A stretch of DNA of 64,000 bases from Antrihabitans auranticaus (GTDB lineage Bacteria; Actinomycetota; Actinomycetes; Mycobacteriales; Mycobacteriaceae), in the NCBI RefSeq assembly GCF_016481275.1, contig NZ_JAEMNW010000009.1, positions 1 through 64,000 on the forward strand, given 5' to 3'. Both the position numbers and the translations under genes were made by a program. The notes under the pieces are model-generated. The model worked only from the letters and a program-made list of their open reading frames with translations. It was not told where the DNA came from and did no database searches. Positions 1 to 64,000 of this stretch are shown piece after piece (positions within the stretch are counted from its first letter, which is position 1; the number at the start of each line of letters is the position of its first letter).

Positions 1-117
1 ACGGCGGCCATAGCGGAGGGGAAACGCCCGGACCCATCCCGAACCCGGAAGCTAAGCCCTCCAGCGCCGATGGTACTGCACCCGCCAGGGTGTGGGAGAG
101 TAGGACACCGCCGAACA
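1..117 (+). rRNA. rrf: 5S ribosomal RNA
   Basis: The opening bases match an actinobacterial 5S rRNA: the 5' strand ACGGCGGCC pairs with the 3' end around GGACACCGCCG, and the internal CCCATCCCGAACCCGGAAG and GATGGTACTGC blocks are typical of 5S loops. The first one or two bases of the mature RNA may lie before the window. It would be the last gene of an rRNA operon whose 16S and 23S genes are outside. Two strong hairpins follow directly. Confidence 0.95.
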
Positions 118-129
118 TAATTTAAGGAT

Positions 130-158
130 GTAGGTCCCCGACAACGTCGGGGACCTAC
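130..158 (+). terminator. Hairpin terminator 1 after the rRNA operon
   Basis: A perfect 13-bp stem with a 3-base loop starts 13 bases after the 5S rRNA. No T-run follows, which is common for actinobacterial terminators. Confidence 0.7.
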
Positions 159-179
159 ACCCGCATAACGTCTCAGAAC

Positions 180-211
180 GAAAGGGGACCCAAACATTTG
201 GGTCCCCTTTC
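180..211 (+). terminator. Hairpin terminator 2 after the rRNA operon
   Basis: A perfect 15-bp inverted repeat, with arms at 180-194 and 197-211, follows the first hairpin. Tandem hairpins are usual after strongly transcribed rRNA operons. Confidence 0.75.
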
Positions 212-301
212 GTCGTTTGTGGCCAAAGTTTTTGTACGAGACGCAGTATTTGTCCGAGAAGCAAAGTTGTACCGAAATACATCCAGCGAAAGGATCTTGC
301 T

Positions 302-1348
302 GTGACCGACAGTAGTGGCGAACGCAAGTCCTTCCGTGGCGGACCGCGACGGGAAAGTACGCCGAACAAGCCCGTAGAGCGTCCAGATTCTCGCGGCGGA
401 GCTCGGCCACCTCAAAGTGATCCCCGCCGGCGAACCGAAAGTGGCGGATTCAATTCCCGCGGCAATGACAATTCGCGCGGGCGGCCCGACGACTCGCGCG
501 GTCGCCCCGAAAATCCGCGCGGCCGCAGTGATGACCCGCGCAACCGCAGTAGCGATCCCCGTGGCCGTAATGACGACTTCCGTCGACGTGGTGGCGAAGG
601 TGGCTTCAGCGCGGGTGGAGCAGACGACCGTACCCGTCGCGCGCCGCGTCCCGAAGAGCCCGACCTGCCGGACAACGTCGTAGCAAGCGATCTCGACCCC
701 GCTGTTCGCCGCGACCTCCTGAGCTTGGACAAGAACAATGCAGATGCGGTTGCGCGCCATCTTGTGATGGCAGCAAACCTCGTCGACGACGATCCGCGGT
801 CGGCGCTCGCGCACGCAAGAGCTGCGCGGCAGCGCGCAGGCCGTATCGCCGTCGTTCGCGAAACAGCCGGTGTCACTGCGTATCACGCGGGGGAGTGGGC
901 TGAAGCTCTCTCCGAGCTCCGTGCTGCACGCCGGATGGCAGGTGGTTCAGGACTTCTCGCCGTCATGGCTGACTGCGAACGTGGACTCGGCCGACCTGAG
1001 AAGGCAATCGAGCTGGGTCGTAGCGACGACGCTCGCGCACTCCAGGGCGACGACGCGACCGAGCTTCGTATCGTCGTCGCGGGCGCCCGGATGGACCTGG
1101 GTGAGTACGACCAGGCTGTAGTGACCCTCCAGACGAAGGACCTCGATCCCGCAAAATCCGGGCCTACGGCCGCGCGGCTCTTCTATGCCTATGCGGACGC
1201 GCTCGTGGCGGCCGGTCGCACACAGGACGGCGTGACGTGGTTCATGAACGCTGCGGCCGCAGATCTCGACGGTGACACCGACGCCGAAGAGCGCGTCGCC
1301 GAATTGATCGGCGGCGACCCAGCAGACTCCTTTGGAGAGGAACAGTAA
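302..1348 (+). CDS. TPR-type protein with Arg/Asp/Gly-rich N-terminus (Rv1691-like)
   Basis: This 348-residue protein of unknown function starts at GTG with a purine-rich GAAAGGA upstream. Residues 1 to about 115 are low complexity, with irregular repeats of the kind DDSRGRP, DDPRNRS and DPRGRND at 51-94. The remainder is Ala/Leu/Arg-rich helical sequence with helix pairs typical of tetratricopeptide repeats, which normally mediate protein-protein contacts. No signal peptide or membrane segment is visible, so it is probably cytoplasmic. Its place just before the HAD phosphatase matches Rv1691 in M. tuberculosis. The HAD gene begins two bases after its stop, implying one transcript. The charged N-terminus could bind RNA or be disordered; that is a guess. 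Confidence 0.85.
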   Translation: MTDSSGERKSFRGGPRRESTPNKPVERPDSRGGARPPQSDPRRRTESGGFNSRGNDNSRGRPDDSRGRPENPRGRSDDPRNRSSDPRGRNDDFRRRGGEGGFSAGGADDRTRRAPRPEEPDLPDNVVASDLDPAVRRDLLSLDKNNADAVARHLVMAANLVDDDPRSALAHARAARQRAGRIAVVRETAGVTAYHAGEWAEALSELRAARRMAGGSGLLAVMADCERGLGRPEKAIELGRSDDARALQGDDATELRIVVAGARMDLGEYDQAVVTLQTKDLDPAKSGPTAARLFYAYADALVAAGRTQDGVTWFMNAAAADLDGDTDAEERVAELIGGDPADSFGEEQ

Positions 1349-1350
1349 CT

Positions 1351-2373
1351 TTGGCTCTGCGCGACGGATACGACTGCTTGCTCGCAGATCTCGACGGCAC
1401 CTTGTATTTGGGCAGTCAACCGATTCCCGGCGCGGCCGATGCGCTCGAAGCCTCGGCTCAGGCAGTTCTGTACGTCACGAACAATGCGAGCCGCAGTCCG
1501 GCCGAAGTTGCCCTGCACCTGAAGGAGCTGGGCTTTCAGGCCACCGACGAAACGGTCGTCACGAGCTCGCAAGCCGCAGCCCGGCTTCTCGAGGAGCATG
1601 TCGCGCCGGGTTCGGCGGTCTTGGTCGTCGGCACCGAAGCCTTGGCAGACGAGGTGAGGCGAGTTGGTATGAAGCCTGTCCGCTCCGCAGATCCGCAACC
1701 GGCAGCCGTCGTACAGGGACACTCGGTCGAAACTGCTTGGCCCATTCTCGCCGAGGCTGCGTACGCGATCCGTGGCGGTGCGTTCTGGGTGGCAGCGAAC
1801 ACCGACACGACGCTTCCCAACGAACGCGGCCTCGCGCCCGGCAACGGATCCATGGTCGCAGCATTGCGCGCCGCGACGAATCGCGCGCCGATGGTAGCCG
1901 GTAAGCCAGCGGCGCCGTTGATGAAGGATGCGTTGCGGCGCTGTGGAACTCAGTCCGCATTGGTAGTCGGGGACCGTATCGACACCGATATTGCGGGCGG
2001 GAACGAGGTGGGGCTCGATTCGTTGCTCGTCCTGACCGGGGTCAGCTCGCCGACCGACCTGTTACGAGCAATCGTTGCCCAGCGCCCGACCTTCGTCGCG
2101 TTCACGCTGGATGCCATCAATCACCCCGTTAGTCGAGTGAACAGCGAGTGGTCTGCGCAGTTCGACGGCACCGATATCGTGCTGTCGGGTTCGGGCGACC
2201 CGCTGGTTGCACTTGCCGCGACGGCTCCCGTTGCGTGGGCACACCCAGAGTTCGCACATGTGCGCGGTGCTGATTCGGCCGCCGAGGCTGCGTTGGCTGC
2301 CTGGGAAGCTCGAACCTCGGAGGGGTCGACGAGCGCGGTTGCGATTCCAGCAGCGACCGACAACATCAGCTAG
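1351..2373 (+). CDS. HAD-IIA sugar/glycerol phosphatase (Rv1692-like)
   Basis: A 340-residue member of the HAD-IIA (NagD/PGP) group. Motif I is LADLDGTLYLG with nucleophile Asp13 and general acid Asp15; VTNNASRSP is motif II; the GKPAAPL lysine and GDRIDTDI (near residue 208) form motifs III and IV. The M. tuberculosis neighbour Rv1692 hydrolyses glycerol 3-phosphate during phospholipid recycling, and this may do the same, though substrate is not readable from sequence. The start is TTG at 1351 with GGAGAGGA about nine bases upstream, two bases after the preceding stop. About 75 residues follow motif IV, more than in minimal family members. Confidence 0.9.
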   Translation: MALRDGYDCLLADLDGTLYLGSQPIPGAADALEASAQAVLYVTNNASRSPAEVALHLKELGFQATDETVVTSSQAAARLLEEHVAPGSAVLVVGTEALADEVRRVGMKPVRSADPQPAAVVQGHSVETAWPILAEAAYAIRGGAFWVAANTDTTLPNERGLAPGNGSMVAALRAATNRAPMVAGKPAAPLMKDALRRCGTQSALVVGDRIDTDIAGGNEVGLDSLLVLTGVSSPTDLLRAIVAQRPTFVAFTLDAINHPVSRVNSEWSAQFDGTDIVLSGSGDPLVALAATAPVAWAHPEFAHVRGADSAAEAALAAWEARTSEGSTSAVAIPAATDNIS

Positions 2374-2384
2374 CGTTGTCAGCG

Positions 2385-2609
2385 ATGAACATGCCGCCAC
2401 GGCCCGGCCAGCACCTGCCCGGTCCGCACTCGATGCCTGCAACCGAGGCGGTGTTTGCCGACCCGTTGGTGATTCATGCAGAAGTGGACGCATTGCTCGC
2501 CCAGGTCGGCGACGTCTCGAATGCCAGCGGGATTCCGCAGCAGGCGAAGATTCTCGAGCAAGCGCACGACCTCCTTGTCCAGGCCCTGGCCACCGTGGAC
2601 AAGATCTGA
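2385..2609 (+). CDS. Small conserved protein (Rv1693-like)
   Basis: A protein of about 74 residues, mostly predicted helix after a Pro-rich start. It lies between the HAD phosphatase and tlyA, where M. tuberculosis has the equally small Rv1693. No catalytic motif is visible and its function is unknown. The start is uncertain: TTG 2376, ATG 2385 and ATG 2391 are all in frame and none has a strong ribosome binding site. ATG 2385 is chosen. The next gene starts immediately after its stop, so it is cotranscribed. Confidence 0.75.
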   Translation: MNMPPRPGQHLPGPHSMPATEAVFADPLVIHAEVDALLAQVGDVSNASGIPQQAKILEQAHDLLVQALATVDKI

Positions 2610-2610
2610 G

Positions 2611-3429
2611 GTGGTGCGCCGCGCGCGCGTGGACGCAGAGTTGGTGCGACGAGGTCTCGCCCGATCCCGCGAACACGCTGTCGAACTGATCGAAGCCGGC
2701 CGCGTGCTGATTTCCGGAGCGGTTGCGACCAAGCCTGCTACCGCGATCGAACCGGGTGCACCGTTGCTGGTCCGCGAAGTCGAGGACGAAGTGCAGTGGG
2801 CATCTCGCGGTGCGCACAAGCTACTCGGCGCTCTCGAAGCGTTCGAACCGCACGGCCTGTCGATCGCCGGCAAACGCTGCCTGGATGCCGGCGCGTCCAC
2901 CGGCGGCTTCACCGATGTTCTGCTCGAGCGTGGCGCGCGAGAAGTTGTGGCTGTCGACGTCGGCTACGGGCAACTGGTGTGGCGGTTGCAGTCCGACGAT
3001 CGCGTGCACGTGATCGACAGAACCAACGTGCGGGCTATTACTGCCGACGCCATCGGTGGACCCGTCGACGTCATCGTTGCGGATCTGTCGTTCATTTCGC
3101 TTGCTCTGGTACTGCCGGCACTGGTCGCCTGCACCACGCCGACCACTGATCTGGTACCAATGGTCAAACCTCAGTTCGAAGTCGGGAAGGACCGAGTCGG
3201 CGCGGGCGGCGTGGTCCGTGATCCGGCGCAACGGGCAGAAGCGGTCCTCGCTGTCGCGGAAGCCGCTGCGGAACTCGGCGTGCAGACGCTCGGTGCGGTG
3301 GCAAGTCCGCTGCCCGGACCGTCGGGCAACGTCGAATACTTCCTCTGGCTCCGCCCCGGGAACGAACGAACGACAAAAGAACACGCGTCCACACTTATCG
3401 AGCGAGCGGTGCAGGAGGGTCCACAGTGA
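2611..3429 (+). CDS. tlyA: rRNA 2'-O-methyltransferase TlyA (16S/23S cytidine)
   Basis: TlyA methylates the 2'-OH of cytidines in 16S (C1409) and 23S (C1920) rRNA; in M. tuberculosis its loss gives capreomycin resistance. The 272-residue protein has an N-terminal S4 RNA-binding domain (about residues 1-60: [18 protein letters not shown]) and a Rossmann methyltransferase domain with the SAM loop [12 protein letters not shown] near 90-102, VADLSFISL, and [10 protein letters not shown] with the catalytic lysine. GTG 2611 is chosen because it directly follows the preceding stop and begins at the S4 domain; the open frame extends upstream only over the previous gene. Its stop overlaps the nadK start. 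Confidence 0.95.
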
Positions 3430-4397
3430 GCACGACGCCCGCCCAGGGAGCGGAACGCCGCGAGATCTTGCTTGTCGCTCATCCGGGTCGCGCCGAAATC
3501 ATGGCTACGGCCCATCGAGTTGCGAAGATCTTCGACGCCGCGGGTATCGCGCTGCGCGTGCTCGCCGACGAGGCGTACAGCACTCAGATCGAGGCAACCG
3601 ACGTGCCGACCTCGTCGGCAGAGCCGGCGTCGCAAGTCACTGTTGTCGACATCGGTCCGAATGCTGCTGCCGGTTGTGAAATGGTGCTCGTACTGGGTGG
3701 CGACGGAACGTTTCTGCGCGCAGCCGAACTCGCGCACAGCGCATCGATCCCGGTGCTCGGTATCAACCTCGGCCGAGTCGGTTTCCTGACCGAGGCCGAG
3801 GCCGAACACCTCGACGAAGCTCTCGCGCAGGTCGTCGAGCGCGACTATCGCATCGAGCAGCGCATGACCATCGACGTGGTCGTGACGTTGGACGACAAGG
3901 TCCTGGAGCGTGGTTGGGCGCTCAACGAAGCAAGTATCGAGAACGAATCGCGTTACGGCGTCCTCGAAGTCGTACTGGAGGTCGACGGCAGGCCGGTGTC
4001 GGCCTTCGGGTGCGACGGTGTTCTGGTTTCGACGCCGACCGGTTCGACTGCCTATGCGTTCTCTGCGGGTGGTCCGGTCGTCTGGCCGGAACTCGAAGCG
4101 CTGCTGGTCATTCCGAGCAACGCACACGCGTTGTTCGCCCGGCCGCTCGTCACGAGCCCGGAGTCCGTGATCGCCGTCGAGTCGGTGGCGACGGGGCACA
4201 ACGCTCTGGTGTTTCTCGACGGCCGTCGAACTATGGCGCTGCCACGCGGCGGACGAGTGGAAGTCGTACGGGGCGCCAACCCGGTGTACTGGGTGCGGCT
4301 CGATTCGGCTCCGTTCGCCGACCGCATGGTGCGCAAGTTCGAACTTCCGGTCACCGGCTGGCGCGGGAGACAGGGCTTGCAGAACAAGGGGGACTGA
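3426..4397 (+). CDS. nadK: NAD kinase
   Basis: Phosphorylates NAD to NADP in the cytoplasm using ATP or polyphosphate. The 323-residue protein carries the GGDGT signature at residues 91-95, the conserved LNEASIE segment, and the glycine-rich [14 protein letters not shown] block of the second domain. GTG 3426 overlaps the tlyA stop by four bases, and recN begins two bases after its own stop. The tlyA-nadK-recN order is the same in mycobacteria. The length is typical of the family. Confidence 0.97.
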
Positions 4398-4399
4398 CT

Positions 4400-6175
4400 G
4401 TGCTGGCAGAAATCAGAATCGACAGTCTCGGCGTCATTTCGAAGGCCAGCGCGCAGTTTCACGAAGGGCTGACTGTGCTCACCGGCGAGACTGGCGCGGG
4501 CAAAACGATGGTCGTGACGAGCCTGCATTTGCTGAGCGGCGCTCGCGCCGATGCGGGGCGCGTCCGGCTGGGCGCGAGCCGCGCTGTTGTCGAGGGCCGA
4601 TTCACTGTCGACGACGTGCACGCGGGCGCTGCTGCGGAGGTCGAGCGGGTACTCGAAGCGACCGGCGGCGAACCGGACGAAGACGGCAGCATCATCGCGG
4701 TGCGCACCGTTGGCAGCGACGGTCGCTCACGGGCGCACCTAGGGGGCCGTAGCGTCCCCGCTGGTGTGCTCGCCGACTTCAGCGACGCACTGTTGACCGT
4801 GCACGGGCAGAACGATCAATTGCGGCTCCTGCGGCCCGAGCAACAGCGCCGGGCACTCGACCAGTTCGCGACGGATACGGTCGGTCCGCTCGTCGCGAAA
4901 TACGCCAAGCTGCGCAAAACGTGGCTCGACGCGCGCAACGAGCTGATCGAACGGACGGAGAAGAGTCGCGAGCTCGCACAGGAGGCCGATCGGCTGAAGT
5001 TCGGGCTGAACGAAATCGAGAACGTCGCACCGCAACCGGGCGAAGACCTGGCGATCGTTGTCGAGGTGCGGCGGCTGGGTGACCTGGATTCGCTGCGCGA
5101 GGCAGCGGTGGGTGCTCAGGGTGCGCTGTTGGGCGCCTCCGCTGACATGCAGGCCGCTTCGGATGCCGACGGTGCGCTCGATCTGCTCGGAACCGCGCGT
5201 TCGCGGATCGAGAGTTCGGACGATCCGGCGCTGAGTGCACTCGGGCCACGGCTCGACGAAGCGATTTCCGTCGTAACCGATGTGTCCGCAGAACTGACGA
5301 GCTACCTGTCCGATCTGCCTTCGGACCCGAACGCGCTCGATTCTCTGCTCACACGACAGGCAGAGCTCAAGCAACTGACCCGGAAATACGCCGCGGATGT
5401 CGACGGCGTGCTGGCATGGATGGACAAGGCGAGTGAGCGGCTGAGCAAGATCGACGTCTCTGCCGACGCTCTCGCCGAGCTGACGAAACGCGTCGACGAA
5501 GGCGCGCTTGCGGCGGCGGCCGCCGCGGCGAAACTGACTGCAGCCCGGGTGAAGGCGGCTGCGAAGTTGGCCAAAGCTGTCAGCACCGAACTCGGCGGGT
5601 TGGCTATGGGGAAGGCGCGCCTCGAGGTCGAAGTCCGTGAGATACCCGCTGGGCCACAGGATTCGGCACCGCTCACCGTCGACGGCCGGGAACTGCATGC
5701 GGGTAGCAGCGGTACGGACGAAGTCGAGTTCCGGTTGTCAGCGCACTCCGGCGCCCAGTCGCTGCCGATCAACAAGAGCGCATCCGGTGGTGAATTGTCG
5801 CGCGTGATGCTGGCGCTCGAGGTCGTCCTCGCGGCAAACGAGCAGGGCGTGACGATGGTGTTCGACGAGGTCGATGCCGGAGTCGGCGGTCGCGCGGCTG
5901 TCGAGATCGGTCGTCGCCTTGCGCGTCTTGCGCGCACCCATCAGGTGATTGTCGTGACGCACCTACCCCAGGTGGCGGCGTTTGCAAATACGCACCTCGT
6001 CGTCGACAAGTCCGACAACGGGCGGGGGATCGTGAACAGTGGGGTTCGCACCTTGACCGACGAGGAAAGGGTCAAGGAATTGGCGAGAATGCTCGCCGGC
6101 CTCGACGATACCGAGACCGGCCGAGCACATGCCGAAGAATTGCTTGCTCTCGCAAGCGCCGATCGCAGCGCTTGA
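4400..6175 (+). CDS. recN: DNA repair protein RecN (SMC-like ATPase)
   Basis: RecN is an SMC-like ATPase recruited to double-strand breaks. The 591-residue protein has an N-terminal Walker A (GETGAGKT, 29-36), a long central charged and Ala-rich coiled-coil section, the ABC signature NKSASGGELSRVMLALE, and a C-terminal Walker B (MVFDEVDAGVGG, about 486-497) followed by VTHLPQVAA. GTG 4400 is chosen: it sits two bases after the nadK stop, and the frame upstream only shadows nadK. In actinobacteria recN is often LexA controlled, but no SOS box is seen here and transcription probably runs from upstream. Confidence 0.96.
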   Translation: MLAEIRIDSLGVISKASAQFHEGLTVLTGETGAGKTMVVTSLHLLSGARADAGRVRLGASRAVVEGRFTVDDVHAGAAAEVERVLEATGGEPDEDGSIIAVRTVGSDGRSRAHLGGRSVPAGVLADFSDALLTVHGQNDQLRLLRPEQQRRALDQFATDTVGPLVAKYAKLRKTWLDARNELIERTEKSRELAQEADRLKFGLNEIENVAPQPGEDLAIVVEVRRLGDLDSLREAAVGAQGALLGASADMQAASDADGALDLLGTARSRIESSDDPALSALGPRLDEAISVVTDVSAELTSYLSDLPSDPNALDSLLTRQAELKQLTRKYAADVDGVLAWMDKASERLSKIDVSADALAELTKRVDEGALAAAAAAAKLTAARVKAAAKLAKAVSTELGGLAMGKARLEVEVREIPAGPQDSAPLTVDGRELHAGSSGTDEVEFRLSAHSGAQSLPINKSASGGELSRVMLALEVVLAANEQGVTMVFDEVDAGVGGRAAVEIGRRLARLARTHQVIVVTHLPQVAAFANTHLVVDKSDNGRGIVNSGVRTLTDEERVKELARMLAGLDDTETGRAHAEELLALASADRSA

Positions 6176-6184
6176 TTCGGACCG

Positions 6185-6616
6185 CTACTTGGTGCGGCGC
6201 GCAGCTTCCTTGCGTGCACCCGAGACGAACGCGCCGATCAGACCGCGCAGCGCCAGCTCGATGACCTTGCTGGGCACGGGGATCGGTGGAATCTGTTCCA
6301 TCGTGTAGAGGACGCGGGTGCCGTTGGGCGCATCGGAGAATTCGATGGTGCCCGAGTGCAACTTGACGGGGAGGCCGGCAACGACCTTGTAAACGATGCG
6401 CTTGCCGGGAACGAGCTCGGTGAGTTGTTCGGAGACCCCGACCTTCCCGAAGCCGAGGAAGTGCACCGCGCCGACGCCTTGGCGCTCGGTGGTACCCGCA
6501 CTCTTCAGTCGGGTCTGGACGGGGAGGAAGTCGCTGTTGCGCTCCCGGTCGGCGAAGATGTCGAAGACGACGTCCCGCGGAGCTTCGATAACCGTGTCTA
6601 CGGTGTAACTGGCCAT
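6185..6616 (-). CDS. SRPBCC (polyketide cyclase/START-like) family protein
   Basis: A 143-residue protein with the START/Bet v1-like pattern: ASYTVDTVIEAPRDVVFDIFADRE at the N-terminus, a central beta-rich section and a long C-terminal helix (PSKVIELALRGLIGAFVSG). Such proteins bind hydrophobic ligands in a cavity; the ligand is unknown. It is the only minus-strand gene in the first 19 kb and ends nine bases from the recN stop, tail to tail. The ATG at 6616 is chosen over upstream alternatives because the domain begins there. The 167 bases to steA hold divergent promoters. Confidence 0.85.
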   Translation of the reverse strand: MASYTVDTVIEAPRDVVFDIFADRERNSDFLPVQTRLKSAGTTERQGVGAVHFLGFGKVGVSEQLTELVPGKRIVYKVVAGLPVKLHSGTIEFSDAPNGTRVLYTMEQIPPIPVPSKVIELALRGLIGAFVSGARKEAARRTK

Positions 6617-6783
6617 TGCGGGAGCATAACCCGCGTCGCGGATCGGTCCATGGGTCGGTATACACCGCACAATCGCCAGCCCGCCCGGTTGGGACGGCTG
6701 TTACTGGTGTGGCACGAGGTTCTCCTGATGCGACTCGGCGCGCCTCCGCCTTCAACCTCAAGTACAGGTTCATCATCGAACGC

Positions 6784-7968
6784 ATGAAACTTGCGGCGTT
6801 GCTGTCCCGAAACACCGAGTCGCTCCCTGGCCTGAGCGGCATTGCCAGAGTCGACAAGAACACGCAGCGACTGCTCCGTCGGGTCGGACCCGGCGACGTG
6901 GTCGTCCTGGACGAAGTCGACCTCGACCGGATCACGGCCGACGCGTTGGTCGAAGCCGGCGTGCTCGCCGTCGTCAACGCGTCACCGTCGATCTCCGGCC
7001 GCTATCCGAACCTCGGCCCGGAAGTTGTTGTGGCCAACGGGATCACTCTGATCGACGAGGTCGGTAGCGAGGCGTTCAAGAAGATCAAGGACGGATCGAA
7101 GATCCGGCTCGACGAGGGCATCGTCTACGCGGGCGAACGGCGACTCGTCGAGGGCCGCGAACTCACCGAAGCCGAGATCTCCGACCGGATGATCGAGGCG
7201 AAGAACGGCCTGGCCGCGCACCTCGAAGCGTTCTGCGGTAACACGATCGAGTACGTGCGTACCGAAAGTCCGCTGCTCATCGACGGCATCGGCGTTCCCG
7301 ACATCGACCTGAACCTGAAAGACCGGCACGTCGTCGTCGTGGCAGACGGACCCGACCACGCGGCCGACCTCAAGGCCATCAAGCCGTTCATCAAGGAATA
7401 TGCGCCGATCCTGATCGGCGTCGGCACCGGCGCGGACACACTGACCAAGGCGGGCTACCGGCCCGACCTCATCATCGGTGACCCCGAGATGATCACCAGC
7501 TCCACCCTGAAGTGCGGCGCAGAGGTTGTGCTTCCTGCCGACTCCGACGGTCACGCCTCGGGTCTCGAGCGTATTCAAGACCTCGGGATCGGTGCGGTGA
7601 CCTTCCCTGCAACAGGTGCGCATTCCGACCTCGCACTGCTGCTCGCCGACCACCACGGCGCATCGCTGATCGTCACGGTGGGCGCTGCGGCGACGCTCGA
7701 CGAGTTCTTCGATCGCGGCCGTCGTGACAACAACCCGGCGACGTTCCTGACCCGACTGAAGGTCGGCGGCAAACTCGTCGACGCGAAGGCCGTTGCGACG
7801 CTCTACCGCAGCCGAGTCTCCGGCGGCGCGATCGCCTTCCTCATCCTGGCCGCGATGGTCGCGATCATCGTCGCGCTTCTCGCGTCCAACATGGGCGCTG
7901 AGGTCTACGACTGGGCGGTGGCCACCTGGAACAGCTTCGCGTTGTGGGTGCAGGGGCTGCTCGAGTGA
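6784..7968 (+). CDS. steA: SteA, cytokinetic-ring associated membrane protein
   Basis: This 394-residue protein matches Rv1697/SteA (start MKLAALLSRNTESLPGLSGIARVDKNT; RYPNLGPEVVVANGITLIDE). In Corynebacterium glutamicum, SteA and SteB act together in daughter-cell separation by controlling the peptidoglycan hydrolase RipA. The soluble part resembles a thiamine-pyrophosphokinase fold (LIIGDPEMITS). A single transmembrane helix (AIAFLILAAMVAIIVALLAS) lies near residues 345-365, followed by a short tail. The ATG at 6784 matches the family N-terminus. The next gene, the SteB counterpart, overlaps its stop by four bases, supporting a joint complex. Confidence 0.92.
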   Translation: MKLAALLSRNTESLPGLSGIARVDKNTQRLLRRVGPGDVVVLDEVDLDRITADALVEAGVLAVVNASPSISGRYPNLGPEVVVANGITLIDEVGSEAFKKIKDGSKIRLDEGIVYAGERRLVEGRELTEAEISDRMIEAKNGLAAHLEAFCGNTIEYVRTESPLLIDGIGVPDIDLNLKDRHVVVVADGPDHAADLKAIKPFIKEYAPILIGVGTGADTLTKAGYRPDLIIGDPEMITSSTLKCGAEVVLPADSDGHASGLERIQDLGIGAVTFPATGAHSDLALLLADHHGASLIVTVGAAATLDEFFDRGRRDNNPATFLTRLKVGGKLVDAKAVATLYRSRVSGGAIAFLILAAMVAIIVALLASNMGAEVYDWAVATWNSFALWVQGLLE

Positions 7969-8900
7969 TTTCGTTGAGACAGCACGCGATCTCGATCGCC
8001 GCGATCTTTCTTGCGCTGGCGGTCGGGATCGTGCTCGGCTCGCAGACCATCGCGTCGGGAATGCTGTCCGGATTGCGCAGCGACAAGGACGATCTCCAGC
8101 AGCAGGCTGACGACCTCCAGAGCGAGAACAATCAGCTGAATCTTCAACTCGGCGCGGCGGACGGGTTCGACGCCGCGACCGCGGGCAGAGTCGTGCGTGG
8201 GACGCTCGACCGTCGCACAGTCGTATTGGTGACGACGCCGGATGTCGACCCCGGCGACGTCGATGGCGTCGCGCGAATCATCGAAGCGGCGGGCGGGACC
8301 GTGACCGGAAAGGTGGCGTTGTCGCCGGCCTTTCTCGATCCGGCCAGCGGCGATCGCCTCCGGACCACGTTGACCAACGTCATCCCGGCAGGCATCGAAT
8401 TGCGCACGGGGGCAGTCGATCAGGGTAGCCTCGGCGGCGACCTCCTCGGCTCTGTGCTGCTCCTGAACCCGACCACGGCACAACCGCAGAGCACGCCGGA
8501 AGAATTGGCGCTCGCCCTCGATACTTTGCGTGGCGGCAACTTCGTCGCATACGACGAAGTGCGCCCCGCTCAGCTGGCAGTTGTGCTCACAGGTGACTCG
8601 AGCGATCCGAACGCCGGCGGAGCGGTCGTCGCACGGTTCGCCGGAGCACTCGACGGGCGCGGTGCGGGCACGGTCCTCGCCGGCCGCTCCGGCTCGGCCG
8701 AGGGGTCGGGACCGATCGCTGTCGCACGGTCGGACGCAGGCCTGTCGTCCACGGCGTCGACAATCGACAACATCGACCGCGAATCCGGACGCATCACGAC
8801 GGCTCTGGCGTTGGAAGAGCAGCTTGCGGGAAACACCGGACGGTACGGAACGGGTCCGAAAGCGACGGCAATCACAGTCGGTGCAACACCGACGAACTGA
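7965..8900 (+). CDS. mctB: MctB/SteB family envelope protein
   Basis: A 311-residue homologue of Rv1698 (MctB), linked in M. tuberculosis to copper efflux; the corynebacterial version, SteB, is the partner of SteA. It has an N-terminal membrane anchor (AISIAAIFLALAVGIVLGS, about 8-26), then a short coiled coil (LRSDKDDLQQQADDLQSEN, about 37-56), then an extracytoplasmic domain. GTG 7965 overlaps the steA stop, so translation is coupled. Given the pairing with steA, a cell-separation role is at least as likely as copper transport. No copper-binding His/Cys cluster stands out. Confidence 0.9.
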   Translation: MISLRQHAISIAAIFLALAVGIVLGSQTIASGMLSGLRSDKDDLQQQADDLQSENNQLNLQLGAADGFDAATAGRVVRGTLDRRTVVLVTTPDVDPGDVDGVARIIEAAGGTVTGKVALSPAFLDPASGDRLRTTLTNVIPAGIELRTGAVDQGSLGGDLLGSVLLLNPTTAQPQSTPEELALALDTLRGGNFVAYDEVRPAQLAVVLTGDSSDPNAGGAVVARFAGALDGRGAGTVLAGRSGSAEGSGPIAVARSDAGLSSTASTIDNIDRESGRITTALALEEQLAGNTGRYGTGPKATAITVGATPTN

Positions 8901-8950
8901 TTTCCCGGGGCGCGTCGTTGGCTGCACGGGTTCACCAGGTGTTACCGTGA

Positions 8951-11319
<2,369 letters not shown>

Positions 11320-11320
11320 C

Positions 11321-12244
11321 TTGCTCGCCAGGGACGTGACCTCCTACCTCGACCATCTGACGGTCGAACGCGGAGTCGCGTCCAACACGTCGAGTTCCTA
11401 CCGGCGGGACCTACAGCGTTACCTCGGATTCCTCGGTGAGCGGGGGATCGAATCGCTGGCCGACGTGACGGAAGCAGACGTCAGCGATTTCGTTGTGACG
11501 CTCCGGCGCGGCGACCCGAAGGCCGAGATCCCCGCGCTCGCAGCAAGTTCCGCAGCGCGGGCGCTGATTGCTGTGCGCGGTCTGCACAAATTCGCGACGG
11601 CGGAGGGGCTGACAGCGTCCGATGTCGCGCACGCCGTGAAGCCGCCGACGCCGGGCCGGCGACTGCCGAAATCGCTCCCGTTCGACGATGTGATCTCTCT
11701 GCTCGAAGCGGCCGGGGGAACCAGCGCGACCGACGGTCCGCGAACGTTGCGAGATCGAGCATTGCTCGAACTGCTCTATTCGACGGGCGCGCGGATTTCG
11801 GAAGCGGTCGGACTCGACGTCGATGACGTCGACACCGAGGACCGGGCAGTTCTGTTGCACGGCAAAGGCGGCAAACAGCGGCTCGTCCCGATCGGGCGGC
11901 CCGCGGTCGCGGCGTTGGACGCCTATCTGATTCGCGGGCGGCCGGCGCTGATCTCGCGCAGCGGGCCCGCGCTTTTCCTGAACGTCCGGGGCGGCAGGCT
12001 TTCCCGGCAGAGCGCGTGGCAGGTGCTGCAGACCTCCGCGGATCGGGCGGGAATCAAGGCCGGTGTTTCGCCCCATACGCTGCGGCACTCGTTCGCAACG
12101 CACCTGCTCGATGGGGGTGCCGACGTCCGCGTGGTCCAGGAACTACTGGGCCACGCGTCGGTGACGACCACGCAGATCTACACGTTGGTGACGATCAATT
12201 CGCTGCGCGAGGTGTGGGCGGGCGCGCACCCTCGCGCACGCTGA
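11321..12244 (+). CDS. xerD: Site-specific tyrosine recombinase XerD
   Basis: Resolves chromosome dimers at dif with XerC. The 307-residue protein has an N-terminal SAM-like core-binding domain ([20 protein letters not shown]) and a C-terminal catalytic domain with Arg in [11 protein letters not shown], Lys in HGKGGKQR, the [12 protein letters not shown] box, [12 protein letters not shown] containing the second His and nucleophile Tyr. TTG 11321, one base after the Nudix stop, aligns with the mycobacterial N-terminus; GTG 11336 is the alternative. This full-length chromosomal enzyme is unrelated to the integrase remnant at 19874. Confidence 0.95.
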
Positions 12245-12331
12245 ATCGGACAACTCTGGCCCAGGGGGCAGCGGGGAACCCCGTTGTCGTTTATTGTGAT
12301 TCGTTCGTACCCCGCGCGCCGAAGAGGACCT

Positions 12332-12967
12332 ATGAAAAGACATTTGCTACCTGTTCTGGCCATCGTCGCGGGAGGACTTCTCGCCGCCGGTGGTTGTTCG
12401 TCCACTGCGACCGTCGACAACGACGACGTGGTCAAGCAGGTCACCGATTTCGTCGATGCTCAACTCGGGAAGCCGGACAAGGTCGACTGCCCGACGTTGG
12501 ATGCCGAGAAGGACAAGACCGTGACCTGCACCGCGACGGTCGAAGGCACGTCTTACGACGTCAAGGTCAAGGTCACCGAGGTCACCGACAAGGAGGCGAA
12601 GTTCGACATCACGCTCGGCGACAGCGATTCGTCGTCCTCGTCCACCAGCGAGGAAGCGACCACTTCGCGTTCGACCACGACGCGACGCAGTTCGACCACC
12701 ACCGAGGAAGCGTCCGCAACCGAAGACGCAGGTGCTGCTGTCGCTGCTACCGACGTCGCCGAGCAGATCAGCACCACGCTGTCCGAGCAGGTCGGCCAGG
12801 TACCCGACGACGTCACGTGCCCGGACAACCTCCCGGCGACCGTTGGCGCGGAGCTCACCTGCCTGCTCACCGACGGACCGGATCAATACGACGTTGCCGT
12901 GACGGTGACGAGCGTCGAAGGCACCGACGTGAAGTTCGATATCCAGGTTGCAGACCAGCCGAACTAG
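12332..12967 (+). CDS. Lipoprotein with two DUF4333-type domains
   Basis: A 211-residue exported lipoprotein. It has a lysine/arginine start, hydrophobic segment and lipobox LLAAGGC with the modified Cys22. Two similar modules follow (about 25-95 and 140-211), each with a Cys pair and the pattern CPxxL, TCTxTVEGxxYDVKV and VKFDI, joined by a Ser/Thr/Glu-rich linker (about 100-135) that should be flexible in the cell wall. DUF4333 proteins are common in mycobacteria and rhodococci; their function is unknown. ATG 12332 has a clear GAAGAGGA. A strong terminator follows, so it is monocistronic. Confidence 0.87.
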   Translation: MKRHLLPVLAIVAGGLLAAGGCSSTATVDNDDVVKQVTDFVDAQLGKPDKVDCPTLDAEKDKTVTCTATVEGTSYDVKVKVTEVTDKEAKFDITLGDSDSSSSSTSEEATTSRSTTTRRSSTTTEEASATEDAGAAVAATDVAEQISTTLSEQVGQVPDDVTCPDNLPATVGAELTCLLTDGPDQYDVAVTVTSVEGTDVKFDIQVADQPN

Positions 12968-12973
12968 GCGAAC

Positions 12974-13018
12974 CCCGTGCGCGGTTGGGGAGTCCCAGGC
13001 TCCCCAACCGCGCACGGG
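12974..13018 (+). terminator. Strong hairpin terminator
   Basis: A perfect 19-bp GC-rich stem (12974-12992 with 13000-13018) and a 7-base loop lie six bases after the lipoprotein stop. No T-tract is present. It separates this gene from the parA-scpAB-rluB-cmk-der operon. Confidence 0.85.
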
Positions 13019-13149
13019 TGTCAAGCGCGTGTCCGATCGCAAGGTTGTTCAGCCGAGGCGGTAGCGTAGCCCCAACGCGACGTCCGAGAAGTGCAGGTCT
13101 CGATGCGTCCGCGCAGATGTGAAGCGATGAGGACAGGGAGCGCGACACC

Positions 13150-14055
13150 GTGAAGGCACCGCAGCGAGCAGCGGCGTCAGAGCAGGCTGCTGCGACGGGC
13201 GTTGCGGCAGGTGAATCCGAGGTCGGACCGACGGGAAGGCCTACGCGCCAGGTTCCCGAGCCGGCGCCGCTAGCCGAGCATGGACCGGCGCGGATCATCG
13301 CGATGTGCAACCAGAAGGGTGGCGTCGGTAAGACGACGTCGACCATCAATCTCGGTGCTTCGCTTGCCGAATTCGGCCGCCGGGTTCTGCTCGTCGATCT
13401 CGATCCGCAGGGTGCCCTGTCTGCGGGCCTGGGCGTTGCACATCATGACCTCGAGTTGACGGTCCACAATTTGCTCGTCGATCGCGGGGTGTCGATCGAC
13501 GACATTCTGATGCGGACCCGTGTCGACAACCTCGATCTACTGCCCAGCAACATCGATCTGTCGGCCGCGGAGATTCAGCTGGTCAATGAGGTCGGCCGCG
13601 AACAGACGCTCGGGCGTGCTCTGCATCCGGTGCTCGATCGCTACGACTACGTTCTGATCGACTGCCAGCCGTCGCTCGGGCTGCTGACGATCAACGCACT
13701 CGCGTGTGCCGAGGGTGTGATCATTCCGATGGAGTGCGAGTACTTCAGCTTGCGCGGTTTGGCGTTGCTCAACGACACCGTCGAGAAGGTCCACGACCGG
13801 CTGAACGAGCGTCTGCACCTCGAGGGAATCGTCGTGACGATGTTCGATCCGCGCACCCTGCATGCTCGCGAAGTGATGGCACGAGTTGTCGAGGTGTTCG
13901 GTGACATGGTGTACGACACCGTCATCAACCGCACAGTGCGTTTCCCCGAAACCAGCGTCGCCGGTGAGCCGATCACCACGTGGGCTCCCAAATCTGCTGG
14001 GGCAGAAGCTTATCGGGCCCTCGCGCGTGAGGTCATTCACCGGTCACCGAAGTGA
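13150..14055 (+). CDS. ParA/Soj family ATPase (Rv1708-like)
   Basis: A 301-residue deviant Walker ATPase. After a variable 45-residue N-terminus comes MCNQKGGVGKTTSTINL with the signature Lys55 and P-loop Lys61, then LLVDLDPQG (Walker A') and the VLIDCQPSLGLLTINAL block (Walker B). ParA proteins bind DNA nonspecifically as ATP dimers to move cargo. This is not next to parB, and the locus matches Rv1708 upstream of scpAB, so it is a second ParA-type protein that may work with the ScpAB-SMC system; that link is inferred from position only. Start GTG 13150 with AGGGAG upstream; scpA overlaps its stop by four bases. Confidence 0.93.
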   Translation: MKAPQRAAASEQAAATGVAAGESEVGPTGRPTRQVPEPAPLAEHGPARIIAMCNQKGGVGKTTSTINLGASLAEFGRRVLLVDLDPQGALSAGLGVAHHDLELTVHNLLVDRGVSIDDILMRTRVDNLDLLPSNIDLSAAEIQLVNEVGREQTLGRALHPVLDRYDYVLIDCQPSLGLLTINALACAEGVIIPMECEYFSLRGLALLNDTVEKVHDRLNERLHLEGIVVTMFDPRTLHAREVMARVVEVFGDMVYDTVINRTVRFPETSVAGEPITTWAPKSAGAEAYRALAREVIHRSPK

Positions 14056-14858
14056 CCGAGGCGCCACCGGAGCCTGAAGCCGAGGGCTTCCACGTTCGAC
14101 TGCGGAACTTCGAGGGTCCCTTCGATCTGCTCCTGACCCTGATCAACCAGCATCGCCTCGACGTCACCGAGGTTGCGCTGCATCAGGTCACCGACGATTT
14201 CATCGCCTACACCAAAGCACTCGGGCGTGAGATGGACCTCGACCAGACGACCGAGTTCCTCGTTGTCGCAGCGACTTTGCTCGATCTCAAAGCAGCGCGG
14301 CTCTTGCCGTCCGGTGAAGTCGAGGACGCGGAGGACCTTGCGCTGCTGGAAGCGCGGGACCTCCTGTTCGCCCGGCTGTTGCAATATCGCGCGTACAAGC
14401 AGGTGGCACAACTCTTCGGCGAGTTGGAGGCCGCTGCCCTGCGCCGGTATCCGCGGTCGGTCTCACTGGAAGAGCGGTTCGCGAGTCTGTTGCCCGAAGT
14501 CATGCTCGGTGTGCGGCCGGACCAGTTCGCACAGATTGCTGCGGCAACGTTCACGCCGCGACCGGTGCCGAGCGTCGGGCTGGCGCATTTGCATGCGCCG
14601 AAGGTGTCCGTCGTCGAGCAGGCAAAAATGATTCTGGCGATGTTGCAGGAACGCGGAGCGGGCGAGTTCCTGACGTTTCGCGAACTAGTCGCGCAATGCG
14701 AATTGCAGGTGGAAGTGGTGGCGCGGTTCCTGGCGTTGCTGGAATTGTTTCGCGACAAGGCAGTGGACTTCGTGCAGGAAGACGCACTCGGCGAATTGTC
14801 GGTGGCGTGGTCCGGTGGGGCAGGTTCGAACCGCAGTAGTGACGAGGATTACGAATGA
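14052..14858 (+). CDS. scpA: Segregation and condensation protein A (kleisin)
   Basis: Kleisin subunit that bridges the SMC heads in the bacterial condensin complex. The 268-residue protein shows the N-terminal signature VRLRNFEGPFDLLLTLINQHRLDVTEVALHQVTDDFIAY and TTEFLVVAATLLDLKAARLLP, a variable middle, and a C-terminal winged helix (about 180-255). GTG 14052 overlaps the ParA stop, and its own stop overlaps the scpB ATG, giving tight translational coupling of parA-scpA-scpB. The smc gene is not in this window. Confidence 0.96.
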   Translation: MTEAPPEPEAEGFHVRLRNFEGPFDLLLTLINQHRLDVTEVALHQVTDDFIAYTKALGREMDLDQTTEFLVVAATLLDLKAARLLPSGEVEDAEDLALLEARDLLFARLLQYRAYKQVAQLFGELEAAALRRYPRSVSLEERFASLLPEVMLGVRPDQFAQIAAATFTPRPVPSVGLAHLHAPKVSVVEQAKMILAMLQERGAGEFLTFRELVAQCELQVEVVARFLALLELFRDKAVDFVQEDALGELSVAWSGGAGSNRSSDEDYE

Positions 14859-15508
14859 CCGCAATCGAAGAGACCGAACCTCTCGAAGACTCCGAACTGC
14901 GCTCAGCGCTCGAAGCAATGCTGTTGATCGTCGATTCACCTGCACCGACGGACCAACTCGCCTCCGCAGTCGGCGAAAACACCGGGCGCGTCGAGGAACT
15001 GCTCCGCTGCATGGCGGCGGACCTCACCGCGAAGCGCAGCGGAATCGACCTGCGATTCGTCGGCGACGGGTGGCGCTTCTACACCCGCAACGACTTCGCG
15101 CCGTACGTAGAACGGATGCTCCTCGACGGTGCGCGTTCGAAGCTGACTCGCGCCGCTTTGGAAACTTTGGCAGTTGTGGCATACCGTCAACCGTTGACTC
15201 GAGCCAGGATCAGTGGTGTTCGTGGCGTAAATGTCGACGGTGTGGTCCGGACTTTGCTAGCGCGCGGCTTGATCGCGGAGTCCGGTGTCGACCCGGATTC
15301 GAATGGGACGATGTACGTGACGACCGAACTGTTTCTCGAAAGACTCGGTCTGGCGTCGCTCGCCGACCTACCCGCGCTTGCACCGTTGTTGCCGGGTGTC
15401 GACTTGATCGACGAAATCAATGACAGTGTTGAAATGGATGCTCGCATCGCACGGATGCGCAAGGGTCCGGCTTCGGAATCGCAGCCGGAACCACAAACAG
15501 AGGAATAG
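14855..15508 (+). CDS. scpB: Segregation and condensation protein B
   Basis: Partner of ScpA in condensin, made of two winged-helix domains. The 217-residue protein has LRSALEAMLLIVDSPAPTDQLA in the first and KLTRAALETLAVVAYRQPLTRARISGVRGVNVDGVVRTLLARGLI in the second, the most conserved part of the family. The ATG overlaps the scpA stop. The C-terminal 40 residues are polar and probably disordered. rluB starts two bases after its stop. Confidence 0.96.
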   Translation: MTAIEETEPLEDSELRSALEAMLLIVDSPAPTDQLASAVGENTGRVEELLRCMAADLTAKRSGIDLRFVGDGWRFYTRNDFAPYVERMLLDGARSKLTRAALETLAVVAYRQPLTRARISGVRGVNVDGVVRTLLARGLIAESGVDPDSNGTMYVTTELFLERLGLASLADLPALAPLLPGVDLIDEINDSVEMDARIARMRKGPASESQPEPQTEE

Positions 15509-15510
15509 CA

Positions 15511-16785
15511 GTGAAGCAACCCGCTCGCCGAGATGGCACACCGGACCGAAGTAGCAAACGCACGACGGCGAAGCCCGCACGATCGCAGGGCGCGCCGAAG
15601 GCAGGAAAGCCTCAGGGCTCGAGCAGTTCGAACCGCTCGAGCACTTCGAAGCCCTACGGCGCACCGAAGGGCGCGTCCCGATCCGATCGCACCGAAAAGC
15701 CATACGGCTCCGGCAGATCCGAAGGTTCCGGGAAGTCGTACGGAGCACCGAAATCCGAAGGTAAGTCCTACGGCGGGTCGCGATCCGAGAGTGCGGGCAA
15801 GTCTTACGGTTCGCGCTCCGAGAGCGCTGGCAAGTCGCATGGCGCGCCGCGATCCGAGAGTGCGCCGAAGTCCCAGGGCTACCCGAAGTCGCCGAGCGCG
15901 CAACGGCCCGGTGGCCGACCGCAACCCACGGCAAAGCCGAAGTCCGCAAAGCCCGAACGTAAGCCTGTCGTCGCCGGCCCGAAGCTGAGCAATGCAAAGC
16001 CGGCGCGTCACCAGAGCGTCGAATCCGGTCCGCAGAAGCGGCTGCCGTGGGGCGAGGGTGTGCGCTTGCAGAAGGTGCTTGCGCAGGCCGGTGTCGCGTC
16101 GCGACGGGCAGCGGAGGAGATGATCGCTGCGGGCCGCGTCGAGGTCGACGGCAGGATCGTCACCGAGCAGGGCATGCGAATCGACCCGAACACGGCGATC
16201 GTCCGCGTCGACGGAACTCGCGTCGTCGTTCAGGAAGAACTAGTTCATCTTGCGCTCAACAAGCCGCGTGGATGGCATTCGACGATGTCGGACGACCTCG
16301 GTCGCCCCTGCGTCGGCGACATCGTCGCTGAGCGTATCGCCGCCGGTCAAAGGCTCTTCCATGTCGGCAGGCTCGACGCCGACACCGAGGGTCTGCTGCT
16401 TCTGACCAACGACGGCGACCTCGCGCATCGCTTGATGCACCCGTCGTACCTGGTGTCGAAGACCTACATGGCGACCGTGCAGGGCATGGTCACTCGAGAG
16501 GTCGGACGACAGCTCAAGGAAGGTGTCACGCTCGAAGACGGACCGGCGAAGGTCGATTCGTTCAACGTCGTCGACATCGGCGAAGGCAAGTCGCTGGTCA
16601 AGATTGTCTTGCACGAGGGCCGCAAGCACATCGTGCGCAGATTGCTCGAAGCCGTCGAACATCCGGTCGTGCGGCTCGTGCGCACCGACATCGGGCCGGT
16701 CGCGCTCGGTGATCAGCGACCGGGAACTTTGCGAGTGCTCGGGCGCGATGAGGTCGGCAAGTTGTATGAAGGGGTGGGGCTGTGA
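15511..16785 (+). CDS. rluB: 23S rRNA pseudouridine synthase, RluB type, with repeat-rich N-terminus
   Basis: Isomerises a uridine in 23S rRNA. The 424-residue protein is a fusion-like arrangement. Residues 1 to about 180 are Lys/Ser/Gly/Pro-rich with degenerate tandem copies of a SESAGKSYG-type unit (47-128). Then comes an S4 domain ([31 protein letters not shown]) and the RsuA/RluB catalytic domain with [21 protein letters not shown] containing the catalytic Asp. E. coli RluB is about 290 residues and the mycobacterial homologue is shorter at the N-terminus. The basic tail may help RNA binding. GTG 15511 lies two bases after scpB, and a GTG of cmk overlaps its end. Confidence 0.93.
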
Positions 16786-16829
16786 GCCGGGAGAGCGAAG
16801 CGACGGGGATCGGCAGGGAGAGCGAAGCG

Positions 16830-17519
16830 ATGGGTATCGATGTGTTGACTGTCGCGATGGATGGGCCTTCTGGTACCGGCAAGTCAAGTGTGTCGCGCAT
16901 GTTGGCCACTCGATTGGGCGCGCGCTACCTCGACACCGGTGCGATGTACCGCGTCGCAACGCTCGCAGTGCTGCGTAGCGGCGTCGACCTCGCCGACTCC
17001 GATGGCATCATTGCCGCCGTGGCGAACCTGCCGCTGACGATCGGCACCGACCCGAGTGGTGAGGTCGTCAGGCTCGGCGACGAGGACGTGTCGTCCGAGA
17101 TCCGGGGGAGTGCTGTCACCAAAGCCGTGTCCGCGGTATCGGCCGTGCCGGAGGTTCGTGCACAGCTGGTCGAGCTGCAGCGCCGGCTGACGGCGGAGTC
17201 CGGCCGGATCGTCGTCGAAGGCCGAGACATCGGCACGGTTGTACTGCCGAACGCGGACGTGAAGATTTTCCTGACCGCTTCCGCGGAAGCACGGGCCTTA
17301 CGACGCAACGACCAGAATATTGCCGAAGGTCGCGGCGACGACTATGACGCAGTGCTTGCCGACATCGAGCGGCGAGACAACCTCGACTCGACTCGCAAGG
17401 TATCGCCGCTGCTCGCGGCGTCGGACTCCGTGATCGTCGACACCAGCGACCTCGGCATAGAGGGCGTCATCGATCGGTTGTACGAGGTTGTGTGTGAACG
17501 AACTGGAGTACGCCGATGA
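16830..17519 (+). CDS. cmk: Cytidylate kinase
   Basis: Phosphorylates CMP and dCMP with ATP. The protein has the P-loop [13 protein letters not shown], the CMP-binding [11 protein letters not shown], and [27 protein letters not shown] 16830 (229 residues) is preferred because AGGGAG lies nine bases before it and the length then matches mycobacterial Cmk. An in-frame GTG at 16782 overlapping the rluB stop would add 16 residues. That extra stretch holds a direct repeat of GGGAGAGCGAAGCGA (16789 and 16816), so the RESEA peptide appears twice. der starts over its stop. Confidence 0.94.
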
Positions 17520-18946
17520 CAGAAGATTTCACGACCGTCTACGCCGGTGACGGCGTGTGGAGCGCGGAATCAGACTGGGAAGCAGTCGATTTCGCCGAGG
17601 ATGCCGACGATCAGGCGCATATTCCGGTTCCTGTTCTCGCGGTTGTCGGCCGACCGAACGTGGGCAAATCGACGTTGGTGAACCGCATCATCGGTCGTCG
17701 TGAGGCTGTCGTCGAAGACGTTCCGGGCGTGACTCGTGACCGTGTGTCGTACGAGGCGAACTGGGCCGGTCGCAAGTTCATGGTCCAGGACACCGGTGGT
17801 TGGGAGCCCGACGCGAAGGGCCTGCAGCAGTCGGTCGCGCGGCAGGCTGAGCTTGCGATGAACACGGCCGACGCGATCCTGCTCGTGGTCGACGCCGTCG
17901 TCGGTGCGACTGCGACCGACGAGGCCGTTGCCCGGGTCCTGCGCAAGTCGAAGACGCCCGTGATCCTGGTCGCGAACAAGGTAGATGACGAGCGTGGCGA
18001 AGCAGAAGCTGCAGCGCTATGGTCGCTCGGACTCGGTGAACCGCGGCCCGTGAGCGCGACACACGGTCGCGGTACCGGTGACCTGCTCGACGACGTGCTC
18101 GCGATCCTCCCGGAGACGCCGCGTGAGGGTAGCGGGCTGGCGGGTCCACGGCGAGTTGCGCTGGTCGGCAAGCCGAACGTCGGTAAGTCGAGCCTGATCA
18201 ACAAGTTGACCGGTGATGAGCGGTCCGTCGTCCACGACGTTGCCGGCACGACGGTTGACCCGGTCGACTCGCTCGTCGAACTCGGCGGCAAGGTATGGCG
18301 ATTCGTCGATACGGCGGGTCTGCGCAAGCGCGTCAGCCACGCCAGCGGCGCGGAGTTCTACGCATCACTGCGGACCAAGTCGACGATCGATGCGGCAGAG
18401 GTCGTCATTTTGCTGATCGACGCGGCCGAGGTTCTGACCGAACAGGATCTCCGCGTGCTCAGCATGATCGCCGACGCTGGTCGGGCGCTGGTCATCGCGT
18501 TCAACAAGTGGGACCTCGTCGACGAGGATCGGCGCCTGCAGCTGGACAAGGAGGTCGAGCGCGAGCTCGGCCGTGTGCCGTGGGCGCAGCGGGTGAACAT
18601 CTCCGCCAAGACCGGTCGTGCCGTGCAGAAGCTGGTTCCAGCGCTGGAAACGGCGTTGGCTTCGTGGGACAAGCGAATCCCGACCGGCCGTCTGAACACC
18701 TGGCTGAAAGAAGTCGTCGCAGCAACTCCGCCGCCGATGCGTGGTGGCCGTTTGCCGCGAATCATGTTCGCAACACAGGCAACAACGCGTCCGCCGACGT
18801 TCGTGCTTTTCACGACGGGCTTCCTCGAGGCCGGCTACCGCCGCTTCCTCGAGCGCAGGCTGCGTGAGGAGTTCAATTTCGACGGTTCACCGGTCCGGAT
18901 CTCTGTTCGGGTGCGGGAAAAGCGCGATCGTGGGAACCGCCGCTGA
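17516..18946 (+). CDS. der: Ribosome assembly GTPase Der (EngA)
   Basis: Double GTPase required for 50S subunit maturation. The 476-residue protein has an acidic 40-residue N-terminal extension, then G domain 1 ([25 protein letters not shown]) and G domain 2 ([27 protein letters not shown]), and ends in the KH-like domain ([29 protein letters not shown]). ATG 17516 overlaps the cmk stop. It closes the scpAB-rluB-cmk-der operon, as in M. tuberculosis. An inverted repeat begins at its stop codon. Confidence 0.97.
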
Positions 18947-18966
18947 GTATGCCGCGTGGCATACTC
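18945..18966. promoter_or_regulatory. Inverted repeat, possible operator of the thioesterase gene
   Basis: GAGTATGCC and GGCATACTC form 9-bp perfect arms around a 4-base spacer. The repeat starts on the der stop codon and ends six bases before the thioesterase ATG. It could be a regulator operator or a short terminator. The position just upstream of a start codon, with AT-containing arms and no T-run, favours an operator. No cognate regulator gene is adjacent. Confidence 0.4.
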
Positions 18967-18971
18967 GCCGG

Positions 18972-19745
18972 ATGACGATCGCCAAGCCGCTGCCTGCTCT
19001 CCCCGACGGCGTGAAGCCGTTCACGGTGGGCTGGCCGGTCCGGCTCGGCGATACCGATCACGACCAGCGGCTGCGTCTCGACGCCATCGCGAGGTACCTG
19101 CAGGACATCGCGTACGACCACCTCAAGGTCGCGCCCGACTACGAGCAGCATCGTGGTTGGGTCGTGCGTAGGACGGTCATAGACGTGGTCGAACCGATCT
19201 TGTTCGACGACTTGGTCGAGGTCCGGCGGTGGTGTTCAGCGCTGTCGAACCGCTGGTGCAATATGCGGGTTCAGATCGAAGGTGCACACGGCGGACGCGT
19301 TGAGACCGAAGCATTTCTGATCCATTTCGGCGAAGAATCAGGACTGCCGAAGCGGATGAGCGACGCCTTCATGGCGCCGATGCTCGAGATGACCACCGAG
19401 CATCGGCTGCGGTGGAAAGCAGCGTTGTCGATGGAAGTTCCAGGCGAGGTCGCCGCGATCGAATTTCCGCTGCGCGTGGCCGACGTCGACTGGCTCGCGC
19501 ACGTCAACAACGCCGTGTACCTGCAGGCCGTCGAAGAGGTGCTGGGTGCGCACGGCGGTGTGCCGACGATGCCCTACCGGTGCATCATCGAGTACGCAAA
19601 ACCCCTGGTTGCAGGCGAGAAGTTGACGTTGTTCGCCCACCGATCCGACGCCGGACTCGACATCTGGTTCGACGTAGAAGGCGACACCCGCGCCGTCGCC
19701 CGCATCATCGGGCCCGATTCGGAATTGAACGGGTCGCTAGGGTAA
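18972..19745 (+). CDS. Acyl-ACP thioesterase family protein
   Basis: A 257-residue double-hotdog protein of the fatty acyl-ACP thioesterase (FatA/FatB) family. It has an N-terminal hotdog (PVRLGDTDHDQRLRLDAIARYLQDIAYDHL) and a C-terminal hotdog (RVADVDWLAHVNNAVYLQAVEEVL), the latter containing the conserved Asn-His segment. It would release free acids from acyl carrier protein in the cytoplasm; chain length is unknown. ATG 18972 is preferred because the upstream frame lies inside der. A UUCG-loop hairpin follows, so this is a single-gene unit next to the tRNA. Confidence 0.85.
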   Translation: MTIAKPLPALPDGVKPFTVGWPVRLGDTDHDQRLRLDAIARYLQDIAYDHLKVAPDYEQHRGWVVRRTVIDVVEPILFDDLVEVRRWCSALSNRWCNMRVQIEGAHGGRVETEAFLIHFGEESGLPKRMSDAFMAPMLEMTTEHRLRWKAALSMEVPGEVAAIEFPLRVADVDWLAHVNNAVYLQAVEEVLGAHGGVPTMPYRCIIEYAKPLVAGEKLTLFAHRSDAGLDIWFDVEGDTRAVARIIGPDSELNGSLG

Positions 19746-19754
19746 TCTCATCGA

Positions 19755-19772
19755 GCGTTGCTTCGGCAACGC
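19755..19772 (+). terminator. Short hairpin with TTCG loop
   Basis: GCGTTGC-TTCG-GCAACGC, a 7-bp stem with a stable tetraloop, lies nine bases after the thioesterase stop and four bases before the tRNA. It is likely a terminator that insulates the tRNA gene. Confidence 0.6.
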
Positions 19773-19775
19773 AAA

Positions 19776-19852
19776 CGGGCTGTGGCGCAGTTTGGTAGCG
19801 CACTTGACTGGGGGTCAAGTGGTCGCAGGTTCAAATCCTGTCAGCCCGACCA
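19776..19852 (+). tRNA. tRNA-Pro (anticodon GGG)
   Basis: A complete cloverleaf of 77 bases. The acceptor strands CGGGCTG and CAGCCCG pair, the discriminator is A, and CCA is encoded at 19850-19852. The anticodon stem CTTGA/TCAAG encloses the loop CTGGGGG, giving anticodon GGG for proline CCC/CCU codons. The T-arm is GCAGGTTCAAATCCTGT. Its 3' half is the attachment site of the island that follows; integration leaves the tRNA intact. Confidence 0.97.
19811..19850 (+). repeat. Left attachment site (attL) in the 3' half of tRNA-Pro
   Basis: These 40 bases, from the anticodon loop to the first two bases after the acceptor stem, occur again without mismatch at 61682-61721 in the same orientation. 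Duplication of a tRNA 3' end is the usual mark of tyrosine-integrase insertion. The integrase remnant lies 24 bases downstream, as expected for an attL. Confidence 0.9.
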
Positions 19853-19873
19853 GGTCAGAGGTAGTTTTCATCG

Positions 19874-20305
19874 TTAGACCACCTTCAGCACGGGACCACG
19901 ACGGGACCGCAGGTTGTTTGAGAGCAGTTGGCCGGCATCGGCGATCGATTGTCCGCTCGGATGTAAGTAGCGCTGTGTGGTACTGAGATCGGCGTGTCCG
20001 GCGATGTCTTTCAAGTGGTGCACCGGAACGCCGGCATCGGCAATCCACGTGAGTCCGGTATGGCGCAGGTCGTGTCGTCGCAGTTGTTCGAGGCCGAGTG
20101 CCACGACGACCTGATCCCAGTGTGTTGCGTCGCGAAGGACGCCGGTTTGGATTCGTCCTCCCTTCGGACCCGAGAACAATCGAGCGTCGGGTTCGTTGTT
20201 CACGGCATGAATTCGTTCGACCACCAGATCGCGGATGTCCTCGATGAGCGGAACGTTCCGAGCGCGCTTGCCCTTGGTTCTCGGACCCCGTTTCTCGCGA
20301 TTTGA
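19874..20305 (-). pseudogene. Tyrosine recombinase (integrase) C-terminal remnant
   Basis: The minus-strand frame ends at 19874 and encodes about 140 residues of a phage/ICE-type integrase catalytic domain: TKGKRARNVPL with the beta-hairpin lysine, HDLRHTGLTWIADAG with His and Arg, GHADLSTTQRYLHP with the second His and nucleophile Tyr. The first catalytic Arg and the whole N-terminal arm-binding and core-binding domains are missing. The coding match fades near 20305, where the next gene begins on the other strand. A full integrase would be about 370-400 residues. Its end adjacent to attL is the normal layout. It is the probable relic of the enzyme that inserted the island. Confidence 0.85.
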
Positions 20306-20319
20306 TCCGTATCGTGTGA

Positions 20320-21132
20320 ATGATGGACGGAGTCCCACTCGGCGAGCCCTCGAGGCTGGTTAACCGGCGCACGGCGCTTTCGCTGGTCGGCTACGCGGGC
20401 TTGGCGGCTGCGGCGATCGGTGCGTGCTCGAGCAGCCCGAGTCAGGACTCGACCTCGGCACAGACATCCGATGCAAATACCGGATCGACAACGGCCCGCC
20501 CATCCGAGACCACCAGTTCGGCCTTAACCACGGCGGCAACCGTTTCTGGTGTGATGATGTGCCGTGAGGCATGGGGTGCACGCGCAGCCCGTCCTGGCGG
20601 TGAGTCTCACACTCTCTCCCGTATGACGATCCACCACACGGCGGCGGTCCTGGGCGAGAACAGCAACGCACCGGCGCGACTACGTCAGCACCAGCTTTAT
20701 CACCAAGACTCGCAGGGCTGGATAGATATCGCCTATCACGTCAGCGTGGACCGCAACGGGAACATTTACGAACTGCGAAGGCCGGACCTCGTGGGGGACA
20801 CTGCGACAAGCTACGACCCGACCGGCCACTTCCTTGTGGTGTGCGAAGGCAACTTCGACGAGGAAGAGCTGTCGGAGGCGCAGCTTAACGGAGCCGCGTT
20901 TGCGTTCGCCTGGGCCGCACAACAATTCGGCATCGCGACGGAGACACTCGCGGGCCACCGCGATGCCAGCGGGGACACCGCATGCCCAGGTGCCAGCCTG
21001 TATCGCCACGTCAGCTCAGGAGATCTGAAGCGCCGCGTCGACGACCTGTTGGCCGGGGGAACTATCGATCTCCGGACCGTTTGTGGCGCAGAGGCGACCG
21101 CACTGGTTGCGGATATCGAGGCAGGCCACTGA
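20320..21132 (+). CDS. Tat-exported lipoprotein, amidase_2/PGRP-type N-acetylmuramoyl-L-alanine amidase
   Basis: Predicted zinc amidase that cuts between muramic acid and the stem peptide of peptidoglycan. The 270-residue protein has a twin-arginine start (NRRTALSLVG), hydrophobic segment and lipobox-like AAIGAC (Cys36), a Ser/Thr-rich linker to about residue 75, then the PGRP-like domain: MTIHHTAAV (zinc His), IAYHVSVDRNGNIYELR, and GHRDASGDTACPG with the second His and Cys ligands. It sits beside the integrase remnant; its start region lies where the integrase 5' part was lost. ATG 20320 and 20323 are both possible. Roles could be wall remodelling or defence against other bacteria. Confidence 0.87.
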   Translation: MMDGVPLGEPSRLVNRRTALSLVGYAGLAAAAIGACSSSPSQDSTSAQTSDANTGSTTARPSETTSSALTTAATVSGVMMCREAWGARAARPGGESHTLSRMTIHHTAAVLGENSNAPARLRQHQLYHQDSQGWIDIAYHVSVDRNGNIYELRRPDLVGDTATSYDPTGHFLVVCEGNFDEEELSEAQLNGAAFAFAWAAQQFGIATETLAGHRDASGDTACPGASLYRHVSSGDLKRRVDDLLAGGTIDLRTVCGAEATALVADIEAGH

Positions 21133-21192
21133 GCGGCGGACGTCGTCTTTCGGCGAGTGTCGCAATCTGGTTGTCCAGCAATGCTATTCAGC

Positions 21193-22737
21193 TCAGCACG
21201 GAATGATGTAGCTCGGATCGGTCGTGTTATCGAGCCACTTTCCGTATGCGCTTCCCCCGGCGGCGCGGACCGCTGCGCAGATCGCCGTTTGCGTACGGCC
21301 CGCGGGGCGGTACACGGCGTAGATCGGGTTGCCTTCTTCGGTTTCCTGCCGAAGCGACGGGCAGGCGTGGTCGGTCCGCAGATAATCGGCGCCAGGGAAT
21401 TCATCGAGGAACTGCTGGATCTCGGTCTCGTAGCGCCCCGGCGTAACCGCTGATCCGAGCACGACTATTCCGGTGCCGTCACACAATGGCTGGGTGATCG
21501 GTGCACTCACGTTGAGCGCGAAATCTCGGTCCGGCGGTCGCGCGCCCGTCGAAACGGTGATCGCGCCGTCAGTGCCTGCCGGCGGCAAGGTCGATTCGGC
21601 AGCGCCGGGCGTGTCGGTTCCCCGGCCCGACAGCACCACCGCTACGAGAATTGCAGTGACGGCCAGCACGACAACGCCGGCGAGCGCGGCCAGCGCGAGG
21701 GTGTGATCTTTGCGGGGCGGTGGCTGTTCTGTGCCTGCCAGGTAGTGAGATCGCATCATCGTCTGTGCGGATTCCGCGAACAATGTTGGAGGAGGGGTGA
21801 CGTACGACCTCGGACCTGCATGGGCGGACGGCGATGCGGTCGTCGGCGGCGGGGATAGCGGAAGGTCTCGTCGCGACAGTTCCGCGGCTGCGGTTCGCGC
21901 GTCGGCGGCGAGTTGGCCGCACGTTGGATATCGCTGCTCGCGGTCCTTGGCGAGGGCGGTCGCGACGATGTGGTCGACCTCGATCGGAACACCGTGGGTG
22001 CTCGGGCGCGGCGGTGTCTGGTTGAGGTGGCCGCTGATCAGCTGGGCGATTCCTGTTCCGGGAAATGGTTGTTGGCCGGTCAACAGGTGATGGAATGTCG
22101 CTCCGAGCGCGTAGACGTCGACGCGATGGTCGAGTGTGATGTTCGGGTCGAATTGTTCGGGTGCAGCGTATTGGAAACTGGCGAGGACGAGCCCGGTATG
22201 AGTATGTTTTGCGGTGTCCTCGAGCGCTTTGGCGATGCCGAAGTCGGCGAGCACGACTCGTTCTGACTGTCCTGACTCCGATTGTGCGAGAAGGATGTTG
22301 GCGGGTTTGACGTCTCTGTGCAAGATTCCGCGTGCGTGCGCGTAGTCCAACGCGGCTGCGGTTTCGCCGATGATGCGCACAGCACGCTCGACCGACATCG
22401 CCTGTCCGGCTCGGATGGGCCAGGCCGCATCACTGCCGTCGACGTATTGCATGGCGATGTAGAGCTGTCCCTCGTGGACACCGCGCGCGTAAATGCTGAC
22501 GATGTTGGGATGACTCAGCCGTGCGGCGGTCTTGGCTTCTTGCAGGAATCGGGCTTTCAGATCTGCGTCGTCTGCGAGTGTCCGGCTCAGTAGTTTCAAT
22601 GCAACGGGTCGATCGAGGTCGTCGTCGTGGGCGAGGTACATCGTGCCCATCCCACCGGCTCCGATCAGCCGGAAATGCGGTAGGTCGCGAAGCTGTCGCC
22701 GGCCGATAGCGGTGCGCTCATGGCTGAATGATTTCAC
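21193..22737 (-). CDS. Receptor-type Ser/Thr protein kinase (Pkn family)
   Basis: Eukaryotic-like membrane kinase of 514 residues. The N-terminal kinase domain has the glycine loop LIGAGGMGTMYLA, VALKLL lysine, catalytic LHRDVKPANILL, LADFGIAKAL and YAAPEQF, all intact. A Pro/Ser-rich juxtamembrane region leads to one membrane helix (ALAALAGVVVLAVTAILVAVV, about 375-395). The roughly 110-residue outer domain has four Cys (PLCDGTG, DHACPSL, AICAAV and the C-terminal IIPC), probably two disulphides. GTG 22737 is chosen since the kinase fold starts soon after; longer frames to 23040 contain nothing kinase-like. It converges on the amidase gene, 60 bases apart, so both may act at the wall. Confidence 0.9.
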   Translation of the reverse strand: MKSFSHERTAIGRRQLRDLPHFRLIGAGGMGTMYLAHDDDLDRPVALKLLSRTLADDADLKARFLQEAKTAARLSHPNIVSIYARGVHEGQLYIAMQYVDGSDAAWPIRAGQAMSVERAVRIIGETAAALDYAHARGILHRDVKPANILLAQSESGQSERVVLADFGIAKALEDTAKHTHTGLVLASFQYAAPEQFDPNITLDHRVDVYALGATFHHLLTGQQPFPGTGIAQLISGHLNQTPPRPSTHGVPIEVDHIVATALAKDREQRYPTCGQLAADARTAAAELSRRDLPLSPPPTTASPSAHAGPRSYVTPPPTLFAESAQTMMRSHYLAGTEQPPPRKDHTLALAALAGVVVLAVTAILVAVVLSGRGTDTPGAAESTLPPAGTDGAITVSTGARPPDRDFALNVSAPITQPLCDGTGIVVLGSAVTPGRYETEIQQFLDEFPGADYLRTDHACPSLRQETEEGNPIYAVYRPAGRTQTAICAAVRAAGGSAYGKWLDNTTDPSYIIPC

Positions 22738-23400
22738 GCGACCGGGGCGAGGTAGGTGAAGTTCATCTCCAGTGCTCGCGGCGGATGGCGGGAGCGCAAC
22801 TTGAGCGCGAACGAAGCGTGCGAGGTGGCCCATCATCTGTGTGGCGACAGAACATCTGTTCCGTGGGAAAAGGCGGACCACGATGTTGTTAGAAATACTC
22901 GCTGTGGACGCATTCTCTGCCCAGTACGAACCACGGCTGGAGAACCCTTGGAAGGCAAGCAGATTGACGAACGTCGGCTCAATGTCGAGATCCCATGGCA
23001 TGCTTTCGGTTGGCGCAGTCACTGTGCCCGTCGTCGCCACCGATCAGTCGGGCTTCACATCGCTGGGTTCATCTGCGGTCGTGTCCTTCCGGAAGTTCGA
23101 TCCCAGCAAGTCGATCGTCGAAAGGCATCTATCTCGACTGCGAACGCCGGGCCCGTGACCGCCCGACTGTGCTACGCGCTTCGGCAACCCGGCTCGGGAC
23201 AACTTGTTCGCGGTCTCGCCTGAGATCGTCTGTTAGCGTGCCGAATTGCGGGGTTTGCCAACCTGAGCGTGCCGCTGAGGGATTTAAGCACTCGATTGAA
23301 GGTCTATAGTGGGTCGACTAAAGTTGAGCCGTGGAGCGCGTTCGAAGATTTGTTTCGACACCAATGTTTTATTCGATTTTGCTCCGGTGTGAGCAGTATT
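22738..23400. other. Intergenic stretch without a recognisable gene
   Basis: About 660 bases separate the kinase start from the tRNA-like remnant. Open frames exist on both strands, but their translations look like random high-GC sequence and none resembles a family I know. It presumably holds the kinase promoter and debris from past insertions. Confidence 0.5.
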
Positions 23401-23480
23401 ATCGTCGCAGCTCAGCACACCGTTCGGAGCTTTTGAACTCATAATCCATTGGTCGCGGGTTCGAGCCGCGCCCGCCCCAC
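23401..23480 (+). pseudogene. tRNA-Met-like remnant (CAT anticodon)
   Basis: The stretch from ACTCATAATCC onward matches the 3' half of an actinobacterial tRNA-Met: anticodon CAT at 23440-23442, a perfect T-arm CGCGG-GTTCGAG-CCGCG (23454-23470) and the CCCGCCCCAC acceptor end. A D-arm-like AGCTCAG...GGAGC lies upstream, but the 5' acceptor (ATCGTCG) cannot pair with the 3' end and the anticodon stem is mismatched. It cannot fold as a working tRNA. It looks like an attachment-site relic of another element. Confidence 0.6.
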
Positions 23481-23521
23481 AATCTCCTTTCTGATGTGAT
23501 GAAGGAGGGGGGCTCCGTCCT

Positions 23522-24225
23522 TTGCCGCACGCCTGGACCGCACCACCCGAATCGCGGGAGCTGCGAGAGTCGTTGCGGCACAGAGTCAAACTGGCCGAGA
23601 TGTGGACCCAATGCAAAGCGCACGCACACGCTGTGGTGGCCAAGGGCGGGATCTGGGTGCCGATTACCGACCCGTACGGTGTGGAAGGCCCTCTGCTGCC
23701 GGACCGTGTCAACCTGGCTGCCCCGTGCAAGGAGCGAATCGGGTCGCTACGCCGATTCGTCGAAGCCTTCGACGCCGAGATCGACTTGTTCACCCGGCTC
23801 GCCCAATATCGACTCGCGCGCGAACGCGGCTACACCGCGATAGAACAGATCCCCGGTATCGGGCCGGTGCGGGAGCAGTGTTTCGTCGCCGAGATCGGGG
23901 ATGTGCACCGCTTCGCGGGACCGACCCAGCTGACCTGCTGGGCCGGGCTCACGCCTTCGCACCACGAATCCGACACCAAGGTGCAGCGCGGCCGGATCAC
24001 CAAACAAGGTTCGCGTCTGGTGCGGTGGGCGGCCATTGAATCGGTGAAGATGCTTCCGGCCACAACCTACATCGGTGGCATTCGCGACAAAGCCGTCCAG
24101 CGCCGCGGCCACCGCAACATCGGTGCGGTGGCCGCGGCCCGCAAACAGCTCGCCGGAGCTCGTCTTCTAGGGCGCGCGATCACCACATCCGTGCGCTGCA
24201 CCGGGCGCCCCGTGCGGCATGAGCA
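23522..24225 (+). pseudogene. IS110-family transposase remnant
   Basis: The frame encodes the C-terminal half of an IS110/IS1111 transposase: a helical linker, the helix-hairpin-helix-like IEQIPGIGPVREQCFVAEIGD, and CWAGLTPSHHESDTKVQRGRITKQGSRLVRWAA followed by RGHRNIGAVAAARKQL. The N-terminal RuvC-like DEDD catalytic half is absent. Near 24160 the expected ending (RDHHIRALHRAPRAA) continues in a different frame, and a TAG interrupts, so there is also a frameshift. It cannot be active. The element's ends could not be located. Confidence 0.85.
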
Positions 24226-24517
24226 CCCAAACTCGGTCGGTCGCGGATCGTGCAGGTCATGACCCCCGACGCCAGCGAGGTCGCCCTTCTGATCCCGACC
24301 GACCGTCCCTGCGCAACGCTTCATGCCGCCCACCGCGCGGCGAAGGAATGGCCGGCGGCCCCACGCCTCCCACCTACCAGGCCCGATCATTCTGAAGCGA
24401 CACAGGCTGGACAGGGTAGGTATCCTGACGTATACGTGAAATATATGACTTAATCGTGGAGAGTGGCGAACTTAAGTACGAGACGCCTGGATGGTCACGG
24501 AAGGGGGCAGGACTCGA

Positions 24518-25540
24518 GTGTCCACATCTGGGATTGCCGCATATGGCCGCGGCCTGAGCCATGGCTTTCAGCTGCCGAAACGGCTCGTCATGGATACAAC
24601 CGACGTCGATGACGCTCGCCAACTGGCGACTCCGCTGCTCTCACCACACCGGCTCACCACTCTCGGCGAGCATCGATTTCGTGCCCAGCTTGCCGTAGCG
24701 CCAGTCAGTGATTGCACGCTTCTCTATCTCGACTACGGTGACGGGTTTCGCGTGAAAGTACGAGGCGGTATCGATTACTACCTGCTGTGCATTCCGATCG
24801 AGGGTTCGGTATCGGCGATCGGAATAGGCTCCGCAGCGTTCCATTCAGGGACAGCGTTGCTTGTTTCGCCAACAGGCGAAGACCTAGAAATGGTCCATGG
24901 GGCGGGCGCGCAACACCTCATGTTCAAGATTCCCGAACACATCCTGCTCGAATCGTATCTTCGCCTCGCTGGGCGACCGCCTGAGAAGCGAATCGTGTTT
25001 TCTTCCGTTCTGCGCCAAGGGTATTCGGGAGATTCTGCGATCGGGAACTTGCGGATTGCTGTCAACCTGACTGCCAGCCAGGAGTCGTCGCCCCGATCTC
25101 TTCATGACGAGCTCCAGCGCGTTGTTGTCGCATCACTACTACTAAGTCAGCCGAATTCTGGGTTGGATGGAATGCTGGCGACGCCGGCCCTCTCCCCGAC
25201 GAGTTCGACCGTGGTGCGGCAAGCACTAGAACTGATGCGTGCCGAGTATTCCGATCCGCTCACCATGGAGTACGTCGCTCGCAGTGTTTCCGTGAGCCTA
25301 CGCAAGCTCCAGTACTCCTTCCGTCAGCAAGCTGGTAAGACGCCGTCAGCCGCACTTCAGGAGATTCGACTTGTTGCAGCGCGCAATTTGATCTGCACTG
25401 GCGAAACACCGCTTTCGATCACCGACGTTGCATACGCGGTCGGGATCTCACACCCGGGTAGGTTCGCCGCAAGTTACCGTCGCCGTTACGGAATGTGGCC
25501 CTCTCAGGCGATGGGCCTCCGCACTGGAGCCTCAAAGTAG
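24518..25540 (+). CDS. AraC family transcriptional regulator
   Basis: A regulator of 340 residues with an N-terminal AraC_binding_2-like sensor (FRVKVRGGIDYYLLCIPIEGS, FHSGTALLVSPTGEDLEMVH) and a C-terminal double helix-turn-helix (SDPLTMEYVARSVSVSLRKLQYSFRQQAGKTPSAALQEIRLVAARNLI, then ITDVAYAVGISHPGRFAASYRRRYGMWPSQ). This domain pair is typical of activators of P450 and aromatic oxygenase genes. GTG 24518 is chosen because GGGGGCAGGA precedes it; GTG/ATG-type starts upstream (24491) are also open. Its 3' end overlaps the reductase gene by nine bases, tail to tail. It may activate the P450 operon opposite. Confidence 0.88.
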   Translation: MSTSGIAAYGRGLSHGFQLPKRLVMDTTDVDDARQLATPLLSPHRLTTLGEHRFRAQLAVAPVSDCTLLYLDYGDGFRVKVRGGIDYYLLCIPIEGSVSAIGIGSAAFHSGTALLVSPTGEDLEMVHGAGAQHLMFKIPEHILLESYLRLAGRPPEKRIVFSSVLRQGYSGDSAIGNLRIAVNLTASQESSPRSLHDELQRVVVASLLLSQPNSGLDGMLATPALSPTSSTVVRQALELMRAEYSDPLTMEYVARSVSVSLRKLQYSFRQQAGKTPSAALQEIRLVAARNLICTGETPLSITDVAYAVGISHPGRFAASYRRRYGMWPSQAMGLRTGASK

Positions 25541-26491
25541 ATCAATAACCAACCGGCGCGACCGCGAGCCGGACACGCAGGGCAGCATGCGGGTGTTCAG
25601 GGATTGCTCCGCCCTACTAAGAACACTGTCTCTGTGATCGGGGATTCCTGAGATGACCTTGACCTCACACGTTCCGCAGGTTCCTTCCTCGCACGAACTG
25701 ACTATGTCGACGTCGGCATCGAGTAGTGCATCGAGGATGCTTTGGTGGGCAGAAACATTGATTACCTCACCGCTTTCGGCGAGTTCGACCTCGAAATCGG
25801 TCATCGCTTGGCTGTGCGCCGCGACGACCTTGGGTGAGAAGTACTCGACGTGCAGATCGACGTGTTGGTGGTTGTCCGACTCGGTTGCGAGTGCATCGAT
25901 TAACTCGTTCGGTCCGCAGGCATATATGTGTAACTGGTCGGCCCCCGCAAACAATTCTCGCAGGTCGTAGCGCTGTCCTTGCTGTTTCGACGCGAAGATC
26001 GTGATCTTGTCGCCATGAGTTGCTTCGAGTTGGCCGACGAACGGCATGCTCTCGCGATCGCCGCCGAGATATAGGCACGAGTACTTCGTCCCAGTCTTTT
26101 GGACTTGCGCCATCATGGGCATGAGTGGCGTAATGCCAATTCCGCCGGCGACAAACAGTACCGGCACTGTGTCAGGCAACAGACGAAAGTTATTGCGAGG
26201 GTTGGCTACCCGAAGTTGACTACCGACAACTACTTGGTCGTGCAGGAATCGGGAGCCCCCTCTCCCCGCCTTGTCCAGCTTTACTGCGATCGTCCACGTC
26301 TCGTTCGAAGTATCGACTTCGCCGCACAACGAGTACTCCCGGCTCACGTGGTCGCTGATGTGTACCGCGATATGTGCCCCGGGTGACCATGACGGCAACG
26401 GCCCAGTGTCATGTGCAAGCACTAGAACAATCACATCCGGCGCCGCGTACCAGCGCTTCGTAACGTTGAGGAGCAACGTGTCTTCGGCCAT
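25532..26491 (-). CDS. Phthalate-dioxygenase-reductase-type oxidoreductase, P450 partner
   Basis: Electron transfer protein of 319 residues that passes electrons from NAD(P)H through flavin to a C-terminal 2Fe-2S cluster. The flavin domain carries SREYSLCGE, the nucleotide domain has FVAGGIGITPLMPMM and YACGPNELIDAL, and the plant-type ferredoxin domain has Cys267-x4-Cys272-x2-Cys275 and Cys305. ATG 26491 is chosen; it shares its A with the TGA stop of the upstream P450 gene, so translation is coupled. This reductase type usually serves ring-hydroxylating or O-demethylating oxygenases (VanB, PobB) or is fused to P450s of the CYP116B class. Confidence 0.92.
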   Translation of the reverse strand: MAEDTLLLNVTKRWYAAPDVIVLVLAHDTGPLPSWSPGAHIAVHISDHVSREYSLCGEVDTSNETWTIAVKLDKAGRGGSRFLHDQVVVGSQLRVANPRNNFRLLPDTVPVLFVAGGIGITPLMPMMAQVQKTGTKYSCLYLGGDRESMPFVGQLEATHGDKITIFASKQQGQRYDLRELFAGADQLHIYACGPNELIDALATESDNHQHVDLHVEYFSPKVVAAHSQAMTDFEVELAESGEVINVSAHQSILDALLDADVDIVSSCEEGTCGTCEVKVISGIPDHRDSVLSRAEQSLNTRMLPCVSGSRSRRLVIDLL

Positions 26492-27693
26492 CACTGCGCT
26501 TCGGGACTGAAGGAGACCGGGAGCGAGGTGATCACCATCAGGTTTCCCGCGACAAGACCACTGGTCTCCACGTCACCCGCAAGGCCTATGTCTGGCAGTC
26601 GATGTAGCAAACGAGTGAGCGCGACGCGCATTTCGAGGCGGGCCAGATGTTGGCCGACGCACTGATGTGGCCCCGCTCCGAACGCCAGGTGCGGGTTTCG
26701 ACGTCGGCCGAGATCGAGATCGTCGGGATTCGCAAACTGTGCAGGGTCTCGGTTTGCGGCAGCATAGTTGAGCATTACGCGTCGGCCCGCATCGATATCT
26801 TGGCCACCAACGGGACAAGACGTTGTTGCGGTGCGCGCGAACAGCTGTAGTGGCGTTGTCAGGCGAAGGCTCTCGTCGATCGCACGCAGCAGGGATCTTT
26901 TGTCCTGCGCAACAGCCGCTTTCGCCGAGGGGTTTTGCAGGATGTGCCTTACGAGTCCGGAGATTCCGGATGCCGTCGAATGATGCCCACCGAGGAGCAA
27001 CGCAACGAAGAGCTGCACTGCAGTTTCGTCATCGATATCGATGCCCTTGTAGCTGCCCGACGCAAGCTCTGAAAGGAAGTCTCCCGTCGGGGACTGTTTG
27101 CGCTCATGCAGTCGCGCCAGTGTGTAATCGGCGAACGCGCCCATGGCAGCGTCGAAATCTTCGGTTCCAATCGCTGCAAACGCGGCACTTGCCAGTTCCC
27201 GATTGACAAGGCTCTCTTCATGGTTGAGCCCCACGAACCTGCCAATCACGATGGCTGGAATCGGTTCGGCAAACTCTCCGGCCAAGTCGGCCGTACCGTT
27301 CTTCGCAAATGAGTCGATCTGGCGGTCCACGACCTCGGTGACCATCTCTTCGAGATCTCGAACAGCACTGGGACTCAACAGATCTGTCATCAGGGACCGC
27401 CAAGTGGTGTGCTCGTCCCCGTCGTACTCGAGTGCTGGAATGCGGGGGAGTCCGCTCGCGGGGATGAAGACACCGTCGCGGGAAACGAACTCTGTTGCGG
27501 CGGTAGCCACCGTTCGTACCGCTTCGTAGCTGCTTATCACGGTGTAGCCGCCGTGCTTGTCGATATGGGCGACCGGGCACTGCGATGCCATCTGGGCATA
27601 CTCGGCACGAAGGGTGTTCGACGACTTCGAGACGTCATTGTGGTCGAACTGCGCAGCAAGTTTCGCTGTCGCGTCGGTGGCGGGTGCAGTCAT
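26491..27693 (-). CDS. Cytochrome P450 monooxygenase
   Basis: A 400-residue soluble bacterial P450. The I-helix motif is LLLGGHHSTASG, the ExxR pair lies in AIDESLRL, and the heme loop is FGAGPHQCVGQHLAR with ligand Cys345. The I-helix lacks the common AGxET and has GGHHST, keeping the Thr. ATG 27693 has GGAGG upstream. It is translationally coupled to the flavin/2Fe-2S reductase, which should be its dedicated redox partner. The substrate is unknown. With the RuMP genes and hydroxybenzoate pathways in the same island, O-demethylation of a methoxylated aromatic is a reasonable guess. Confidence 0.93.
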   Translation of the reverse strand: MTAPATDATAKLAAQFDHNDVSKSSNTLRAEYAQMASQCPVAHIDKHGGYTVISSYEAVRTVATAATEFVSRDGVFIPASGLPRIPALEYDGDEHTTWRSLMTDLLSPSAVRDLEEMVTEVVDRQIDSFAKNGTADLAGEFAEPIPAIVIGRFVGLNHEESLVNRELASAAFAAIGTEDFDAAMGAFADYTLARLHERKQSPTGDFLSELASGSYKGIDIDDETAVQLFVALLLGGHHSTASGISGLVRHILQNPSAKAAVAQDKRSLLRAIDESLRLTTPLQLFARTATTSCPVGGQDIDAGRRVMLNYAAANRDPAQFANPDDLDLGRRRNPHLAFGAGPHQCVGQHLARLEMRVALTRLLHRLPDIGLAGDVETSGLVAGNLMVITSLPVSFSPEAQ

Positions 27694-27920
27694 TTTCGTC
27701 CTCCAGCTGTGTCGTGGATCACCGAGCCGATGGTTGCGGTACCGGGTGCGCTTGACAAGCCGATTCGCGCACGTCGTTCAGAAAGCGAAAACTGCGCAGC
27801 GCGCCGGTGTTGCTCTCTTTCGCATTCCGGGGATTGCAAAAACTGTTCCATCTCAGTGCCTTTCGGACGAATCTGAACTTCATCGTCAAACTATTGACAC
27901 GCGGCATGAGCGTCATTAGT

Positions 27921-27936
27921 TTGACGTATGCGTCAT
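27921..27936. promoter_or_regulatory. Putative operator A, TTGAC-N6-GTCAT
   Basis: The inverted repeat TTGACGTATGCGTCAT lies in the 400-base gap between the divergent P450 (start 27693) and SDR (start 28094) genes. A further TTGAC at 27894 and GCGTCAT at 27910 give a tandem arrangement of the same half-sites. Related sites are at 29944 and 36817, at other region A promoters. The tetR gene at 29019 is the likely source of the binding protein. I see no gene in the rest of this gap. Confidence 0.5.
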
Positions 27937-28093
27937 AAGCAGCCATAGGCAGCGCCGAAGTGCCGGGCCGGCGCACTAGGAGTTCGCCACCCGGGTGTCT
28001 GCTGACGGCTCGTCTCGAAATCCGACAATCTCGGCCGGGTTACCGACCCGTCTTTCGCTCGACTGTTCCTCCACCAAAGCTAGGAGTTAGATC

Positions 28094-28846
28094 ATGACTT
28101 CACCCACTACGCATACCGACCGTGTTGCTGTGGTTACCGGCGCCGCACAGGGTTTCGGACGTGCAATCGCGACTGAGCTCGCTCGACGGGGTGCCGATAT
28201 CGCCATCGTCGACTTGGGAGACGCATCCGATGCTGTCGCAGAGATCGAATCGTTGGGTCGCAAAGCTTTGGCCGTGAAGGCCGACGTGTCCAGTCCAGAA
28301 GAAGTGACGGCGGCAGGTGCTCAAATTCTCGAGACGTTCGGCCAGACCGACATTCTCGTGAACAACGCCGGTGTATATCCATTCAAGGACTTCTTCGATG
28401 TGGACTACACCTACTGGAAGAAGATCCAGGCAATCAATCTTGATTCGCAATTTCTGTTGGCCAAGGTTGTTGCTGGTTCCATGCGCGATCGAAACTGGGG
28501 GCGCATCGTCAATCTTGCGTCGAACTCCTTGGGCCTGGCTGTACCCGCGCTCTCGCACTACATGGCGAGTAAGGGCGGTGTCATCGGGTTCACCCGAGGT
28601 TTGGCAACCGACCTTGCTCCCTACGGGATCACCGTCAACGCGGTTGCACCGACGGCATCACGAACTCCCGGCGGCGAAGCCAACATTGCCGAAGAGGTTC
28701 TTCAAGGTGTGGCAAACATGCAAGCAATCAAACGCAGCGGTGTAGCTGAGGACATCGTCGGCACGGTGTGCTTTCTCACCAGCGACGATTCGGCATTTGT
28801 GACAGGCCAGACAATCATGGCTGACGGCGGATTGGTACGGCTGTAA
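28094..28846 (+). CDS. Short-chain dehydrogenase/reductase
   Basis: A 250-residue classical SDR. It has the cofactor loop VTGAAQGFGRAIA, IVDLGDA after strand 2 (Asp suggesting NAD preference), NNAGVYPF, the catalytic Ser in LASNSLG, and YMASKGG with Tyr and Lys. The C-terminal MADGGLVRL is typical. It would oxidise an alcohol or reduce a ketone in the catabolic route. ATG 28094 has AGGAG seven bases ahead. It is transcribed alone, divergent from the P450, and followed by a 170-base gap to the end of tetR. Confidence 0.9.
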   Translation: MTSPTTHTDRVAVVTGAAQGFGRAIATELARRGADIAIVDLGDASDAVAEIESLGRKALAVKADVSSPEEVTAAGAQILETFGQTDILVNNAGVYPFKDFFDVDYTYWKKIQAINLDSQFLLAKVVAGSMRDRNWGRIVNLASNSLGLAVPALSHYMASKGGVIGFTRGLATDLAPYGITVNAVAPTASRTPGGEANIAEEVLQGVANMQAIKRSGVAEDIVGTVCFLTSDDSAFVTGQTIMADGGLVRL

Positions 28847-29018
28847 ATTTCGCGGCGATCGCGGTGGGTGAACCTGATTCGCTCACCGCTTTCTCGATTT
28901 CAGCGATCTGCGGCCCCACGTAGAGCACCGTTGGCTGTGGGTATCCAGAGCCCGCCGCGTCACGTAACGTTGCCGCACAACGCATTTCGTTACCCCTGCG
29001 GTGACGCACCGCCTCGTG

Positions 29019-29753
29019 TTAATCCGCCTGCGCAATCACAGGATTTGCAGATGCCCAAAGATGTTCGAGGCGCTGCACGTCTGTCCGTAACAGGGCGAGG
29101 GCGTGCGGGACACCATGATCTGGATCGTCTGTGCTTGCCCGCGCGCTGATGACCCCGCCCAAAGCAATTGCCGCTAACGCATCACCGATTTCGCGCGGCG
29201 ACTTCTGAGGACCGGAGGTCTGCCGCGGGAACCAGAACGCGACCCAATTCGCTACGCCTGCCAAGGCGAACGCCGTCAGTTCCGGATCGACCGGGTTGAA
29301 GGACCCGTCGTTGATCCCCTGGGAAACCAAGGACATTAAGGCTGCCAGCGTCGCTCGGCGTGCACGTCGGTGCTGCTTCGCCAAAGCATCTGGAAATGAA
29401 TCTTCGCTCGTGAGCAACAAGCGGAAACGCTGCGGATGCTCGGCGACCCGCGCTGCCATGGCAGCGACCCCTTCTTTCAACCTGGTGGTTGGGTCTCGAG
29501 TGACGTCCTCGGCAAGCTTTTGTAACTCGCTCGCAGATTCCAGAGTGAAGCCACGGACGAGGTGGCCCAGCAACTCGTCCTTACCGCTGACGTAGTGATA
29601 AATGCCGGTCCGGGTCAGGCCGACTGCGTCCGCCAGTTCTTGTAGCGACGTACCTGCAACTCCTTGGCGGGCGAACAACGTTTCGGCGGCAATCATCAGC
29701 TGCTCGAGGACCAAGTCGTGTCGTGCAGCGCTTCTCGTGGTCGGCTTCGCCAT
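29019..29753 (-). CDS. TetR family transcriptional repressor
   Basis: A 244-residue TetR protein. The N-terminal helix-turn-helix is intact (AAETLFARQGVAGTSLQELADAVGLTRTGIYHYVSGKDELL) and the rest is an all-helical ligand domain. ATG 29753 is chosen because MAKPTTRSAARHDLV leads straight into helix 1; the frame open upstream to 29867 looks noncoding. It is divergent from the maleate-isomerase-like gene, with the operator-like repeat at 29944 between them. A CoA thioester or aromatic ligand would be expected, which is inference. Confidence 0.9.
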   Translation of the reverse strand: MAKPTTRSAARHDLVLEQLMIAAETLFARQGVAGTSLQELADAVGLTRTGIYHYVSGKDELLGHLVRGFTLESASELQKLAEDVTRDPTTRLKEGVAAMAARVAEHPQRFRLLLTSEDSFPDALAKQHRRARRATLAALMSLVSQGINDGSFNPVDPELTAFALAGVANWVAFWFPRQTSGPQKSPREIGDALAAIALGGVISARASTDDPDHGVPHALALLRTDVQRLEHLWASANPVIAQAD

Positions 29754-29943
29754 CGTCCGATTATGCACGGCACTGATGGAATTCAAGCTCTGCGCGCCAG
29801 TGGACGCGCTGATTTTTTGACACGATCGTCGACAGCACGTCATGTTCGTCGACTTGCCGCTCCACACAAGCGCTCGGGTTTCCCCAGTTCAAGCCGCCGC
29901 GCTGCCAGAGCTCGGTTGACATTCTCACGCTTACGTCACAGAA

Positions 29944-29959
29944 TTGTCGTATGCGTCAA
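29944..29959. promoter_or_regulatory. Putative operator B, TTGTC-N6-GTCAA
   Basis: TTGTCGTATGCGTCAA differs from operator A at only two positions and shares its GTATGC core. It lies between tetR and the maleate-isomerase-like gene, over the ATG at 29951. Half-sites TTGAC (29926) and CGTCA (29934) precede it, repeating the tandem layout of operator A. Confidence 0.5.
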
Positions 29960-30730
29960 ACATTGGTGACCGACTCGGCGCCCAAGCGTGTGGGACTGAT
30001 CGTCCCCAGTTCGAACGTGACAGTTGAAACGGAGTTGCCGCGCATATTGTCTGGTGTCGACGGCGTCGAGTTCACATTCCACGCCAGTCGGATGCGAATG
30101 CACGCAGTCACCCCCGAGCAATTGCGCGCGATGAATGCACAACGTGAGCGATGCGTGCTCGAGGTCGGAGATGCCGGCGTCGACACGATCCTCTATGCAT
30201 GCCTGGTCGCCATCATGGCAACCGGCCTGAGCGAGCACCGTAACGTCGAGATGGCAATCGCCGAGCAGCTTGCCACGGGCGGGTCCACGACGAAGGTTCT
30301 GTCGAGCGCCGGAGCCCTTGTCAAGGCGCTGCGAGACATCGGCGCCAAGCGCGTCGGACTGGTAATGCCGTACATGAAGCCCCTTGCTCAACAGGTAGTC
30401 GCCTACATCGAGAACGAGGGTTTCGAAGTCGCCGGTTGGCGAGCACTCGAAGTTGCCGACAACGCCGAGGTGGGGTGCATAGCCCCAGAGCGCATCCTGC
30501 AGGCGGCGCGAAGCCTCGATTTGCGACAAGTCGACGCGCTCGTGCTTTCGGCCTGCGTGCAGATGCCGTCGCTGAGCATCGTCGAGGCGGCCGAGCGAGA
30601 GCTGGGTGTACCGGTTCTCTCGGCAGCAACAGCAGGCGCGTACTGCATCCTGCGCAGCCTCGACGTACCGGTGAACATTACGGGCGCGGGCTCTCTGCTG
30701 CGTGCAGACGCAGTTCTAAGAGCCGTATAA
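29951..30730 (+). CDS. Maleate cis-trans isomerase-like Asp/Glu racemase superfamily enzyme
   Basis: A 259-residue protein of the racemase superfamily that includes maleate isomerase and arylmalonate decarboxylase. It shows VGLIVPSSNVTVETELPRIL at the start, Cys84 in LYACLVAIM and Cys202 in LSACVQMPSL. The spacing of 118 residues equals that of the catalytic pair I recall for Nocardia maleate isomerase (Cys76, Cys194). Both cysteines favour isomerase or racemase over decarboxylase. It could turn maleate into fumarate. ATG 29951 lies inside the operator-like repeat and lacks a ribosome binding site, so a leaderless start there or GTG 29966 are both possible. It heads a four-gene operon. Confidence 0.82.
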   Translation: MRQTLVTDSAPKRVGLIVPSSNVTVETELPRILSGVDGVEFTFHASRMRMHAVTPEQLRAMNAQRERCVLEVGDAGVDTILYACLVAIMATGLSEHRNVEMAIAEQLATGGSTTKVLSSAGALVKALRDIGAKRVGLVMPYMKPLAQQVVAYIENEGFEVAGWRALEVADNAEVGCIAPERILQAARSLDLRQVDALVLSACVQMPSLSIVEAAERELGVPVLSAATAGAYCILRSLDVPVNITGAGSLLRADAVLRAV

Positions 30731-30758
30731 ACACTTGCTGCAACAGGATTGGAGACCA

Positions 30759-31403
30759 ATGTCCGAAAAAGCCGAACACCGCGTCAAGGGCGTCGATCAC
30801 ACTGCGTTCCCGACTTTCGACCCCGCCGGAACGGTGAGATTTTACCGCGACGTTCTCAAATTTCCTGTCGTGCACTCGATATGCGCTGCCGGTTGGGGAC
30901 CCGAAAAACATCCCGACTTCATTCACTTCTTCTTCGACATCGGCAACGCCGACCGCATTGCGTTCTTCTACTACTTCGGGCTGGATCCTGTGGGAGACCC
31001 CGGGCTGCCAGGAGATGCATGGGCTCGGTTACCAAGCGATACACCGGGATTCTTTGTGAACTCGCGGCACCTCGCAATCCATGTGGAGGATGAAGAAGAT
31101 CTCCTCGAGTACCGTCGCCGACTCGATGATTCGGCATGGCCGGTGGAGATGCAGGTAATGCACGAAACGATCGAGTCGATCTACACTCACGACCCGAACG
31201 GATACATGGTCGAGTTCACACGCGCATTGCGCCCGGTGACGGCGCAGGAGGACCTAGACGCGGCCCTCACGATCGAAGCCCTGTGCGATGTTGCAACCAG
31301 CGGTGAGCCGACGATGGACAAATTGCTGACTCGTAAGGCAGAACTTATCGTCCAGCGCGCGGCGGCCTGGGAAGAATCCGAACGAGAGCTGGTCCAGGGA
31401 TGA
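30759..31403 (+). CDS. VOC (glyoxalase/extradiol dioxygenase fold) protein
   Basis: A 214-residue vicinal-oxygen-chelate protein. VDHTAFPTFDPAGTVRFYRDVLKFPVV starts the first beta-alpha-beta module; SRHLAIHVEDEEDLLEYRRRL and HDPNGYMVEFTR complete the second, leaving two His and one Glu in places expected for a metal site. A helical tail of about 45 residues follows. It might be a ring-cleaving dioxygenase, an isomerase or a lyase; the sequence does not decide. ATG 30759 has TTGGAGA before it. Its stop overlaps the next start, so it is coupled to the 81-residue protein. Confidence 0.85.
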   Translation: MSEKAEHRVKGVDHTAFPTFDPAGTVRFYRDVLKFPVVHSICAAGWGPEKHPDFIHFFFDIGNADRIAFFYYFGLDPVGDPGLPGDAWARLPSDTPGFFVNSRHLAIHVEDEEDLLEYRRRLDDSAWPVEMQVMHETIESIYTHDPNGYMVEFTRALRPVTAQEDLDAALTIEALCDVATSGEPTMDKLLTRKAELIVQRAAAWEESERELVQG

Positions 31404-31645
31404 CTCGCATTTATGTTCTCGAGGTGCCGGAGAATGACGGATTCGTCAAAGTGGCCGTCGAGGATCCTTCGATCACAGTTGACAAGGTAGGCCCATATTT
31501 CCGACTGTCTGCGGCTGCGGACATCGTGATAGACCGCAGGGCGACCGGATCTCGACATGCCGTGTGGTACAGCGCTCTTGCTGGACTCGAGGACTCACGC
31601 GTCGTTCAGCAGGATAAGGATGCGTTGAGGGTGACCGCGAGGTGA
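31400..31645 (+). CDS. Small 81-residue protein of unknown function
   Basis: I do not recognise this family. The protein is 81 residues with an alternating beta-like pattern (TRIYVLEVPENDGFVKVAVE, TVDKVGPYFRLS, AADIVIDRR, GSRHAVWYSALAGL) and no Cys or signal peptide. It overlaps the VOC gene by four bases and the hydrolase gene by four bases, and is therefore made together with both. A structural subunit or accessory factor for one of them is plausible. Confidence 0.75.
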   Translation: MTRIYVLEVPENDGFVKVAVEDPSITVDKVGPYFRLSAAADIVIDRRATGSRHAVWYSALAGLEDSRVVQQDKDALRVTAR

Positions 31646-32901
31646 CATCGAACGGCGCACACCATGTTGGATCAGGGCGCTACATCGACCCTGCCCCGAT
31701 CCCGTCCTCAACGGTCACGACCGCGCACGAGTTGAAGACCGTTGATCACGCCAGGGTAAACGGCGTACTGAGGACTGTGCCGGGAGCCACGACGGTGGCC
31801 TTTCTCATGCATCCTCGTCAAGACTTCACCCATCACGTGCTGGTGCCCGAACTCCTGGCACGTGGCTACGCGGTGTGGACGCAGAGTGGCCGTGCAGGAA
31901 CCAATGATGTTGCGCTGCTGCATGAACAGGCGTTGCTTGACATGGCTGTGGGCCACGTGTTCTTGCGCGATCGGGGTTTCGAAAGAGTCGTCTCGGTCGG
32001 GCATTCCGGGGGTGGCGCTCTGGCTGCATATTACATCGAGCAGGCGAGCCTCGAGGCTGTCGACAGAGTGACGGATACGCCGGGTGGCAAGGCCGTCCCT
32101 CTGGCTTCAGCTCAGATGCCTGTGCCGGACGGTCTGATGATGATGGCACCTCATCCCGGCCAAGGTCAGCTGTTGTTGAACATGATCGATCCGTCGGTCG
32201 CGGACGAGACAGACCCGCTCTCGATCGTCGGTGCTCTCGATCCCTACAGTCCGCGCAACGGGTTTCGGACACCGCCGAAGTCAGCGACATACACCGCCGA
32301 ATTCATCGAAGACTATCGCGCGGCGCAGCATCGCCGCATAGAGCGAATCGATGCCATCGCTCGACAGCGTGTCGAGCGTTCGAACGAGGCAAGCAAAAGA
32401 TTCGCCGAGGACGGAGACCCGAGTCAAAGGCGTATCGCTCTCGGGGCAGGCGTCATCGTCGTGCATCGAACGGATGCCGACCTTCGCGGAGTCGATCTGT
32501 CCCTCGATCCAAATCACCGTCCGTATGGTTCGCTATTCGGCAGACGCCCTGACCTGACGAACTACGGCGTAGTCGGATTCGGTCGGATGACTACTCCTGA
32601 GGCATGGCTGTCGACATGGTCCGGTATCTCCAGCCGAGCCAGCCTGCTGCGCTGCGCACGTGGCGTGCACATTCCGACGTTACTAATCGAGTTGACCGGT
32701 GATCAGGCCAGCTTCCCAAGCGATTCACTAGCCACCGTCGAAGCGATTGCCAGCGACGACGTTTCTCTCATTCGTGTTCCGGGCATGCATTTTGGGGCCG
32801 CACTAGAGGCCGGCACCACCGCAGGTGCGACATTGGCGGGACATGCCATGGCCGGCTGGCTGGGGGAGAGGTTTCCGACCGCCGCACTCGCCTCGGTGTA
32901 A
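31642..32901 (+). CDS. Alpha/beta hydrolase
   Basis: A 419-residue alpha/beta hydrolase without signal peptide. The nucleophile elbow is VSVGHSGGGALAAYY with Ser122; LLIELTGDQASFPSD probably supplies the acid and VPGMHFGAALE the His. It is longer than simple esterases, with a roughly 150-residue lid insertion rich in charged helix (RRIERIDAIARQRVERSNEASKRF). It may hydrolyse a CoA thioester, an ester or a C-C bond. As no other thioesterase is visible, it is a candidate to release gentisate from gentisyl-CoA made by the flavin hydroxylase next door; this is inference. GTG 31642 overlaps the preceding stop. Confidence 0.82.
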   Translation: MTSNGAHHVGSGRYIDPAPIPSSTVTTAHELKTVDHARVNGVLRTVPGATTVAFLMHPRQDFTHHVLVPELLARGYAVWTQSGRAGTNDVALLHEQALLDMAVGHVFLRDRGFERVVSVGHSGGGALAAYYIEQASLEAVDRVTDTPGGKAVPLASAQMPVPDGLMMMAPHPGQGQLLLNMIDPSVADETDPLSIVGALDPYSPRNGFRTPPKSATYTAEFIEDYRAAQHRRIERIDAIARQRVERSNEASKRFAEDGDPSQRRIALGAGVIVVHRTDADLRGVDLSLDPNHRPYGSLFGRRPDLTNYGVVGFGRMTTPEAWLSTWSGISSRASLLRCARGVHIPTLLIELTGDQASFPSDSLATVEAIASDDVSLIRVPGMHFGAALEAGTTAGATLAGHAMAGWLGERFPTAALASV

Positions 32902-33533
32902 GTGCACGTATGTCGGCGACTCCATACAGCGGGTTGGTGTGTGGCATTGACCGCAGGGTCGCCAGCAGCGCTTACGAGCGCGGCCGTCAAAGATCCGACG
33001 ACTCGCGCGGATGCACTTCAGGCGTTTCAGCAGCTCCAGGCGGGGTTGCTTCCTCTGATCGAGGTAGTGCGTCGCGACACGGGTGAAATCGACATCAGCG
33101 CGGCAAATTCAGCGAGGTCGGCCAGGACGGCAACACTTCCGCTCCTTCCCGGACCGCCATGCAAACAAAGATGGCGCATCGTTACGGAGAGAGCCGCCTG
33201 TGCGGGGCGTCAACATGTCGGCCTCGTCTACCTCGGTCCCGTCCTCGACGAACGCGATAATTGTCGCGGAGACACGACTCTGTGCTTCCTGGTGCAAGGC
33301 GCAGACAACACGTTCGCGTAGAACCGTTTTCGGCTGGTCCAAAACACGAAGCTGCGCTGGGGTCTGCTGCTCGTTGAGGGAAGCGGCTCGGCAATGTCGG
33401 AGAGTTCGTCGTGACTAATAGCTTGGCGAGGATTGTGGCGGGACCTTGTTAGCGGCGCCAATAGTGGTCGCGCGGTCGAGAAGCCCGGAGGTGACAATGG
33501 GTTCCGGCATGTCGTTGGCTCGCCTCGACGACA
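32902..33533. other. Unresolved stretch, possibly a decayed gene
   Basis: About 630 bases lie between the hydrolase stop and the flavin hydroxylase stop. A plus-strand frame from a GTG at 32902 or 32941 runs to 33321 (about 139 residues) and resumes after its stop with coding-like sequence to 33413. I recognise no domain. It may be a degenerate gene or noncoding sequence between convergent operons. Confidence 0.35.
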
Positions 33534-35066
33534 TCAGCCACGGACAATGAAGTCAGCGCGACCAGCGCCTACGGCAGCGGCTGCTTGTGCTCGGGCCGCA
33601 GCGGGTAGTAGCACTCCGACGACGCGGCCTGTCTGGAGGCGGATACGTTCCGCGAGATCAATGCGCGCACCGATCGACTCCAGGTCGTTGTCTCCCGTGA
33701 CGAGAAGCGGAATGGACAGGTTCTGTCGGGCCGCGTGAAGCGCGGCATCAGCAAGTTCATCCCAGACCCGCGAGGAATTCCACTCGATCGATTCATGAGC
33801 GCACGTGCGATCGAGTGTGTGGCTGTCGACCTCTCGGGCGGGCAGGTTTAACGACGTCAGCGGTCGACTCAACACCCAGTCGTCGAGCATGCTCGGATCG
33901 ATTGGCACATTGTCCCCGAGCCAAGACAGCGCGGTACGTACGTGCTCGAGCTGGTCTCGCGCGTAGTCTGCGATGCCTAGGTTTCCCGCGCGTGTCATGT
34001 AGGACAGCGCGAGCTCACCGATGGGCCGGTCTGCGCGGACCCGGTAGGAGTCCCACCACGCTTGGCTTCTACTGGCCAACCGTTTGAATCGTTCTACAGG
34101 CTCTCTCCTGGCCTGCTCGTAGGCTGCGAACGCGGCAGCGACGGAGGACTCCCCTCGCAGCGCCTCGGCGAGGGCGATCGAGTCTTCGAGCGCAAGCTTC
34201 GTCCCCGAACCGAGCGTGTAATGCGCGGTGTGGGCGGCGTCTCCGATGAGGACGGTGTTACCAACTGACCAGCGATCCAGGGTAAGGGTGGTGAAACGGC
34301 CCCACCGGGTGCGGTTGGTCAGCAACGGGCGACCATGCAGCGCATCTTCGAATACTCGGTTTAGGATTTCGACACTGGCGTGGTCGGTCTCTCCGGCAGG
34401 AACTACCGCGTCGAGGCCGCCGAGATTGGCGGACACCCAGGTGTCTTCGTCGACCTCGATCAGGAAGGTGCTGCGGTCGTCGGCATACGGGTAGGCGTGC
34501 GCGACGAACAATCCCTGAGGCGCTTCGGCGGCGGCGAAGAATGCAGAATCCACTGCGAAGTCCGCGCCACACCACACGAACCTCGAGCGCCCGAGAATCT
34601 CGCCGACACCCAGGTCCGCGCTCAGCTTTCTGCGGGTGCTGCTGCGAACGCCATCAGCGGCGATGATCACGTCAGCCCCGGCGGTGGTTGTGACGTCGGC
34701 CTTCGCTCCGGTCCTGATTTCGACGCCGACACGGGTGGCCGCATCTTCGAGGATTCGTAGAAGTGTCGCCCGTCCGATGGCCAGGTTGCGTGCTCCGTGC
34801 AGAGTGATGTTGTCATGGGCCCGGCGAAAGTCGAGGGTGTGGCCGGCAAAGCTGGCATGGCGGATTTGGTCCGCCGTCTCGGGGTCGGCGTTCGCGAGGT
34901 TCCTCATGGTCGCCTCGGTGAGACCAACCCCAAATCCGAATGTCTCAGCGTCGCTGCCGAGACGTTCGTGCACGACGACGCGGAGTTCGGGCTCGGCGAG
35001 TTTGAGGAGGCGTGCGACGTACAACCCTGCTGGGCCGCCTCCAACGACTTCGACCTGGCGGCTCAT
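33534..35066 (-). CDS. FAD-dependent aryl-CoA hydroxylase (salicylyl-CoA 5-hydroxylase type)
   Basis: A 510-residue flavoprotein hydroxylase. It has VVGGGPAGLYVARLLKLAEP for FAD, the middle DG-type motif IIAADGVRSSTRR, and LIGDAAHTAHYTLGSGTKLALEDSIALAEAL. The last signature, with the SGTKLA segment, I associate with salicylyl-CoA 5-hydroxylase (SdgC) and the monooxygenase half of 2-aminobenzoyl-CoA monooxygenase/reductase rather than free-acid hydroxylases. The C-terminal 130 residues are unassigned. It overlaps the aryl-AMP ligase gene by four bases, so the ligase probably supplies its CoA- or AMP-activated substrate. ATG 35066 has GGAGG upstream. Likely product is gentisyl-CoA if the substrate is salicylyl-CoA. 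Confidence 0.8.
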   Translation of the reverse strand: MSRQVEVVGGGPAGLYVARLLKLAEPELRVVVHERLGSDAETFGFGVGLTEATMRNLANADPETADQIRHASFAGHTLDFRRAHDNITLHGARNLAIGRATLLRILEDAATRVGVEIRTGAKADVTTTAGADVIIAADGVRSSTRRKLSADLGVGEILGRSRFVWCGADFAVDSAFFAAAEAPQGLFVAHAYPYADDRSTFLIEVDEDTWVSANLGGLDAVVPAGETDHASVEILNRVFEDALHGRPLLTNRTRWGRFTTLTLDRWSVGNTVLIGDAAHTAHYTLGSGTKLALEDSIALAEALRGESSVAAAFAAYEQARREPVERFKRLASRSQAWWDSYRVRADRPIGELALSYMTRAGNLGIADYARDQLEHVRTALSWLGDNVPIDPSMLDDWVLSRPLTSLNLPAREVDSHTLDRTCAHESIEWNSSRVWDELADAALHAARQNLSIPLLVTGDNDLESIGARIDLAERIRLQTGRVVGVLLPAAARAQAAAAVGAGRADFIVRG

Positions 35067-36763
35067 CGGTCTGCCTCCTCATCGTGGAGTCGACGTTCGA
35101 CGTCTTCTCGGAGCAACTTTTTCGATACCTTCCCCACGTTGGTCAGGGGAAACTCGGCGACAACCTCGACGCGTTCGGGGAACTTGTACTTAGCGAGTCC
35201 GTGGTCGAGAAGGTATTGGGCGAGGACTTCAACCGTCATGTCGGCAGCGCCGGGCTCCAGGACGAGGTAGGCGCACGCCTTCTCTCCGAGCACGCGGTCG
35301 GACATGGCGACGACGGCAACGTTGACGATGTCGGGGTGGCGAACGATTACTTCCTCTACCTCCTCTGCGTGAATTTTCTCGACGCCTCTGTTGATGACGT
35401 CCTTGATGCGTCCCTCGATGGAATAGAAGATGCGGCCGTCTCGGACATGCCGCCTGGACAAGTCACCCGTGCGGTAGAAGCCGTCGGAGGTAAAGGCTGC
35501 GGCATTGTGCGCGTCGGCGCGGTAGTACCCCCGGATGGTGTACGGCCCCCGCGCGCAGAACTCGCCGACTTCACCGTCGACGACCTCGTCTTCCGAGCCA
35601 GGCATCAAGATCCGTACGTCGTCGTGTGGCGAGATCGGGGATCCTACGGTTTGGTATCGGACATATTCGTCTGCGTCTGCCGGGGTGAGAGTGAACAAAC
35701 CTTCAGCCATCCCGAACATCTGCCGGACGTTGATGCCAAGTTTGTCGCGCAGTTGCTCCGCGACCTCGACGGGCAATCGTTGCCCCCCAACGACGAAGTT
35801 TGCAACCGAGCCGAAGTCAGTCTCTGTGGCGCGGGGAGTCTCTAAGAGGCGGACGGCGAGCGCGGGAGGGACGAGCGGAATGGTGATCAAGGGGTACGTC
35901 TCGATGGCGTCGAGGAGCCCATCGATGCCGGCGTCAGGCAATAGAACAAGGTGTGCGCCTGCAAGGATTGCCGGCTGGACGGCTAGTGAGATGCCCGCGT
36001 TGTGCATGAGCGGAAGCGCGTACACGACGGTATTCGACTGGCGATAAGCCATGGCATCGGCCCATATGCGTGCGTTGTACGCGTATTCCTCGTGTAGTCG
36101 CGGCGCGACTTTGGGGAGTCCAGTTGTGCCGCCTGATAATTGGAATACCGCGATACCTAGAGGGTTGACGGAGAGTCCCGGCAGGTCGAGATCGTTCGCG
36201 GCCCGGCCAGCAGCGAGAACGTCCGCGTAGTCGACGGCTCCCTCGATAGAGCCGCGGACGGCGATCACTGTGTCGATGGGGCCGTCGGCACTCAATGACC
36301 GGGCCTGTTCGCGGAGTCGCCCACCAGCAAAATCGCACTGGACGATCAGCGTGCGGGATCCAGTGTGCTCGGCAAGGACTCGGATCTCCCGAGTTCCGTG
36401 TTGCGGAAGGGTGCACACCGGCTTGACGCCGGCGAAGAGGAATCCGAGGTAGGAGACGACAGTCTCGATCACGTTCCCCATCTGAAACATGACGACGTCA
36501 CCCGATCGCAGATCAGTGGTTGCGATTGTGCCGCGGGCGAAGTCTTTCGCACGATCTACGAGGTCGCGATAGGTCAGGGATTCGTCGGCAGTCGTAATGG
36601 CTGGATTTGCGGCGGCCTTCTCGGCGGCGTCGAGAAGCTCGGCGGCGAGAGCCCGGCCATTCCAAAGGCCGTTCCCCCGGTATGTCTCGACGGTGTTCGG
36701 GTCGTAGAGCACAAGCCCATCTTCGGGTTTGTCGGTGAGGTGGCTCACAAACGTGGTCGACAT
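35063..36763 (-). CDS. Aryl-AMP/CoA ligase (EntE/DhbE/SdgA family)
   Basis: A 566-residue adenylate-forming enzyme activating an aryl acid with ATP. Motifs: FQLSGGTTGLPKVAPR (P-loop), PLMHNAGIS with the His-Asn pair typical of 2,3-dihydroxybenzoate and salicylate ligases, RTGDLSRR, IKDVINRGVEKIHAEEVE, and a C-terminal Lys in LTNVGKVSKK. The family resemblance is to EntE/DhbE, with salicylyl-AMP ligase SdgA as the catabolic example. No siderophore synthetase is nearby, so degradation fits better. ATG 36763 is preferred over the TTG nine bases upstream. It is first in a two-gene operon and divergent from the aldehyde dehydrogenase. Confidence 0.86.
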   Translation of the reverse strand: MSTTFVSHLTDKPEDGLVLYDPNTVETYRGNGLWNGRALAAELLDAAEKAAANPAITTADESLTYRDLVDRAKDFARGTIATTDLRSGDVVMFQMGNVIETVVSYLGFLFAGVKPVCTLPQHGTREIRVLAEHTGSRTLIVQCDFAGGRLREQARSLSADGPIDTVIAVRGSIEGAVDYADVLAAGRAANDLDLPGLSVNPLGIAVFQLSGGTTGLPKVAPRLHEEYAYNARIWADAMAYRQSNTVVYALPLMHNAGISLAVQPAILAGAHLVLLPDAGIDGLLDAIETYPLITIPLVPPALAVRLLETPRATETDFGSVANFVVGGQRLPVEVAEQLRDKLGINVRQMFGMAEGLFTLTPADADEYVRYQTVGSPISPHDDVRILMPGSEDEVVDGEVGEFCARGPYTIRGYYRADAHNAAAFTSDGFYRTGDLSRRHVRDGRIFYSIEGRIKDVINRGVEKIHAEEVEEVIVRHPDIVNVAVVAMSDRVLGEKACAYLVLEPGAADMTVEVLAQYLLDHGLAKYKFPERVEVVAEFPLTNVGKVSKKLLREDVERRLHDEEADR

Positions 36764-36816
36764 GATTATCAACGTACGGTCGCCTTCATCGAAATGTCAA
36801 CATGGTCGTGAAAGTA

Positions 36817-36832
36817 TTGACATCAGAGTCAA
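36817..36832. promoter_or_regulatory. Putative operator C, TTGAC-N6-GTCAA
   Basis: TTGACATCAGAGTCAA has perfect 5-bp arms and lies between the divergent ligase and aldehyde dehydrogenase genes. The arms match operators A and B but the spacer differs. TTGACA could also be a -35 element. A further TGTCAA lies at 36795. Confidence 0.45.
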
Positions 36833-36982
36833 ATTCAGCGACAGTTCAATGGTCGGCGTGTTCCATGTCACAACCGATTTGCCGTCGGGCAAGACCTTTT
36901 GCACCTCGTGCGCCACTCGCCTGGAGCGGGGAGTGCACGACCGAATGCCCTGGGCGCCAATGCCTTTGAAAGGAATTCCTTC

Positions 36983-38461
36983 ATGACCACAGATTCCCTC
37001 GCAGCCACCGATCGCTCGGTCGGCCGCAACTACATTTCAGGTGAGTGGAACGACTCGGGCGAGCAGCTCGAGACGATCAGCCCTTCCACAGGATTGGTTC
37101 TCGGGACCTACGCGAACGCTGGCGAGCGCGAGGCGCTGGTGGCCATCGAGGCTGCAAGAAAAGCGTTCGACACCACCGATTGGTCGCGGGATCCAAGAGT
37201 TCGTTCGCGCGCCATCAACGACCTTGCCGATCGGCTGGCAGATCGAGTCGACGAAGTAGCGCTGATGCTCTCGCGCGAGAACGGTAAGCGTCTCTCCGAG
37301 ACAACCTGGGAGGTCTCCACGACCGTCGACTGGCTTCGCTATGCCGCCGCATCCGCGCTCATTCTCGATGGTGGGCGGAGTTCGGAAGTCAGCCCCGGGG
37401 TCTATTTCCAGACGGGACGCGAGGCCATGGGCGTAATCGGAATCATCACGCCGTGGAACTCGCCGGTCATTCTTTCGATGCGCTCCATCGGCCCGGCCCT
37501 CGCGGCCGGCTGCACCATGGTGGTGAAGATGCCGGGTCAAACAGCTTTGACGAACACTCTCGTTGCGGAGATCGTCGCATCGACCGAGTCCATTCCACCC
37601 GGTGTCGTCAACATCCTGACCGAGGGTGGCAACGCGGTCGCACCGGCGCTGGTGTCCTCACCTGACGTCGACATGATCAGCTACACCGGCAGCACACACG
37701 TCGGCCGCGCGATCGCTACTGCCGGTGCATCCACACTCAAACGGCTGAGCCTGGAACTCGGCGGCAAGACGCCTCTCGTGATCTTCGATGACGCCGATCT
37801 GAACGTCGTCGTTCAGAATGTTCTGGCAGCCACCTGTCTGATGAACGGACAGTTCTGTCTCACTGGATCACGACTACTAGTTCAGCGTGGTATCGCTGAC
37901 AAACTCCGGCCATTGCTCGTCGAAGCTATTTCCAACTTGAGAGCCGGCCCGAGCGAGGACCCCACCAGCGACCTGGGTCCGCTTATCGACGCGTCGAGCG
38001 CAGCGCGGGTCGACAAGATTGTCGCCCAAGCCGAGGAATACGCGAAGATTCTTGTCCGCGGCGGCGCCATTATCGACAACGAACGTCCAGGTGGCGCCTA
38101 CTATCAGCCCTCGCTGCTCGAAGTCGACCGCCTAGATGTTCCTATTGTCCAGGAGGAGCTGTTCGGGCCGGTTCAGACCTTCGAAATTTTCGAAGACGAG
38201 GCCGATGCTGTCCGTCTTGCGAACGGCACCTCCTTCGGGCTGGGCGCCGCGGTATTCACCTCCGACGAGTGGAAGGCACGTCGAGTCACGCGCAACATAC
38301 GCGCCGGGTTCGTGTGGACCAACTGCTGGGGCGTTATCCACGAAGCGTTCGAAGAGGGCGGCCTGAAACAGAGCGGCTACGGACTGCTCTGCGGTCCCAG
38401 TGCAATCAGCGAGTTCCAGGATACGAAGCTCTATGCCCAGGTGGCACCGCCAGCGGCCTGA
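36983..38461 (+). CDS. NAD(P)-dependent aldehyde dehydrogenase
   Basis: A 492-residue ALDH superfamily enzyme oxidising an aldehyde to an acid. It has the cofactor region IGIITPWNSPVILSMR, the catalytic Glu in LELGGKTPLVIF and nucleophile Cys in NGQFCLTGSR, and the C-terminal GLKQSGYG. All key residues are intact. Close groups include vanillin, betaine-aldehyde and other aromatic aldehyde dehydrogenases; substrate is not evident. ATG 36983 has AAAGGA before it; the frame is open further upstream but noncoding in appearance. It could oxidise the aldehyde made by the P450/SDR steps and feed the aryl acid to the ligase. Confidence 0.92.
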   Translation: MTTDSLAATDRSVGRNYISGEWNDSGEQLETISPSTGLVLGTYANAGEREALVAIEAARKAFDTTDWSRDPRVRSRAINDLADRLADRVDEVALMLSRENGKRLSETTWEVSTTVDWLRYAAASALILDGGRSSEVSPGVYFQTGREAMGVIGIITPWNSPVILSMRSIGPALAAGCTMVVKMPGQTALTNTLVAEIVASTESIPPGVVNILTEGGNAVAPALVSSPDVDMISYTGSTHVGRAIATAGASTLKRLSLELGGKTPLVIFDDADLNVVVQNVLAATCLMNGQFCLTGSRLLVQRGIADKLRPLLVEAISNLRAGPSEDPTSDLGPLIDASSAARVDKIVAQAEEYAKILVRGGAIIDNERPGGAYYQPSLLEVDRLDVPIVQEELFGPVQTFEIFEDEADAVRLANGTSFGLGAAVFTSDEWKARRVTRNIRAGFVWTNCWGVIHEAFEEGGLKQSGYGLLCGPSAISEFQDTKLYAQVAPPAA

Positions 38462-38483
38462 TCTCACTCACCAACCCTGCACG

Positions 38484-38515
38484 CGCGGAGCGTATTCCGA
38501 ATGGAGCGCTCCGCG
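38484..38515 (+). terminator. Possible terminator after the aldehyde dehydrogenase
   Basis: CGCGGAGCG and CGCTCCGCG pair over 9 bp around a 14-base loop, 23 bases after the stop codon. It lies between two convergent genes. Confidence 0.4.
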
Positions 38516-38643
38516 TGGGGTGTCACCAAGAAGTATGCCGGTACACCGAACAAGTCGATCTGGAACCGCACTTCAGGGGCACCCCCGCACCCGATTCCGA
38601 TCACCGGCGCAAGCTAGACGCTGAAACCCGGACGAGTCCGCGA

Positions 38644-39903
38644 CTACACGACTCCGGCTCGTGCAGCGAGCGCGCCCGCTTCCCCACGACTCTTGACGTC
38701 CAGCTTGCGCAACACACTCGCGACGTGAAACTTTACGGTACTTTCTGCGACACCGAGTTCGGTAGCGATGACTTTGTTCCGCATTCCGGCCGCAAGGTGG
38801 CGAAGTACCTCCAGCTCACGGGGATTGAGTGCTGAGAGCAGGTGATCGGCGGGCCGTGATATCGGTGGATCGAGGGGGATCGCCAGCGTGACGCGACTGC
38901 CCCACGACGGGATCGATTCGATCTCGAGCCGTCCGTTTAGAGTTTGCAGGCGACCAGAAAGTTGTCGGGTCAACGCATTTCGGTCCACCGAGCCAGGCCC
39001 TTGGTCGCGGACCTCGATCAGCACGTTGGAGCCGTCGCAGTCCCAGGCAATCCGAAGACGGGTCAGGACTGGTTGTCCACCGAAGGTGAGAACGATGGCG
39101 CGAACCATGGCCCGTGCCGCGTGTGCGATTTCGCCCGGCAGGGGTCGTCCGTCCGCTGGCGGCTCGACGTAGTCGACTTCGACGTCACTGTGGCGCAATA
39201 TCGGTCGCAATTCGCCTTGCAGGCGGGCAAAGGCCGTGGTGACGGCTTCTTCGGACAGGGCGCGCTCGGTCGCTCCGGCGGTTCGTAGCGCGATCAGGGC
39301 AGCCGATGCCGTCTCACTGGCCGTGATGCGCGCTCGTCGGTCGTCGAGGTCGTGTGAGCGCAGCGTCCCGAGTATCGCCGACAGCGTCGCTTCGTGAACT
39401 TCGGTCAGTTCAGTGATAGTGCGGGCGCGTTCAGATGATGCGGCCCGTGACTCTGCAAGGTAATCGGGACTGGCTTGGGCAACTTGTTGTTGAATCGACG
39501 TTGCCACGATCCCGAACAGAGCTGCGACCTCGTCGAGTTCGACATTCCCGAGACCGGCACGGCTGGGTACCACGACGAGAAGCGTGTCGCTGCTGTCGCG
39601 TATAGCCCACAGGCGCCGTGGTCCGTTGCCGAACGCACGAACCTCATCCGCGATGCCACCCAGTGCCAGGGACTGTTTGAGCGCTGCGAGCTCGTCGATA
39701 GTCACCCGGCTGACGATGTCGTCGCTTCCGGCCACTTTACGTGGGCGACCGGTGCATTCCTTGGTAAAGATCACTAGAGCTTCGTGCGGCCATCGTTCGG
39801 CAAGCAGCCTCGAGAAGCGTGCGGCGATGTCTGGCAATGGTCCAGCGATCACCGCTCGCATGCTCTCCCACGCGCACGAGGGTTCTCCGACGGTGACCAC
39901 CAT
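38644..39903 (-). CDS. LuxR-type regulator with histidine-kinase-like ATPase domain
   Basis: A 419-residue regulator. Residues 1 to about 150 resemble a GAF-like sensor. From about 155 a helical segment (ITELTEVHEATLSAILGTLRSHDLDDRR) looks like a kinase dimerisation helix. About 255-345 resembles a HATPase_c domain (AARAMVRAIVLTF in place of the usual N-box helix; VLIEVRDQGPGSV as the G1 box). It ends in a LuxR helix-turn-helix (LNPRELEVLRHLAAGMRNKVIATELGVAESTVKFHVASVLRKL). A regular phospho-acceptor H-box is not evident. It is divergent from the formaldehyde-fixing genes with 136 bases between and is the likely regulator of that operon. Confidence 0.82.
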   Translation of the reverse strand: MVVTVGEPSCAWESMRAVIAGPLPDIAARFSRLLAERWPHEALVIFTKECTGRPRKVAGSDDIVSRVTIDELAALKQSLALGGIADEVRAFGNGPRRLWAIRDSSDTLLVVVPSRAGLGNVELDEVAALFGIVATSIQQQVAQASPDYLAESRAASSERARTITELTEVHEATLSAILGTLRSHDLDDRRARITASETASAALIALRTAGATERALSEEAVTTAFARLQGELRPILRHSDVEVDYVEPPADGRPLPGEIAHAARAMVRAIVLTFGGQPVLTRLRIAWDCDGSNVLIEVRDQGPGSVDRNALTRQLSGRLQTLNGRLEIESIPSWGSRVTLAIPLDPPISRPADHLLSALNPRELEVLRHLAAGMRNKVIATELGVAESTVKFHVASVLRKLDVKSRGEAGALAARAGVV

Positions 39904-40039
39904 TCCACGGTAGGGCCTGCAATAGACGGATGAGAACTATCCGAACAGATAGCAACGACTATTCGATCGGGCGGGTGTCACGACCGGACCGGTTGGGCAC
40001 GCTTATCGCAGACCAGACCACCAACTTCAAAGGAGGGCC

Positions 40040-40621
40040 ATGACCGTCACCGTCGAACACACCCCGATACGGTTCAGCGACGCCCGGCAAATCGTGCTCA
40101 GGGAGAATCAGCGTCTACTCGATTCCGTGCCCACCGAAGCATGGGACCGCGCCGGATCTCTCATCACGTCCGCACGGGCAGTATTCGTAATCGGCAACGG
40201 ACGAAGTGGTCTGGCGGTCCAGATGGCCGCGATGCGGCTGATGCATCTTGGACTCCGCGTGCACGTTGCCGGAGAAGTCACCGCACCGGCGATCAACAGC
40301 GGGGACGTGTTGATTGCGGTGTCAGGTTCGGGGACGACCGGATCCGTCGTTGCCGCGGCCGATACGGCCAAGAAGGTCGGCGCGTCAGTTCTCGCAGTGA
40401 CTGCGGCGCCGAATTCTGCTCTGGCACAGAGCGCCGAAGAGGTTCTGGTTTTGCCGGCCGCCGACAAGCAGGACCACAGTGCATCGGTCACCCTTCAATA
40501 CTCGGGAAGCCTGTTCGAGCAGTCGGTGCTGCTCTCGTTCGACGCGTTGTTCCAGTCGCTGTGGAGCAGTGCCGATCAAACGGCAGAGCTGCTCTGGCAA
40601 CGCCACGCCAATATCGGTTGA
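40040..40621 (+). CDS. hxlB: 6-phospho-3-hexuloisomerase (RuMP pathway)
   Basis: Converts D-arabino-3-hexulose 6-phosphate to fructose 6-phosphate, the second step of formaldehyde fixation. The 193-residue SIS-domain protein has VFVIGNGRSGLAVQMAAMRLMHLGLRVHVAGEVTAPAI and IAVSGSGTTGSV, the phosphosugar site typical of PHI, and ends near the size of known PHIs. ATG 40040 has a strong AAAGGAGGG. The synthase gene follows after 31 bases, so both are made together. The order PHI then HPS is the reverse of Bacillus hxlAB. Confidence 0.95.
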   Translation: MTVTVEHTPIRFSDARQIVLRENQRLLDSVPTEAWDRAGSLITSARAVFVIGNGRSGLAVQMAAMRLMHLGLRVHVAGEVTAPAINSGDVLIAVSGSGTTGSVVAAADTAKKVGASVLAVTAAPNSALAQSAEEVLVLPAADKQDHSASVTLQYSGSLFEQSVLLSFDALFQSLWSSADQTAELLWQRHANIG

Positions 40622-40652
40622 TCAACCATCACAACACAATTCAGGAGAATCC

Positions 40653-41279
40653 ATGACCAAGTTGCAAGTTGCCGTCGATCTGCTCACCACCGCCGACGCG
40701 CTCGCGTTGACGAATAAGGTTGCCCCGTACGTCGACATCATCGAACTCGGAACACCGCTCATCAAGAGCGCCGGCCTCAGTGTGATCAGTGCCGTCAAGG
40801 CCGCACACCCCGATAAGCAGGTTTTCGCCGACCTGAAGACGGCCGATGCCGGATTCCTCGAAGCAGACATCGCCTTCGCTGCGGGTGCAGACCTCGTCAC
40901 CGTGCTCGGATCCGCTGGCGACGCGACCATCAAGGGCGCGGTCGAGGCGGGACAGAAGCATGGCAAGAAAGTTGTCGCGGACTTGATCGGCGTTGCGAAC
41001 CGGGTCGAGCGTGCTCGTGAGGTTTCCAAGCTCGGTGTCGCATTCGTCGAAATTCATGCCGGCCTCGACGAGCAGGCACAGCCCGGCTACTCGATCCAGA
41101 CCCTCCTCGACGACGGCAAGATCGGCGGCGTGTCGTTCTCGGTCGCCGGTGGGGTCAAGATCGACACGATTGCGGCCGTCCGCGATGCGGGCGCGGAGGT
41201 CGCTGTCGCCGGAGGTGCGATCTACGGAGCGGACGATCCGGCCGCAGCAGCGAAGGCGCTCAGGGACGCCCTGGGCTGA
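40653..41279 (+). CDS. hxlA: 3-hexulose-6-phosphate synthase (RuMP pathway)
   Basis: Condenses formaldehyde with ribulose 5-phosphate. The 208-residue TIM-barrel protein of the OMP decarboxylase superfamily has VDIIELGTPLI, the DxKxxD motif at residues 60-65 (DLKTAD), and VVADLIGVANRVERA, ending with the phosphate-binding VAGGVK and VAGGAIYGADDP. ATG 40653 has CAGGAG before it. Length is as expected for HPS. A perfect 16-bp terminator follows the stop, ending the PHI-HPS operon. In actinobacteria HPS/PHI typically remove formaldehyde formed by O-demethylation. Confidence 0.96.
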   Translation: MTKLQVAVDLLTTADALALTNKVAPYVDIIELGTPLIKSAGLSVISAVKAAHPDKQVFADLKTADAGFLEADIAFAAGADLVTVLGSAGDATIKGAVEAGQKHGKKVVADLIGVANRVERAREVSKLGVAFVEIHAGLDEQAQPGYSIQTLLDDGKIGGVSFSVAGGVKIDTIAAVRDAGAEVAVAGGAIYGADDPAAAAKALRDALG

Positions 41280-41297
41280 CGCCAACCCCGTACTCAC

Positions 41298-41334
41298 GGA
41301 AACCCTGAACTCCGATGTGGAGTTCAGGGTTTCC
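41298..41334 (+). terminator. Strong hairpin terminator after hxlA
   Basis: GGAAACCCTGAACTCC and its exact complement form a 16-bp stem with a 5-base loop, 18 bases after the synthase stop. Confidence 0.85.
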
Positions 41335-41390
41335 ATGTCTTCGAACTCGAAATCATGAACCGCTTCGGTTCACAACAGAACGGTGAACAC

Positions 41391-42278
41391 ATGCAACTGG
41401 GATTTGTCGGTCTCGGCCGAATGGGGCTGAATATGCGCGACCGGCTCCGTGAACATGGGCATGAAGCAATCGGATATGACCCCAATTCTGACTCTAGTGA
41501 TGTCGAAACCCTCGATGATTTGATCGGATCGCTGGTGACGCCGCGAATCGTGTGGCTGATGGTCCCGGCCGGAGACGCGACGCGTGGAGTGGTCAGCACG
41601 CTGCAGACATTGCTCGAAGCGGGCGACCTTGTTGTCGACGGTGGCAATTCCCGCTTCTCCGACGACCGGATCAGCGCCGCGGTTCTCGGCGAGCGGGGAA
41701 TCCGCTACGTCGATTGTGGAGTTTCCGGCGGCATCTGGGGTCGCACCAACGGGTACGCACTAATGGCCGGTGGCGGCGAACCTGACATCACACGGCTGAT
41801 GCCGATCTTCGACGCCCTGCGTCCTTCCGGAGATCGTCGTGATTCCTTTGTCCACGCGGGCCCGATAGGTGCCGGCCACTACGCGAAGATGGTGCACAAC
41901 GGCATCGAGTACGGCCTGATGCAGGCTTACGCCGAAGGCTACGAACTGCTCGACGCCGAGGACCTGATCACTGACGTCGGCGCCGTGTTGCGGGCCTGGA
42001 CCGAAGGGACAGTCGTGCGTTCGTGGTTGCTCGACCTACTCGTCGATGCCCTAGCGGCGGATCCCGAACTCTCCTCGCTCAGCGGATACACCGAAGATTC
42101 CGGTGAAGGTCGCTGGACGGTCGAGGAAGCGATCGCCCACAGCGTTCCGGCCCCCGTGATCTCGGCGGCGTTGTTTGCCCGCTTCGCGTCGCGGCAAAAC
42201 GATTCAGCGACGATGAAGGCGGTTTCCGCCTTGAGGAGACAATTCGGCGGGCACACGGTTCGCTCGTCTACGAGCTAG
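41391..42278 (+). CDS. gnd: 6-phosphogluconate dehydrogenase, short (GndA/YqeC-type)
   Basis: Oxidatively decarboxylates 6-phosphogluconate to ribulose 5-phosphate. The 295-residue protein belongs to the short form: MQLGFVGLGRMGLNM at the start, LVVDGGNSRFSDD, DCGVSGGIWG, and GAGHYAKMVHNGIEYGLMQAYAEG with the catalytic Lys. The C-terminal domain (about 180-295) is the short helical version. ATG 41391 is chosen because the Rossmann fold begins there; the ATG at 41355 would add 12 residues. It regenerates the formaldehyde acceptor for the synthase just upstream. It converges on zwf. Confidence 0.93.
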   Translation: MQLGFVGLGRMGLNMRDRLREHGHEAIGYDPNSDSSDVETLDDLIGSLVTPRIVWLMVPAGDATRGVVSTLQTLLEAGDLVVDGGNSRFSDDRISAAVLGERGIRYVDCGVSGGIWGRTNGYALMAGGGEPDITRLMPIFDALRPSGDRRDSFVHAGPIGAGHYAKMVHNGIEYGLMQAYAEGYELLDAEDLITDVGAVLRAWTEGTVVRSWLLDLLVDALAADPELSSLSGYTEDSGEGRWTVEEAIAHSVPAPVISAALFARFASRQNDSATMKAVSALRRQFGGHTVRSSTS

Positions 42279-42291
42279 GTTGTTTGAACAG

Positions 42292-42345
42292 GAAACGCCC
42301 CCGCGTCGACGGCTGTCCCCGTAGCCAACAACGGGGGCGTTTCCA
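42292..42345. terminator. Shared terminator between convergent gnd and zwf
   Basis: GGAAACGCCCCCG (42292-42304) pairs with its complement at 42333-42345. The 13-bp stem has a 28-base loop and lies between the two convergent stop codons, so it could stop transcription from both sides. Confidence 0.7.
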
Positions 42346-42381
42346 GGCTTGATTTTCAGTTCCTCCGAGCCGATTGAGAAC

Positions 42382-43938
42382 TCAGAGTTGCCGCCACGCA
42401 CGCCCCGAGCGCGTGAGGACAGCATCTGCGGACGCTGGCCCGGCGCTGCCGGAGGCGTAGACGTCAGGCCGACCAGTGCTGGTCCAGTACTCGATCACGG
42501 GGTCGACAATTGCCCAAGACGCTTCGACTTCTGCCTGCGTCGGAAACAGCGAGGCATCACCCCGCAGGACGTCCAGGATCAACCGCTCATAGGCCTCGGG
42601 CGAGGGCTGTCGAAACGACGCCTCATAGGACATCGCGAGATCGACATCTTGGATTCGCATTCCATCGCCGGGCACCTTCGCGCCGATGCGCAACAAGATC
42701 CCGTCGTCGGGCTGGACGCGGATGACGAGCGTGTTGTGCGGCGGCTGCTCGACCTCTGCTCGGCTGTGAAGGTGCGGTGCGGGTCGGAAGACGACGGTGA
42801 TTCCGGTGGTACGTCTGGTCAGACGCTTGCCGGTCCGCAAGTAGAACGGAACACCGGCCCAGCGCCGGTTCGAAATCTGCACCGCCATCGCGGCATAGGT
42901 TTCTGTCGTCGACGCGGTGTCGAAACCGTCTTCGTCAAGCAGTCCGGGAAAATAGTTGCCGTTGCGGACAGCGGCCGCATATTGGCCTCGGGCCGTTGTC
43001 TCTTGAAGCGGCTCGACGGGACTCGTCGCGGAGAGCACCTTCACCTTTTCTGCTGCCAGGTCATCAGCAGACAGAGTGATCGGTTCTTCCATGGCGATCA
43101 GCGCCAACAATTGCAGAAGGTGGTTTTGGATGACGTCGCGCGCGGCGCCGACGCCGTCGTAGTAACCGGCTCGACCGGTGACGCCGATGTCTTCGGCCAT
43201 CGTGATCTGGACGTGGTCGATGTAGCGGTGATTCCACAACGGCTCGAACAGTCCGTTGACGAAGCGCATCGCGAGGATGTTTTGCACGGTTTCTTTGCCG
43301 AGGTAGTGATCGACGCGATAGACCGACGAATCGCCGAAGACGGAACTGACTGCGGCTCCGATCGTCCGGGACGTAAGAAGATCGTTACCGAAGGGCTTTT
43401 CGACTACTACTCGTCGCCAGCCGTCGCGACTGCTGTGCAGCCCGACAGCTTTGAGCTGGGCACACACCTGGGTGAAATAGTCCGGCGAGACGGACATATA
43501 GAACGCGTAGTTATGGCTGCCCTGCAGGGAATCGTCTGTCTGAAGCAACTCGTCACGCAATGCTTCGAATGCGGCCCGGTCGTCGAATGCTCCGCACACG
43601 TAACGAAACCGGTGAGCGATCAGCTCCCACACCGACTCCTGGAACGGCGTTCTGGCACCGGCAACCATCGCCTCACGGATCATCGCGAGCACCTGCGAAG
43701 GGTGGCGTCGACCGAACCCGAGCAGGGAGAACGTCGAGGGGAGGAGTCCGCGGGCGGTCAGGTCGTAGATCGCGGGCAGCAGCTTCCTGCGCGAAAGATC
43801 TCCAGTGATTCCGAAGATCACCATTGTCGACGGCGGCAACGTAAAAGGCTCGACATCGCCGAGCAGGTTGCCCCGGGCCGCTACCCCACCGTCTGTGGTG
43901 TCGATCAGCATGGGCTCACAGGGTGCGGTCACGCTCAC
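42382..43938 (-). CDS. zwf: Glucose-6-phosphate 1-dehydrogenase
   Basis: Oxidises glucose 6-phosphate to 6-phosphogluconolactone, normally forming NADPH. The 518-residue protein has the nucleotide loop VIFGITGDLSRRKLLPAIYDL, the substrate motif RVDHYLGKE, VVVEKPFG and RRWAGVPFYLRTGKRL. GTG 43938 with GGAG upstream is preferred; the frame upstream to 44040 looks noncoding, and ATG-Met10 is another possibility. Together with gnd, hexulose synthase and isomerase it would form the oxidative RuMP cycle. Being in an island it is likely an extra copy beside the housekeeping zwf/opcA system. Confidence 0.94.
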   Translation of the reverse strand: MSVTAPCEPMLIDTTDGGVAARGNLLGDVEPFTLPPSTMVIFGITGDLSRRKLLPAIYDLTARGLLPSTFSLLGFGRRHPSQVLAMIREAMVAGARTPFQESVWELIAHRFRYVCGAFDDRAAFEALRDELLQTDDSLQGSHNYAFYMSVSPDYFTQVCAQLKAVGLHSSRDGWRRVVVEKPFGNDLLTSRTIGAAVSSVFGDSSVYRVDHYLGKETVQNILAMRFVNGLFEPLWNHRYIDHVQITMAEDIGVTGRAGYYDGVGAARDVIQNHLLQLLALIAMEEPITLSADDLAAEKVKVLSATSPVEPLQETTARGQYAAAVRNGNYFPGLLDEDGFDTASTTETYAAMAVQISNRRWAGVPFYLRTGKRLTRRTTGITVVFRPAPHLHSRAEVEQPPHNTLVIRVQPDDGILLRIGAKVPGDGMRIQDVDLAMSYEASFRQPSPEAYERLILDVLRGDASLFPTQAEVEASWAIVDPVIEYWTSTGRPDVYASGSAGPASADAVLTRSGRAWRQL

Positions 43939-44145
43939 GGGGGTCTCCGATTCAGGCAGATTGTCGTGCAACCGCCTCCTAACCTGTGAAAGCGGTTGCC
44001 TTATAACCAGTTTGATGTGCGACGGTGGGTTGTGCACCACGCCGAGCGGCGGGGAGCGAGTGGCCGAATGGATAGTGGGCGAGACACCGTCGACTCACAC
44101 GGTCCGCGGCGGACCGCGCATACGCGGAACGTCGCCCTGCCGGTA

Positions 44146-45602
44146 CTACCGGCCGAAGTTGACATGCACATTCTTCGACTGGGTATAGGACTCCAGTTCC
44201 TCGACGTTTTCCTCGCGACCCAGTCCGCTGTCTTTGAATCCCCCGAACGCGGTTCCTGGAGTGTGTCGCGAGACGTCGTTGACCCAGACGTATCCCGCTT
44301 CGATGTCTTCGGCGAAACGGTGTGCGATGGCGAGGTCTCGGGTGAATACGCTTGCGGTGAGCCCGTATTGCACGTTGTTCGCGATTTCGAGGGCTTGGTC
44401 GTAGGTTCGGAACGGCATGGCGGCGAGAACCGGTCCGAAGATTTCCTCCTGGGCCAACCGTGATCGGGGATCGACGTCGGCGAACAGCGTCGGGCGCACG
44501 AAGCGGCCTTTGCCGAGGTCACCGTCGGTGACTCGGGTTCCGCCGGCGACGAGGCGCGCGCCCTCCTCGTGACCTATTGCGATGTAGCTCAGTACCTTCT
44601 CCAACTGCGGCTCACTGACAATCGCGCCAGTGTCGGTTGCTTCGTCTTCGGGGGAACCGGAGCGCATCTCGTCCAAACGCTTGCCCACTGCGGTGACCAG
44701 CTCGTCGTAGATTTCGGCGTGCGCGATCAACCGTGACGTGGATCCGCACGATTGGCCTTGCCAGGTGAAGTTCATGCCTCGCAGCGCTGCCTCGACGGCG
44801 GTGTCGACATCGGCGTCGGGAAAGACGACGAGTGGGTTCTTACCGCCGAGTTCGAGCGTGATCGATTTGACGTTGATCTCTGCACCGCGCCGCAGGATCG
44901 CGCGTCCGGTCTGCGCGGACCCGATGAACGCGAGTCGTCGCACCTTGGGGTGTGCCACGAGCGCGTCGCCGGCTTCTGCGCCGAATCCGGTGACGATATT
45001 GAGAACTCCCGGCGGCAGAATATCGGCCGCCAATTCTCCCAACCGCAGCGCCGATAGGCTGGTGAATTCGCTGGGCTTGACGATCACGCAGTTGCCTGCG
45101 GCAAGCGGAGCAGCGATTTTCGATGCAGCGAACATGAACGGGTGGTTGAAGGGGATGATGCGGCCCACGACACCCCACGGCTGGCGAATCGAGTAGTTGA
45201 GTCTGCCGCGTGAAGTCGTGGTTGTCTGGCCGTGGAGTTGTAGGATGAGCCCTGCGTAGTAGCGCAGTTGTGCTGACGCAACGCGCGCATCGTTGCGCAT
45301 CTCTCGGATCGGGCTGCCGTTATCTCGAACGTCGAGCAAAGCGAGCTCTTCGGCGTTGTCGTCGATCGCGTCGGCGAGCCGATGCAGGACACCGGCGCGT
45401 TCGGTGGGATCGATTGCACCCAACCGGGAAAAGCGTCACTCGCAGCGGTCACGGCGCAGTCGATGTCTTCGGCGTTGCCGGCTGGGAAGCGTCCGAGCAG
45501 TTCGCCGGTCGCCGGATTGATCGAGTCGATGAGTTTCCCGCTCGACCCCAATGTCGGCCGGCCCCCGATGTGCATGGGATGACTTGCGATGTGACGGCTC
45601 AT
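44146..45602 (-). pseudogene. Aldehyde dehydrogenase interrupted by a frameshift
   Basis: The N-terminal 60 residues (MSRHIASHPMHIGGRPTLG to AFPGW) are read from ATG 45602; the remaining 425 (from GAIDPTERAGVLHRLADAI) are in another frame. The break is at a C-run at 45419-45421, where one missing base would restore a normal W-G-A-I junction. Catalytic Glu in LELGGKNPLVVF and Cys in WQGQSCGSTS are intact. Either the gene is dead, a shorter protein starts internally (TTG near 45423), or the base is a sequencing error. The ATG overlaps the alcohol dehydrogenase stop, so the pair is an alcohol-to-acid operon. Confidence 0.85.
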
Positions 45603-46711
45603 CGGCCGATCTCCTTCCAGGAGGTGTGTGCCGCGGCGAGGATTCCGCGCAGTTGCTCGTCGTTGCTCGGGCGGAAATTGTTGGTTCTGAACGGGTGGTC
45701 GACCGTGGCGGCGATCATCGCCTCGATTCGGTCGGTGTCGAGGTCGTCGTGGCCGAAGTGGCCCGGCCAACCCACTGCGGCGAACAGCGCCGGTATGCGA
45801 GCAAGGAGCGAATGGTGCCCGGCATCGATCGCATCCCAGTTGAATTCGGCAACGGCCAGCAGCAAAGCGCCATTCTGATAGCCGTGAGGCAATGGCGTAG
45901 TGGGAGCGCTCGACAGCGCATGCACCAGGCCGAGACCGGTGTTGCCGCACGCGAGGTTGGCGGCGGTGCTCGCTTCCATCAATTGCTGCAACGAGTTGTC
46001 GTCGCGTCGGTCGAGGGCAGCCGGAAGAACGTCGATGATCGAGCGTGCCGCCTTTTCGGCGAGTGCATCACTCATGACTGTTCGGTTCTGTGTCCAGAGT
46101 GCCTCGCAGGCGTGAGTGAGGGCGTCGAGGGCGGCGTGAAGCATCGGGGCACGGGGCAGCTCGCGCAACGACGATCCGTCCAGAATCGCGACGTTGGGTT
46201 CGCAGCCTCGTCCCCGGACGACGACTTCACGCAATCTGCCGGGCTCATGCAAGACAAGCGCGTTGGAGACTTCGCTTCCGCTGCCCGCAGTGGTCGGAAT
46301 CGCGATGAGTGGAGCACCGGGCATCTTGACCCGGCCGGTTCCTTCATAGTCCAGGATCGAGCCCGGATTTGTCAGCATGATGGCCAGAGCTTTCGCAAGA
46401 CCGAGTGCGCTGCCGCCACCGACCCCGATCACAGCGTCGCACTCGGCCTCCTGCGCTGCCGCGACCGCACTGTCGCACGCGGCCACGTTCGGGTTGACGT
46501 CGGCAAGACCGGTCCAGAACACGGGGACGTCCGCAGTGAGCATGCGGTCGAGCAGTCCGGCCGCTGCGACTCCGCGGTCCGCGACGACCGCGACCCGGGT
46601 GGCGCCGAGCGCCCTCACCGACGCGGCCAATTCCGAGAGGGCGCCGATCCCGCTGATGACGTCGGTGTCCACCGAAAAGTGGCGGCTCGGGAACAAGGTG
46701 TCGGTGGCCAT
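45599..46711 (-). CDS. Iron-containing alcohol dehydrogenase
   Basis: A 370-residue group III (Fe-ADH) enzyme. It shows the NAD loop DAVIGVGGGSALGLAKALAI, PTTAGSGSEVSNALVL, and metal-binding region AALDALTHACEA, then GLVHALSSAPTTPLPHGYQNGALL with the further His ligands. The family includes alcohol dehydrogenases, maleylacetate reductases and methanol/formaldehyde-acting enzymes; the sequence does not fix the substrate. ATG 46711 has AAAGGAG. It is first in an operon with the frameshifted aldehyde dehydrogenase and divergent from two IclR genes, with the inverted repeat at 46800 between. Confidence 0.9.
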   Translation of the reverse strand: MATDTLFPSRHFSVDTDVISGIGALSELAASVRALGATRVAVVADRGVAAAGLLDRMLTADVPVFWTGLADVNPNVAACDSAVAAAQEAECDAVIGVGGGSALGLAKALAIMLTNPGSILDYEGTGRVKMPGAPLIAIPTTAGSGSEVSNALVLHEPGRLREVVVRGRGCEPNVAILDGSSLRELPRAPMLHAALDALTHACEALWTQNRTVMSDALAEKAARSIIDVLPAALDRRDDNSLQQLMEASTAANLACGNTGLGLVHALSSAPTTPLPHGYQNGALLLAVAEFNWDAIDAGHHSLLARIPALFAAVGWPGHFGHDDLDTDRIEAMIAATVDHPFRTNNFRPSNDEQLRGILAAAHTSWKEIGR

Positions 46712-46799
46712 CGCGCTCCTTTGGATACTCGGGCCGATGTAAGGCCGTGGCACAGAATCTAAATCGGCGAAGGCACAGATCGGGGCCGTGAACAAAAGA

Positions 46800-46814
46800 T
46801 TCTGCTGTTCAGAA
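46800..46814. promoter_or_regulatory. Putative IclR-type operator 1, TTCTG-N5-CAGAA
   Basis: TTCTGCTGTTCAGAA, with arms extended to 8 bp (46797-46817), lies between the Fe-ADH and the iclR genes. A further CAGAATCT half-site is at 46753. The same repeat recurs at 48503, 49832, 52507, 59943 and 60074. Confidence 0.65.
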
Positions 46815-46896
46815 TCTCGCGCTAGGATGTTTCTGGAAGGCGTACGTCGGCCATTTAGCGTCGAGACAGGGCGGGACGCAATAGCAAGGAGTGGAC

Positions 46897-46935
46897 ATGA
46901 CCGACTCAGCTCTTATTCGTGTAGCTCTTCGGTAG
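46897..46935 (+). CDS. Possible 12-codon leader peptide before iclR
   Basis: ATG 46897 follows an excellent AAGGAG at five bases and is read as MTDSALIRVALR before a TAG at 46933. The iclR ATG comes seven bases after this stop and lacks its own good binding site. The short frame may couple translation to the regulator, or be the displaced true start of iclR after a frameshift. Confidence 0.35.
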   Translation: MTDSALIRVALR

Positions 46936-46942
46936 GTGCCAG

Positions 46943-47698
46943 ATGCCTTCCGAGCCTCCCGAACCGCCGCAGTACTCCATCGCGTCCGTGGACAACGCGC
47001 TGCAGATAGCGCTGATGTTGATGAACGATCGGTCGCTGCGGATCAGCGAGTTGGCGGCCACTCTCGGCATCGCGCGCTCGACCGCCCATCGGCTGCTGGC
47101 GATGTTGGTGTACCGCGGATTTGCTGTCCAAGACGAGTTCCGCACCTACCGCGCCGGTCCAGCGATTCAGCGGGACGGTACTGAAGAACGCCAGCGTGAC
47201 CTGCGATCGGTGGCGCGACGCCATCTCGAAAGACTGCGCTCCACTTATGACGAAACCGTTCATTTGATGGTGCTGCGGGGACCTCAGGTGCTGTTTTTGG
47301 AGAGTGTGGAAGGTGCCCAGGCGCTCAAGATCGGCTCTCGAGCCGGAGCGGTGATGCCGGCGCACGTGAGCTCCGGAGGTAAGACTCTGCTCGCAGACCT
47401 GTCGACGCCGGCGTTGCGAGCGCTCTATGCCGATTCCGCGGCAGCGGATAAGCCTGAGTTCGAACAGCTCGAACGGACACTCACCGCCACTCGCAGACGC
47501 GGTTACGGACTCAACCTCGGCGAAGCCGAACGCGGCATTCACGCGATTGGGGCGGCAGTCCACGAACCAGCTGGGCGGGCGGTAGCGGCGATCAGTCTGT
47601 CGTTGCCGTCGCTGCGGTTACCGCGGCGACGGATCGCCGAGTTGGCGGCCTCGGTCCTGGCCACCGCGGCCGCGATCGACGCCGACCTCACTGGCTGA
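46943..47698 (+). CDS. IclR family regulator, copy 1
   Basis: A 251-residue IclR protein. It has an N-terminal winged helix (IASVDNALQIALMLMNDRSLRISELAATLGIARSTAHRLLAMLVYRGFAVQD) and the IclR effector domain (ETVHLMVLRGPQVLFLESVEGAQALKIGSRAGAVMPAHVSSGGKTLLA). Such regulators often respond to aromatic acids and act as activators or repressors. A TTCTG-N5-CAGAA repeat lies upstream. A second IclR gene follows 18 bases after the stop and is clearly related in the DNA-binding part. Confidence 0.9.
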   Translation: MPSEPPEPPQYSIASVDNALQIALMLMNDRSLRISELAATLGIARSTAHRLLAMLVYRGFAVQDEFRTYRAGPAIQRDGTEERQRDLRSVARRHLERLRSTYDETVHLMVLRGPQVLFLESVEGAQALKIGSRAGAVMPAHVSSGGKTLLADLSTPALRALYADSAAADKPEFEQLERTLTATRRRGYGLNLGEAERGIHAIGAAVHEPAGRAVAAISLSLPSLRLPRRRIAELAASVLATAAAIDADLTG

Positions 47699-47716
47699 TT
47701 CTGTTACGGTGCCGCG

Positions 47717-48502
47717 GTGAGGCCACCGTTTGGGGAATTGCCGCAGTACCCGATCGAGTCGGTCGATCGGGCTCTCCGCTTACTCAAACTTCTCGGTAGT
47801 CGATCGACTTTGCGATTGTCGGATGCCCGCGCTGAGCTCGATGTCAGCCAATCGACGGCGCACCGGCTGATGGCAATGTTGGTGTACCACGGTTTCGCCA
47901 TTCAAGACCCGACAAGTCGGGTGTATCGGGCCGGGTCAGCACTGATCGACTTCGGCTTCGTAGCGACCGCAAAGCCGAACGTGCGGGAAATGCTCACCGG
48001 CGCAATGCAACGGGTCGCGCAATCAAGCGGGGAGACCGTGCACCTCGGCCTTCTCGACGGGGTGGGGGTGCGTTTCGTCGATGTCGTGGAAAGTGCTCAG
48101 GCTCTTCGGGTGAGCGGCCGCGTCGGGCGGGTAGTGCCGTTGCATGCGACGAGTATGGGCAAAGCGATGCTCGCGACGATGAGTGACGACCAGGTCCGGG
48201 CCGTAATCGGCGACGCCACTTTGCCAAATGTCATGCCGCGCACCATCACCGACCCCGATGCACTGCTGCGGGAAGTGCGGCGGACCCGCATCCGTGGATA
48301 CGCCGTCAACCGTGAAGAAAGCGAGGCCGGCGTCACCTCGGTCGGCGTCGCTGTCGTCGACCGCGATCAGGGCCTGCTCGGTGCGATGAGCGTCGCCACG
48401 CCGACCAGCCGTTCCTCGGCGGCAATGACCAAGAAACATGGCGACCTCTTGGTCGGCGAAGTGCAGAAGGTCTCCGAGCAGATCGGTTCACATTTCACCT
48501 GA
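47717..48502 (+). CDS. IclR family regulator, copy 2
   Basis: A 261-residue IclR protein starting at GTG. Helix-turn-helix: IESVDRALRLLKLLGSRSTLRLSDARAELDVSQSTAHRLMAMLVYHGFAIQD; effector domain: ETVHLGLLDGVGVRFVDVVESAQALRVSGRVGRVVPLHATSMGKAMLA. The recognition helix region (TAHRLxAMLVYxGFAxQD) is almost the same as in copy 1, so both may bind the same TTCTG-N5-CAGAA repeats, one copy of which begins one base after this stop codon. The two lie in tandem and probably share a transcript. Confidence 0.9.
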   Translation: MRPPFGELPQYPIESVDRALRLLKLLGSRSTLRLSDARAELDVSQSTAHRLMAMLVYHGFAIQDPTSRVYRAGSALIDFGFVATAKPNVREMLTGAMQRVAQSSGETVHLGLLDGVGVRFVDVVESAQALRVSGRVGRVVPLHATSMGKAMLATMSDDQVRAVIGDATLPNVMPRTITDPDALLREVRRTRIRGYAVNREESEAGVTSVGVAVVDRDQGLLGAMSVATPTSRSSAAMTKKHGDLLVGEVQKVSEQIGSHFT

Positions 48503-48517
48503 TTCTGCTAGACAGAA
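48503..48517. promoter_or_regulatory. Putative IclR-type operator 2, TTCTG-N5-CAGAA
   Basis: TTCTGCTAGACAGAA starts immediately after the second iclR stop codon and lies 42 bases before the class II aldolase ATG. The arms are perfect. Confidence 0.6.
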
Positions 48518-48559
48518 CCAGCAGTCTGCAGGGCAACCGATTGAGCTACGGTCCGGTTC

Positions 48560-49249
48560 ATGGAAGCGCTCAAGCAATCGGTGGCCACCGCGTCGCGAGT
48601 CATGGGAACCAATGGTGCCGGCGACCTCATCTGGGGTCATGTGTCTGCCCGGGATCCAGACGGCCGGGGAATCTGGATCAAAGAGGCCAATTGGGGTCTG
48701 GAAGAAATTCGTCCCGATCTGGTGCATCTCGTCTCGCCGAGTGGTGAAATTCTCGAAGGAAAAGGTCAGCGGCACAGCGAATTTCCGATCCACGCCGAGA
48801 TCATGGCCGCCCGGCCCGATGTCGGCGCGGTAGTACACGTGCACAGCCCGCATTCGGTCGCGCTCGCTGCTGCGGGCGCACAACTTCGGCCGGTCAGCCA
48901 TGCGGCGAACTACTTCGAGCCGTTGGGTGTGCCACGATTCGAGTTGACCGCAGATCTGATTCTCACGCCCGAACTAGGTAAACGACTGGCGGAAGCGCTC
49001 GGTGAGGCCCGCGCGGTCTTCTTGGTCAATCACGGTATCGCCGTCGTAGGAGCGGACTTGCAGGAAGCGACGGTCGGCGCCATCGTGTTGGAGATGGCCG
49101 CTCGCCAGCAGTTGTTGACCGCGCAATACGGTAGCTTTCCGCAGTGGTCGGACCCAGAAGAGTCACACGCCAAGCGCCAGCACATTTACGGACCGGGAGC
49201 TGTACACGCTGTCTGGGACTATCTCGTGCGTCGACTTCCGGCGTCTTGA
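48560..49249 (+). CDS. Class II aldolase/adducin family protein
   Basis: A 229-residue zinc enzyme of the fuculose-phosphate aldolase family, which includes aldolases, epimerases and decarboxylases. It has GAGDLIWGHVSARDP, SPSGEILEG, a catalytic Glu in HSEFPIHAEI, the zinc ligands in VVHVHSPHSVALA and a third His in FLVNHGIAVVG. Substrate unknown; ring-cleavage or side-chain products are candidates given the context. The ATG at 48560 lies 42 bases after an IclR-type repeat. The 3' end overlaps the tetR gene by 31 bases, tail to tail. Confidence 0.85.
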   Translation: MEALKQSVATASRVMGTNGAGDLIWGHVSARDPDGRGIWIKEANWGLEEIRPDLVHLVSPSGEILEGKGQRHSEFPIHAEIMAARPDVGAVVHVHSPHSVALAAAGAQLRPVSHAANYFEPLGVPRFELTADLILTPELGKRLAEALGEARAVFLVNHGIAVVGADLQEATVGAIVLEMAARQQLLTAQYGSFPQWSDPEESHAKRQHIYGPGAVHAVWDYLVRRLPAS

Positions 49250-49818
49250 GGGCCGATTGTCAGATCGAACAACGCGTCGGCGAGTTCCTCGACCACCGGT
49301 GCGTGGCCCAAGAGAAGCCGGTAGTACATCGGTCCGATAAGTCGGTCGGCCAATAATTCCGCATCGATGTCGCCCGCCAACTCGCCGGATTCGATGGCGT
49401 CGTGCATCAGGCCGATGATGAGTTTGCGTCGCTCGGAAAGATAACGGCGGCGAAACGCGTCGGCTAGTTCGGCGTCGTGCTGTGCGTCGGCGACGATTCC
49501 GGCCAGCATGTGAGCATCGGGGCCGCCCAGGAATCGAGCGGCGATCTGAATGTGTGTGCGCAAGTTCGCCAATGCAGAACCTGCATGTAGATACGGAGTC
49601 TGCGGCCCGGCGGCTTCGAGAAGGACATCCATCGCCACGTCGGAGCGGTTGCTCCACCAGCGATAGACCGTTGCTTTGCTGACGCCGGCGCGGCGCGCCA
49701 ATGCTTCCATCGAGAAGCTGGCGAAGCTGCCTTCGGCCAACAACGCTCGCGCGGCCGCCATCACCTCGGTGCGGACACGCTCACGCGGCCCCCGAGTGGT
49801 TGTGCCAGTCGGATCCAT
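49219..49818 (-). CDS. TetR family transcriptional regulator
   Basis: A 199-residue TetR protein with HTH MAAARALLAEGSFASFSMEALARRAGVSKATVYRWWSNRSDV and a TetR_C-like ligand domain (LADRLIGPMYYRLLLGHAPV). It is divergent from the P450-ferredoxin operon, with 108 bases between starts that hold an IclR-type repeat, so this promoter may be under double control. ATG 49818 begins just before the HTH. Confidence 0.88.
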   Translation of the reverse strand: MDPTGTTTRGPRERVRTEVMAAARALLAEGSFASFSMEALARRAGVSKATVYRWWSNRSDVAMDVLLEAAGPQTPYLHAGSALANLRTHIQIAARFLGGPDAHMLAGIVADAQHDAELADAFRRRYLSERRKLIIGLMHDAIESGELAGDIDAELLADRLIGPMYYRLLLGHAPVVEELADALFDLTIGPQDAGSRRTR

Positions 49819-49831
49819 AATCTGCCGTCCT

Positions 49832-49846
49832 TTCTGCTGAGCAGAA
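49832..49846. promoter_or_regulatory. Putative IclR-type operator 3, TTCTG-N5-CAGAA
   Basis: TTCTGCTGAGCAGAA has perfect arms and a largely symmetric centre (TTCTGCT/AGCAGAA). It lies between tetR and the P450 gene. AT-rich sequence follows (AAAAAATTATCG) and could contain the promoter. Confidence 0.65.
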
Positions 49847-49926
49847 TCCCAAAAAATTATCGAAACGAAACGTCTTGTTTTGTTAGACTCGTCACATTAC
49901 ACCACCCAGGTTGCGAAGGAGTACGG

Positions 49927-51135
49927 ATGTCTGAGCTTGTCGGTGCGACAGCCGAGTCGATCGACCCCGCTGTATGCCCGTTCGATCACCACGCGCCCAG
50001 AACCGCGCAGCAGGTCTGGGACACGTACGCAGACCTGAGGTCGCGTGACACCGCACGGTCGGACCTCTACGGCGGCTTCTACGTGCTGACCCGATTCGCC
50101 GAGGTACGCGCCGCCGCGCGAGACCATGCAACGTTCTCCTCTGCAGGCGGCCACCGCATTCCCGCGATCGGTACCGGAAGATCCTTGCCGATCGATGTCG
50201 ATCCGCCTCGGCATGCCGAATATCGCCGACTGTTCACCGACCGCGTGACACCTGCCAGCGTCGCCGAGCTCGAGCCGTTCCTGCGTCGACTCATCGGCGG
50301 ATTGGTGCGCGAATTCCACAAGGCGGGCGGCGGAGACTTCGTACCCGACGTCGCCCTGGCGATGCCGCTCGCTGTGTTGACCGAGGTTGTCGGGTTCTCC
50401 GAAGAGACGGTATCGAATCTGCGTCGGTTGACAGAGCAATCCTGGACGCGGGTGACCGATGCGTCGCTGGACGAGGCTCGTCGCGAACTCCGCGAGGTGG
50501 TGCAGAGCGAGATTGCACGCCACCGCAGCGAACGCCCGTCGGACTACTTGACCACGATGTTGTCCGCAGAAGTCGATGGCCGGGCGATCGAAGACGACGA
50601 ACTCGAACGCATCCTGTTGACTTTCGCGATCGCAGGCCACGAAACCACAGCGAACGCGGCGGCGTGGTTGGTGCACTTCATAGCCTCCGACGACACCCTG
50701 CAACTTGCGCTGCGAAACGACCCCACACTGATCCCCGCCTACGTCGAAGAGTCGCTACGGCTCGGGACGCCGGCGCAAGCCTTCGCCCGAGAGACTACCG
50801 GCCAGGTCGAGGTCGGAGCATGCCCGATTCCCGCCGGTGAGCGGGTATTGCTGGCCTACGGTGCAGCAAACCGCGACGAACGGCAGTACGACCGGCCCGA
50901 GCAGTTCGACGTCGTCCGTGGCTCACGCGGGCATCTCGCTTTCGGCTTCGGGATCCACCAGTGCCCAGGTGCGCTGCTCGCACGCACAGAACTTCGACTC
51001 ATGCTTGACGCTCTACTCTCCGTGCCCCCCATCCGCAGCGACGGACCGCCGCAATTCGACGGATTGATGGGCGGAATCCACCTCGGACCGCGAGCCCTAC
51101 CGATTCGATTCGATTCAGCCGAGGTCACACCATGA
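49927..51135 (+). CDS. Cytochrome P450 monooxygenase, class I
   Basis: A 402-residue bacterial P450. I-helix AIAGHETTANAAAW, ExxR in EESLRLGTP, and heme loop FGFGIHQCPGALLAR with Cys346; the acid-alcohol pair in the I-helix is the standard ET type, unlike the first P450 of the island. The ferredoxin and ferredoxin reductase genes follow with start/stop overlaps, forming a complete three-component system. The start at ATG 49927 has AAGGAG five to ten bases ahead. Substrate unknown. Confidence 0.94.
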   Translation: MSELVGATAESIDPAVCPFDHHAPRTAQQVWDTYADLRSRDTARSDLYGGFYVLTRFAEVRAAARDHATFSSAGGHRIPAIGTGRSLPIDVDPPRHAEYRRLFTDRVTPASVAELEPFLRRLIGGLVREFHKAGGGDFVPDVALAMPLAVLTEVVGFSEETVSNLRRLTEQSWTRVTDASLDEARRELREVVQSEIARHRSERPSDYLTTMLSAEVDGRAIEDDELERILLTFAIAGHETTANAAAWLVHFIASDDTLQLALRNDPTLIPAYVEESLRLGTPAQAFARETTGQVEVGACPIPAGERVLLAYGAANRDERQYDRPEQFDVVRGSRGHLAFGFGIHQCPGALLARTELRLMLDALLSVPPIRSDGPPQFDGLMGGIHLGPRALPIRFDSAEVTP

Positions 51136-51329
51136 AGATTTCCATCGACACACACGCCTGCAACGGCTATGGCAACTGCGCCTTCGCTGCCCCCGACGTC
51201 TTCGACGTCGACCTCGCGCGCAATCTCGCCGTACTCAAAGACGACGTCGATCTCGACACCATCGATCTCGACCTGGTCCGCGAGGCCGCCGAGGATTGTC
51301 CGGTGCGCGCAATCCTGTTGGAGGAGTGA
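51132..51329 (+). CDS. 3Fe-4S ferredoxin (CxxYxxC type)
   Basis: A 65-residue ferredoxin. Cys10-Asn-Gly-Tyr-Gly-Asn-Cys16 and Cys56-Pro supply three ligands; Tyr13 replaces the fourth Cys of a 4Fe-4S site, so a 3Fe-4S cluster is likely. Actinobacterial ferredoxins that serve P450s often have such a variable residue at this place. ATG 51132 overlaps the P450 stop, and the reductase ATG overlaps its own stop. Confidence 0.93.
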   Translation: MKISIDTHACNGYGNCAFAAPDVFDVDLARNLAVLKDDVDLDTIDLDLVREAAEDCPVRAILLEE

Positions 51330-52555
51330 TGACCACCGGAACAGGTGGAATCGCGGTCGTGGGCGGCTCCGTAGCCGGCATTCGATGCGTAAAGACCCTG
51401 CGACAATTCGGATACTCCGATCGAGTCGTCCTTATCGACCGCGACGGCGAAGACCCCTACGACAAGCCGGGCCTCTCGAAAGCTTTTCTGGCCGACGACA
51501 CAAGGCCCGCACCGCAACTCGCGACTGCCGCCGAGCTACGGCAATGGTCGGTCGAGTACCGACCGGGGACAGCCGCGATCGGCTTGGATACCGCGGGACC
51601 CAAACTCGAGACGGACGCAGGGCTCGAATCCTTCGATTCGGTGGTCGTCGCCACCGGCTGCCAGCCACGACCACTTCCCGCCGCCGCAACCGGTCACCGC
51701 ATCGGTTACCTGCGCAGCCTCGACTCCGCGCGTGACCTGCGTCGCCATATTCGCCCCGGCGCATATCTGGTCGTCGTCGGTGGTGGATTCCTCGGCTTGG
51801 AAGTCGCCGCGAGCGTTCGGGCTCGCGGTGCCACCGTGACCGTCATCGAAGCAGGAGATCGGTTACTCGCACGCGGGGTACCGACTGCTGTCGCGCGGTA
51901 CGTAGAAGGACGACATCGAAGCCACGGCGTCGATCTTCGGTTGGAAACCACTGTGTCCGCGGTCCACGAGCAATCCGACGAGGTGCAGATCCACCTCTCC
52001 GACGGCGGGTGCGTCACGGCGGACTATGTCCTGGTCGCTATCGGCGCCGACCCGGTAGTCGACTGGGTGACATCGTCGAACCTGTTGTTGGACAACGGGA
52101 TTCTCTGCGACGCATCGATGCGAACCAGCGCCGAGCACGTGTACGCCGTGGGTGACTGTGCGAGCTTCGTCAACCCGCTGTTCGGCAGGCGAATGCGACT
52201 CGAGCACTGGACAAGTGCAGGCGAGCAGGCGGCCTTCGTCGCGCGCACGCTTGCCGGCCGCTCCCGAAGCTCATCATGCGAGCTTCTCCCGTATGTCTGG
52301 TCGGACCAATACGACCTCCACATACAGTCCGTCGGCGTCGCGGGCAGGACCGATTCGACGTTCGATGTCGGCGCGCACGGCCTACTTTCGCTGGCCTGCG
52401 AAGGAGCCGACATCGTAGGAGCGACCGCAGTGAACGGTCAAGCTGCACTGTTGCGTATCCGTACCGCGCTGCGGGATGGGCCGATCGCTTTTGCGTCTCT
52501 CGAAAGTTCTGTTTTGCAGAATCCCGCTCTGGACATCAGAAATCAACATTCATAG
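51329..52555 (+). CDS. NAD(P)H-ferredoxin reductase (FAD)
   Basis: A 408-residue reductase of the putidaredoxin-reductase type. FAD loop IAVVGGSVAGIRCVKTLR, NAD loop LVVVGGGFLGLEVAASVRARGATVTVIE, and the second FAD site YAVGDCASF are present, with a C-terminal domain that contacts the ferredoxin. ATG 51329 shares its A with the ferredoxin stop. It completes the P450 electron chain. An IclR-type repeat lies inside its last codons at 52507, 35 bases before the stop. Confidence 0.94.
   Translation: MTTGTGGIAVVGGSVAGIRCVKTLRQFGYSDRVVLIDRDGEDPYDKPGLSKAFLADDTRPAPQLATAAELRQWSVEYRPGTAAIGLDTAGPKLETDAGLESFDSVVVATGCQPRPLPAAATGHRIGYLRSLDSARDLRRHIRPGAYLVVVGGGFLGLEVAASVRARGATVTVIEAGDRLLARGVPTAVARYVEGRHRSHGVDLRLETTVSAVHEQSDEVQIHLSDGGCVTADYVLVAIGADPVVDWVTSSNLLLDNGILCDASMRTSAEHVYAVGDCASFVNPLFGRRMRLEHWTSAGEQAAFVARTLAGRSRSSSCELLPYVWSDQYDLHIQSVGVAGRTDSTFDVGAHGLLSLACEGADIVGATAVNGQAALLRIRTALRDGPIAFASLESSVLQNPALDIRNQHS
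52507..52521. promoter_or_regulatory. Putative IclR-type operator 4, TTCTG-N5-CAGAA
   Basis: TTCTGTTTTGCAGAA lies within the end of the reductase gene and 86 bases before the hydantoinase/acetone-carboxylase-like operon, so it may control an internal promoter for that operon. Confidence 0.55.
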
Positions 52556-52607
52556 TGTTCACGCGATCATCATGTAACCAAAGTCACATCGAAGAAAGGT
52601 TGGTCCG

Positions 52608-54698
52608 ATGAGTTACGTAATCGGCGTAGATACAGGGGGCACATTCACCGATGCCTTCGCGGCTGACGACTCGGGCCGCATTGCCAGCGCCAAGTCCTCC
52701 TCGACACCGCCGAATTTCGCGAACGGCTTCCTGAACGCGATCGACGAATTGGCCGCCTCGATGAGGCTGTCCACCGCCGAGCTCCTCGGCGACACCGGCT
52801 ACATCATTCACGGCACAACATCGACCCTGAATGCCCTCGTTACCGGCGATGTTGCAGAAGTCGGTTTCATCACCACACGCGGGCATGCCGACTCGATTTC
52901 GATCATGAACGTCGAAGGCCGCTAAGCGGGACTGGGTACCGACGAAATCCAGAACATGTCCGCCACCAACAAGCCGCAGCCGTTGATCCCGCGGCGCCGC
53001 GTTCGAGAAGTCAACGAACGCACCGACTACAAGGGCGCCGAGATCGTCGCACTCGACGAGGACGGTGTACGACGCGAGGTCCGCGAACTCATCGCCGACG
53101 GCGTCGAAGCCATTGCAGTGTCGCTGCTGTGGTCCTTCCGCGACCCCACCCACGAGCGTCGAATCCGCGAAATCATCGCCGAAGAGGCGCCAGGACTTTA
53201 TGTCGCGCTGTCGAGCGACGTCAGTCCTCGAATTCGCGAGTACCCACGCAGCGTCACCACGATCATGAACACCCAGGTAGGTCCTCGACTGCGCGCATAC
53301 CTGGCGCCGTTGGAAGCCGATCTGCGCGAGCGCGGCTTCACCGGCGCGTTGTTGGTCATGCAAGGCAGCGGTGGATGTGTGACCGCAGAAAACGCGCCCG
53401 CAAACGCCATCAGCACGATCGGGTCAGTCCTCACCGGCGGCATCGTCGGCTGCCAGCAGCTCGCGTCGGCGCTCGACCACACCAACATCATCTCCACCGA
53501 CATGGGCGGCACCACATTCCTCGTCGGTCTTGTGCTCGACGGCGAGGCTGTCAAAACGTCGAGTACCGTGCTCAACCAGTACACGATCAGTTCACCGATG
53601 GTGGACGTCCACACGATCGGCGCCGGAGGCGGAGCGATCGCCTGGGTCGACGCCGGCGGCAATCTCAAGGTCGGACCACGAAGCGCCGGTGCGTCGCCCG
53701 GGCCGGCTTGTTACGGCTCTGGTGGCACAGAACCAACGGTGACCGACGCAGACCTCGTGCTGGGAATCGTGAACCCCGACTACTTCCTCGGTGGCCGCAA
53801 AACTCTCTCGAAGGAGTTGGCAGAAAGCGCAATTCGGGAAAAGATCGCCGACCCGCTCGGGCTCACCGTCGACGAGGCGGCCGCGGCGATCTACGCCATC
53901 CAGAACGCTCAGACCACCGACCTGGTTCGCAAGGTTGTCGTCGAGAGCGGACAAGATCCCCGCGACTTCGTCGTCTATGCCTATGGCGGTGCCGGGCCCA
54001 TGCACTGTGCCAGCTACTCGGCCGATCTCGGAGTGAAAGAAGTCATCGTTCCGCTCGGTCCGACGGCGGCGGTCTTCTCCGCTTTCGGCCTCGCTGCATC
54101 CGACATCATTCTGACCGCCGAACACTCGCAGCCAGACAACATGCCGGTCGATCCGAATCAGGTCAACGCGACCTTCGATCGTCTCGAAGAGCACCTGCAG
54201 ACCCAACTCGCGGCACAGGATCTCGAATTTTCCGATATCCGATTCGAACGCGAGGCCGATATCCGCTACACCATGCAGCTGGCGGAGGTGTCGGTCCCGG
54301 TGTCGTCGGGAACCATCTCCCACGAAGACGTGGTGTTGCTGTCGAAGAGCTTCGAGGAGCGATACGAACAGCGCTTCGGCAAAGGCTCGGGATTCCCCGA
54401 CGCGGGCATCCAAATCATCACGTATCGACTTCGCGCGGTCGGTTGCCTACCGATCCGACCGCAGCTTCCCCCCTTCCACGACGGCTCCGGCGCGCCGGTA
54501 CCTCGTGCCCGACGGCAGGTCTTCCTCGACGTCGTGCGGCGGTGGGAGGAAACGCCCATCTACCACTACCTCGACCTCGGCGTGGGAGACGCGATCAGCG
54601 GCCCCGCAGTGGTGGAAGCGCCTACGACAACCGTCGCGTTGCCTGCGGGCTGCAACGCGGTCGTCGACCGACTCGGCAACCTCTCGATCACCTACTAA
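52608..54698 (+). pseudogene. HyuA/acetone-carboxylase beta-like subunit with an in-frame stop
   Basis: The frame encodes a 696-residue hydantoinase A / acetone carboxylase beta-type ATPase (actin-like fold) but codon 106 is TAA (52923-52925). Sequence on both sides is collinear: GVDTGGTFTDAFA and IIHGTTSTLNALVTG before it, RRRVREVNERTDYKGAEIV, STDMGGTTFLVGLV and VYAYGGAGPMHCASYSADLG after it. Many relatives have a Tyr where the stop falls, one base away. Possibilities are a dead gene, reinitiation at 52956 giving a 580-residue protein lacking the nucleotide loop, or a sequencing error. It precedes the alpha- and gamma-like subunits with 15-base spacing. Confidence 0.87.
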
Positions 54699-54713
54699 CG
54701 GAAAGGACCGACC

Positions 54714-56720
54714 ATGGCACTCCATCCCGTCGCCGGCTCCGACAAGTTCGTCAGCACTCTCACTCCGACATCCGAACTCCGCCACCGAGTTCGGGGCGTC
54801 GCATTGCACGATGTCAGCGCCGATGACGTCGCCGCGCTCGACGCCCTGACCTACGAAGTGGTCCGGCACCGAATCGCAGCGATCACCGAAGACATGGGCG
54901 ACGCGCTCAAACGAATGTCCGGATCGGTGGTGGTCACCGATTGCAACGACTTCGGCACCCTGATCCTCGACGAGGGCGGTGACTCGGTACAAATGGGGCT
55001 GTTCAACACCCAGCTCGCCGCCGCTGTCGACCTCGCAGTCAAATGGACACTCGAAAACCGTACTGCAAATCCAGGCATCCGCGAGGGTGACATGTTCTTC
55101 TGCAACGACCCGTGGGTCGGTGGGGGACTGCACCAAAACGACGCGTCCGTCCTCGCGCCGCTGTTTTATGGTGGCGAATTGTTTTGCTGGACTGGGGCAG
55201 TGGCCCATCAGGTGGATCTCGGTGGCGTATCGCCGGGCAGTTGGTCGGTCGACGGGATGGACGTCTTCTGGGAATCGATTCCGATCCCGCCGATCAAGAT
55301 CGTCGAGGCCGGCGAGTTGCGTGCCGACATCGAGGACAGTTACCTGCGCCGCTCTCGTGTACCGAAGCTGGTGGCGCTGGACCTGCGGGCAAAGATCGGT
55401 GCCAACAACGTTGCACACGACCAACTGCGACGGCTCATCGACAAGTACGGCCCGACCACGGTCAAAGCCGTCATGCGTCGAATGATGGACGACGCCGAGT
55501 CCCGCGTCTCCAAAAAGCTCACAAGCCTTCCGGACGGAACCTGGACCTCCGTCGCCCACCAGGACGGGGCACGTGCCGGGGACCGGGAGGTGCACAAAAT
55601 CGTATTGACCATGAGCAAGGTCGGCGACCGGCTGACCTTCGACTTCACCGGAACCGACCAACAGGTAGACGGAATCTCCAACTGCACTTTCGCCGGCCTC
55701 CGCGGAGGCATCATGCCGGTGCTGCTGACCCTGCTGTGCGGCGACATCCCGTGGTCTCCAGGCGGAATCTCACGACGAGTCGACATCATCAGCGAACCCG
55801 GCACTCTGAACAACTGCACGTTCCCCGCCGGCATCGGAAAAGCCTCGGTCGCGTCGGCCTGGGCAACCCAGAACGCGGCCACCGAGTGCGTCGCCAGCAT
55901 GCTGGCTGCTAGCGAAGAGCACAAGAAATCGGCGATGGCGGTCGGCTGCGGAACGTGGGATCTGACCTTGCTCGCCGGAGTCGATCAGCGCGGTGCCGGC
56001 TTTGCCACGATGCTGTGCGACGCGATGGCGGGCGGCATGGGCGCACGTGTCGATGCCGATGGCGTGGACACCGGCGGCGGCAACCCGATCGCGATGGGCC
56101 GAGTAGCCGACGCAGAAATGAACGAATTCAGCTTCCCAATTCTCTACCTATGGCGGCGCGAAGAGGCCGACTCCGGGGGAGCGGGCCGCTTCCGCGGTGG
56201 TCTTGGCGGGTCGAGTTGCTTCGTCCCGCACGATTCACCTATCGACCAAATCCATCTGGTGCTCTCCGCTACGGGCAAGGCGCTTCCGCAAGCTCCCGGC
56301 TTGTCCGGCGGGTACCCCGCCAACACGCAATTCGACGTCCTCGTTAGGGGTGCCGATGTCGCGAAACTGTTCGCGAACAAACACATTCCCGCAAATCTGG
56401 AAGAACTAGGCGGGGACCTGCAGATTATGCCCGCACATCTGGAAACCGAACTGACTGCGCAAGACGTGTACTTCACACATTGGCAAGGCGGAGGAGGCTA
56501 CGGAGATCCGCTGCTACGCGAGCCCCACCGGGTCGCCGTCGACGTCGAACGACACCGCGTCTCTGCTGCGGCCGCAACAACCTTGTACGGCGTCGTCATC
56601 GACGGCAATGGCGACGTCGACGAAGCACAAACCGAAACCCGTCGACACAGCCTGCGTCGGGAACGGGCCGGACTGGCCACCGACAGCGAAGAGCGACAGG
56701 AGATTCACCATGCGCGTTGA
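54714..56720 (+). CDS. HyuB/acetone-carboxylase alpha-like subunit
   Basis: A 668-residue hydantoinase B family protein. It shows DALTYEVVRHRIAAITEDMGDALKRMSGSVVVTDCNDF, FFCNDPWVGGGLHQNDASVLAPLFYGGELFCW, the GxxNCTFAG and PGGISRRVDIISEPGTLNNCTFPA blocks, and a C-terminal QGGGGYGDPL. The family covers N-methylhydantoinases, 5-oxoprolinases, caprolactamase, and the alpha subunits of acetone and acetophenone carboxylases. The small zinc-type partner that follows argues for a carboxylase. ATG 54714 has AAAGGA. It is not interrupted. Confidence 0.9.
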   Translation: MALHPVAGSDKFVSTLTPTSELRHRVRGVALHDVSADDVAALDALTYEVVRHRIAAITEDMGDALKRMSGSVVVTDCNDFGTLILDEGGDSVQMGLFNTQLAAAVDLAVKWTLENRTANPGIREGDMFFCNDPWVGGGLHQNDASVLAPLFYGGELFCWTGAVAHQVDLGGVSPGSWSVDGMDVFWESIPIPPIKIVEAGELRADIEDSYLRRSRVPKLVALDLRAKIGANNVAHDQLRRLIDKYGPTTVKAVMRRMMDDAESRVSKKLTSLPDGTWTSVAHQDGARAGDREVHKIVLTMSKVGDRLTFDFTGTDQQVDGISNCTFAGLRGGIMPVLLTLLCGDIPWSPGGISRRVDIISEPGTLNNCTFPAGIGKASVASAWATQNAATECVASMLAASEEHKKSAMAVGCGTWDLTLLAGVDQRGAGFATMLCDAMAGGMGARVDADGVDTGGGNPIAMGRVADAEMNEFSFPILYLWRREEADSGGAGRFRGGLGGSSCFVPHDSPIDQIHLVLSATGKALPQAPGLSGGYPANTQFDVLVRGADVAKLFANKHIPANLEELGGDLQIMPAHLETELTAQDVYFTHWQGGGGYGDPLLREPHRVAVDVERHRVSAAAATTLYGVVIDGNGDVDEAQTETRRHSLRRERAGLATDSEERQEIHHAR

Positions 56721-57006
56721 TGACAACGTCGAACTGCTATCCGACGGAACCACACGATGTGTGCACTGCCAGACCGCGCTCGGCGACAGCACCGCAGGCA
56801 CCCTCGCGCGCGCGTTGACTCGAGAAAGCGCATCCCAGACGGCCGGGCCATCGGTGCACGCAGCTCCCAGCCTGTTCACCGACCGTCCGATCGTGCTGCG
56901 CCAACTGTTCTGTCCGTCCTGCTTGGTCCTGCTCGCGACGGAAATCGTGCCTAGCGACGAACCAGGCATGCGCTCGTGGAACCTGACCCAAAAAGCACCA
57001 GGATAG
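56710..57006 (+). CDS. Small zinc-ribbon subunit, acetone-carboxylase gamma-like
   Basis: A 98-residue protein with Cys17-x2-Cys20 and Cys68-x2-Cys71, which would form one zinc ribbon. Placement after HyuA and HyuB homologues is as for the gamma subunit of acetone carboxylase or the small subunit of acetophenone carboxylase, although it is shorter than AcxC. ATG 56710 overlaps the HyuB-like gene by 11 bases. Two terminators follow. It would make the enzyme a three-subunit ATP-dependent carboxylase acting on a ketone. Confidence 0.78.
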   Translation: MRVDDNVELLSDGTTRCVHCQTALGDSTAGTLARALTRESASQTAGPSVHAAPSLFTDRPIVLRQLFCPSCLVLLATEIVPSDEPGMRSWNLTQKAPG

Positions 57007-57039
57007 AAAGCTGACCGAGCGATACCAGCGAAGGTCACG

Positions 57040-57070
57040 AAGCGAGGGTGCCATCACGGCACCCTCGCTT
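57040..57070 (+). terminator. Hairpin terminator after the carboxylase-like operon
   Basis: A 13-bp perfect stem (57040-57052 with 57058-57070) and 5-base loop, 34 bases after the stop of the small subunit; TT follows the stem. Confidence 0.85.
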
Positions 57071-57159
57071 TGGTGCGCGGTAGAGGACACGAAACGCGCG
57101 AATCCACCCGCCCGAAAGTATCGGAATACACGACAGCACAACGGTGCTGCACAAGAACG

Positions 57160-57190
57160 ACCGAAGGCACCCTCGTCGGGTGCCTTCGGT
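57160..57190 (-). terminator. Hairpin terminator for the gentisate operon
   Basis: A 13-bp perfect stem (57160-57172 with 57178-57190) and 5-base loop, just downstream of the minus-strand maleylpyruvate isomerase gene. With the previous hairpin it separates two convergent operons. Confidence 0.8.
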
Positions 57191-57212
57191 CGAGCGGGGT
57201 GGCAGGTCGGAA

Positions 57213-57929
57213 TCAAAGCCAGCGTGGCGGCACCGGTGAAGCTTCGGGCGAGGTCACCCCGACGGCACCGCGGCCCGCGGACCAGCGGACGATCGAGGCA
57301 AGGTTGCCTCGGACTACAGAGGCTGCGGTGTGGCCCGGTTTGATCGCAATCGGAGGTGTGCCTGACACGTCCAGGACAAGTTGGGAGCCGAGCTCGTTCG
57401 TCCGCCACGCCTTGACGATGTCGGACAGAACCGAAGTCAGCACGACCGCGGGGAGGTCGGTGAACCGGCCGGTGCCGGCGAGATCGACCGCGTGAATCCA
57501 GACCTCGCGTGCGCGCATCCAGGCGGTCTCGGCAGCGGGAACGATTCGTCCTTGCACGGTAACCACTTCGGCGTCCCAGGCCGAGTCGGCAAGATGGCGC
57601 CATTTCTCGTCCAGCCGAGCAACGGTGTGGTCGAACAAGTTTCGAAGCGCGCCGGCCGACAAAGTAGCTCCGGCGCTGATTTCGTCATTGCGCTGCTGCA
57701 CAGACGCGTACATCGGGATCTCTGTACCGGACGCCGCCCAGTCCAGCAGTCGACACAGCGCTGCTGCGTTGTAGGCGACGTGGGCGATCACGTGTTTGCG
57801 CGTCCACCCGTCCAGAAGGGTGGGCCCGGCCAGTTCGTCGTCGGATAGCTCCCCGAGCTGTTGGGCGAAGAACGAGGTTCCCCGGCGAGCAAGGACGAGG
57901 CGCTCAGCCAGCGGAAGGTCGTGAAACAT
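57213..57929 (-). CDS. Mycothiol-dependent maleylpyruvate isomerase
   Basis: Isomerises maleylpyruvate to fumarylpyruvate with mycothiol as cofactor. The 238-residue DinB/YfiT-fold protein closely matches the characterised Corynebacterium glutamicum enzyme (FHDLPLAERLVLARRGTSFF, LLDGWTRKHVIAHVAYNAAALCRLLDWA, ETAWMRAREVWIHAVDL, and the end PPRWL). The zinc ligands His and Glu/His of these motifs are present. ATG 57929 is listed; an in-frame TTG at 57941, two bases after the upstream stop, is equally possible. It is the last gene of the gentisate operon. Confidence 0.94.
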   Translation of the reverse strand: MFHDLPLAERLVLARRGTSFFAQQLGELSDDELAGPTLLDGWTRKHVIAHVAYNAAALCRLLDWAASGTEIPMYASVQQRNDEISAGATLSAGALRNLFDHTVARLDEKWRHLADSAWDAEVVTVQGRIVPAAETAWMRAREVWIHAVDLAGTGRFTDLPAVVLTSVLSDIVKAWRTNELGSQLVLDVSGTPPIAIKPGHTAASVVRGNLASIVRWSAGRGAVGVTSPEASPVPPRWL

Positions 57930-57943
57930 GTTGTACGACAAGA

Positions 57944-58765
57944 CTACTTGACCACCGTCTTGTTACGAACCGAGCCGAGGCCCTCGATGCTGATCTCCAC
58001 AACTTGCCCGTCCCTAATGTAGCGCGGTGGTTTGCGGGCATGCCCAACGCCGCCTGTCGTGCCTGTGATGATGACGTCGCCGGGTTGCAGCGTGACGATA
58101 TGGGAGATGTACTCCACGAGAGCGGTCGGCCCGAAGACCAGATCATCGGTGAATGCGCTCTGCATTACTTCACCATCGAGGCGAGCCTCGATTTTGGTTC
58201 CCGGGACGTAGTCGGTGACCAGATGCGGACCGAAGCCGCTGGTCTTCTCGAACGTCTTGCCCTGGTCCCACTGCAGCGTGCGGTACTGATAGTCGCGCAT
58301 CGTGTAGTCGTTGATCACGGAATAGCCGGCGATATGGTCGGCCGCATCTGCCTCGGTTACCTGGTAGGCGCGCTTGCCGATCACGACTGCGAGTTCAGCC
58401 TCCCAGTCCAATTCGGAGCTGGCGTATGCCGGAACGAAGACGTCGTCGTTCGGTCCGGTGAGCGCTTCCTTGAATTTCGCGAACAACGTCGGATGCGCAG
58501 GCAATTCGCGCCCCATCTCCTTGATGTGCGTGGCGTAGTTCAGACCGACACAGATGATCTTGCCCGGATTCGGGACAACCGGTGCGTAATCTGCGTCGAG
58601 CAGGCTCACGGTCGATCCCGAGGCAAACTTCGCAAGTACCGACCAGTCCGCGGTTCCGAGCAGTGCCGACAGGTCGGAATAGCCCTCGATGACGGTGGCC
58701 TCGGTTTCGCTGTCGATTCGAACAGCGACAGTTGTGCCGCCATGACGCAGAGTGGCGAGTTTCAT
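57944..58765 (-). CDS. Fumarylpyruvate hydrolase (FAH family)
   Basis: Hydrolyses fumarylpyruvate to fumarate and pyruvate, the last step of the gentisate pathway. The 273-residue protein has the FAH core: KIICVGLNYATHIKEMG, the metal-binding Glu-x-Glu in LDWEAELAVVIGK, SVINDYTMRDYQYR, and GDVIITGTTGGVGHARKPP. ATG 58765 with AAGGAG upstream. It lies between gentisate dioxygenase and maleylpyruvate isomerase with gaps of three and about 14 bases, forming one operon. Confidence 0.93.
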   Translation of the reverse strand: MKLATLRHGGTTVAVRIDSETEATVIEGYSDLSALLGTADWSVLAKFASGSTVSLLDADYAPVVPNPGKIICVGLNYATHIKEMGRELPAHPTLFAKFKEALTGPNDDVFVPAYASSELDWEAELAVVIGKRAYQVTEADAADHIAGYSVINDYTMRDYQYRTLQWDQGKTFEKTSGFGPHLVTDYVPGTKIEARLDGEVMQSAFTDDLVFGPTALVEYISHIVTLQPGDVIITGTTGGVGHARKPPRYIRDGQVVEISIEGLGSVRNKTVVK

Positions 58766-58768
58766 CGA

Positions 58769-59833
58769 TCAAGCTCCTTCGGAAATCAACGTGCGGTTCA
58801 GGTGTAAGCGTTCGACGATCGGTGCGTCGGAGAAGACGAACACGTCGAAGTCGGTGTCGGCCTCGATCGACCACTCCACCCAGGACGGAACCGCGATCAT
58901 GTCGCCCGTGCCGACCTGGTGAGTCCGCCCATCGAGAACGAAACGCCCAGACCCGTCGAACACCTGGTAGACACTCGATCCGACATCACGCCGGGTTCGC
59001 GTCACTGCTCCTGCACGAAGCCGGTGGAATTCGGCGCGGACGGTCGGCATGACGTCACCGCCCGTGGTCGGGTTGGTGTAGCGGACTGCAGCGTGGCCTG
59101 GCTCGGTGGTCGCAGCAAAACCTTCGTCCTCGAGTGAAAGCTGCTCGCGCAACGCGGCGTCGGTGTGTTCCCACCGGTAGGCCGCTATCGGTGAGCTCGT
59201 CTTGGCGCCGAGGCCGATCAGCGGACGAAGGCCGGGATGCGACCACAGCCGCTCCGAGCGCGACGTGTCGGGTGTGGAGTCGTCGGTGACGCCTTCGGAT
59301 CCGAATTCGAAGAATCCGGTGTCGGTGTAGTGCACGAACGGAATGTCGAGGCCGTCGATCCATGCCATCGATTGATCGGTCTCGTTGTGGTGTCCGTGGA
59401 AGTTCCATCCAGGAGTCAGCAAGAAGTCGCCTCGACGCATCGCGACTGGGTCGCCGTTGACGACAGTCCAGACTCCTTCGCCCTCGATGACGAAGCGAAA
59501 TGCGTTCTGGCTGTGTCGATGTTCGGGAGCTGTCTCTTTCGGACCGAGGTATTGGATGGCTGCCCACAGAGTGGGTGTGGCGTGGGGGACTCCACCCAGG
59601 CCGGGGTTGGCCAGGGCGATGGCTCGCCGTTCCCCACCGCGGCCGACAGGCACGAGATCGCCGGCGCGCTGCGCAAGTGGGTACAGCGCCGACCATTTCC
59701 ACACGAACGGTATTGCCCTCGACCTGGGAGCCATTGGCATCAGATCACCGAGTTGAGTCCACAGCGGATTCAAATTGTTCGTTTCGAAATCGCGATACAA
59801 CTCGGTGAGTGCGTCCTGCTCTGTGGTCGTCAT
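58769..59833 (-). CDS. Gentisate 1,2-dioxygenase
   Basis: Opens the gentisate ring with O2 between C1 and C2, giving maleylpyruvate. The 354-residue bicupin has the iron-binding first cupin PEHRHSQNAFRFVIEGEG and LTPGWNFHGHHNE, and a second cupin with YQVFDGSGRFVLDG and DMIAVPSWVEWSI. ATG 59833 with GGAGGG before it is chosen; the frame open to 59908 is upstream sequence. It is the first gene of the minus-strand operon gdo-fah-mpi. Two TTCTG-N5-CAGAA repeats lie in the promoter region shared with the 3-hydroxybenzoate hydroxylase. Confidence 0.95.
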   Translation of the reverse strand: MTTTEQDALTELYRDFETNNLNPLWTQLGDLMPMAPRSRAIPFVWKWSALYPLAQRAGDLVPVGRGGERRAIALANPGLGGVPHATPTLWAAIQYLGPKETAPEHRHSQNAFRFVIEGEGVWTVVNGDPVAMRRGDFLLTPGWNFHGHHNETDQSMAWIDGLDIPFVHYTDTGFFEFGSEGVTDDSTPDTSRSERLWSHPGLRPLIGLGAKTSSPIAAYRWEHTDAALREQLSLEDEGFAATTEPGHAAVRYTNPTTGGDVMPTVRAEFHRLRAGAVTRTRRDVGSSVYQVFDGSGRFVLDGRTHQVGTGDMIAVPSWVEWSIEADTDFDVFVFSDAPIVERLHLNRTLISEGA

Positions 59834-59942
59834 TCGAGACCCTCCTCTGTGCGCGATCGCAACTGGACTTGCATCGGCAAGTCGCGGGCGACTGGGTTCT
59901 CCTGGCAACGCTAGAGAGAAGGTCGCCAGGAAACCACGGTCG

Positions 59943-59957
59943 TTCTGTCATACAGAA
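59943..59957. promoter_or_regulatory. Putative IclR-type operator 5, TTCTG-N5-CAGAA
   Basis: TTCTGTCATACAGAA lies 110 bases upstream of gentisate dioxygenase in the 460-base divergent region (59834-60293). Its reverse complement, TTCTGTATGACAGAA, is identical to operator 6, so the two form an exact inverted pair 117 bases apart. No gene is visible in this region. Confidence 0.7.
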
Positions 59958-60073
59958 CGCTGTGAACGAGCCGGGCGAGAAGGTTGAGGCGAATCTATGC
60001 GCTGCGCATAGGGCTTTGTGGCTGGTGCGCAATATGGAGTTGGTTCGTTAGAAAGCCAGGGAGTTCTAAAATG

Positions 60074-60088
60074 TTCTGTATGACAGAA
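60074..60088. promoter_or_regulatory. Putative IclR-type operator 6, TTCTG-N5-CAGAA
   Basis: TTCTGTATGACAGAA lies 206 bases upstream of the 3-hydroxybenzoate hydroxylase ATG. It is the exact reverse complement of operator 5, suggesting joint control of the divergent gentisate genes. Confidence 0.7.
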
Positions 60089-60293
60089 CGCAACTGGTTC
60101 GTAGCATGTCGATGCGGCACAGTATGCGGCAGACGGGGCCTTTGGTTCGATGAACCTGCACTGAAAGCGGCAGAGGTTGCGATATCTGCTAGGTACTCGC
60201 GAGATCCGCTGCGCCGTCCGGTGATTGCGATAGCAAAGCCGCCGCGCTCAAGTGCTTCAACCGCCTCGATTGCGCACTCGCCAAGGGGAAAAG

Positions 60294-61544
60294 ATGTCGG
60301 AACTTCGCAACTCCAAGATCGTAATCGCTGGCGGCGGAATCGGCGGTGTAGCCAACGCCCTGGCACTCGCGCGCCGTGGTGCTCATGTGGTCCTTCTGGA
60401 GCGAGCGAGCACATTCGGCGAAGTGGGCGCTGGGCTTCAGATAGGTCCGCATGGCTCCCGCATACTGCAGTCCTGGGGCGTGCTGGACGATGTGCTGGCC
60501 AAGGGTGTTCGGCCGCGCAACCTCGTTTTTCGTGACGCTCTGACAGCCGAAGTTCTCACGAAGATTGACCTCGGCGCAGCTTTCGTTGAGCGCTACGGCG
60601 GGCCCTATTTCGTCACGCATCGAAGCGATCTGCACGCGGCGCTGGTAAGGGCAGCACGCGAGGCAGGTGCCGAGTTGCACAACGGTATAACGGTAACCGA
60701 TGTCACGACAGAGAAGGACAAAGTCGTCGTCGCCACCCGGGGTGGACGCGTCTTCGAGGCAGACATTGCGCTTGGCATGGACGGTTTGAATTCCCGGTTA
60801 CGCCGCAAAGTGAGCAATGACGAGCCCGTCTCTTCCGGCTATGTCGCCTACCGGGGAACCTTCTCCTTCGACGATGTGAACTTCGAAGAGCACCTCGAAG
60901 ATGTTGTCGCTTACATCGGCCCGCGATGCCACTTCATCCAATACCCGCTTCGAGGCGGCGCAATGTTGAACCAAGTTGCGGTCTTCGAATCGCCCGGCTA
61001 TAAGCGGGGTGTCGAGGAGTGGGGCGGACCGGAAGAACTCGACCAGGCGTACGCGGACTGTCACGAAAACGTGCGCCGCGGGCTCGGGTACCTGTGGAAA
61101 GACCGACGGTGGCGCATGTACGACCGGGATCCCATCGACAACTGGATCGACGGACGAATGATTCTCCTTGGCGACGCCGCCCATCCACCCCTGCAATATC
61201 TCGCCTCCGGCGCAGTGATGGCGATGGAGGATGCGAAGTGTCTGGCTGACTACGCTGTCCAGCAATACGCTCTTCGAGGCGGAAACGTCGCCTGGCCCCA
61301 CATTCTTCGTGCTGTCAACGACGAGCGTGCCGTCCGGTGCAACCGCATCGTCACAGTCGGGCGTATGTGGGGCGAGCTCTGGCACTTGGACGGAACTGCA
61401 CGACTCGCACGCAACGAACTCTTTCGAACTCGTGACACGACGAGCTTCAAGTACACCGATTGGCTCTGGGGATATTCCTCGGCGCTGTCGGACCAACCGC
61501 GGCTCGTTCAGCCCGTTGAAGTGGTCGGCGCGGACCGCTTTTGA
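60294..61544 (+). CDS. 3-Hydroxybenzoate 6-hydroxylase (FAD)
   Basis: Converts 3-hydroxybenzoate, NADH and O2 to gentisate. The 416-residue group A flavin hydroxylase resembles Rhodococcus jostii RHA1 3HB6H along its length: [102 protein letters not shown] and the ending [14 protein letters not shown] 60294 has AAGGGG before it. It is divergent from the gentisate operon and supplies its substrate. It is the last gene before the right end of the island. Confidence 0.94.
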
Positions 61545-61681
61545 CGGACCGCGCACTTTGGCGCACGGGACCACGACGGAACACACGGCATGCGCGCTCC
61601 TTCGCAATGCTGAGGTCAGCGCTATATTTTGAATCCTGCAGAACGTGCCTGACGTGCGTAAACGGGCGACGTTCCGTCCTC

Positions 61682-61721
61682 GGGGTCAAGTGGTCGCAGG
61701 TTCAAATCCTGTCAGCCCGAC
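61682..61721 (+). repeat. Right attachment site (attR), copy of the tRNA-Pro 3' end
   Basis: Exact 40-base copy of 19811-19850, without the 5' half of the tRNA. In the 470-base gap around it (61545-62013) I see no gene. CAGGTCAGAGGT, which follows the tRNA at the left end, occurs here after ten extra bases (61732-61743), and GCACGGGACCACGACGG occurs both at 19888 and at 61563. Confidence 0.9.
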
Positions 61722-62013
61722 AAAGTTTGTGCAGGTCAGAGGTGCTATGCGGGTGGCAATCCCGACCTCGTGCAGAATTCGTGCAGAACGCCTCACCAGT
61801 GTGGTCCGGCCGCATTGGGCGCGGCTCGGTGTCGAGAACCCGAGACGAACCTCAGCCAGAGGCAGTCAGGCGTCTTCAAGCTCGGCTACCACGGCGGTTT
61901 ATGGCCCCCTTCTGAGGCCACGCGTTCTGCGTCTCTGTCTAGTGTTCAACCGCGGGATGCTCCAACTCCGTCGTGAGCGCGGCGCGCTCACTAGCATCGG
62001 TAGAATTCATTTA

Positions 62014-62862
62014 GTGCCGGTGAATCCAGACCTCTATGCCCAAGTTGAAGCTGCGCGTCGCCAAATCGCGGAGATTCCCGCTTATGTGCTACAAGACCTT
62101 GAAGGTTACGGTTCCGATCTAGCCGACTTGGTGTCCGGCGTAGATGAGACCGCCGACTTCCTCAGTTCCGTCGAAGATCAGATACGCCAGATCGACTTCG
62201 CGTTGATCGCTCGGGCGTGGAAGAACTTCCGCAGCCGGATGCCGTTCAACTGGTCTGATGAGGCTGGCTTGCCTTCGAGCGATGACCTCAAACAAGTCAC
62301 CGAAACAGACGGAATCCCGATTGTCTACGTGCCCAGAGGCGATATCGTTGGTGCGTTACTGGGCGCTGGCTCTCGCGATGACCGCATTGCCATCCTGCTC
62401 AGCCGCAGGGATGACGTACTCGAAGATTGCCGACTTGCTCTCAGGAAGAAAGCCGACACCGCCAAATGCACTCGGCCACAACACCATTTGGTCGAACTCG
62501 CGATCGACAGCTACTTAGACGGTCACTGCGAGGCAGCTCAAACGCTTGCCGTCTGTGTGTGCGACAAGTTCATCCGGGACGACATCGCGAGGTCGCAGGC
62601 TGACGCAGTTGTCGCGGCTACAATCGGTGATCTTGACGACGATTTCGAAGCCGACCGATTGCGCATTGCGTTAGTTCGTGCTCCGCTTGTCCCGTTCCTT
62701 GCCAAGTGGTTTCCCGGGTCGAATTACCCGGTTCCCGTCAAGCTGAATCGAAACATTACTGTTCACCAGCCGACGCCAGACCATTTGAACCCGGCAAACG
62801 GGTTATTGGCAGTCATGCTGGCCACCAGTTTGCTGTACGGGGCGGTCGACCAACGTTCATAG
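62014..62862 (+). CDS. Unknown protein with C-terminal RNxxxH (HEPN-like) motif
   Basis: A protein of about 282 residues that I do not recognise as a whole. The first 70 residues are helical and acidic (LYAQVEAARRQIAEIPAYVLQDLEGY); the C-terminal half is helical with R246-N-I-T-V-H251, followed by HLNPANGLLAVMLATSLLYG. R-N-x3-H near the end of a helical domain is the pattern of HEPN ribonucleases, many of them toxins or defence effectors. No antitoxin is evident. GTG 62014 or 62020 are likely starts; there is no strong binding site. It lies outside the 40-bp island boundary. Codon use looks less GC-rich than the left flank. Confidence 0.65.
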   Translation: MPVNPDLYAQVEAARRQIAEIPAYVLQDLEGYGSDLADLVSGVDETADFLSSVEDQIRQIDFALIARAWKNFRSRMPFNWSDEAGLPSSDDLKQVTETDGIPIVYVPRGDIVGALLGAGSRDDRIAILLSRRDDVLEDCRLALRKKADTAKCTRPQHHLVELAIDSYLDGHCEAAQTLAVCVCDKFIRDDIARSQADAVVAATIGDLDDDFEADRLRIALVRAPLVPFLAKWFPGSNYPVPVKLNRNITVHQPTPDHLNPANGLLAVMLATSLLYGAVDQRS

Positions 62863-63387
62863 GAAAGCAGGTCAGAATCGAGATTGCGCGGCGGGTGAAG
62901 CGCCGACTCGTCGAGTCTGCTGCCGCGGCCCTACTATCGCTAACCTCGTCAGGTATTGATCGCCTCGTGGACAGTTAGAGGCCGAGACATTGTTGTTGTC
63001 GCAGAGCCCGGTGGTCTTGACCTCATGCCATGACCTGAGATTCCAATTTCGCGCTGGGGCAAGTAAGTTCTTCGCAAATTGTGCGCCGAACCGGGTATTC
63101 CGGCCCGGATTCGCGCGAAGTCGACCGCAACCTCCTGGCGTCTGGAGGCCGCAAGTTCGATATACACTTACGGGCTTTGGCCTGACTGCGACAGGCAGGG
63201 CGAGGTCGCTTTCTTCACAAAACCATTCGCTGGTCAACGTGGGCGAAATGATGCTGTCGCTGTTCGGATCAACGATGCGAACGTCGACGTTTTGGTTCGA
63301 CCTTCCACACGAGCCAACTCCGAGGAGCGGCTCGTACCCTGATGACCGCATGAAACGACGGGGTTGGGTCATCGTGTGGCCAGGAAC
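62863..63387. other. Stretch with only doubtful open frames
   Basis: About 525 bases between two convergent unknown genes. Short frames occur on both strands (plus: 63079-63342, 62990-63406; minus: 62872-63372) but none has a recognisable domain or a good start. A plus-strand run near 63110-63180 reads like coding sequence before a TGA, so a decayed gene is possible. Confidence 0.35.
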
Positions 63388-63984
63388 TCATCCGTTCATG
63401 CCGTAGTCGAACTCGCTGTCTTTGTGCTCGATGTACTGCGCGACGGTTCCTTCTTTGAGATTGTCAAGCGCAAGCTGAACGGACGCATTGTCGAAACCAA
63501 CTGGTAGTCCAGACTCCAGCCAGGGAAAGTAGGGGAGTGATGTGAACCACGCTTCGATCCGATCAATTATCGATACAACGTCCTTCGCTTGATCTGGCGT
63601 GAGGGCGGGCTGCCACAGCATGAACTGATCAGTGAAGACCCCGCGCGCGGTCTCGATCGTGTGGTATCCAGGTGCCCATTCGACAAAAATGCCATCAGCC
63701 AGTCGCCCGCCACCGCCATGCAAGAGCGTGTTCCGGTATTCCCGCGCCAAGTAGCTAAGGTCACTATGCGCGACTTTGTCACCTGCCGCCATTCTGCCCG
63801 TTGTGGCAAGGGAAAACTGGTCTGACCAAGATGCGCTGAAGAGGCGGTCGACCGAGAAGTCGTCCTCCAGAGCTGCCGCAGAGAACCCTGTCAACAGCAC
63901 CAAGCGGTGTTGCACTAATGAGAAGTAGCCGGCGAGCAACGCGGTTGCAAGATAGGCGATTTCGTGCTCGCGATCCAATTTCAC
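63388..63984 (-). CDS. Unknown protein with RNxxxH (HEPN-like) motif, possibly cut by the window end
   Basis: The minus-strand frame gives 198 residues from GTG 63984 but stays open to the window edge, so the true start may be outside. The protein is helical at the N-terminus (EIAYLATALLAGYFSLVQHRLVLLTGF) and has Y-R84-N-T-L-L-H89-GGGG, an R-x4-H motif as in HEPN nucleases, then a mixed region (FVEWAPGYHTIETARG). I do not know the family. It faces the other RNxxxH protein across a gene-poor gap. Confidence 0.6.
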   Translation of the reverse strand: MKLDREHEIAYLATALLAGYFSLVQHRLVLLTGFSAAALEDDFSVDRLFSASWSDQFSLATTGRMAAGDKVAHSDLSYLAREYRNTLLHGGGGRLADGIFVEWAPGYHTIETARGVFTDQFMLWQPALTPDQAKDVVSIIDRIEAWFTSLPYFPWLESGLPVGFDNASVQLALDNLKEGTVAQYIEHKDSEFDYGMNG

Positions 63985-64000
63985 CTGGATGCCCCCGGCG

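Follow-up and report, generated by a model that had tools for sequence, protein, structure and literature searches.

Remains of a catabolic island at tRNA-Pro(GGG) in Antrihabitans auranticaus, probably made by an integrase of the pSAM2-type AICE family

The stretch of Antrihabitans auranticaus DNA analysed here (the window, 64,000 nucleotides) probably holds the remains of an island in a tRNA-Pro(GGG) gene, made by the tyrosine integrase family of pSAM2-type AICEs. Both ends carry integrase-arm repeats near the spacing of this family and the integrase gene is broken. What is new is a further tRNA-Pro island of an already known kind. A sequence-only reading had proposed a catabolic island bounded by a tRNA-Pro duplication; what stands of it is an integrase-made island at tRNA-Pro, recognisable at both ends by its arm sites and carrying RuMP and gentisate-type modules.

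The single tRNA called in the window by ARAGORN is tRNA-Pro(GGG) (19776..19852, plus strand), the integration target. Forty bases of its 3' end (left core copy or attL core, 19811..19850, plus strand) recur directly and without mismatch 41.9 kb away (right core copy or attR core, 61682..61721, plus strand), exact to the base as had been read, and the repeat can be extended to 43 bp with one mismatch. Both boundaries are thereby marked by a direct repeat of the tRNA 3' end, as in tRNA-borne genomic islands, and in our judgement an exact 40-mer is far beyond chance expectation in 64 kb. Nevertheless the repeat was ruled out as the sole definer of the element, since a third copy of the 43-bp core exists in the same genome (C1:1518543-1518585) and many more in other genomes. 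No tRNA-Pro was found in the 20 kb surrounding this third copy, so a 43-bp copy alone is not diagnostic. At least 12 of 151 genomes have two or more core copies no more than 110 kb apart on one contig, a tally made by eye from listed copies that were not sorted from whole tRNA genes. Contrary to the earlier mention of rhodococcal relatives, the window is not Rhodococcus; the genus set comprises four genomes, including Antrihabitans stalagmiti YC3-6. The gene content conserved among these congeners reaches tRNA-Pro and then ends, in agreement with the earlier view that the conserved gene order stops at the left copy.

The evidence of the arm sites is stronger than that of the repeat. On the left, the repeat GCACGGGACCACGACGGGACC (19888..19908, plus strand) contains a pair that begins at 19892, +41 behind the core 31-mer, and on the right the repeat GCACGGGACCACGACGGAACA (61563..61583, plus strand) has its pair starting at -124 of the core 31-mer, with the second repeat degenerate. 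A box, TGACGTGC (61650..61657, plus strand), starts 41 nt before the same 31-mer. The arm 17-mer has two sites in 184 kb of the contig (C24), at 19888 and 61563, even allowing two substitutions, and the loose arm-pair pattern has one, at 19892. The arms were compared in a sample hand-picked from the fetched loci, consisting of 23 distal or orphan core copies and 35 tRNA-Pro genes. A GGGACC pair with at most 2 mismatches in 13 was present before the core, at -124 to -137, in 19 of these 23 copies, which are non-independent and of which several come from one genus; the right pair of the window is counted among the 19 (2 mismatches, -124), and four copies are without arms. The upstream flanks of the 35 tRNA-Pro genes never carry the pair, the best having 4 mismatches. 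Six copies were excluded from the 23 as other tRNA-Pro genes (L135 was seen to be one, the rest were presumed so from the tRNA search), as was L100, where a tRNA and a stray core are both present; in one distal copy outside the 23, that of G211 at 8.7 kb, the pair stands at -124 without any mismatch. Behind the core, the pair lies at +63 to +65 in 10 of 12 integrase-linked tRNA-Pro loci; the left pair of the window, at +41, is off this spacing, and that of Aldersonia kunmingensis (L048) is at +40. The control for the TGACGTGC box is weak because its range extends into the conserved 5' part of the tRNA, while the range used for the arm pair lies outside the tRNA. Since arm repeats of the family occur at both ends with near-fixed spacing and are absent upstream of tRNA-Pro, the ends of the window island are, judged from their sequence, genuine attL and attR sites that belong to a single integrase family. 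Boundary arm sites from one such family, here with putative integrase binding, are also what is expected of a genomic island.

The integrase relic noticed earlier beside the left copy was confirmed by a Pfam Phage_integrase match (19874..20338, minus strand). The gene is not intact, as it would be in an AICE: the C-terminal third alone is left, covering positions 60-169 of the 172 of the profile and aligning with residues ~266-399 of relatives of ~400 residues. Among 401 genomes searched (E<=1e-30), 19 homologues besides the relic were found in 16 other genomes; of these 19 loci, 12 have tRNA-Pro(GGG), one has an orphan core and six have no core in the stretch fetched. The core-to-core lengths in genomes of this integrase family, derived from coordinates, are 6.9 kb (G325), 7.0 kb (G396), 8.7 and 39.5 kb (G211), 11.3 kb (G282), 13.1 kb (G193), 21.2 kb (G288) and 105 kb (G356). 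RepSA (PF20199) was present in both relatives' elements scanned for it (G282 and G325), and both FtsK/SpoIIIE (G282 and G193) and small HTH_17 proteins (G282 and G325) were present in two of two elements with the family integrase. By these sequence matches, the family of the relic is one used by pSAM2-type elements, i.e. AICEs.

The target of pSAM2 is a tRNA-Pro gene. The window resembles pSAM2-type AICEs in that its integrase family lies, in relatives, with RepSA, FtsK and HTH_17 proteins and its core is a tRNA 3' end, but differs from them in its broken integrase, in the want of any rep, xis or tra gene found and in ~37 kb of mostly catabolic genes. With the element proteins of the relatives as queries (tblastn, E<=1e-3), neither RepSA nor an FtsK/SpoIIIE-type transfer protein had a match in 184 kb of C24, and the island yielded no xis or excision gene. 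With a broken integrase and no hit for rep, xis or tra, the 42 kb do not make up an AICE at present. In the congener G001 a decayed piece of the same integrase lies behind tRNA-Pro (73-80% over 62 residues split between two frames) and the genes behind it differ from those of the window; the left end may therefore predate the cargo.

That all of the cargo is accessory catabolism was nearly right, the exception being 20.3-24.3 kb. According to Pfam this part encodes an N-acetylmuramoyl-L-alanine amidase (Amidase_2; 20320..21132, plus strand), a Ser/Thr protein kinase (21193..22752, minus strand) and the relic of an IS110-family transposase of which the Transposase_20 domain only is left (23522..24262, plus strand). 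Shortly before the relic lies a tRNA-Met scar (23434..23494, plus strand), the 3' half and 3' flank of such a gene, 95% identical to the genome's own tRNA-Met region at C19:384742-384802. The presence of this scar and of the IS110 relic inside the island suggests that, as far as sequence can tell, it is a composite assembled in steps.

At the right end, the core is followed by a second arm type, GTGCAGAATTCGTGCAGA (61770..61787, plus strand), whose pattern occurs once in 184 kb and which is probably the left terminus of another element. These second arms are at +49 in the window, straight behind tRNA-Pro in the congener G002, and also in G003:C42, a site away from tRNA-Pro where a repeat like them stands before the core as well. 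With this second arm type next to it, found behind tRNA-Pro in a congener too, the right copy is probably a tandem junction and not the chromosome edge, and the right neighbour of the island likewise resembles mobile DNA. For AICEs, both remnants and integration in tandem have been described (Ghinet et al. 2011, PMC3218068). The precise boundaries of one element that had been claimed do not stand on this side, where the right copy abuts the second arm set and no gene order shared with congeners adjoins it.

It is also conceivable, though we think it unlikely, that one 41.9-kb element brought all of the cargo in a single insertion and lost its mobility genes later, with the chromosome edge at 61.7 kb. 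The two ends belong to the same integrase family and are correctly ordered and oriented, and in G002 an intact tRNA-Pro is directly joined to DNA resembling the right flank of the window (165 bp, 77%) with the 42 kb absent; the same HD-NUDIX gene pair lies further on, at 7.3 kb in the window and 8.5 kb in G002. This is the nearest to a clean empty site and comes close to the single-copy site that the sequence-only reading had proposed to look for, but the right flank there may belong to another element. The right-flank repeat of G003:C42, off tRNA-Pro and with its like on the other side, speaks against a single insertion, and HD and NUDIX genes are present in an AICE relative and are described as AICE cargo in the paper cited above (PMC3218068). 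Moreover, behind the tRNA-Pro of A. stalagmiti stands a terminator-like hairpin similar to the ones seen in other genera (hairpins judged by eye). The tRNA-Met scar and IS110 relic, and the integrase piece shared with G001, which does not have the cargo, also argue against it.

In the three congeners (G001-G003) no clean empty site with both flanks was found, and the point where the chromosome resumes to the right of 61.7 kb was not located. The DNA behind tRNA-Pro in A. stalagmiti did not lead to the old chromosomal neighbour: over 4.8 kb it is 94% alike to another place in G002, and beyond that it maps to other contigs at 75-76%. The island is absent from the tRNA-Pro site of these three congeners, and no island protein has a counterpart of more than 45% identity behind their tRNA-Pro; congener DNA matches of more than 400 bp are away from tRNA-Pro, at 64-71%. 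Neither observation that would have counted against the sequence-only reading was made: the cargo stands at tRNA-Pro in none of the congeners, and no conserved gene order through 61.7 kb was found. The 64-84 kb of C24 gave scattered matches to congeners, and a search with the piece 144-164 kb gave, at ~149-154 kb, a loose set of four matches in one order at G003:C1:847-873 kb. This set is not near the tRNA-Pro contig of G003.

Somewhat less likely still is that the two ends are unrelated, an old integrase relic having been joined to the right end of another element by rearrangement or later insertion. Orphan right ends with arms do exist, as at the third copy (C1:1.518 Mb, no tRNA-Pro within the 20 kb), and the integrase piece is common to the window and G001; the direct orientation on one contig and the identical 17-mer arm, found in 184 kb at these two ends only, stand against it. 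Arrival with a prophage is very improbable: the core region is matched by 28 phage records (24 at 95-99% and 4 at 90-95%) and the core may be a mycobacteriophage attachment core too, but in the ten listed of the 28 the match, of 43-47 bp covering the core, stops there without including the arms; it is AICE elements that the arms and the integrase match, and Pfam named no phage structural family for the island genes scanned.

The catabolic part begins with an AraC-type regulator (24491..25540, plus strand; Pfam), followed by a 2Fe-2S/NAD reductase (25532-26491) and a cytochrome P450 (26491-27693), both on the minus strand (25532..27693). Guaiacol demethylase GcoAB was considered for this pair and rejected: CYP142 chains (169 bits) are the best relatives of solved structure, no GcoA entry was recognised among the best 60 of 501 matches, and the P450 encoded close to the RuMP genes of pRHL3 has an identity of just 29%. 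Then follow an Amdase-family protein, a VOC protein and a 419-residue protein without Pfam match (29951..32901, plus strand), a set with a divergent relative at G000:C7, and a salicylyl-CoA 5-hydroxylase-like flavin monooxygenase with an aryl-adenylate/CoA ligase (33534..36772, minus strand), both under the equivalog cut-offs. Beyond the RuMP cassette lie an aldehyde dehydrogenase and an iron alcohol dehydrogenase, both short against the Pfam profiles (44146..46711, minus strand), a P450 with ferredoxin and ferredoxin reductase (49927..52555, plus strand), and hydantoinase/oxoprolinase A, split in two frames, with B (52608..56720, plus strand).

The gentisate-type module (57213..61544, no strand assigned) has genes for a maleylpyruvate-isomerase-family protein, an FAA-family hydrolase, a gentisate-dioxygenase-like protein and a 3-hydroxybenzoate 6-hydroxylase-like monooxygenase. 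The product of 60294-61544 matches a chain of 4bjy with 723 bits over residues 1-398; the chain is titled 'probable salicylate monooxygenase' and we take 4bjy to be the 3-hydroxybenzoate 6-hydroxylase of RHA1. As in the 3-hydroxybenzoate 6-hydroxylase/gentisate pathway, the hydroxylase-like gene adjoins genes for a gentisate-dioxygenase-like protein, an FAA-family hydrolase and a mycothiol-type isomerase, but the window proteins differ in falling below the equivalog cut-offs: 339 bits against 459 for NCBIfam 3-hydroxybenzoate 6-monooxygenase and 265.9 against 442.1 for gentisate 1,2-dioxygenase. The substrates of these two proteins are therefore not fixed. Gentisate 1,2-dioxygenase is the best NCBIfam match of the gentisate-dioxygenase-like protein despite this score.

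The RuMP formaldehyde cassette (38644..43971, no strand assigned) consists of a LuxR-type regulator, hxlB, hxlA, gnd and zwf, with hxlA (245.8 bits, cut-off 200) and hxlB (223.8 bits, cut-off 160) above the curated cut-offs. The same genes lie close together on pRHL3 of R. jostii RHA1 (77% DNA identity over 32% of the query) and pRho-VOC14-C342 of R. opacus (75% over 47%). The window cassette differs in lying within a tRNA-Pro island, on a contig that also has conserved genes, in the placing of zwf and in that no pgi was seen beside it. In the plasmid collection, 43 records match 24.4-49.3 kb, 18 of them at >=99% identity (as many as there are Rhizobium records); the 12 of the 43 that were examined include none of these 18. 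Megablast against the same collection gave no near-identical copy of 49.9-61.6 kb. The cargo probably serves the oxidative breakdown of aromatic acids via gentisate, the formaldehyde being removed through the RuMP cassette.

For the composite island in a tandem array that we favour, recombination by the integrase between a circular attP and the 3' end of the tRNA, probably with binding to the GGGACC repeats, would have left tRNA, GGGACC arms and integrase in attL at the left and GGGACC arms, TGACGTGC box and core in attR at the right. The transfer genes would later have been lost or displaced, and part of the catabolic genes may have come in a separate step marked by the tRNA-Met scar and the IS110 relic. 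The right core would be common to a second element with its own arms (GTGCAGAATTCGTGCAGA) starting 49 nt after it, which would make 61.7 kb a junction in a tandem array rather than the edge of the chromosome. Unaided movement of the island is not expected. Since most arm sites of an AICE integrase acting at tRNA-Pro are still present at the two ends, it is conceivable that an incoming AICE of the family could excise and transfer the whole block in trans. This dormant passenger is an unlikely proposition, and bolder still would be that the cargo forms one pathway, with P450 O-demethylation of methoxybenzoates, hydroxybenzoate going to gentisate and formaldehyde to RuMP.

Sequence alone can serve to test an att pair, the criterion being the arm sites, near-fixed at both ends, rather than the repeat, of which orphan copies exist; at tRNA-Pro(GGG) the arm test tells element ends from stray copies. 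A RuMP cassette known from Rhodococcus plasmids in the plasmid collection searched is found here at a tRNA island, and tRNA-Pro(GGG) is pointed to as a place of tandem arrays built from elements whose integrases differ. If the dormant passenger were real, tRNA-Pro would be a port where AICEs gather pathway-sized cargo and hand it on within the Mycobacteriales.

The 6.5-Mb genome is in 24 contigs, and the window is the first 64,000 nucleotides of one of 184,001 bp (C24). Its sole tRNA found by ARAGORN is a tRNA-Pro(GGG) at 19776-19852. As the sequence-only reading had claimed, the 3' end of this tRNA (the core) is duplicated, being repeated directly over 40 exact bp (19811-19850 and 61682-61721), or 43 bp with one mismatch. 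A third genomic copy of the 43-bp repeat lies on contig C1 (1518543-1518585). That reading had called the relatives rhodococcal, but the genus is Antrihabitans. The core region (61679-61721) is matched by 28 phage records, 25 named Mycobacterium phages, so phages probably target this tRNA-Pro too.

Beside the left core, a Phage_integrase match on the minus strand (19874-20338, profile positions 60-169 of 172) bears out the claimed integrase relic, which aligns with residues 266-399 of relatives of about 400 residues. Among 401 genomes of the bacterial family searched at E<=1e-30, 17, A. auranticaus included, have a match to this integrase, with 19 hits apart from the relic. Twelve of these 19 loci include a tRNA-Pro(GGG) gene and one, the second copy in G356, an orphan core, with no core in the fetched stretch of the other six. 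In genomes with this integrase family, the cores lie 6.9 to 105 kb apart.

A pair of GGGACC-like repeats, taken as integrase arms, lies behind the core at +63 to +65 in 10 of the 12 integrase-linked tRNA-Pro loci. Among the other tRNA-Pro loci of the same survey it was present in 3 of 24, namely the window (+41), Aldersonia kunmingensis (+40) and G353 (+63). Before the core the pair was scored with a fixed template of 13 positions and at most two mismatches; of the 23 copies that are distal or orphan, 19 had it at -124 to -137, the window's right copy among them (two mismatches, at -124), as did none of 35 control flanks upstream of tRNA-Pro, the best of which had four mismatches. The 17-mer GCACGGGACCACGACGG occurs only at 19888 and 61563 in the 184 kb, even when either strand is searched and two substitutions are allowed. 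The box TGACGTGC lies 41 nt before the 31-mer inside the core in the window, and at -41 or -42 with at most one mismatch in 12 of the 23 distal or orphan copies; the controls gave 0 of 35 within the scanned range, which there overlaps the tRNA. On these repeats, the two cores are taken as a putative attL and attR belonging to a single integrase family. Some points speak against this: the left pair is at +41 instead of the usual +63 to +65, the second repeat of the right arm is degenerate, and arms are missing from 4 of the 23 distal or orphan copies.

Behind tRNA-Pro, several genomes of other genera and the congener Antrihabitans stalagmiti YC3-6 (G003) carry a terminator-like hairpin (read by eye). 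In G004, of another genus, such a hairpin stands behind a second core copy 12.2 kb from the first, whereas in its genus-mate G034 a like sequence directly follows the intact tRNA-Pro; displacement of the tRNA-Pro flank by insertion thus appears to have happened elsewhere. At the window's right copy the hairpin's place is held by GTGCAGAATTCGTGCAGA, which starts 49 nt after the core and is the pattern's sole occurrence in the 184 kb. It recurs at +49 with one base changed behind tRNA-Pro in the congener G002, and unchanged, also at +49, behind an orphan core on contig C42 of A. stalagmiti, where a similar repeat also precedes the core; on contig C24 of G002 a similar repeat precedes a truncated core, adjoining an integrase with a different domain make-up. 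This placement suggests that GTGCAGAATTCGTGCAGA serves a second integrase as its arm, and that two elements meet at 61.7 kb. Of the precise 41.9-kb boundaries proposed earlier, the att-like ends with arms at both copies are retained, but the right one would not be a simple edge.

The opposing reading is that the DNA right of 61.7 kb may be chromosome common to A. auranticaus and G002. Only four genes from 19.8 to 184 kb have matches above 45% in the stretches compared. The integrase relic is 69% identical to its match in Aldersonia kunmingensis; at 68.9-69.9 kb, HD and NUDIX genes match G002 at 88% and 94%, respectively, 8.5 kb behind its tRNA-Pro; and the fourth, at 161.8 kb, matches G002 contig C24 at 50%. 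An HD phosphohydrolase, Nudix and XRE regulator gene set is common to several actinomycete integrative and conjugative elements (AICEs), according to Ghinet et al. 2011 (PMC3218068), where tandem AICEs and AICE remnants are also described. Against the congener genomes, 64-84 kb matched in scattered places and 144-164 kb gave four matches in one order (A. stalagmiti C1, 847-873 kb). Just right of the putative junction is a defence-like gene for a HEPN_Apea-domain protein (C24:64596-66002; L002:596-2002). Behind the right ends of the distal copies in G193, G325, G211 and G396 (loci L108, L112, L117 and L132), the DNA resembles, by eye, the tRNA-Pro flank of Nocardia vinacea (L036), which is followed there by a minus-strand gene of 417 residues; this suggests tandem elements in those four genomes also.

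The claim that conserved gene order ends at the left copy was borne out within the stretches compared. Close relatives of the genes immediately to the left of the tRNA occur in congeners, Nocardia and Aldersonia, and behind it the eight genomes compared (congeners G001-G003, two Aldersonia and three Nocardia) share almost nothing at 45% identity or more beyond two single-gene matches (G002 with Aldersonia, 54%; A. stalagmiti with Nocardia, 53-57%), over stretches of about 3 to 75 kb that make this a limited test of synteny.

Cargo DNA finds only weak or short matches in the congeners and the rest of its own genome: two 20-kb queries, starting at 19.87 and 41.68 kb, gave 64-71% identity where the match exceeded 400 bp. 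Short matches reach 96%, for example at a tRNA-Met scar (23434-23494), a 3' half with following bases that is 95% identical to the genome's own tRNA-Met region and is possibly the att scar of another element. An IS110 transposase of which only the Transposase_20 domain is left comes next, and both are signs of a composite island. The regions at about 30-32.7, 34-36 and 52.6-56.5 kb have divergent relatives clustered on C1 of G002, C1 of A. stalagmiti and the genome's own C7 (17.7-28.5 kb). This Amdase, VOC, CoA-ligase and hydantoinase set, mostly at 65-69%, is split in the island (29951-36772 and 52608-56720). The tRNA-Pro of the congener G001 is likewise followed by a decayed remnant of this integrase end, 62 residues long in two frames and 73-80% identical, and the genes behind differ from those of the island; the left end may therefore be older than the cargo. 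Elsewhere, a 25.4-kb segment (C1:1517322-1542709) is 97.7% identical to A. stalagmiti C1:1-25387, compared with about 80% for genes left of tRNA-Pro, and looks like a recent transfer. Within it is a stray right end of the tRNA-Pro type, arms included, which in A. stalagmiti lies 1.2 kb from a tRNA-Val boundary.

The formaldehyde genes hxlB, hxlA, gnd and zwf (RuMP cassette) all score above the NCBIfam cut-offs and adjoin a LuxR-type regulator. Rhodococcus plasmids carry the same RuMP genes, but the sets of pRHL3 and pRho-VOC14-C342 differ in having pgi and in the placing of zwf. On the gentisate side, a monooxygenase matches 4bjy with 723 bits but reaches only 339 of the 459-bit NCBIfam cut-off for 3-hydroxybenzoate 6-monooxygenase, and a gentisate-dioxygenase-like protein has 266 bits against a cut-off of 442. 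The same side includes a hydrolase of the FAA family and an isomerase of the mycothiol type. Other cargo comprises two P450 systems and hydantoinase genes, and an aryl ligase is accompanied by a salicylyl-CoA 5-hydroxylase-like enzyme. We infer that the whole could form one pathway for methoxylated aromatics. Hydantoinase A (52608-54698) is split over two frames (N-terminal domain profile 2-95 and 106-175), by a frame break or an assembly error. Two enzymes at 44146-46711 are incomplete against their profiles, an aldehyde dehydrogenase by about 46 positions at the N-terminus and an iron alcohol dehydrogenase by nearly half its C-terminal domain, so the cargo may be decaying.

A domain scan of ten proteins from three elements with the relic's integrase family (G282, G325 and G193) found RepSA in both elements scanned for it, FtsK/SpoIIIE likewise in both, and small HTH_17 proteins in two; G282 also has HD, NUDIX and DUF5919 proteins; these elements are AICEs of the pSAM2 kind. 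A literature search of titles and abstract openings gave no description of the island or of AICEs in Antrihabitans. A circular element of R. jostii RHA1 that has no integrase (PMC12169178) is a different element. Because the relic is the only integrase of its family found in the A. auranticaus genome (E<=1e-30), the island is not expected to excise by its own means, and at present it would most likely serve as a set of resident catabolic genes.
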